23,970 nt of DNA, taken from positions 1 to 23,970 of the IMG/VR virus record IMGVR_UViG_3300032524_000183. One strand, written 5' to 3'. A program made the position numbers and the translations under genes. Source of the DNA: a virus. The notes under the pieces are model-generated. The model ran no database searches. It had not been told where the DNA came from and was given only the letters and a program-made list of their open reading frames with translations. Every line of letters starts with the position of its first letter. Position 1 is the stretch's first letter. This document shows, piece by piece, positions 1 through 23,970 of the stretch.

Positions 1-55
1 AGGACGCTGGCCTCTCACGCCGGAAACAGGGGTTCGACTCCCCTTGGGGACGCCA
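1..55 (+). tRNA. tRNA-Glu (CTC anticodon), 3' part only; host gene
   Basis: The window opens inside a tRNA. An anticodon arm is visible at about 8-24: stem CTGGC/GCCGG around loop CTCTCAC, giving anticodon CTC (Glu). It is followed by a T arm with stem AGGGG/CCCCT and loop TTCGACT, the acceptor strand TGGGGAC, discriminator G and an encoded CCA ending at 55. The 5' acceptor strand and D arm lie outside the window. The integrase gene starts its 3' end only 68 bp away, so this tRNA 3' end is the probable phage attachment site. It carries one of only two GANTC sites in the window (36-40). Confidence 0.88.
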
Positions 56-62
56 TTAAATC
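15..62. other. probable attL core at the tRNA-Glu 3' end
   Basis: Tyrosine-recombinase phages often integrate in the 3' half of a tRNA gene and restore the gene with phage-borne sequence. Here an integrase gene abuts a tRNA 3' end, which is the expected geometry. The limits are a guess, because the matching attR copy lies beyond the window and the core cannot be delimited. Confidence 0.5.
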
Positions 63-82
63 AATGACTTAGCGGAAATGTT

Positions 83-110
83 CGGGGATCGGGGAACTGC
101 CGGGGAACTG
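83..110 (+). repeat. short tandem repeats next to the integrase gene
   Basis: The 10-mer CGGGGAACTG occurs at 90-99 and again at 101-110 (11-bp period). It is preceded by a degenerate unit CGGGGATC at 83-90. The last unit also forms a small inverted repeat GGGAA/TTCCC that ends at 115. The position between the putative att site and int would suit integrase arm-type binding sites, but nothing in the sequence proves that. The rest of 56-122 shows no gene and no T-tracted terminator for the leftward operon. Confidence 0.5.
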
Positions 111-122
111 TTTCCCGTGGCC

Positions 123-1208
123 CTAATTTTCCTCGTTATCGCGCTTGGCGCGGCCGCGCCGGGCGGCTTCCCGATCGGGTAAAACGTAACCGCCCAGGAC
201 CGGGCTGGTGATGTTGTGGCCGCTGAAACTGATTATCTCGGCGTTGGTGGATCCGCGATTGCCCATTTCGGTCAGCGCCGTGGTGCGCAGATCATGGAAA
301 GTCAGGCCAGGGCGCACGCCGGCGCGGTCCTTAATCTTGCGGAATGCCCGGCCGAAAATATTCTTATCCGGGTAGGGCTGCGCGGTTTGTTCGGAAACGA
401 TCAAATGCGTCGAGGTCTTGTCGGTCGCCTCGATCATTTCCAGGCTGCGGGCGCCCAGGGGCAACCATAGATCCCGCCCGGCGCCGCGCCGCTTCATCTG
501 CCGCACGGTCAGCCCCTCGCCGTCATATTGGTTCCAGGTCAGGGCCAGGATATCCTGTTGCGGCAAGCTGGTGTCATAGGCGATCTGGATCGCCAGGGCC
601 ACCGACGGCCGGGCCTCGGCGATATTGCCCTGGGATGATCTGTGCGGCGCCAGGGCGGCCGCGATCACCGCGTCAACCTCGGCCGGCAACCACACGGCAT
701 CGCGCGCCGGTGGTTTCTGGATCTGCAAGCGCCGCGCCGGGTTGTTTTCCAGGCCGCCGAGTTCGATCGCGAATTCAAATAATCGATGCAACCATTTCAT
801 AATCTTGCGCGCCCGGTGCGGCGATCCTTCAAGCAATAATTCCGCATAATAGGCGCGGCAATCGGCCCGCTTTAGGGAGCGGACCAGGGCCGGGCCGAGG
901 GCGGCGCGGATCCGCTGGAAGGCATAGTCTATTTCATCCTGGGTGGCGGGCGCCTTGGCGGTATAGAAGATCGGGTCGACCAGGAAACGGTCGATCAGGC
1001 CGGCGATGGTGGCGGCGCTGGGTTTGGGCGCCGCCTTGGCGTGGCGCGCGGCATCGTGGGCGGCGTTTTGCAGGGCGACGTAGGCCTCGGCCGCAGCCCG
1101 ATCGGGGCCGAATGATTGGCCGCGAAAGCCGGCGCGGCGCATACTTTGGCTTGGCTTGAATTTGTAGTGTGTCGCGGCGCCTCGCCCGTCGATGATTAAA
1201 TGCTTCAT
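123..1208 (-). CDS. int: phage integrase, tyrosine recombinase
   Basis: Catalyses site-specific integration and excision. The 361-aa length is normal for a phage integrase. A SAM-like core-binding region lies around residues 65-160. The catalytic domain follows, with HDLR (His305, Arg308), GH (His331) and the nucleophile in GGYVLPD (Tyr341). A candidate beta-hairpin Lys is at 239. The first catalytic Arg, usually seen as T-G-x-R-x-G-D, is not there: the matching stretch reads DTSLPQQDIL, with Pro216 at that place. The gene is the last of the leftward operon, and its ATG overlaps the upstream stop by 4 nt (ATGA). The tRNA beside it supports the role. The enzyme family is sure; full activity is less sure because of the missing Arg. 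Confidence 0.93.
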   Translation of the reverse strand: MKHLIIDGRGAATHYKFKPSQSMRRAGFRGQSFGPDRAAAEAYVALQNAAHDAARHAKAAPKPSAATIAGLIDRFLVDPIFYTAKAPATQDEIDYAFQRIRAALGPALVRSLKRADCRAYYAELLLEGSPHRARKIMKWLHRLFEFAIELGGLENNPARRLQIQKPPARDAVWLPAEVDAVIAAALAPHRSSQGNIAEARPSVALAIQIAYDTSLPQQDILALTWNQYDGEGLTVRQMKRRGAGRDLWLPLGARSLEMIEATDKTSTHLIVSEQTAQPYPDKNIFGRAFRKIKDRAGVRPGLTFHDLRTTALTEMGNRGSTNAEIISFSGHNITSPVLGGYVLPDREAARRGRAKRDNEEN

Positions 1209-1366
1209 GGCCTAAAGATCCTTCCCATGGCGCGCCCGGCCAGGCGGCCGGCGGCGCGGCGGCCCAGGCGTTTGGCGATGCCCTTGGGGCCACGGCGCAC
1301 GGCATTAACGTCGCCCAGGTGGCGGGCGATGCGGTAGAGCCAGGTGCGGAGTTTTCCCAGGGTCAT
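1205..1366 (-). CDS. small basic protein of unknown function next to int
   Basis: A 53-aa, strongly basic protein: about a third of residues are Arg or Lys, mostly in the second half. The N-terminal segment MTLGKLRTWLYRIARHLGD could form one amphipathic helix. I chose the ATG at 1366 although the frame stays open further upstream. The upstream extension reads as low-complexity Arg/Ser/Pro shadow translation and overlaps the DNA-binding gene at 1401-1640. The stop overlaps the integrase start (ATGA at 1205-1208). Small basic proteins like this occur beside integrases in related prophages as far as I remember, but their role is unknown to me; DNA binding is plausible from charge only. Confidence 0.65.
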   Translation of the reverse strand: MTLGKLRTWLYRIARHLGDVNAVRRGPKGIAKRLGRRAAGRLAGRAMGRIFRP

Positions 1367-1400
1367 GGGGCGGGATCTTGGGCCGATCAGGGTGGCGCTG

Positions 1401-1640
1401 TCAATTGCCATGGCCGAAGCGGGCATCGAGCCAGGCGCGGCCCGGGTCAGCCTCGGCGCTCTGGTCGACGGCCAGCACGGCGTCGAGTTGCGCCGTCGAC
1501 CAGCGGCGCGGCTTACTGTTTGGCGCGATCGGTTGCGGCCAGGTGCCGGCCTTGACTTCGCGGAGAAATTGCGCCGACGAACGGGCGCCGACATAGCGGG
1601 CGGCCTCGGCCGTGGGCAGGGTGTTCGGCTGGTCGGTCAT
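1401..1640 (-). CDS. small helix-turn-helix DNA-binding protein, possible excisionase
   Basis: A 79-aa protein with the layout of AlpA/MerR-like winged-helix factors. It has a helix-turn-helix start (LPTAEAARYVGA), the segment FLREVKAGTWPQPI, which matches the 'wing' seen in AlpA-type proteins where a recognition helix is followed by PxPI, and then a W-containing helix (RRWSTAQLDAVLA). Its place two genes upstream of int in the same operon suits a recombination directionality factor (Xis), but a transcription regulator is equally possible. The start is the ATG at 1640, which overlaps the upstream stop by 4 nt. A longer frame extends to 1910 but runs antisense-like through the DUF4031 gene and was rejected. 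Confidence 0.8.
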   Translation of the reverse strand: MTDQPNTLPTAEAARYVGARSSAQFLREVKAGTWPQPIAPNSKPRRWSTAQLDAVLAVDQSAEADPGRAWLDARFGHGN

Positions 1641-1960
1641 GGGCTGGCCTGGGCCGTGGCGGCGAGGAAATCCGCCCAGGCGGTTGCGGGATCGGCCAGC
1701 GGCGCGTCGGCGGGGGCGAGGCCCATGCGGCGGATCGCCATCATGGCGGCGGCCTGGCACTGGGTGATTTCGACCGCGCCGGCCTCGACCGCCAGGGCGC
1801 GCTTGACCATGGCAATGTCGTAATGGTTGCCCTGATACCATCGCCGCGCCACGCCGATCAGGTCGGCCATGGCGTGCAATTCGGCCTCTGTGTCGGCGAT
1901 CATGTGGCACATGATCATACGGCGAAACGGGGCTTTCATATCGTCAACATAAACGGTCAC
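1637..1960 (-). CDS. DUF4031 family protein
   Basis: 107 aa with the DUF4031 pattern: TVYVDDM at the N-terminus, then RMIMCHMIADTEAELHAMAD, IGVARRWYQG and KRALAVEAGAVEIT. DUF4031 proteins are common in phages and actinobacterial or proteobacterial genomes, and their biochemical role is not established to my knowledge. I prefer the GTG start at 1960. It begins the protein at the conserved TVYVDD motif, overlaps the upstream stop as GTGA, and has a modest GGGAA 8 nt upstream. An in-frame ATG at 1975 adds five residues without a visible ribosome site. The stop overlaps the next gene by 4 nt. Confidence 0.85.
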   Translation of the reverse strand: MTVYVDDMKAPFRRMIMCHMIADTEAELHAMADLIGVARRWYQGNHYDIAMVKRALAVEAGAVEITQCQAAAMMAIRRMGLAPADAPLADPATAWADFLAATAQASP

Positions 1961-2331
1961 GGCAGCAATTCCCATTCGATTACGACGCCGTCAAAGGGCA
2001 GGCCGTGGGTTTTTTGGAACCATTCGAGCATTTCGCGGGCGTCAACAAAGCCGTCCGCGCGGGCAAACTGATTTTTGCCTTCGCCGGCGGTCAAGCGGCC
2101 GCCATTGATGCTTATCACCTGTTGTATGGTGATTTTGAATTCCGATACCCGCGATACTTTGCCTTCGCCCAGCTTGCGGCATTGTGTCGTTCTCATGCCG
2201 GTGTAGAGGGCCAGGGTGTCGCCGGGCTGGCAATGGGCGCGGCCGTCCTTGCGGTGGGCGCGGATGGTCTGGCCTTTCGCGCCGCTCTTGACGTCTGGCG
2301 CAAATCGCTTCTGGAAATTAAGAGCCGGCAT
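1957..2331 (-). CDS. ASCH/PUA-like domain protein
   Basis: 124 aa. The N-terminal half (NFQKRF, SGAKGQTIRAHRKDGR, CQPGDTLALYTGMRT) follows the phage ASCH-like pattern: a basic strand-turn (QTIRxxRKDG) followed by PGDTLxLYTG. ASCH domains are PUA-related beta-barrels that bind RNA or modified bases, so nucleic-acid binding is a reasonable inference. The C-terminus (FVDAREMLEWFQKTHGLPF) is a helix typical of these small phage versions. The ATG at 2331 was chosen because the frame upstream of it is a low-complexity shadow overlapping the coiled-coil gene. It overlaps that gene by 14 nt and is followed by the DUF4031 gene (GTGA overlap). Confidence 0.75.
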   Translation of the reverse strand: MPALNFQKRFAPDVKSGAKGQTIRAHRKDGRAHCQPGDTLALYTGMRTTQCRKLGEGKVSRVSEFKITIQQVISINGGRLTAGEGKNQFARADGFVDAREMLEWFQKTHGLPFDGVVIEWELLP

Positions 2332-2710
2332 TGTCGGGATCCCTTTCGTTTTTAATGATCGGAAATGTGCAGACGCGGCGGGTCGATGCCTCGACCATGG
2401 CCGGCACCCGCTTGGCCATATCCGCGACGATGGCCTCGGCCGTAATGGCGCGGCCTTCCATGCTGTCAAAGGCCGCGAAGGCGTCTTGCGCGCTTCTCGC
2501 GCCGCCGATCCGGTCGCGGTCGGCCGTGATGGCAACGATTTCGCCGCGCAGATCCGAAAGGCGGCTTTGCGCCTTGGCTTCGCTTTGGACCAGGGCGTCG
2601 GTTTCGTCCAGGAGGCTGTCGCGTTCGGCCTCAAGTTCGGCGATCCGTTCGGCCTGTCTGGCCGGCTTGGCTTGATCGGTGCGTTTGGTCTTGCTGGTGT
2701 TCGTGGCCAT
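2318..2710 (-). CDS. coiled-coil protein of unknown function
   Basis: 130 aa. A Lys/Thr-rich N-terminus (1-20) leads into a long heptad-like charged segment (about residues 20-70: ERIAELEAERDSLLDETDAL and on), so a dimeric coiled coil is likely. After residue 75 there is a short helical region (AFAAFDSMEGRAITAEAIVAD) and a C-terminal tail (RRVCTFPIIKNERDPDN). No catalytic motif is visible. The gene sits in the leftward operon 2 nt after the upstream stop and overlaps the next gene by 14 nt. Expression with the operon suggests an early phage function, otherwise unknown. Confidence 0.75.
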   Translation of the reverse strand: MATNTSKTKRTDQAKPARQAERIAELEAERDSLLDETDALVQSEAKAQSRLSDLRGEIVAITADRDRIGGARSAQDAFAAFDSMEGRAITAEAIVADMAKRVPAMVEASTRRVCTFPIIKNERDPDNAGS

Positions 2711-2712
2711 GG

Positions 2713-3036
2713 CTATGCCTTTCCGGTGGCGGCGGGCGGTGCGCTGAGGCGCAGGAATTCGGCGCTGGTGGTGCGGATGGCGGTAATGAAGGCGCGGTCG
2801 AAATCGGGCGGCTGTTTGCCCTTGGCTAAACCTTCAATGATGCGCCGCAGATCCGGGCCAAGGATTTCCTGCGGATCCATGGCGTTGACGTGATCGCGGC
2901 ACAGGCGCAGGCCCATGACCAGGGCCAGGGGCCGGTGCAGGTCGATGGCCCAGTCCCTGGCGGGCACGCAAAGCTTGGGCGCCCATTTCCCGGCGTGGGC
3001 GCAGCCGTCGCGCTGGCACGTTTCGGCGGCGGTCAT
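2713..3036 (-). CDS. small cysteine/histidine-containing hypothetical protein
   Basis: 107 aa. Cys7, Cys12, Cys23 and Cys46, with His14 and His49 nearby (CQRDGCAH, LCVPARDW, LCRDHVNAMDP), make a plausible zinc-binding N-terminal half. The rest is helical (PDLRRIIEGLAKG; DFDRAFITAIRTTSAEFLRL). I do not recognise the family. The start at 3036 is set by the ATGA overlap with the upstream gene; the longer frame upstream is an Arg/Pro-rich shadow. It could be a small nucleic-acid-binding or adaptor protein, but that is only inference. Confidence 0.7.
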   Translation of the reverse strand: MTAAETCQRDGCAHAGKWAPKLCVPARDWAIDLHRPLALVMGLRLCRDHVNAMDPQEILGPDLRRIIEGLAKGKQPPDFDRAFITAIRTTSAEFLRLSAPPAATGKA

Positions 3037-3623
3037 GGGGCGACCTTTGGCGGCGCGTCGGCGGGGCGCGGGCCATAGATTTCCGTCGCCACCGCCTCGA
3101 CCTGTTCGCGGGTGATGCCCGGCGCGGTATCCATCAGCGTTCCACGCACGAAGCTGACCCGTTGGTCCCATTTCTCGGCGGCGGTCATTTCGTGGAAGCG
3201 GGTCATGTCGAGCAATTTGTTTATTTTCTCGTCGGTTGCTACGAAGGCTGGCTTTGGGTTGGCGCGGTCCAGGCGGTCGATTTCGGCGGCGATCAGGGCG
3301 CCGGCCTTGACCAGCAGGTCGCGGCGTTCGGCGACGGTGTAGGTGGCGGGGTTGGGCAGGCGTCCGTCGCGATGCCATGCCGATCCCTCGCGGCAAGAGC
3401 CGTAGCGGTAGCGGTTGTCGAAGCCGTCGGACCAGGGCCAGGGATCCATGAAGACGCCGCCGGCGGCGCCGGGAAATTTCCTGAATATAGGATAGGGCGA
3501 TGCGTAGCAGGCCGCCGCCAGCGCCAGTTCGCCATTGGGGTGTTCGTCGTCGTGGTGGTCGTCAAAGCCTTCCACCTCGATCTGGCGGCGGCGTTCGGCG
3601 GCGATATCATCGATGGCGCTCAT
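3033..3623 (-). CDS. MazG-like phage protein (possible nucleotide pyrophosphohydrolase fold)
   Basis: 196 aa. The N-terminus (ERRRQIEVEGFDDHHDD, residues 10-26) followed by ELALAAACYA and later RRDLLVKAGALIAAEIDRLD (101-120) is the signature of a widespread phage family. I associate it with all-alpha MazG/dATP-dGTP pyrophosphohydrolase-like folds, whose acidic and His residues bind metal. The insert between the helices (PWPWSDGFDNRYRYG) is typical of the family. A second segment (130-196, DEKINKLLDMTRFHEMTAAEKWDQR) is less familiar. Hydrolysis of (d)NTPs is an inference; catalytic residues were not checked against a structure. The ATG at 3623 gives ATGA coupling with the upstream gene; an upstream ATG at 3638 is possible. 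Confidence 0.78.
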   Translation of the reverse strand: MSAIDDIAAERRRQIEVEGFDDHHDDEHPNGELALAAACYASPYPIFRKFPGAAGGVFMDPWPWSDGFDNRYRYGSCREGSAWHRDGRLPNPATYTVAERRDLLVKAGALIAAEIDRLDRANPKPAFVATDEKINKLLDMTRFHEMTAAEKWDQRVSFVRGTLMDTAPGITREQVEAVATEIYGPRPADAPPKVAP

Positions 3624-3946
3624 GTGCGTTGCTCCCATTGGGTCTTTCCGGTCAAGGGGCCGGGTTTTGAGGGCGGCGTCGCCATGGCGGCGGCTAGGTC
3701 GGTCAAGGCCCACGGCTCGCCTTCCACGAATGCCTTGATGAAGACGCCGCGCCGGGCGTCGCCGGCGATCTGGTTGGCGGCGTATTCGAGGGCCGCCAGG
3801 GCGTCAGGGTATCGGCCCGCGCGGTCATTCAGGCGCGCGATTTCGGCGCCGGCGTTGTCGATGAAATTGGCGGCCGCGCGCTTGTCGGGTGCGTGGAGCG
3901 CGCGCCGGGCCTCGGCGGTGGTGGGGAATTTTGCATTTCCGTGCAT
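3620..3946 (-). CDS. hypothetical protein, leftward operon
   Basis: 108 aa, helix-rich (TTAEARRALHAPDKRAAANF, DALAALEYAANQIAGDARRG). A short conserved-looking part, VFIKAFVEGEPWALTDLAAA, lies before a Pro/Lys tail. The family is not recognised. The start at 3946 is favoured by a strong AAAGGA ribosome site 6 nt upstream; the upstream in-frame ATG at 4015 has none and lies in a hairpin. Unlike its neighbours, this gene is not overlapped by the upstream gene: a 128-bp gap with a strong hairpin separates it from the ParB-like gene, so it may be expressed partly on its own. Confidence 0.72.
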   Translation of the reverse strand: MHGNAKFPTTAEARRALHAPDKRAAANFIDNAGAEIARLNDRAGRYPDALAALEYAANQIAGDARRGVFIKAFVEGEPWALTDLAAAMATPPSKPGPLTGKTQWEQRT

Positions 3947-3966
3947 GGCGGATCCTTTCAAGATTG

Positions 3967-4013
3967 GCACCGGCGCCGGCGGCAGGGAGAGTGTGGCACC
4001 GCCGGCGCCGTGC
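3967..4013. other. strong hairpin in the only real gap of the leftward operon
   Basis: GCAC-C-GGCGCCGGCGG (3967-3982) pairs with CCGCCGGCGCCGTGC (3999-4013): a 15-bp, almost all G-C stem with one bulged C at 3971 and a 16-nt loop. It lies between the ParB-like gene (ends 4075) and the gene starting at 3946. On the transcribed (minus) strand the sequence after the stem is AATCTTGAAAGG, not a U-run, so it is not a classical terminator. An mRNA processing or stabilising element, or an attenuator, is possible. Confidence 0.55.
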
Positions 4014-4074
4014 ATCGCCGCCGAAGTCCGCCCCGATCCTCGGCAAAAGGAAGGGCGGGTGGCGGCGAATGGGG

Positions 4075-6333
4075 TTATGGTTTTGCCGTTGCCTCTGTTT
4101 TTGGCTTCGGCGCGGCGTCGCCGCCGCCGTCAATGGCGGCGATCATGCCGGCGCGGTCGGCGAAGGTCAGTTCGGGCGGGATCCAGCCGACGGGCAGTTG
4201 GCCGGCCAGTTCCGTCACCAGTTCGGCCTTTGACTTCGGGCGGGTCGGGTCGCCGCACAGGTCGGAATGGTGGGTGGCGGTGACGCCGTGCGCCATGGCC
4301 TGCAAGCGCGGCAGCCGGAACATGCCGAGAAATTCCGTCAAGTCCCTGGGTGTATCGACCGGGCTGTCGGCCTGCGCGCCAGTGGCCTCGGCAATGGCCA
4401 GGGTCAATTCGCTGTCGCCCAGGGTGGGTTGATAGCCGGGCCAGCAACCGACCTGGCGGGCGACAAGATGCTGAAAGATCTCGGCACAATGGCCGGGGTT
4501 GGCGGTCAACCAGCGGAAGGTGGCGGCATCATCGACGCTGTCGGTCCGCCAGCCGTCGCCGGTGATTTTCAGGGCGCCGGCCTTTGCCAGGGGCGCCAAC
4601 AGCGCCTTGGTATCGGCGATCAATGCCGGGTGGCCGTCGGGCGCCATGTCGTCGGGGCTGAACGGGTCGGCGCTGATCTTGACTTCGCCGGCGCCGTAGC
4701 GGTGCAACAGGGGCAGGATCACCAGGGCCATGGCGACCGCCTCCATATGGCCGTGGCCAATATTGGGGTGGGCGATGGCCCGCTGCAAGGCCTTGGTCTT
4801 TTCGCCCTGGCAAAGAATGATCGTCTTGCCGGTGACGGTTGCCGATGGCAGCTTGACGGCGGGTTCGGTGGTGGTGGTGCCGGTATTGGTGTCGGCGTCG
4901 GTGTCGGCCTTGCCTTTGCCGGCGTCGCGAAGATCGATATAGTCGACGCGAATTTGCACGGTCAGGGCGGTGTCGTAGATGATCAGGGCGCCGGCCCTGG
5001 GATCGTCCGGGCTGACGCGCTGATAGTTGCTGCTTTCGCCGTCGGCGTAGTCGCGCTTGGCGATGCGTTTGACCCAGGCGTATTGCCCGGCCAGTTCGGC
5101 CTCTTTGGCATCGATGGCGGCGGCCTGCAAACGGCGATATTGCACCATGTCCTCGAAATAGCCTTCGCCGTATAGCAGCGGCGCGATGGCTTTGCCGTTC
5201 TCGATCGCGGTGTCGCCGTTGGCATCCAGGATGATGCCGTCATAGAGCGCCAGATCAAACAGGGCCTGGCCGACCAGGGGGCTTTCCAAAGCGAGGCGGT
5301 CGCGGCTATCGCCGGCGTCCCAGCCATAGCCCTGGGCGATTTCGTCCAGGCATTCGGCCTGCAATTCACGGCTGGCCATGGTCAACACCTGGGCATGATC
5401 CAGGCTGATAGTGCCAGCAACCAGGGCGCCTTGCGCCTCTGGCGTCAGGGAGGTTGACAGGCGCAGGCGCTTTTGCACATAGCGCCGCGACATGCCGATG
5501 GCCTCGGCGATCCGCGCCGTCGCCCTGCCATCCCCATCCGCTCTATCGCAATAGGCCCGGAAGGCGTTGGCTTCATCCATGGGGGATAGGTTTTCGCGCT
5601 GTAGATTTTCCGTCATGGCGGCGAACAATACCTGGTCGTCGGAAAGATCGCGGACCAGGACCGGCACGATGTAGCTGTCGGCGTCGATCCTGCCGTCGTC
5701 GGCCAATTTATGGAGGGCGCGCAGGCGGCGGTTGCCGGCAATGACTTCGAAGCGCACCAGGTCGCCGACTTCATCGTCGGTGCGGTTTTCGGGGCTGGGC
5801 CGGGCGACAAGGTTTTGCAGCAGGCCCTGGGCCAGAATGCTATCGGCCAAGGCGGCGATTTCGCCGGCGTCAAAAATGGTGCGGGGGTTGAGCGGGCAGG
5901 CGTCAAGGTCGGCGACGGCGATATATTGCAGTTCGCCGCCATGATCACCGGCAATGGCGCCGGTGCTGAAACCGTTACTGTCCAGGCTTGGCGAACGGCG
6001 TTCGCCGCCGTCCATTTCGACAAGGTCGGCGTCGGCGGTGGGGGCCTTGTCGGCGGCGGCGATGGAGGCGACGGCGGCGCGGCCCAGGGCCGACAATGTG
6101 TCGGGCTTGCGTTGCAACAGGCCCTTGTCGACCAGTTCTTTCAGGGCGTTGCCGACGGTCGATTTGCCTATGGCCAGGGCCTTGCCGGTATCGGGGACAC
6201 TGGGCAGATCCTCGCCGCGTTCAAGGGTGGCGCCGGCGAAACCGAGGACCAGGACGGCATTCTCGGAGAGGCTGGCCAGGGCGGCGATATAGGAGGCGGC
6301 GGTGAATGTGGTGACGTGAGCGGTGGCGTTCAT
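4075..6333 (-). CDS. large ParB-like protein with an N-terminal winged-helix domain
   Basis: 752 aa. Residues about 15-95 look like a winged helix (SLSENAVLVLGFAG, IGKSTVGNALKELVDKGLLQ). After a linker, residues 135-250 are a ParB/Srx-type domain with a CPLNPR strand, GNRRLRALHKL (200-210, the GxRRxRA box that forms part of the CTP-binding pocket in ParB) and MTENLQRENLSPMDEA (240-255). A helix-turn-helix follows (ATARIAEAIGMSRRYVQKRL, 271-290). A linker rich in Asp/Thr (474-490) leads to a helical C-terminal domain (about 500-735) seen in plasmid and phage ParB-like proteins. No ParA is visible, so a role in gene regulation or DNA compaction rather than partition is likely. A GGGAG site lies 10 nt upstream of the ATG, which overlaps the upstream stop (ATGA). 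Confidence 0.85.
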   Translation of the reverse strand: MNATAHVTTFTAASYIAALASLSENAVLVLGFAGATLERGEDLPSVPDTGKALAIGKSTVGNALKELVDKGLLQRKPDTLSALGRAAVASIAAADKAPTADADLVEMDGGERRSPSLDSNGFSTGAIAGDHGGELQYIAVADLDACPLNPRTIFDAGEIAALADSILAQGLLQNLVARPSPENRTDDEVGDLVRFEVIAGNRRLRALHKLADDGRIDADSYIVPVLVRDLSDDQVLFAAMTENLQRENLSPMDEANAFRAYCDRADGDGRATARIAEAIGMSRRYVQKRLRLSTSLTPEAQGALVAGTISLDHAQVLTMASRELQAECLDEIAQGYGWDAGDSRDRLALESPLVGQALFDLALYDGIILDANGDTAIENGKAIAPLLYGEGYFEDMVQYRRLQAAAIDAKEAELAGQYAWVKRIAKRDYADGESSNYQRVSPDDPRAGALIIYDTALTVQIRVDYIDLRDAGKGKADTDADTNTGTTTTEPAVKLPSATVTGKTIILCQGEKTKALQRAIAHPNIGHGHMEAVAMALVILPLLHRYGAGEVKISADPFSPDDMAPDGHPALIADTKALLAPLAKAGALKITGDGWRTDSVDDAATFRWLTANPGHCAEIFQHLVARQVGCWPGYQPTLGDSELTLAIAEATGAQADSPVDTPRDLTEFLGMFRLPRLQAMAHGVTATHHSDLCGDPTRPKSKAELVTELAGQLPVGWIPPELTFADRAGMIAAIDGGGDAAPKPKTEATAKP

Positions 6334-6581
6334 GTCTTGTATTCTCCCTGTGGGTTAAGTCTGTACCAATGGCTGTTACGGTTGCGGCGCCAGCGTTCGT
6401 TGGTCCGGGCATGGCGGACGCCGACCCGGCCCATGAAGTTGGCGACCGGGTAATTTTTATCGAGGAAATCCTGGGCGGCCCGGCGCGTTGCATGGCGGAT
6501 GGCGCTGTCCCTGCCGTTCGGCAGTTCGATGATCCAGGGCGGCAGGCAGGGTTCGCGCCGGGGTGTCGTGGCGTCGATCAT
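6330..6581 (-). CDS. small hypothetical protein
   Basis: 83 aa, basic. The middle (LPNGRDSAIRHATRRAAQDFLDKNYPV) looks like a helix that starts after a short strand. The C-terminus is rich in Arg, Asn and aromatic residues (NERWRRNRNSHWYRLNPQGEY), which would suit contact with nucleic acid. No family is recognised. It sits between two ATGA overlaps (6330-6333 with the ParB-like gene and 6578-6581 with its upstream neighbour), which supports it as a real gene in a coupled operon. Confidence 0.68.
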   Translation of the reverse strand: MIDATTPRREPCLPPWIIELPNGRDSAIRHATRRAAQDFLDKNYPVANFMGRVGVRHARTNERWRRNRNSHWYRLNPQGEYKT

Positions 6582-6886
6582 TGGCTGGCCTCCCCACCGG
6601 CGGCCTGACCGCCGGCATCTTCAAGATTGCGGGCGGCTTTAGCCGCGCGCATGAGAGCGCGGCGGGCGCGGGGCAGGGTGGCGTAATGGCCCAGCACGGT
6701 CAGGTCGGGGGTGATGGCGCGCCAGCAGCGGCGGCCGGCATGTTCGGGGTGTTCGACCCGGCGGGCGCGGCCCAGCTTTATATAGCCGTCGCGCAGAATG
6801 CGGATCTGGCCCAGGCGAACGCCCCGGCCATGGGCCGGCGCCACGCCGCCGCCGGATAGGATGGAAAGATGCCAGCGGGCGGTCAT
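6578..6886 (-). CDS. small hypothetical protein
   Basis: 102 aa. The N-terminal half is beta-like (RWHLSILSGGGVAP, RLGQIRILRDGYIKLGRAR). The second half has WRAITPDLTVLGHYATLPRA and a basic helix (RARRALMRAAKAARNLED). The family is not recognised. The start at 6886 is fixed by the 4-nt overlap with the upstream stop; the longer frame to 6955 is an Arg-rich shadow of that gene. It belongs to the coupled leftward operon. Confidence 0.68.
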   Translation of the reverse strand: MTARWHLSILSGGGVAPAHGRGVRLGQIRILRDGYIKLGRARRVEHPEHAGRRCWRAITPDLTVLGHYATLPRARRALMRAAKAARNLEDAGGQAAGGEASQ

Positions 6887-7122
6887 GGCGCGGCTGCCTT
6901 CCCGCCGGTGGTGTCGCCGGCATTGCCGCCGGCGGCTTCCAGGTCGGCCAGCCATTTATCCAGGGACGCGGGGAAGGCGGCGAGGCCGACGCCGGCGATA
7001 TTGAAGATCGGCGGGTTGGCCTTGCGCCGGATTTCGTAAACCTTGGCGCGGCTCATGCCCAGGTGCGCGCCGATGGCGTCGGCGCCATAGAGCGGTGTTT
7101 GTGGTTTGATGGCGGCGGTCAT
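6883..7122 (-). CDS. small helix-turn-helix DNA-binding protein (AlpA/MerR-like)
   Basis: 79 aa. Residues 10-60 have the small excisionase/AlpA-like plan: LYGADAIGAHLGMSRAKVYE (helix-turn-helix), a PPIFNIAGVGLAAFP wing, then SLDKWLADLEAA. The Ala/Gly-rich tail shows nothing. It is the second such protein in the operon, the other being at 1401-1640. This one is distant from int, so it is more likely an early transcription regulator than Xis, though neither role can be settled from sequence. Both ends are joined to neighbours by ATGA-type overlaps. Confidence 0.8.
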   Translation of the reverse strand: MTAAIKPQTPLYGADAIGAHLGMSRAKVYEIRRKANPPIFNIAGVGLAAFPASLDKWLADLEAAGGNAGDTTGGKAAAP

Positions 7123-7772
7123 GACGCGGCGCCGTCTTGCGGGCGCAGGGCCGCGAAGTGGCCCGGTTCGCCCATGGCGCCATGGGGGGCGCGGGGCGGA
7201 TAGGTAAAGGCGGCGGCGGCGGCGGCGGTGAGTGCGCCGTCGAGGGTCAGCAGACGGTCGGCGATTTCCAGGATCAGGCGGTTAGGCTGGCACCAGGGCG
7301 CGGCTTTGACCAGGGCGGCGCAGGCGCGGGCCGCCGCTTCCACATGGTCGCTTATGGGGTCGCGGCCCGCCTCGCCAACGGGATTGGCGGGCATGGCCAA
7401 GGCCAGGGCCAGGGCCGGCGAGCGTGACAGGGCGGCGCGGCAGGCGATCAGGATGCGCCCGCCCGCCGTGCCGGCGACGATTTCGTCGCGAAAGGATAGT
7501 GCCAGCCGCACATGGCTGGCATCGGGCGCCCGCCATGGCATGGCATAGGGCGTTTCAATGTCGTGGCAGTACAGGCACAGCACGGGCGTGCTGTCCCTGC
7601 CAGCCAGGCCCCGGTCGCTGTGGGGCACACTGTAGGGCACACGGGCCGGGCGACGATAGCCGGCGCGGCCGGGGGAAATAGCCAGGATGACGCCATCGGC
7701 GCGCCAATCGGTGACGGCCTGGGCGATCTGGTCTTCCCGGCAAATAGCCAATGGGTGTGCGGCGGCGGGCAT
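7119..7772 (-). CDS. cysteine-phosphatase-like protein (CX5R, DSP/PTP-like)
   Basis: 217 aa. After a hydrophobic strand (GRILIA) comes ACRAALSRSPALALALAM, a CX5R loop with Cys111 and Arg117. This is the phosphate-binding loop of protein tyrosine/dual-specificity phosphatases, although the usual Gly is Ala here. HDIETP (70-75) sits where the family carries its Asp loop. PNRLILEIADRLL (163-175) matches the PNRxLxxLADxLL segment that I recall from the alphaproteobacterial PTP family related to COG5350. The spacing of all three fits that family. It is uncertain whether it is active; candidate substrates are host phosphoproteins. It is second in the leftward operon, 1 nt overlapped with the first gene. 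The C-terminal tail (190-217) shows nothing. Confidence 0.68.
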   Translation of the reverse strand: MPAAAHPLAICREDQIAQAVTDWRADGVILAISPGRAGYRRPARVPYSVPHSDRGLAGRDSTPVLCLYCHDIETPYAMPWRAPDASHVRLALSFRDEIVAGTAGGRILIACRAALSRSPALALALAMPANPVGEAGRDPISDHVEAAARACAALVKAAPWCQPNRLILEIADRLLTLDGALTAAAAAAFTYPPRAPHGAMGEPGHFAALRPQDGAAS

Positions 7773-8095
7773 CAGGCGGCGCCGTTGGGGTTGTTGCCGG
7801 TAGGGTCGTCGCCATAGTGGGCGAAGATTTCATCCTCGCCGGCGGCGCGGCGCAGGCCGCCGGGCGCCTGAATAATCCAGCCGTTGCCCAGGCGCCCGAC
7901 TAGAATGCCGTGGCCGAAGCCTTCGACGGCGACCCGGTCGCCGATGCGGTGGAGGAATGGCCGCGGTGGGCCTGGGGGTGGGTTTAGGGGTGAGGTTGGG
8001 AGTGCGGCGTCGGCGTCCCGGTAAAGCGCCTCGGCGGCCGCCGCGTCGAGGGCGCGCGTTTTGCGGTATTCGTCAAGATTGGTAATTTCCGCCAT
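7772..8095 (-). CDS. first gene of the leftward operon, SH3-like barrel protein, function unknown
   Basis: 107 aa. The N-terminal helix (ITNLDEYRKTRALDAAAAEA) is followed by a Pro-rich linker (PTSPLNPPPGPPRP). A small beta-rich part follows (RIGDRVAVEGFGHGILVGRL, GWIIQAP) that resembles SH3-like/KOW or CarD-type barrels in which GDRV...GxGxIVxR is common. I do not recognise a named family. The ATG at 8095 is chosen because a GGAG lies about 10 nt upstream. The frame continues to a TTG at 8167 that lies in the promoter's -35 box and cannot be transcribed from it. As first gene after the repressed promoter it would be the earliest leftward product. Confidence 0.72.
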   Translation of the reverse strand: MAEITNLDEYRKTRALDAAAAEALYRDADAALPTSPLNPPPGPPRPFLHRIGDRVAVEGFGHGILVGRLGNGWIIQAPGGLRRAAGEDEIFAHYGDDPTGNNPNGAA

Positions 8096-8138
8096 GACCG
8101 CTATCTCCGTTCCGTTCGGTATGTTCGGTGACGGTGGG

Positions 8139-8167
8139 AATTTGTACTCCGGAATGGAGTATGTCAA
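8139..8167 (-). promoter_or_regulatory. leftward early promoter (PL-like)
   Basis: Read on the minus strand there is a perfect -35 box TTGACA (8167-8162), a 17-bp spacer (8161-8145) and a weaker -10 box CAAATT (8144-8139). TACAAA, two bases earlier, is another possible -10. Transcription would start about 35-40 nt upstream of the ATG at 8095. The whole spacer is the operator palindrome described separately, so a bound repressor would block the polymerase. Confidence 0.7.
8145..8161. promoter_or_regulatory. operator, copy 1 (TACTCC-N5-GGAGTA)
   Basis: TACTCCGGAATGGAGTA is an inverted repeat with 6-bp perfect arms and a 5-bp centre. It is identical in 16 of 17 positions to the copy at 9903-9919 near the repressor and Cro-like starts. 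It fills the -35/-10 spacer of the leftward promoter exactly, as expected for a CI/Cro-type operator. Confidence 0.85.
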
Positions 8168-8245
8168 GAAAAATAATAATCGAATACGGGTTTATGAATT
8201 GTTTTCCGGTTCTGCTACCGTGTTTGCAGCCGTTGGGGGAAAGCC

Positions 8246-8587
8246 ATGACCGAGCGTATCAAGGTGATTGTACGGGGCAGCGAGGATGAGCCGTACCGGG
8301 TGGTGATCACGCGGGCGGACGGCGGTTTCACCGCCACCTGCACCTGCAAGGCCGGGCGTTATGGGCAGTGGTGCAAGCACCGACTGTGGGTATTGCGTGG
8401 CGAGACGAAGGGCGTGGTGGCCGGCGATGTGGCCGCCGCCGTGGCGCTGATCGCGGGCAGCGATATAGAGCTGTTGCTGGCCGACTATGCCGAGGCCGAT
8501 GCGGAAATGGCGCGTGTCAAGCGGCGGCGTGATGGTCTGGTTGGGCGATTGAAGGAAACTTTTGGCATCCACGGCAAGCCGAAATAG
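8246..8587 (+). CDS. small SWIM-type zinc-motif protein
   Basis: 113 aa. Residues 32-45 hold Cys32-x-Cys34-x8-Cys43-x-His45 (TCTCKAGRYGQWCKHRLWVL), the CxCxnCxH pattern of SWIM zinc motifs, after a beta-strand pair (YRVVITRADGGFTATC). A helical, charged C-terminus follows (YAEADAEMARVKRRRDGLVG). SWIM motifs bind DNA or protein in larger proteins such as SWI2/SNF2 relatives and RAD51 partners; as a lone small protein the role is unknown. A good GGGGGAAAG ribosome site precedes the ATG. It runs opposite to the operon at 7772-8095 and sits inside the immunity region, so it may be expressed in the lysogen. Confidence 0.8.
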   Translation: MTERIKVIVRGSEDEPYRVVITRADGGFTATCTCKAGRYGQWCKHRLWVLRGETKGVVAGDVAAAVALIAGSDIELLLADYAEADAEMARVKRRRDGLVGRLKETFGIHGKPK

Positions 8588-8616
8588 GCTGGCGTGGTTG
8601 ATGGAATAGAGCCGCA

Positions 8617-9102
8617 ATGGCGCTCTGGAGCAAAGACCTGGGGATTGAATTCACCGCCAGCCACCCTTTGGGCGATGGTTACCGCCTGGCCGTGGGCTGG
8701 TGCTATGACCTGCGCTGGGCATCCCGCGCGGCCATGGGTATCCGTTATCGGAAGGCGGCGCCGTCGTCGCGGCAAAACGGGGCCTGGGTGCGCCGAAATC
8801 CACCGTTTTTGAGCTTTGAAGTCGGGCATATTTTCTATGACCATCCCCTGCCAAGGGAGGGTCTCTGGCCGCAAACGTGGTATCTATTGACCTCGATCGT
8901 GCAGGTCGAAACGGCCACACCGGACACCCTTGACGGCAGTGAATTCCGGTCTGGTCAAGTGACCTTTGACGTGACGCCGGTAAAAGACGCGGAGAAAGTC
9001 GGGGCCGATGCGGTGCGGCATGTCATGAGCCAGGCGGATTTTGTTGAATTTCTGAGGCTGGGTAAGTCCGCCGCTAAAAAACCGGCTTCTGAACAAATTT
9101 GA
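8617..9102 (+). CDS. orphan hypothetical protein in the immunity region
   Basis: 161 aa with no family recognised. It is rich in aromatic residues in the first 110 residues (GWCYDLRWASRAAMGIRYR, FEVGHIFYDHPLP, LWPQTWYLL) and seems alternately beta-like; the last 40 residues are helical and charged (VGADAVRHVMSQADFVEFLR). No signal peptide or membrane helix is apparent. It follows the SWIM-motif gene by 29 bp on the same strand. Its last 29 bp overlap the convergent 3' end of the repressor gene. Genes placed like this often serve lysogeny (exclusion or host benefit), but that is inference from position only. Confidence 0.65.
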   Translation: MALWSKDLGIEFTASHPLGDGYRLAVGWCYDLRWASRAAMGIRYRKAAPSSRQNGAWVRRNPPFLSFEVGHIFYDHPLPREGLWPQTWYLLTSIVQVETATPDTLDGSEFRSGQVTFDVTPVKDAEKVGADAVRHVMSQADFVEFLRLGKSAAKKPASEQI

Positions 9103-9871
9103 TGCAGCCCAGAATTTCTGCCTCGTCGGCGTCATCGGGTTGATAGTCGATATCCCGTTTTTCCGGCGAAAATGAGCGCATCCGCTCGTCAAGGCCGTTG
9201 TGCCGGCGTGGCGTGGCCTGGATCATGATGGTATTCGGCAGGCGCTTGTTGCTGCTGCGTACGATAACGACGATATCCCCGGTCACCGAACGATCAATGA
9301 TCCCCGCCAATGTTTCGAAGCTGTCGTCCGCGCCGCGCGTGGTCAGGAAACGTTGTGCGACTACCTGTTGACCAATTTGTAATGGTCCCGTTAGGGCGTC
9401 GAGGCGTTGGACGATAAGCACGGTCTGTGGTGGATAGTCCATGTAATCCGCCGAGTCGTCTAAAATTTCGGCGGCGAAATAGTCGTCTGGATTTTCGAGC
9501 CGCCGCACCTGTACCCGGTCCAAGGGTTTGTTGGGCGCGTGAAAATGGCTGGGGTGCACGTCGCTTTCATGGGCGGCGATGGTTGTTGTCAGCGGCACGG
9601 TTGGTGCCGGTCGTTTGCCGAAAAGTTCGCTGGCATCAACCTGTAGCGCGGCGGCAAGTTTGCCAATTTCTTCCGATTTCAGGCGCCGTTCGCGGCGTTC
9701 GTAGTGCCCCACGGCATTGCCGCTAAGGCCGGCCAGATCGCCAAGCTGCGCCTGGGTGAGATTGCGCGCTTCGCGCAGCTCCCGCAAGCGCTCGGGCGCC
9801 GGGTCGTTTTCGGCGATTTGTGCTGACGCATTCATGGCCCCTTGAATGGCAAAGGTGTGCGGTTGCGTCAT
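9074..9871 (-). CDS. CI-like phage repressor (helix-turn-helix plus S24-like domain)
   Basis: 265 aa from the ATG at 9871; a second start at 9835 gives 253 aa and neither has a clear ribosome site. An HTH_3/XRE domain (RLRELREARNLTQAQLGDLA, GNAVGHYERRERR) lies in the first 90 residues. The C-terminal part (YFAAEILDDSADYMDYPPQT, VLIVQRLDALTGPLQIGQQV) has the fold pattern of S24/LexA-like domains, with a Ser where the catalytic one lies; I cannot place the usual catalytic Lys, so self-cleavage is uncertain. It is divergent from the Cro-like gene, with an operator copy 32 bp upstream of its start. It carries the only GANTC inside the phage (9453-9457). It probably maintains lysogeny by binding both operators. 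Confidence 0.85.
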   Translation of the reverse strand: MTQPHTFAIQGAMNASAQIAENDPAPERLRELREARNLTQAQLGDLAGLSGNAVGHYERRERRLKSEEIGKLAAALQVDASELFGKRPAPTVPLTTTIAAHESDVHPSHFHAPNKPLDRVQVRRLENPDDYFAAEILDDSADYMDYPPQTVLIVQRLDALTGPLQIGQQVVAQRFLTTRGADDSFETLAGIIDRSVTGDIVVIVRSSNKRLPNTIMIQATPRRHNGLDERMRSFSPEKRDIDYQPDDADEAEILGCIKFVQKPVF

Positions 9872-9902
9872 GTTGCAAATTTGAATTTCCACGCTTGCAC
9901 GA

Positions 9903-9919
9903 TACTCCGAAATGGAGTA
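9903..9919. promoter_or_regulatory. operator, copy 2 (TACTCC-N5-GGAGTA)
   Basis: TACTCCGAAATGGAGTA repeats the operator at 8145-8161 with one centre base changed. It lies between the divergent repressor (start 9871) and the Cro-like gene (start 9971). Clear -35/-10 boxes are not evident here. A weak -10 (TACATA, 9932-9937) would place the operator over the -35 region of a rightward promoter. Either way the site suits control of the lysis/lysogeny choice. Confidence 0.83.
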
Positions 9920-9970
9920 CACGGGAATAGCTACATATTGTGGGGCTTGCCCCGAATTGGGGAAGATGTT

Positions 9971-10219
9971 GTGAAACTTGGCCATTGGATCATCAGCGAA
10001 AAGATCAATTTCTCCGTTCTGGCGCAGCGCACGGGGTGCAAGCCCGACACGACGCGGCGGCATTGTCTGCCGATCGGCGACCCGGACCACCGGCTGCCAC
10101 GGATCGACATGATGCAGCAATATTATCTGCTGACCAACGGCGCCGTGACGCCGAATGATTTTTATGATCTGCCGGATCTGCCGGCGGTCCCTGCCGGCAA
10201 GCAGGCCGCCGATGGCTAG
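9971..10219 (+). CDS. Cro-like regulator
   Basis: 82 aa from a GTG at 9971, preceded by GGGGAAG about 5 nt away. The helix-turn-helix reads FSVLAQRTGCKPDTTRRHC. The ending YYLLTNGAVTPNDFYDLP is the typical 'xTxGxVTPNDFY' end of short Cro/CI-family regulators in proteobacterial phages. It is divergent from the repressor and first of the rightward early genes, which is the expected place for Cro. The frame upstream to 9842 crosses the operator and was not used. Its stop overlaps the next gene by 8 nt. Confidence 0.85.
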   Translation: MKLGHWIISEKINFSVLAQRTGCKPDTTRRHCLPIGDPDHRLPRIDMMQQYYLLTNGAVTPNDFYDLPDLPAVPAGKQAADG

Positions 10220-10655
10220 GCGCGGCTGGCGCAGCGCCGCGCCGTGGGCCGAAAGTGGCGACGATGCCCGGCTGTTGGCGGCGTGGCCGACGAAAAAAAC
10301 GGCGGTGGTTATTGCCCAGGAATTGGGGCGGTCGCTGTCGGCGGTATATAAAAGGTCCAGTTTGTTACGGTTGCCGGATCGGCGGACAATCGCGCGGATC
10401 GAAACGCCGGCCTCCGTGGTCGCGGCGGCGCCGCGCTATTACGACAAGGGCGCCGCTGGGCAGATTAAGAGGCGCGGCGCGCCGGGGGCTTTGCGCCGGG
10501 ATCCGCCGCCGGCCAGCGCCAACGAAAAGAAAATGCGCAAATGCCTGGGCGGCTGCGATCAACAATTCTGGTCTGATCATATCGGCCACCGCATTTGCCA
10601 TTCATGCGCCGGCCGTGGCCATGCGGTCGGCAATTCGAGAAGGCGGGGCGGATGA
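10212..10655 (+). CDS. GcrA-like DNA-binding protein with C-terminal zinc ribbon
   Basis: 147 aa. The first 60 residues (WAESGDDARLLAAWPTKKTA, VVIAQELGRSLSAVYKRSSL, LRLPD) form a helix-turn-helix of the SANT/GcrA type: W..E.D..L...W....IA.ELGRS..AV..R...LGL is the alphaproteobacterial GcrA layout. A basic, Pro/Ala-rich linker follows. The C-terminus carries Cys111, Cys115, Cys129 and Cys132 (KCLGGCDQQFW, ICHSCAGRGH), a zinc ribbon. In host cells GcrA activates transcription at CcrM-methylated GANTC promoters. Whether this one reads methylation is unknown; the resemblance is only in the N-terminal plan. It is likely an early or middle transcription regulator. Confidence 0.7.
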   Translation: MARRGWRSAAPWAESGDDARLLAAWPTKKTAVVIAQELGRSLSAVYKRSSLLRLPDRRTIARIETPASVVAAAPRYYDKGAAGQIKRRGAPGALRRDPPPASANEKKMRKCLGGCDQQFWSDHIGHRICHSCAGRGHAVGNSRRRGG

Positions 10656-10915
10656 GCAGCTGCCCGTTAGACGATGCCGCCCATACAATTCCGGGCCAGA
10701 TACCGGGGCGTTGGGCCTCGATCCGCGACGACGGCGTGACCGTCGAATTAATGGCCGGCAATGGCCGTCATTGCGTTTTCGTTCCCATGGAGCCGCGCCA
10801 TTTGTTGGCCCTGGGGGCGGATTGCCTGGAAGCCGCGCGGCGGCACCTGCGGCGCGCGGAATTGGCCGCCGAAAAGGCGCGGCGCGTGCCGCCGCCGCCC
10901 GGGGTCTTCAAATGA
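10652..10915 (+). CDS. small hypothetical protein, replication operon
   Basis: 87 aa. The first half is beta-rich (WASIRDDGVTVELMAGNGRH, CVFVPM) and the second is a long basic helix (RHLLALGADCLEAARRHLRR, AELAAEKARRV) ending in PPPPGVFK. The family is not recognised. The ATG overlaps the upstream stop (ATGA, 10652-10655) and its own stop overlaps the next ATG (10912-10915), so it belongs to a translationally coupled unit leading to the helicase. Confidence 0.72.
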   Translation: MSSCPLDDAAHTIPGQIPGRWASIRDDGVTVELMAGNGRHCVFVPMEPRHLLALGADCLEAARRHLRRAELAAEKARRVPPPPGVFK

Positions 10916-11790
10916 ATAGGGCGGTTGAAAGCCCGTCTAATAATGCCGACGCCGGGGCCGGCCGGGCGGCGGCTTTTGATGCATTGGGCAAGGCGGTCGC
11001 GGCGGCCGGCAAGGCCCAGGCGCAGATCGAGGCGGATATCTATCATAAGGCCCTGTTGGCGGCGGTCGTCGCGGGCCGGCCGGGTCGGGATTTGACGGCG
11101 GGTTTCGCGCCGCTGATCAAGCCGTTGGGCCTGGGCCTGGCCCGCGTCGAAGGGGTGCGGGTGTCGGGCCGGGCCGGGTTGTGGCAGCCGGTCGATGGTG
11201 GGGTTGGAATGGGTGTCGGTTCTGGTATTGGTGGGCGCCTGGCCCTGATTATCCCGGCGCGGGTCTATGAAATTTTTAACGTCCCGGCGGATGATTGGCA
11301 GCCCGCGCGGTCCTTCGCCGTGCCGACCGTCATTGACCTGGTCGCCGTCGATCCCGCCGCGCCAATGCGCCACGCCCTGCGCTTTGGCGTGGCGGATTGT
11401 TTGGGCGCGCTGGATCCCGCCAGCCGCGAGGCGCGCCTGTTCTCGACGCCGATCGCCTGGTTGCGCGGCGCATTGGCGTGGCAGTGGGCCGAGACGGGGC
11501 GGGTGGCCGAGGCCGAGGCGGCGGCCCGCGCGGCCGGCGCGGATCCCGATGCCGATCCTAATGCCCGTGCCGTGCCGCCGGGCCGGCACGGCCTGTGCGT
11601 GCTGCGCCCGGAAACGGCGAAGTGGCCGGCGCTGTTGTCTGGCAAGACGCAAATCTGGTGCGACCGGCCGGCCTATGGCGCGGCGATCACCGCGCGGCTG
11701 AAAGCCGACCGCAAGCGCGAGGCTGGGCGGCTGCCCAGGATTTTGACGGGCCGGGGTGCGGCGCAAAACCGAGGGGCGGGTGCGGTATGA
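10912..11790 (+). CDS. replication-associated hypothetical protein upstream of the helicase
   Basis: 292 aa. Residues about 125-185 (FAVPTVIDLVAVDPAAPMRH, ALRFGVADCLGAL, STPIAWLRGALAW) match a family that I recall from phage and prophage primase/helicase loci: a 'DLVAxDPxxPxxWxLRxGxAxxLG' stretch followed by 'PLAWLR'. It is often annotated only as hypothetical. No zinc or Toprim metal motifs typical of a primase are evident. The 5' part (40-110) is Ala/Gly-rich and helical. It is coupled on both sides (ATGA at 10912 and at 11787). It may help load or prime for the helicase that follows, which lacks its own primase domain; this is inference. Confidence 0.72.
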   Translation: MNRAVESPSNNADAGAGRAAAFDALGKAVAAAGKAQAQIEADIYHKALLAAVVAGRPGRDLTAGFAPLIKPLGLGLARVEGVRVSGRAGLWQPVDGGVGMGVGSGIGGRLALIIPARVYEIFNVPADDWQPARSFAVPTVIDLVAVDPAAPMRHALRFGVADCLGALDPASREARLFSTPIAWLRGALAWQWAETGRVAEAEAAARAAGADPDADPNARAVPPGRHGLCVLRPETAKWPALLSGKTQIWCDRPAYGAAITARLKADRKREAGRLPRILTGRGAAQNRGAGAV

Positions 11791-13163
11791 GCAATAATTA
11801 TTTCGGCGAGGAACTGGCCGGCGAATTCGGCGACCCGCCCGATACGGCGCCGCGCGAGCCGCCGGTCACCAGGATTGTCGAGGCCATGTTAAAGGCGACG
11901 GCGTTCAAACGGGACCGGCCGGGCAATGTCTATCGCTTTACCGGCAAGTGGTGGGAGGAATTGTCGGCCGCCGATCTGGATCACCTGGCCTTTGCGGCCG
12001 ACACGAAAAACACCTCGGCGCACCGGCGCAGCGAAATCGTCAAGCTGTTGGGCGTGCGCGCCCATGACATGGTTTTCGAGTTCGGCGGCGTGGCGTCGTC
12101 CGAAGTGGCGTTCGAGAACGGCGTTCTGGACGTGCTGACCGGGCGCCTGCGCCCGCACCGGGCCGAGGACTATCTGGAAAGCGTGCTGCCCTGGGAATGG
12201 GATGGCAAGGCGATCTGTCCGGTCTGGCTTTCAACCCTGGCGACATTCTTTGGCGAGGAATGCAGCGACGGCCGGCACGATGCCTTGCAGGAATTCGCCG
12301 GCTATATCAGCCTGTCGACCAACCGTTTCAAAAAGGCGCTGTTGCTGATCGGCGATGGTGATACGGGCAAGAGCCTGATTACCGATATCTTCACGGCCAT
12401 GGTGGGGGCTGATCGCACCAGCCAGCTATCGTTGGAGCATATGGACGATCCGACCCTGCGCGGGGTGATCAAGGGCGCGCGGCTGAATGTGGCCTCCGAA
12501 GTTTCCAGCCGGGCGCCGATTTCCGATGCGGGCTTTAAGGCCCTGATCGCCGGTGATCTGGTGTTGATTAACCGCAAGTACCGGCCGGCGGAAATGTACC
12601 GGTCCATGGCCAAGCATGTCTTTGCCGCCAATTCGCTGCCGCCCATGCGGGGGAAGGCGGCGGAAGTATTGAGCCGCTTTGTCATGCTGCCCATGGACCG
12701 GGTGATCGTACCCAGGGATCAGGACCCGAACCTGGCCGACAAGCTGCGGGCGGAAATGCCGGGCATCATGGCCTGGGCGATCGCCGGCGCCCGGCGTTTG
12801 TTGGAGGCCCAGGGGCGGTTCACCGTCATTACATCGAGCGCAGATGTGCTGGAAGACTGGAAGGCCGAAGTGAACCCGATGGTCGATTTCAATTTGGAAT
12901 GGATGGTGCGGTCCCAGCACGAATTCGTTTCGTTGGAGGAAATCGCCGAACGGCTGCGCAAGAAAATGCACCATCAAATAAGCACCCGGCAGGTGGGCAA
13001 GTGGTGCCGGGCCATCGGCCTGGAAACCGATACCAAGCGGGTAAGGGCGGATGGGCGCACCGTCAAGGCGGTGATCGGCTGGGTGATCGCGGGCAGCCCT
13101 GTTGCGCTGTCGATCGGGGCGTTCGATGGCGAGGAAACGCCGCCCGATATTGACAAAATCTAG
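11787..13163 (+). CDS. superfamily 3 helicase, phage/plasmid P4-type primase-helicase C-terminal part
   Basis: 458 aa. Residues 105-140 (VAFENGVLDVLTGRLRPHRA) are the D5_N region found before SF3 helicases. The ATPase core has Walker A GDGDTGKS (189-196), the acidic strand after it (ARLNVASE, 231-238), the sensor segment KHVFAANSLPP (276-286) and an Arg after it (LSRFVMLPM). The C-terminus (about 370-430) holds a winged-helix-like domain. A P4-type alpha protein would have an N-terminal primase of some 350-400 residues; this one has none, so the primase is either separate or host-borne. It unwinds DNA at the origin, possibly the repeat array directly downstream. It overlaps the upstream stop by ATGA. 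Confidence 0.9.
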   Translation: MSNNYFGEELAGEFGDPPDTAPREPPVTRIVEAMLKATAFKRDRPGNVYRFTGKWWEELSAADLDHLAFAADTKNTSAHRRSEIVKLLGVRAHDMVFEFGGVASSEVAFENGVLDVLTGRLRPHRAEDYLESVLPWEWDGKAICPVWLSTLATFFGEECSDGRHDALQEFAGYISLSTNRFKKALLLIGDGDTGKSLITDIFTAMVGADRTSQLSLEHMDDPTLRGVIKGARLNVASEVSSRAPISDAGFKALIAGDLVLINRKYRPAEMYRSMAKHVFAANSLPPMRGKAAEVLSRFVMLPMDRVIVPRDQDPNLADKLRAEMPGIMAWAIAGARRLLEAQGRFTVITSSADVLEDWKAEVNPMVDFNLEWMVRSQHEFVSLEEIAERLRKKMHHQISTRQVGKWCRAIGLETDTKRVRADGRTVKAVIGWVIAGSPVALSIGAFDGEETPPDIDKI

Positions 13164-13197
13164 CCTTCGGGTGGGCCGGTTGGCCGCCTGATCGGGC

Positions 13198-13347
13198 GTT
13201 ACCGAAGGGGATTTCGTGTTACCGGGTTCGGTAACGCGGCGCAAGATTGTTTCAAGATGTTACCGAAGCCGGTAACAGGCGCGGCCTTCGGTAACGGGCG
13301 ATTGTCGTGGCGGATCAAGGGCTTGGCAACATTGTTACCGTGTTACC
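13198..13347. repeat. cluster of GTTACCG/CGGTAAC repeats, candidate replication origin
   Basis: The heptamer GTTACCG, in either direction, occurs at 13198, 13218, 13229 (reverse), 13259, 13270 (reverse), 13289 (reverse) and 13334; GTTACC (with A at the seventh base) starts at 13342. Two pairs form 18-bp inverted repeats with a 4-bp centre, GTTACCGGGTTCGGTAAC (13218-13235) and GTTACCGAAGCCGGTAAC (13259-13276). A further copy lies at 13424-13430 in the next gene. Centres in the first six are spaced by about 20, 11, 30, 11 and 19 bp, near multiples of the helical turn. The gap just after the helicase gene is where an iteron-type origin would be expected. Regulatory operators for the downstream gene are the alternative. 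Confidence 0.7.
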
Positions 13348-13386
13348 AGAATTGTCTTATTTGTTTACTAGAGAAAGGGGTAAGGG

Positions 13387-14019
13387 GTGGGAATAGAGAA
13401 GAATAAAGGGCGCTTCGGAAACACGGTAACAGCCCGTGGTGGTGTGCGCGAGGCCGTCGATATCGAGCGGCTGTTGCATTGGGTTTATGCCATGCAGAAG
13501 CCGCACTATGGCGGCCGCATGGGTGGCGGCGGTGGCGGCTATGACGGCTTGGCGGCCTTGGGCACCAGGGTCGACGGGACCGGCGCCGGCGTCTGGCGCT
13601 GCGACGAAGACGCCGAAACACTCCATGCCATGGTCGACCGCCTACCCGATCCGTTGTTGATCCGCCGTCATGCCGAAGTCGGCGGCCATCCCGATTGGAA
13701 GCCGGGCGCTTGGCATCGGGTCGTGCCGATGTGGCGCACGCCGCCCGCCGACGCGGCGCCGGGGCAAAAGCCGCGCCCGGTGATGGAATACAATGAGCGC
13801 AAGCATCCGGTCGTGTGTTTGTTGCGCGAGGTCGATCCGCCGGAATATACCGCCATGGCTCGCGCCACCTATGGCCAATGGCACGGCGCCCTGACCACGT
13901 TGGTTCAGCGTTGCGCCAAGACGCCGCTGCGTCGCTTCGATGCAGTCGGACCTGTCGCGCCCGCTGCGCCCTGGCTGTCCCCTCGAAAAAGGGTGTTGCG
14001 TGATTTATCAATAACTTAG
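13387..14019 (+). CDS. hypothetical protein after the repeat array
   Basis: 210 aa from a GTG at 13387 with AAAGGGG 6 nt upstream. The N-terminus is GGVREAVDIERLLHWVYAMQ, then a Gly-rich turn (GGRMGGGGGGYDG) and WRCDEDAETLHAMVDRLPDP. A middle part (WKPGAWHRVVPMWR) and a C-terminal helix (YTAMARATYGQWHGALTTLV) follow. The family is not recognised. It is the last gene of the early rightward run and is followed by a terminator-like hairpin and then the terminase; position suggests a replication or late-gene regulator. An antisense frame at 13343-14011 is Arg/Pro-rich and was rejected. Confidence 0.65.
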   Translation: MGIEKNKGRFGNTVTARGGVREAVDIERLLHWVYAMQKPHYGGRMGGGGGGYDGLAALGTRVDGTGAGVWRCDEDAETLHAMVDRLPDPLLIRRHAEVGGHPDWKPGAWHRVVPMWRTPPADAAPGQKPRPVMEYNERKHPVVCLLREVDPPEYTAMARATYGQWHGALTTLVQRCAKTPLRRFDAVGPVAPAAPWLSPRKRVLRDLSIT

Positions 14020-14101
14020 GCCGTGGGTGTCAGGTGACGATTTGCAGGGCCTGCGAAAATCATCTAACCGAAAGGCACAGTCTGGATTTGCTGCGAATTG
14101 G

Positions 14102-14135
14102 AACCGCCGACGGGAAACCGCCGGCGGTTTTCGTT
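14102..14135 (+). terminator. possible rho-independent terminator after early genes
   Basis: AACCGCCG (14102-14109) pairs with CGGCGGTT (14122-14129), with a 12-nt loop, followed by TTCGTTT. An alternative small hairpin is AAACCG-CCGG-CGGTTT (14115-14130). The T tail is interrupted, so the signal is moderate. It lies in the 261-bp gap between early and late genes. That gap also contains an 8-T tract at 14212-14219 and a (GTT)5 run at 14242-14256; no gene is visible in it. Confidence 0.42.
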
Positions 14136-14280
14136 TGCGCGTCCCAAAATTTCGCGCGGGTCCCTCTGACGATCTATCGAAAGCCTAACGGTAGCGCAGC
14201 GTGCGGCGTGATTTTTTTTCGGGTTTCGAGATTGTTGGCGGGTTGTTGTTGTTGTTGTCATTTGCAGGGAAGGGCAGGCC

Positions 14281-14865
14281 ATGATCGACGTAAGCGATGC
14301 GGCGCCCGGCGCCTTGACTGTCAACCTGACCGAGGCCGCCCGCCTGTTGGGAATTTCCGTGCCGGCCTTCAAGGGCTGGCTGGATAAATACGACGATCTG
14401 CCGGTGCGCTTGCTCGGCACCAATGGCCAGCCCTACGAATTCGACGCGCAGGAATTGGCGGCCTGGCACCAGACCAAAAAAGCGACCCTGGCGGCGGCGG
14501 CCCTGGATCGCGGGGCCGAGATCGACCAGTGGCGGCTTAATCTGTTTGGGGTCGAGGCCCAGGCCGAGGCGAGCGGCCGCTCGGCCAAGGAATTGTTAGA
14601 GGAAATCCAGACCCAGAATGCGATCGACAACCTGGCCCTTCGGCGCGGCGAACTGGTGCGCGCCGCCGAGGTGCGGGATTGTGTCGAGGGTGCTTTCGTC
14701 ACGCTGCGCGCCACGGTGATGGATATCCCCGACGCGGTCGCCCGCGAACTGGACCTGGATCGCGCCGACCGTGAAATAATCCGCGCAGTCTGCCGGGCCG
14801 CCCTGGCCTCGGCCTCGATCACCCTGGCCAGCCTGGCCGACGACAATCAATCGGTGGCAGCGTGA
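14281..14865 (+). CDS. terminase small subunit (Nu1/DUF1441-like)
   Basis: 194 aa. The N-terminal DNA-binding part reads VNLTEAARLLGISVPAFKGW, then the wing (LLGTNGQPYEFDAQELAAW), as in lambda Nu1 and DUF1441 proteins. It is followed by a helical oligomerisation region (IQTQNAIDNLALRRGELVRA; VARELDLDRADREIIRAVC). It recognises the packaging site and hands DNA to the large subunit, whose gene overlaps its stop. A GGGAAGGG ribosome site lies before the ATG. The first late gene of the window. Confidence 0.88.
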   Translation: MIDVSDAAPGALTVNLTEAARLLGISVPAFKGWLDKYDDLPVRLLGTNGQPYEFDAQELAAWHQTKKATLAAAALDRGAEIDQWRLNLFGVEAQAEASGRSAKELLEEIQTQNAIDNLALRRGELVRAAEVRDCVEGAFVTLRATVMDIPDAVARELDLDRADREIIRAVCRAALASASITLASLADDNQSVAA

Positions 14866-16922
14866 TGGACCTGCAAGGCCTGCAAATTGGCGGCTACGCG
14901 CCGGCGGCCGGGATCTTCGCCGAGGCGGCGGCGCTGATCGAGGCGCCCGACGATATCGCCCTGACAACCTGGGCCGAGGATAACCGGCGCCTGGATAACG
15001 CGGGCGGCGGCAGATCCGGGCCATTCAATTTTGACGAAACGCCATATTTGCGCGAGCCGCAAGACTTGCTGGCATCGACGGCGATTTTTACGGCTATCGT
15101 TTTGATGGGCGGGGCGCAATCGGGAAAAACGGAAGTGATCTTGAACTGGATCGGCCATACGGTCGCTGTGGATCCTGCCGATATGCTGATCTTGCATCCC
15201 GACAAGGAACTGGTGCGCGAGTTCATGGTCGCCCGGCTGGGCAAAATGTTGGCACATACCGACGGCCTGCCGCGCACCCAGGTCGACAATGTTTTCGAAA
15301 AGCGGTTTCGCGGCGCCTCGATCTATGGCGTCTGGCCGGTCGGTTCGCAATTGCGGCAACGTCCGATCCCGCGCTGGGTGATCGATGATCTTGACAACGT
15401 GCCCGAGGATATCGAGAAGCAAGGCAGCGCCAAGGGCCTGTTGATCGGCCGGCAAACCACATTCGAGGGCCGCGATAAATCCTTGATGGCGTCGTCGCCG
15501 TCCCTGGGGAAAACGCGCGGCATCGAGGCCGAATATATGGCCGGGACGCGCAAGGTCTGGCATTGGCCCTGCCCGTCATGCGGCGAATATTTCGCGCCGG
15601 CCTGGGGCCAGGTTCACGTCGAAAGCGATGCCGGCGAATTGATCCCGGTCGAGGAAGCGGCAATTACGTCGGCGCGCGGCCAGGCCACGGCGGCGCTGGT
15701 CTGCCCGGCAAACGGTTGCGTCATTGCCGGCCGGCATAAACGCGCCATGAACCGGGCCGGCGTTTGGGTTGGCCCGCTGCAAACGGTCGCCGACGATGGC
15801 ACCGTCAGTGGCCCGGAAATCGAAACGGCTGTCGCCTCTTATCACCTGCATGGCCTGATCGGTTTGTCGTCATGGGGCCGGCTGGTCAAGATTTACCTGG
15901 ACGCCTGGGAGAAATGGCAAAACTTTCAGGACGAAAGCGAACTGCGCACCTTCACCAATACGGGCCTGGGCCAGAATTACCAAGCGCGGGTCGGTGACGG
16001 CGACCGGGTCGAGGCCGATGCCTTGGTCGCGCGGGCCGCAACGGCCGGCTATGTCCTGAAAACCGTGCCGCCCTGGGCGGTCTGCCTGACGGCGGCGGTG
16101 GATATCCAGGGCAATCGGTTCGAGGTTTTGGTTACGGCCTGGGGTGTCGGCTTTGAAAGCGCCGTGGTGGACCGTTTCGCCATTCTGTCGCTTGACGATG
16201 GCGTCACGGCGATCAATCCCGGCCGTCATGCGGAACACTGGGGCCAGATTTTGCAAAAGGTGATCTGGCGCCGCTATCCCCTGGCCGGCGATGCCCGGCG
16301 ATCGATGCCGATATTGAACACGGCGATCGATACGGGCGGCGTCGAGGGCGTGACAAATAACGCCTTTCAGTTCTGGCATACGGCGATCGGCGCCGGCGTG
16401 CCAGTAACGGCGATTACACTGGTTAAGGGCGGCAGCAATCCCAAGGGCCGGCTATTGCCGCCGCCGACGATCGACGCCAAAAGGAAAATGCCGGGCTTTC
16501 CCGATCCTGAATTATTTCTCCCGAATGTGAACCGGGTAAAAGATATCCTCGCCGCCCGCCTGGCACTGCCCGACCTGGGGCCGGGCTTTGTGCATTTGCC
16601 GGCCGATATGGATGCCGGCCACGTCGCCGAGATCACCGCCGAAAATAAGGTCAACGGGATCTGGGAAAAAACCGGCTTCGGCGCAAACGAAACCTGGGAT
16701 TTGCTGGTTTATAACCTGGTCGCCTTGATGCGCCACGGCGCCACCGATGGCACCCTGGCCTGGGTGCCGGCCTGGGCGCGGCCGGAACAAAGGCCGGCCA
16801 CGGATCCCGCGATCGATGCCGCGACCGATCCCGCGATTGCGCCGGCGGCCGGTCCCGCGCCTGTCCAGGCGCCGGCGAACGCCGTTCGCCCACCGCAAAC
16901 CATTATGCGAAGGGATTTTTAG
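14865..16922 (+). CDS. terminase large subunit, GpA family
   Basis: 685 aa, usual for the GpA family. The start includes RLDNAGGGRSGPFNFDETPY, the conserved entry of this family. The packaging ATPase has Walker A GGAQSGKT (about 82-89) and the acidic segment RWVIDDLDNVPED (about 170-182). A zinc ribbon begins with CPSC (about 236-239) and continues at VCPANGC. The nuclease domain starts near AAVDIQGNRFEVLVTAWG, with the metal-binding Asp. The tail is Pro/Ala-rich. It cuts concatemers and pumps DNA into the prohead. ATG at 14865 overlaps the upstream stop by 1 nt; a GTG at 14862 gives a 4-nt GTGA overlap and is a good alternative. Confidence 0.96.
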   Translation: MDLQGLQIGGYAPAAGIFAEAAALIEAPDDIALTTWAEDNRRLDNAGGGRSGPFNFDETPYLREPQDLLASTAIFTAIVLMGGAQSGKTEVILNWIGHTVAVDPADMLILHPDKELVREFMVARLGKMLAHTDGLPRTQVDNVFEKRFRGASIYGVWPVGSQLRQRPIPRWVIDDLDNVPEDIEKQGSAKGLLIGRQTTFEGRDKSLMASSPSLGKTRGIEAEYMAGTRKVWHWPCPSCGEYFAPAWGQVHVESDAGELIPVEEAAITSARGQATAALVCPANGCVIAGRHKRAMNRAGVWVGPLQTVADDGTVSGPEIETAVASYHLHGLIGLSSWGRLVKIYLDAWEKWQNFQDESELRTFTNTGLGQNYQARVGDGDRVEADALVARAATAGYVLKTVPPWAVCLTAAVDIQGNRFEVLVTAWGVGFESAVVDRFAILSLDDGVTAINPGRHAEHWGQILQKVIWRRYPLAGDARRSMPILNTAIDTGGVEGVTNNAFQFWHTAIGAGVPVTAITLVKGGSNPKGRLLPPPTIDAKRKMPGFPDPELFLPNVNRVKDILAARLALPDLGPGFVHLPADMDAGHVAEITAENKVNGIWEKTGFGANETWDLLVYNLVALMRHGATDGTLAWVPAWARPEQRPATDPAIDAATDPAIAPAAGPAPVQAPANAVRPPQTIMRRDF

Positions 16923-16923
16923 C

Positions 16924-17142
16924 ATGGCCCTAACGCTTGCCATTTCCGAGGCGCAATTAGATTTGTGGGTGGCCGCCTCGACGGCGGTCGCGGCCAATCA
17001 AAGTTATACAATTGGCGACCGCGCATTGACCCGCGCTGATGCCAAAGAGGTCCGCGAAATGATCGTATTTTGGCAGGGCCAATGCCTGGCCCAAGGCGGG
17101 TCGACGACGCCGTCGGCGCGCCTCGCGGTGGTGATGGAATGA
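16924..17142 (+). CDS. gpW/DUF6148-like head-tail connector
   Basis: 72 aa: an N-terminal helix (AISEAQLDLWVAASTAVAAN), then SYTIGDRALTRADAKEVREM and a closing helix. This is the gpW/DUF6148 plan, found between terminase and portal genes in lambda-like head modules, where gpW forms part of the head-tail neck. AAGGGA lies 9 nt upstream. Its stop overlaps the portal ATG (ATGA). Confidence 0.87.
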   Translation: MALTLAISEAQLDLWVAASTAVAANQSYTIGDRALTRADAKEVREMIVFWQGQCLAQGGSTTPSARLAVVME

Positions 17143-18767
17143 GCCAGCGCAGTTTGTTTGATCGCGCCGCGTTGGCAATTTCGCCGCGCTGGGCCGCCCG
17201 GCGTGCCGCCGATCGCCTGGCCTATGACGCTGTGTATTCCGCCGCCGCCGGTTATAGCGGCGGCCGGTCGGATCGCCGGCCGACGTTTAACTGGCGCCCT
17301 GGCGGTGGATCCGCCGACGCCAATATCATGCCGACCTTGGAGAGTTTGCGCGGCCGGGCGCGGGATGCGTCACGCAATGCCCCGATCGCAACGGCGGCCC
17401 TGGGCCGAAATGTTACGTTCGTGGTTGGCGACGGTTTGCGCGCGCAACCGCAAATCGATCGCGAGGTGGTCGGCCTGGATCCCACCGCCGCCGGGAAATG
17501 GGAATTATCGGCCGGCCGCGCCTGGCGCTTATGGGCTGAAAGTGACGCCTGCGATGCGTCGCGATCGCTCGATTTTGCCGGCTTGCAGGAATTGGTTTAT
17601 CGGGCCGCGCTCGATAGCGGCGACGTTTTTGTCGTGCTGCGCGATGTAAAGCGGCCCGGCTGGCCTTATGGCCTGGCCTTGCAGGTATTCGAGGCCGACC
17701 AGGTCAGCAATCCCAACGGCCAGCGCGACGGCACCGAATTGAAAAGCGGCAATAAAATCGTCGGCGGCGTCGAGCTGGACGAATATGGCGCGGCGGTGGC
17801 GTATCATTTCCAAAATGTGCATCCTGGCAACGTGGCCGGGCGTGCGGATCGGACGTGGTCGCGGGTGCCAACCTGGTCGCCCGAATTGGGCCGGCGCCAG
17901 GTGTTGCACCTGTATGACAAATTGCGGCCCGGCCAGACGCGCGGCGTCCCTTTCATGGCGCCGGTGGTCGAGCAATTAAAGCAATTGACCAGCTATTCGG
18001 AGGCTGAATTAACGGCCGCCGTGATTTCGGCCATGATTGCAATTGTTCACAAGGGATCCGGCACGCCGTTACCTAACGTGGATCCCAACAATAACCTGGC
18101 CCCGGCTGGGCCGGCCCGCGAATACAAAATGGCGCCGGGCGTGGTTCTGGATCTGGGCAAGGAAGACGAAGTCACCTCGCTAAACATGGGCCGGCCCAAT
18201 CCCGAATTTGATCCATTCTATACCGCCGTGGTCGGTCAGATCGCCGCCGCGATCGATATCCCCAGGGAAGTTTTATTAATGCACTTTGTGGCCAGCTATT
18301 CGGCCAGCCGTGCGGCCCTGGAAATGATGGCGCAATTCGTCCGTCGCCGGCGGTCCTGGTTGACCCGTCGCTTTTGCGCGCCGGTCTATGGCGCCTTGAT
18401 TACCGAGGCGATCGCGGCCAATCACCTGGCCGCGCCGGGATTGTTCGAGGATGCCATGGTTCGCCAGGCCTGGCTTGGCTGCGCCTGGATCGGCCCGAAA
18501 CAAATGTCGCTCGATCCCATGAAGGAAAACAAGGCCGACGAAATCGCCGTCGCCCATGGCTGGAAAACCGACCAGGAAGTCACGGCGGAAAAAACCGGCG
18601 GCGATTGGGACCGCAACATTGGCCGCCGCAAACAGGAAATTGCCCTGGCTGCCGACGCCGAGGGTATGGGCCACAACGGCGGCCCGGCCCTGGATCCCGA
18701 AGATAACAACGACTTGCCCGGTCCCGACTTAGAAGACGCCTTGCAAAAATTGGAGGATCAGCAATGA
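17139..18767 (+). CDS. portal protein, lambda family
   Basis: 542 aa, standard for lambda gpB-like portals. The N-terminus shows YDAVYSAAAGY, RARDASRNAPIATAALGRNV and FVVGDGLRAQP, family hallmarks. Later come HLYDKLRPGQTRGVPFMAPV and PREVLLMHFVASYSASRAAL, the conserved C-terminal block where the portal builds the channel and clip. The portal is the dodecameric DNA gate at the head vertex, working with GpA. The acidic tail (EDNNDLPGPDLEDALQKLED) may reach the scaffold. ATG overlaps the gpW-like stop, and its own stop overlaps the protease by 4 nt. Confidence 0.96.
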   Translation: MSQRSLFDRAALAISPRWAARRAADRLAYDAVYSAAAGYSGGRSDRRPTFNWRPGGGSADANIMPTLESLRGRARDASRNAPIATAALGRNVTFVVGDGLRAQPQIDREVVGLDPTAAGKWELSAGRAWRLWAESDACDASRSLDFAGLQELVYRAALDSGDVFVVLRDVKRPGWPYGLALQVFEADQVSNPNGQRDGTELKSGNKIVGGVELDEYGAAVAYHFQNVHPGNVAGRADRTWSRVPTWSPELGRRQVLHLYDKLRPGQTRGVPFMAPVVEQLKQLTSYSEAELTAAVISAMIAIVHKGSGTPLPNVDPNNNLAPAGPAREYKMAPGVVLDLGKEDEVTSLNMGRPNPEFDPFYTAVVGQIAAAIDIPREVLLMHFVASYSASRAALEMMAQFVRRRRSWLTRRFCAPVYGALITEAIAANHLAAPGLFEDAMVRQAWLGCAWIGPKQMSLDPMKENKADEIAVAHGWKTDQEVTAEKTGGDWDRNIGRRKQEIALAADAEGMGHNGGPALDPEDNNDLPGPDLEDALQKLEDQQ

Positions 18768-20236
18768 CCGCCGCGTTTGATCTGGCAATGGCCGAGGCCT
18801 GGGCGATGGCCGAAAAACCGCTTCTGACCCTTTTCGATATTGCCGCCCGCACGAATGAAACGCCGGCGGCGATCGAAACGCAATTGGGTCGCCCATTGGT
18901 CAATAGCCAAAAAACCACTATCCGCGATGGTGTCGCCATGGTGCCGATCGCCGGCCCCATATTCCGCCGGGCTAATCTGTTCACCCAGATTTCGGGCGCC
19001 ACGTCTAATGAGGTTCTGGCCCGTGATCTGCGCGCCGCCGCCGATGATCCCGCCGTTACGGCGATCCTATTGGCGATCGATAGCCCCGGCGGCGAGGTCA
19101 ACGGGACCAACGAAGTCGCCAAGCTGGTCGCGACGATCCGCGACGAAGGCAATAAGCCGATCGTCGCTTATGTTTCGGGCATGGCCGCCTCGGGGGCCTA
19201 TTGGATCGCCAGCGCCGCCAGTAAAATTTATGTCGATGAAACCGCATTGCTGGGATCAATCGGCGTGATTGCCGGTTTTACCGACCGTAGCGAAATGCCC
19301 GGCCAACCGAAAAAAATAACGATCATTTCCAGCCAATCGCCGAACAAGGCGCCGGATCCCACAACGGATGCGGGCCGGGCGACGATCCGGGCGACGGTTG
19401 ACGGGCTGGCCGAGGTGTTTATCGCCCAGGTCGCCGCCGGCCGCGACGTATCGGTCGAAACCGTCAAGGAAGATTTTGGCCAGGGCGATGTTTTGATCGG
19501 CGCGGCGGCGGTGGCCGCCGGCATGGCCGACGGCATTGCCACCCATGAGGAAGTTCTCGCCGGGCTTATTGCCGGCACAATTGCCGACGCGGATCCGCGC
19601 CCGGCTTCACCCCAGCATAGAGGTACTGGAAAAATGGTTACGAAAAACGCGGATCAGATCCGTGCAGAGCATCCCGAGGCTTTTGCCGAAATCAGCGCCA
19701 CGGCGCGCAAGGAAGGCGAGATCGCCGGCGATGCCCTAGGCCGCCAGGCCGGGCATGATGAAGGCCTGGCCGTTGGCATTGCTGCCGGCAAGGCTGAAGG
19801 CCTGGCGCTGGGCGCCGACGCCGAGCGCCTGCGCGTGGTGGCCTTGGAAGCCGTGGCGTTGCCCGGCTACGAACCTTTGCTGGCTGCCCACAAGGCCGAC
19901 GCCGCCCTGACTGATACGGATCTAATGCGCGCCCAGGTCGATGCGCAAAAGGCAAAGGGTGGGCAGGCGATTGCGGCTACGGCGGCCGACGAACAAACCC
20001 TGGCGATCGATTTGCCGCAACCGGCGGCGAGTGCCAGCGGTACGCCAGCGGTCCAGGCCGTGATCGTCGAGGGCGACGAGGAAGGCGCAGTCGCCGCCGA
20101 CAAGGCGGAATGGTCGGCTAATTCTGCCCTGCGGGCCGAATTCAACCTTAGCGGCGAGGCTGGCTATCTGGCCTATGCCAAGGCCGCGCGGGCCGGCACG
20201 ATTAAGGCGCCGGCCGTGATGATGGTTCCGGCCTAG
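18764..20236 (+). CDS. S49 prohead protease, gpC-like, with C-terminal scaffold part
   Basis: 490 aa. The SppA/S49 domain spans about 50-265: ILLAIDSPGGEVNG (101-114), the nucleophile in GMAASGAYWIAS (Ser143) and ALLGSIGV. A candidate catalytic Lys is at 195 in SPNKAPDP, as in single-domain S49 enzymes. The C-terminal 200 residues (Ala/Asp/Lys-rich, helical, with GRQAGHDEGLAVGIAAGKAE) resemble the scaffold part of lambda gpC, which is also made separately as Nu3. The protease clears scaffold during head maturation. An in-frame internal start at 19634 with its own ribosome site is listed separately. Confidence 0.93.
   Translation: MTAAFDLAMAEAWAMAEKPLLTLFDIAARTNETPAAIETQLGRPLVNSQKTTIRDGVAMVPIAGPIFRRANLFTQISGATSNEVLARDLRAAADDPAVTAILLAIDSPGGEVNGTNEVAKLVATIRDEGNKPIVAYVSGMAASGAYWIASAASKIYVDETALLGSIGVIAGFTDRSEMPGQPKKITIISSQSPNKAPDPTTDAGRATIRATVDGLAEVFIAQVAAGRDVSVETVKEDFGQGDVLIGAAAVAAGMADGIATHEEVLAGLIAGTIADADPRPASPQHRGTGKMVTKNADQIRAEHPEAFAEISATARKEGEIAGDALGRQAGHDEGLAVGIAAGKAEGLALGADAERLRVVALEAVALPGYEPLLAAHKADAALTDTDLMRAQVDAQKAKGGQAIAATAADEQTLAIDLPQPAASASGTPAVQAVIVEGDEEGAVAADKAEWSANSALRAEFNLSGEAGYLAYAKAARAGTIKAPAVMMVPA
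19634..20236 (+). CDS. probable nested scaffold protein (Nu3-like), in frame within the protease gene
   Basis: An ATG at 19634 (residue 291 of the protease) is preceded by AGAGG at 19619-19623, 10 nt away. It would give a 200-aa protein that begins MVTKNADQIRAEHPEAF, exactly where the protease domain ends and the scaffold-like region begins. In lambda, Nu3 is made the same way from within gene C. The arrangement is by analogy; the internal start is supported only by the ribosome site and domain boundary. Confidence 0.55.
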   Translation: MVTKNADQIRAEHPEAFAEISATARKEGEIAGDALGRQAGHDEGLAVGIAAGKAEGLALGADAERLRVVALEAVALPGYEPLLAAHKADAALTDTDLMRAQVDAQKAKGGQAIAATAADEQTLAIDLPQPAASASGTPAVQAVIVEGDEEGAVAADKAEWSANSALRAEFNLSGEAGYLAYAKAARAGTIKAPAVMMVPA

Positions 20237-20290
20237 TCCGAAAACTCTAACAACAACCGCCGCCCTGGGCGGTCGGTCACAAGTCTAACC

Positions 20291-20305
20291 TTGCAATGAT
20301 TGCAA
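20291..20305. promoter_or_regulatory. 15-bp palindrome before the cement-protein gene
   Basis: TTGCAATGATTGCAA is a perfect odd palindrome (7-bp arms around G). It is followed by AAAAATTGAGGTAGG and the ATG at 20324. It could be an operator or just a small mRNA hairpin near the ribosome site. A separate hairpin (ACCGCC/GGCGGT, 20256-20273) lies upstream without a T-run. Confidence 0.35.
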
Positions 20306-20323
20306 AAAATTGAGGTAGGAAAA

Positions 20324-21091
20324 ATGACGACTTTGGCAGTTGATACCCCTCGCCGGTTTACGCCGTTCGGGACCGACGTCGACGCATTCGGCGTGATCGC
20401 GTCGGATACTATTTATGAAGGTTCCGCCGTTGGCGATAACGGTTCGGGCTATGGCCGGCCGTTGGTTTCGGCAGATCCGTTTCGCGGCTTCGCCCTGCAA
20501 AAGGCCGACAATTCGGCCGGCGCCGCCGGTGCCCTTAACGTCAAGGTTCAAACGCGCGGGCAGATCCGCCTGGCGATTACCAGCCTGGGCATTACCGACG
20601 TAGGCCGCCCGGTCTATGCGGCCGACGACAATACCTTCGCCCTGACCGGCTTGGGCACTTATATCGGCCGGGTGGTGCGGTACGAAAGCACCGGCGTGGG
20701 CATTGTCGCTTTCGATGTTATGTCGCCCGAGCGGGAATTGATCGTTCCTATTGCCCTGACGCTCGCCAACCTGGCCGATGGCGACGTCGTAACCGCCTAT
20801 ACGCCGGGCTTTCCGGGGCGGATCAAGGCGCTGGATTTTGCCGTCCTGGTGGCGGTGACGACGGCGGCGAAACTGTCGACGCTAAATGCCGAAATTAACA
20901 CCACCAACGTCACGGGCGGCGCGGTTGCCTTGACGTCGGCCAATTGTACGCCGATCGGTAAGGTTGTCGCCGGATCCGCGGTTTCCGCCGCCAATGCTTT
21001 CGATATTAACGACACGATATCGATCGAGGCGGCCAGCACCACCACCTTTGTCGAAGGCTCGGGCGTCCTACTGGTCAAGCTGGGGTACTAA
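20324..21091 (+). CDS. capsid cement/decoration protein (DUF2190-like) with extra C-terminal domain
   Basis: 255 aa. Residues 1-140 follow the DUF2190/cement pattern: a short N-arm, then beta-strands with FGVIASDTIYEGSAVG, FRGFALQKADNSAG, VKVQTRGQIRLAI and GRPVYAADDNTFALTG, ending in FDVM. Such proteins stabilise the capsid at three-fold or local positions. Residues about 147-255 form a second beta-rich region (LANLADGDVVTAYTPGFPGR; LSTLNAEINTTNVTGGAVAL; GSGVLLVKLGY) not part of a plain cement protein. The start at 20324 has GAGGTAGG 4-5 nt upstream. Confidence 0.82.
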   Translation: MTTLAVDTPRRFTPFGTDVDAFGVIASDTIYEGSAVGDNGSGYGRPLVSADPFRGFALQKADNSAGAAGALNVKVQTRGQIRLAITSLGITDVGRPVYAADDNTFALTGLGTYIGRVVRYESTGVGIVAFDVMSPERELIVPIALTLANLADGDVVTAYTPGFPGRIKALDFAVLVAVTTAAKLSTLNAEINTTNVTGGAVALTSANCTPIGKVVAGSAVSAANAFDINDTISIEAASTTTFVEGSGVLLVKLGY

Positions 21092-21176
21092 TCCGGCGGG
21101 CGTCTGCCTGCCGCGCTAAATGTTTAATCCGTCGCCGCCGCCAATGGCTACGCGACAAATCTAGGGAAATTGAAAA

Positions 21177-22133
21177 ATGAGTGCTTTAGGTCTTGGCAGC
21201 CGGGCGATCCTCGGCTTACTTCACATGCGGTTGGAACAGGGCGCGATCGGTTGGATCGACCGCCTGGCTATGGCAATTAGCAGCGACCAGGCGTCGGAAA
21301 CCCATAAATGGCTCGGCATGTCGCCGGCCATGCGCGAGCATGTCGGCGGCCGTTTGGTGCATGGCCTGCGCGAGCAGGGGATTACGATCACCAACTCGAA
21401 TTTCGAGGCAACCATAGCGGTCATGCTTGACGAAATTCGCCGGGACAAAACGGGCCAGGTCGTGCAGCGGATCAACGGTCTGGCGGCACGCGCTAACAGC
21501 CACGGCGCCGGCCTGTTGTCGACATTGATTTTGAACGGCGAAAGCACGGTTTGCTATGATGGCCAGTTCTTTTTTGATACCGATCATTCCGAGGGTGATA
21601 GCGGCACCCAGGACAACGATATCCAGGTCGACGTTTCAGCCCAGGCCGTGCCGACCGACGAACAGGGTTCGACGACGGCACCGAGCGCGAAAACCATGCG
21701 CGAGGCAGTCTTGCAGGGGATCCAGCAAATCCTGGGCTTTGTCGATGATCAAGGCGAGCCGATCAACGAAGGGGCCAGCGAATTCATGGTGATGGTTCCG
21801 ACGCCGTTCTGGTCCTCGGCCGTTGCGGCTGTTGTCACGCCGACCTTGGCGGGTGGCGAGACAAACGTCCTGGCTGGGTTGCCGGGCATGTCGTTGAGCG
21901 TGGTGCCTAATCCGCGTCTGACCTGGACCGATACCTTTGCCGTCTTTCGTGCCGATGGTAGCGACGGCGGTGCGCCGTTTATCAAGCAAGAGGAAGTGCC
22001 CTTGACGACGCCATACCAGGCCGAGGGCAGTCCCGAGGAATACCATAACGGCCGGCATCTTTACTCCGTCGATTGGACCGGGCAAGTCGGCTATGGCTTC
22101 TGGCAGCACGCTTGCCAGGTGAAACTTATCTGA
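21177..22133 (+). CDS. major capsid protein, Mu gpT-like
   Basis: 318 aa. Conserved gpT blocks are plain: HKWLGMSPAMREHVGGRLVH, GITITNSNFEATIAV, DEIRRDKTGQVVQRINGLAA and LILNGESTVCYDGQFFFDTD, then HSEGDSGTQDND. The C-terminal half includes PFWSSAVAAVVTPTLAGGET and LSVVPNPRL. gpT is the HK97-fold shell protein of Mu and its relatives. It follows the cement gene and is followed by a strong terminator. AGGGAAA precedes the ATG by about 7 nt. Confidence 0.95.
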   Translation: MSALGLGSRAILGLLHMRLEQGAIGWIDRLAMAISSDQASETHKWLGMSPAMREHVGGRLVHGLREQGITITNSNFEATIAVMLDEIRRDKTGQVVQRINGLAARANSHGAGLLSTLILNGESTVCYDGQFFFDTDHSEGDSGTQDNDIQVDVSAQAVPTDEQGSTTAPSAKTMREAVLQGIQQILGFVDDQGEPINEGASEFMVMVPTPFWSSAVAAVVTPTLAGGETNVLAGLPGMSLSVVPNPRLTWTDTFAVFRADGSDGGAPFIKQEEVPLTTPYQAEGSPEEYHNGRHLYSVDWTGQVGYGFWQHACQVKLI

Positions 22134-22150
22134 TTTTGGGTTGATGGGTG

Positions 22151-22187
22151 CGGCGGCCAGGCTCGGGTCTGGCCGCCGTTATTTTTT
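22151..22187 (+). terminator. rho-independent terminator after the major capsid gene
   Basis: CGGCGGCCAG (22151-22160) and CTGGCCGCCG (22169-22178) form a perfect 10-bp stem with loop GCTCGGGT, followed by TTATTTTTT. This is a textbook intrinsic terminator, 17 bp after the capsid stop. It may set the level of capsid transcript relative to the genes after it, which have no separate visible promoter. Confidence 0.92.
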
Positions 22188-22231
22188 GGCGCGACGCCAT
22201 GCGGGCGCGCGCAGTCGGGAGAATTTCGGTT

Positions 22232-22984
22232 ATGCAAGTTTTTACTGTTACGTCAATTTTTGTCGGGTTCGAGATCGGCGCGATCCTGGCCCTGGACGCA
22301 AACCAGGCCGCGCGCCGGGCGCATAATATCCGCCCCTTGCTCGGCGATCCGGCCACGTTGCAAAAGCTGGTTGATGACCTAGGCGAGGAGGTGTGCACGG
22401 CCATTGCCAGCTATTGCGGGGCGACCGATCGGCAGCCCTTCGAGGTGGTGCGGGCCGTTCAGTTCAAGCGCGGCGAGGAAGTCGCGGTTATTCGTTCGGG
22501 TTCGTTAAACAAGGCATTTCTGCAAAACCTGGCGCCGGCCGAAAGTGACGCCGCCCGTGCGGTGGTTGCCGCCGTTGCCGAGGCAGTGGAACACGGCAAT
22601 CAGGTGAAGGCCGACCGTGCCGCCGGCGCGCGTGATTTGGCCGCCGTGAGGGCCGCAGGCAAGGGCGCAGGCACCAAATCGCGGCGGGCCGAGGGCAAGC
22701 TAAACCGGGCCGAGGTCAAGGCGGTTAAGGCTGCCATGCTTAAGCTGGATCCCGCCGACGTGGCCCATTGGACCCTCGACGGCAAACCCAATGCCCAGGT
22801 ATTGGGTGAAAAGGTTGGTTTTGTCGTTTCGGGCGATAACCGCGACGCAATTTTCGCGGCCATGGTGAAGGCCAAGGCCATCACGCCGCCTACCGCGATC
22901 GCCGGTGGCGGCGAAACCGACGGCCCAAATGGTGGCAATATGGCGGACGGCGGCGGCGCGGCTACCAATCCGGGCCTGATCTAA
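22232..22984 (+). CDS. hypothetical structural protein downstream of the capsid gene
   Basis: 250 aa. The start reads VFTVTSIFVGFEIGAILALD, then NQAARRAHNIRPL, typical of small proteins beside Mu-type capsid genes. The middle (LAPAESDAARAVVAAVAEAV; KADRAAGARDLAAVRAAGKG) is Ala-rich and helical. The end carries LDPADVAHWTLDGKPNAQVL, a 'DPxxxxHWTxDGxP' motif common in phage proteins of this region. No enzyme is indicated; a head completion or connector role fits the neighbours. The ATG at 22232 has GGGAG 10 nt upstream; the frame to 22148 would include the terminator and was not used. Confidence 0.78.
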   Translation: MQVFTVTSIFVGFEIGAILALDANQAARRAHNIRPLLGDPATLQKLVDDLGEEVCTAIASYCGATDRQPFEVVRAVQFKRGEEVAVIRSGSLNKAFLQNLAPAESDAARAVVAAVAEAVEHGNQVKADRAAGARDLAAVRAAGKGAGTKSRRAEGKLNRAEVKAVKAAMLKLDPADVAHWTLDGKPNAQVLGEKVGFVVSGDNRDAIFAAMVKAKAITPPTAIAGGGETDGPNGGNMADGGGAATNPGLI

Positions 22985-22987
22985 ACC

Positions 22988-23299
22988 ATGGCCGTCGAAA
23001 GCGCCGCTGATCTGGCCGGGTTTTTCGCGCCTGGCGAGTTCGGCGTCGCGGCCACCTATACGCCTGCGGGCGGGCCTGCGGTCGCCGTGACGGTGCAGCA
23101 TTTGCAGCCGTTGGTGGCCGCTGATCTGGGCGGCGCCGATGTCATGGTTCGCCGGCGGTCGGTGTTGTTGCAGGCTGTGGAGGTCGCAACGCCGGTGCGG
23201 GGCGATACGGTCACCATCGATGCGGCTGTTTATACCGTTGTCAACGCCGAACTGGACGGCCTAGGCGTGCTTTGGACCGTCGGGCTAAAGGGCGGGTAG
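22988..23299 (+). CDS. head-tail joining protein, gpFII-like
   Basis: 103 aa, a short beta-barrel-like protein: FFAPGEFGVAATYTPAGGPA, VAVTVQHLQPLVAA, DVMVRRRSVLLQAVEV, PVRGDTVTIDAAVYTVVNAE, GVLWTVGLKGG. The spacing 'FGxxxtYtp.....V...f' and 'P..GD.v...g..Y.V' is that of lambda FII/Gifsy-type head-tail joining proteins. Such proteins cap the head after packaging and let the tail bind. It starts 3 nt after the upstream stop; the next gene starts right at its stop. Confidence 0.85.
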   Translation: MAVESAADLAGFFAPGEFGVAATYTPAGGPAVAVTVQHLQPLVAADLGGADVMVRRRSVLLQAVEVATPVRGDTVTIDAAVYTVVNAELDGLGVLWTVGLKGG

Positions 23300-23914
23300 A
23301 TGGCGAATATCGGCGTCGATGTGGTTTCCGGCGGCCCTGGCCGGCGTGGGGTCGGGGTGGCGCGCGCGGTCAAGAAAATCATTGATCGGGAAATTGCCGA
23401 CCTGGACGCCGCGACCGAGAAGGGCGTCAAGGCGACGGGCAAGACGTTAAACGATCGGTTGCGCGGAGAGACGCGCCGGGCCGGTCTGAAAAAACTAGCC
23501 GGCACCTGGCGCCTGAATAAATACCAATCGGGATTTAAGACAGCGGCCTTTGTCTATTCCAAGGCCCAGGCAATCATGGAACTGGCCGACAAGGGCGGGA
23601 CGGTGCGGCCGAAGCGAACGAAATATCTGGCGATCTGGTTGCCGGCGGCCGGGCGAACGGCGGGATCCGGCGGCGGGCGTCGGAGTAAAACGCCGGCGGA
23701 TTTTATCGGCAAGAAAAATATTCATTTCATCCCGCCGCGCGGCAAGTCGCCTGCGCGCCTGGTGCGGGTGACAAAGTCACGGGTAACGCTGTTGTTCTTT
23801 CTGGTCAAGCAAACCCGCCACCACAAGCGGATCAATATCGCGGCCGCCGCGCGGGCGGCAAATGAAAACCTGGCGCCGAATATTCTAAAGGAAATGCGGA
23901 GGGGTGCGGCATGA
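23300..23914 (+). CDS. DUF6441-like head-tail protein
   Basis: 204 aa, very basic. The first half (ARAVKKIIDREIADLDAATE, RLRGETRRAGLKKLAGTWRL, NKYQSGFKTAAFVYS) and 'IMELADKGGTV' followed by YLAIWLP correspond to a family I associate with DUF6441, encoded between head-tail joining and tail genes. A Gly/Arg loop (GRTAGSGGGRRSKTP) and PPRGKSPARLVRVTKSRVTL follow. Its exact place in the neck is not known. The stop overlaps the next ATG (ATGA, 23911-23914). Confidence 0.8.
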   Translation: MANIGVDVVSGGPGRRGVGVARAVKKIIDREIADLDAATEKGVKATGKTLNDRLRGETRRAGLKKLAGTWRLNKYQSGFKTAAFVYSKAQAIMELADKGGTVRPKRTKYLAIWLPAAGRTAGSGGGRRSKTPADFIGKKNIHFIPPRGKSPARLVRVTKSRVTLLFFLVKQTRHHKRINIAAAARAANENLAPNILKEMRRGAA

Positions 23915-23970
23915 CGACGGCCAGGGTGGAAGCTGTCATGGCGGCGCTGGTGGCGCAAGTCACGGCGGCG
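23911..23970 (+). CDS. partial CDS at window end, probable head-tail or tail-terminator gene
   Basis: Only the first 20 codons are in the window (MTTARVEAVMAALVAQVTAA). The ATG overlaps the preceding stop by 4 nt, as elsewhere in this phage. By position it should be a tail-terminator or minor tail gene, but 20 residues cannot show that. Confidence 0.6.
   Translation, partial: MTTARVEAVMAALVAQVTAA

Follow-up and report, generated by a model that had tools for sequence, protein, structure and literature searches.

The temperate phage described here has been almost completely cleared of GANTC, the word of the cell-cycle methylase CcrM, and with it of a series of other palindromes. The window (the whole stretch of 23,970 bp that was analysed) contains two GANTC sites, GACTC at 36 in the host tRNA gene and GAGTC at 9453 in the repressor gene, the same two that a sequence-only reading had picked out by eye. 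We consider it reasonably probable (about 0.6) that the phage lost these words as sites of type II restriction, GANTC being the target of a putative enzyme against which CcrM would protect the host's own DNA.

Genome organization

The window equals positions 2301–26270 of a longer record, G001 (99.97% identity, 8 mismatches), and its G+C content was counted as 63.7%, close to the 64% first estimated. Its virus is a phage of an alphaproteobacterium, temperate by virtue of its integrase and attachment site. A host tRNA-Glu(CTC) gene, which ARAGORN places at 2280–2355 of G001 (window -20 to 55), reaches into the window with its 3' part (positions 1–55, + strand); this part is probably the left attachment site, and carries the host-side GANTC at 36–40. 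The left arm of the phage (56–9452) is without any GANTC. On its minus strand lie genes for a tyrosine integrase (123–1208; PHROG 1, PF00589) and a 752-residue ParB-like protein (4075–6333; PHROG 4715, PF02195, PF17762) in which a methyltransferase domain was not found. The sole phage site (9453–9457) occupies codon 222 of an HTH repressor-like gene on the same strand (9074–10120; PHROG 8, PF01381).

From 9458 to 23970 the phage DNA is again devoid of GANTC, and the gap runs on to the end of G001. This part contains replication, packaging and head genes, all of the following being on the plus strand: a primase/helicase-like protein (11595–13163; PHROG 6088, PF08706, PF19263), the small terminase subunit (14281–14865; PHROG 57), a GpA-type large terminase subunit (14862–16922; PHROG 15 and the terminase tree), the portal protein (17070–18767; PHROG 21), the head maturation protease (18764–20236; PHROG 53) and the major head protein (21177–22133; PHROG 371).

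GANTC content and codon usage

An order-1 Markov model predicts 79.7 GANTC sites in the window and the maximal-order model 36.4; the roughly 80 sites first thought to be due by chance thus hold for the low-order model only. GANTC was the lowest among the 16 words of the form XYNY'X' in the window, while the permuted words GTNAC (56 observed, 55.6 expected) and CANTG (74 against 71.7) are at their normal level. The phage part of G001 possesses one GANTC in 30,130 bp, where 98.7, 82.7 and 44.7 are expected under Markov orders 1, 2 and 3. We took an observed/expected ratio below 0.1 as elimination, the ratio here being a Markov one, other than the bias measure of PMC6286503; the values are 0.055 for the window (maximal order) and 0.02 for the phage part of G001. 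GATC is indeed common (247 against 172 expected in coding DNA), as had been claimed. The suggestion that the gap is specific to GANTC does not hold, because several other palindromes are about equally depleted.

Selection against GANTC is visible in the codons, as the sequence-only reading had supposed. When the synonymous codons of the called genes were shuffled, 50.8 ± 5.5 sites resulted (minimum over 500 shuffles, 36) against the one present. Following Asp or Glu, serine is specified by AGY 43 times and by TCN once; elsewhere the figures are 131 and 243. Sites have been removed all through the coding DNA, the vicinity of promoters not being singled out.

Host boundary and methyltransferases

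The host flank on G001, tRNA included, retains five GANTC in 2,355 bp, whereas the phage part has one in 30,130 bp (p = 1.1e-5 by a Fisher test on bases); the site density drops at the host boundary. A gene flanking the prophage shares 88% identity with a gene of MAG BS150m-G9 (L012/G003; about 61% G+C). This genome has a CcrM-type gene (PF01555 plus RAMA) adjoined by an open frame that was read by eye as rnhB, and a CcrM-bearing alphaproteobacterial host is thereby supported indirectly. The PF01555 profile identified one gene in this relative and one in G151, a prophage-bearing genome discussed below. Seven stretches of the relative, totalling 133,487 bp, contain 139 GANTC, or 1.04 per kb versus 0.03 in the phage. 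Scaled to 30,130 bp this would be 31.4 sites (P(≤1) = 8e-13), and the phage is thus depleted relative to its host, although GANTC is itself under-represented in the relative (observed/expected 0.32).

In agreement with the earlier statement that no methyltransferase gene is visible, G001, which ends before the right phage end, has no match to PF01555, PF05869 or phiLM21_p027. A trade-off between avoiding and methylating GANTC was considered and rejected. In 45 regions (the window and 44 of 52 alphaproteobacterial GpA prophage regions, eight being left out since the upstream side was short or the ratio missing) the median GANTC ratio was 0.50 for the 21 regions having a PF01555 gene no more than 8 kb away and 0.605 for the 24 others (p = 0.56). 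All three ratios of 0.1 or less fall in regions lacking such a gene within that distance. G151 carries a PF05869 methylase of unassigned target and without useful similarity to phiLM21_p027.

Other palindromes and related phages

Both GANTC and palindrome losses are present in the G151 prophage, which is diverged from the window phage and syntenic with it. Pooled over the two, observed/expected ratios of 0.00–0.06 were obtained for CTCGAG, GAGCTC, ACGCGT, CACGTG, GCTNAGC, CCCGGG, CCGCGG, GGGCCC and CTNAG. Other losses are private to one phage, namely CGATCG in G151 (0 against 39.9) and CTGCAG in the window (0 against 10.9), as would result from different restriction repertoires. A by-product of general palindrome aversion was rejected as the origin of the GANTC loss: phages L111 (GANTC 1.10), L115 (0.88) and L205 avoid palindromes and keep GANTC, so that the pressure appears to act word by word.

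L190 and L191, which stand closer to the window phage than G151 does in the terminase tree, have neither trait (GANTC 0.99 and 0.84; a set of eight palindromes 0.92 and 1.04), and the elimination therefore probably arose twice. L128 (G178) was not counted as a separate case because GANTC is scarce in its host as well (6 sites in one stretch of 20 kb). Searches with the window terminase gave no relatives among genome contigs and only the twin record among viral contigs; of 15 genomes from the host order only one gave a terminase match, a partial one. Portal and helicase searches yielded a single further phage, the distant G002, which has 86 GANTC in 47.6 kb. The G151 terminase search returned no loci, the portal alignment search one distant locus, and the terminase alignment search 47 loci, of which 46 were new. 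A class-wide portal search led to the same genome set again.

Possible causes of the elimination

Type II restriction enzymes met within the host range would cut unmodified DNA at GANTC and at many other palindromes, and under long and strong selection the phage would lose these words. CcrM would protect the GANTC sites of the host itself, and for this reason a GANTC cutter could be carried there without a partner methylase of its own. We infer both the enzyme and the role of CcrM as its shield. Elimination of type II sites has been described in phages (PMC6286503), and four orders of alphaproteobacteria have predicted solitary type II enzymes, against which orphan methylases are suggested to protect (PMC3488263); GANTC is the specificity of HinfI (PMC5537653). 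Against restriction, temperate phages are reported to show elimination less often (PMC6286503), and the host relative partly avoids some of the same palindromes (CTGCAG and CTNAG 0.42, CACGTG 5 against 15.7, GCTNAGC 7 against 25.1). Furthermore, GANTC and palindrome avoidance are uncorrelated over 51 prophages (rho -0.06, p 0.68). Methylases were the enzyme families searched for in the genomes, and those of the PF00145 class occur in only four of 16, a set made up of G151 and 15 members of the host order; the host relative and G151 are without them.

Of the three causes put forward by the sequence-only reading, restriction nevertheless fits best because so many other type II-like palindromes are also gone. 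Avoidance of CcrM methylation itself, where GANTC in its fully or half methylated form would, by way of GcrA or a similar protein, couple replication or transcription of the phage to the cell cycle of the host, no cutting being involved, seems to us rather unlikely. CcrM is present in host relatives, and GANTC is low not only in the host relative but in other alphaproteobacterial prophages (pooled 0.61; GTNAC 0.97, CANTG 1.05); pelagiphages and a Pelagibacter provirus also lack GANTC, and a restriction system was not seen in their hosts (PMC9516812). Removal nonetheless extends beyond the vicinity of promoters, and the loss of the other palindromes is left unexplained. Methylation timing fits less well also because, of seven named alphaproteobacterial phages, four lack a coding GANTC deficit (coding ratios: Erythrobacter R16L 1.41, Rhizobium X2_30 1.05, RcSaxon 0.98, phiCbK 1.17), a sign that host CcrM alone does not suffice to make phages avoid the word. 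A lineage-wide compositional habit or palindrome aversion, with GANTC merely one word among many, would account for the numerous low palindromes of the window phage and the G151 prophage, but is improbable given the excess of GATC, the normal GTNAC and CANTG, the lack of correlation over the 51 prophages and the intact words of L190 and L191. Least credible is mutational decay without selection, for example by a methylation-linked mutation bias: host GANTC persist beside the prophage, and palindromes that do not contain GANTC have gone too. A change of serine from TCN to AGY takes two substitutions, so that the 43 to 1 pattern is not one of one-step decay.

Comparison with known systems

With the type II-eliminating phages of PMC6286503 the window phage shares a dsDNA genome and palindromic type II sites at less than one tenth of expectation; it differs in being temperate and in that its cognate host enzyme is a presumed one, and GANTC is absent from the main text of that paper. 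The GANTC-depleted pelagiphages and Pelagibacter NP1 provirus, in which depletion partitions the phage phylogeny (PMC9516812), are likewise associated with a CcrM-type alphaproteobacterium. The window phage belongs to another group, having a GpA-type terminase, 64% G+C and a host of another lineage; the MAG with the matching flank gene has about 61% G+C, against 33% in Pelagibacter phage HTVC010P. Here, moreover, loss of other palindromes, a codon-level test and a host-phage step on one contig accompany the depletion. The CcrM word matters also to phages with their own GANTC methylase, such as phiLM21 (PMC5537653, PMC7139368), but these methylate the sites (phiLM21 keeps 29 in its first 30 kb), whereas the window phage has lost them. 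The solitary alphaproteobacterial enzymes of PMC3488263 would supply the proposed cutter, with an orphan methylase as shield; they are predictions from sequence alone, their recognition word is not stated in the relevant passages, and none was identified in the host of the window phage.

So complete a loss is unusual for a virus that integrates into the chromosome and makes the window phage a strong example of a strategy already known from phages. We would further suggest, tentatively and at less than even odds, that in some alphaproteobacteria CcrM labels self DNA for a split restriction system, unmethylated DNA that enters the cell being destroyed by a stand-alone GANTC nuclease, and that some temperate phages respond by erasing nearly all GANTC from 30–40 kb. 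If true, a mark of the cell cycle would serve immunity as well. The near-erasure of the CcrM word from two diverged temperate phages, for which the GANTC-keeping relatives act as controls, offers a way to ask whether the cell-cycle mark of alphaproteobacteria is also used in defence.

GANTC content of the phage

A program count gave two GANTC sites in the window, at 36 in the host tRNA and at 9453 in the repressor gene, just as the sequence-only reading had it. The figure of about 80 that it put forward as the chance number agrees with an order-1 Markov expectation (79.7); a maximal-order model lowers this to 36.4. A longer twin record, G001 (IMGVR_UViG_3300033064_003691, 32,485 bp), aligns with all 23,970 window bases with 8 mismatches and overhangs both ends. 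Its left end is host DNA carrying a PF04748 deacetylase gene and tRNA-Glu(CTC) at 2280–2355, and window 1–55 is therefore the 3' part of this tRNA. The host flank including the tRNA has 5 GANTC in 2,355 bp, while the next 30,130 bp, which are phage and reach just past the tape-measure gene, where the record ends, have 1 (order-2 expectation 82.7). The scarcity of GANTC in this phage is real and strong.

Two other features of the window are a 511-aa open frame (10255–11790) which overlaps the start of a helicase-like frame and gave no PHROG or Pfam match, and a possible imperfect palindrome (1446–1516, 76% match to its own reverse complement).

Codon usage

Shuffling of synonymous codons within the called genes, whose limits are approximate since they come from a simple script and a codon-position filter, gave 50.8 ± 5.5 GANTC with a minimum of 36 in 500 trials; 1 was observed. 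The site arises whenever a TCN serine codon comes directly after one for Asp or Glu. In this position serine is encoded in the phage by AGY 43 times and by TCN once, against 131 and 243 at other positions (Fisher 4e-17). Since Asp or Glu precedes 10.5% of serines, close to their joint overall frequency of 11.8%, the change lies mainly in the codons.

Other depleted and enriched words

The permuted words GTNAC (56 observed, 58.5 expected) and CANTG (80/81.7) were at normal level in phage coding DNA. The gap had been described as specific to GANTC; this did not hold, other palindromes being scarce there too: CCGCGG (2/42.6), CCCGGG (1/21.7), GGGCCC (0/13.4), CTNAG (5/32.8) and CTGCAG (0/10.5), most of which are known type II sites. 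G003, the genome of a relative of the host, avoids them only partly (71/123, 50/83, 44/63, 70/168 and 21/49, respectively). The non-palindromic TCGCA/TGCGA (6/20.5, 6/16.0) and ACGAG/CTCGT (8/17.9, 0/11.5) are also scarce on the coding strands of the window. GATC, said to be common, is indeed in excess over synonymous shuffles (247/172), as are CCNGG (359/292) and CGNCG (785/547).

Relatives of the host

A gene in the G001 flank shares 88% identity with a gene of BS150m-G9, an alphaproteobacterial MAG (locus L012, G003), which is a relative of the host and not the host itself. G003 has 139 GANTC in 133,487 bp, 0.32 of the order-2 expectation, and its coding DNA gives the same ratio, in line with the general under-representation of GANTC reported for alphaproteobacteria (PMC3973325). 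G003 and five further relatives each possess a PF01555 methylase gene of CcrM size; that of G003 has a RAMA domain and adjoins an open frame which was read by eye as rnhB.

A second GANTC-poor prophage

A PF05876 profile matched 51 of 385 alphaproteobacterial genomes, and for 52 of the matches listed the region up to 13 kb from the terminase was examined. The lowest order-2 ratios were 0.03 (L136, genome G151) and 0.05 (L128, genome G178), the others being 0.15–1.15. The G178 value is host-like: 20 kb of G178 host DNA around a ccrM-like gene (L175) hold only 6 GANTC, 0.13 of the order-2 expectation and unusually low for a host. In G151 the first 40,849 bp of contig C24 contain 2 GANTC and the remaining 19,840 bp contain 21, a step from which, rather than from an attachment site, the prophage boundary was inferred. 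Eleven proteins of this prophage have counterparts in the window phage (29–39% identity), and their order from helicase to tape measure is conserved. Its genes hold 2 GANTC against 59.4 expected, and serines after Asp or Glu are AGY 36 times and TCN once; here the Asp/Glu–serine pair is itself reduced (5.9% vs 11.9%). This prophage avoids the same palindromes plus private ones, and carries a PF05869 methylase.

In both phages a surviving GANTC lies in the immunity region: in the window phage it falls within the HTH repressor gene, and in G151 (L160 9452, contig C24) within a gene adjoining an HTH gene. This region is possibly a recently swapped module.

Cause of the depletion

Restriction, by a putative enzyme, is the likeliest cause of the GANTC loss, and GANTC would then belong to a group of type II-like words that the phage has purged. 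Elimination of type II sites in phages has been published, temperate phages reportedly showing less of it (PMC6286503). About half of 33 pelagiphages and a Pelagibacter provirus are described as GANTC-depleted, with past or unseen restriction as the proposed cause (PMC9516812), and solitary type II enzymes, with a suggested shielding by orphan methylases, are reported from four alphaproteobacterial orders (PMC3488263). Some results speak against restriction. Direct evidence that these hosts carry many restriction systems is scant, since a search for the PF00145 class of methylases found them in 4 of 16 genomes, and in neither G003 nor G151. Avoidance of GANTC and of palindromes was uncorrelated over 51 rows (the window and 50 of the 52 prophage regions, two being too short), a nearby PF01555 gene was no predictor of GANTC content, and the G151 prophage has its PF05869 methylase.

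It is also possible that GANTC is avoided through a link to CcrM, the cell-cycle GANTC methylase, without any cutting. Whether a host's CcrM suffices for avoidance was judged from seven named phages of alphaproteobacteria, the hosts of which we take to have CcrM; their coding ratios over stretches of 19–30 kb ran from no deficit (Erythrobacter R16L 1.41, phiCbK 1.17, Rhizobium X2_30 1.05, RcSaxon 0.98) down to HTVC010P 0.69, Paracoccus Psul1 0.34 and phiLM21 0.33. The last two have integrase genes and resemble G003 coding DNA (0.32). Two further phages, Xanthomonas AhaSv and E. coli mEp043, gave 0.99 and 0.76.

A PF01555 gene lies within 8 kb of the terminase in 21 of 44 judgeable alphaproteobacterial GpA-type prophage regions, just upstream of it in L106, L109, L110, L114, L116, L119 and others, and often in an open frame of ~400–500 aa. 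The ParB-like gene of the window phage lacks a PF01555 domain. Phage-borne GANTC methylases have been described already (PMC5537653, PMC7139368); our literature search on GANTC under-representation or depletion in prophages and phage genomes found no report on this phage group.

Relatives that keep GANTC

Searching with a two-row alignment of terminases yielded 46 new viral loci, some of them near-duplicates, with coding ratios of 0.19–1.32, none near zero. A tree built from 23 selected terminase rows places the window with L190–L199 (100/99); L190, with 48% identity in the terminase and 59% in the major head protein, has a ratio of 0.99. The G151 prophage clusters with rows of ratio 0.34–1.13 (95/91). 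Because each groups with rows that keep GANTC, its elimination probably arose twice, judging from the tree of one gene in phages that are mosaic. Two of these viral loci, L192 and L198, have nearly identical terminases (tree branches 0.02 and 0.075) and hold 11 and 19 GANTC, respectively, in 22 kb; the pair could serve to trace how sites are lost or gained.
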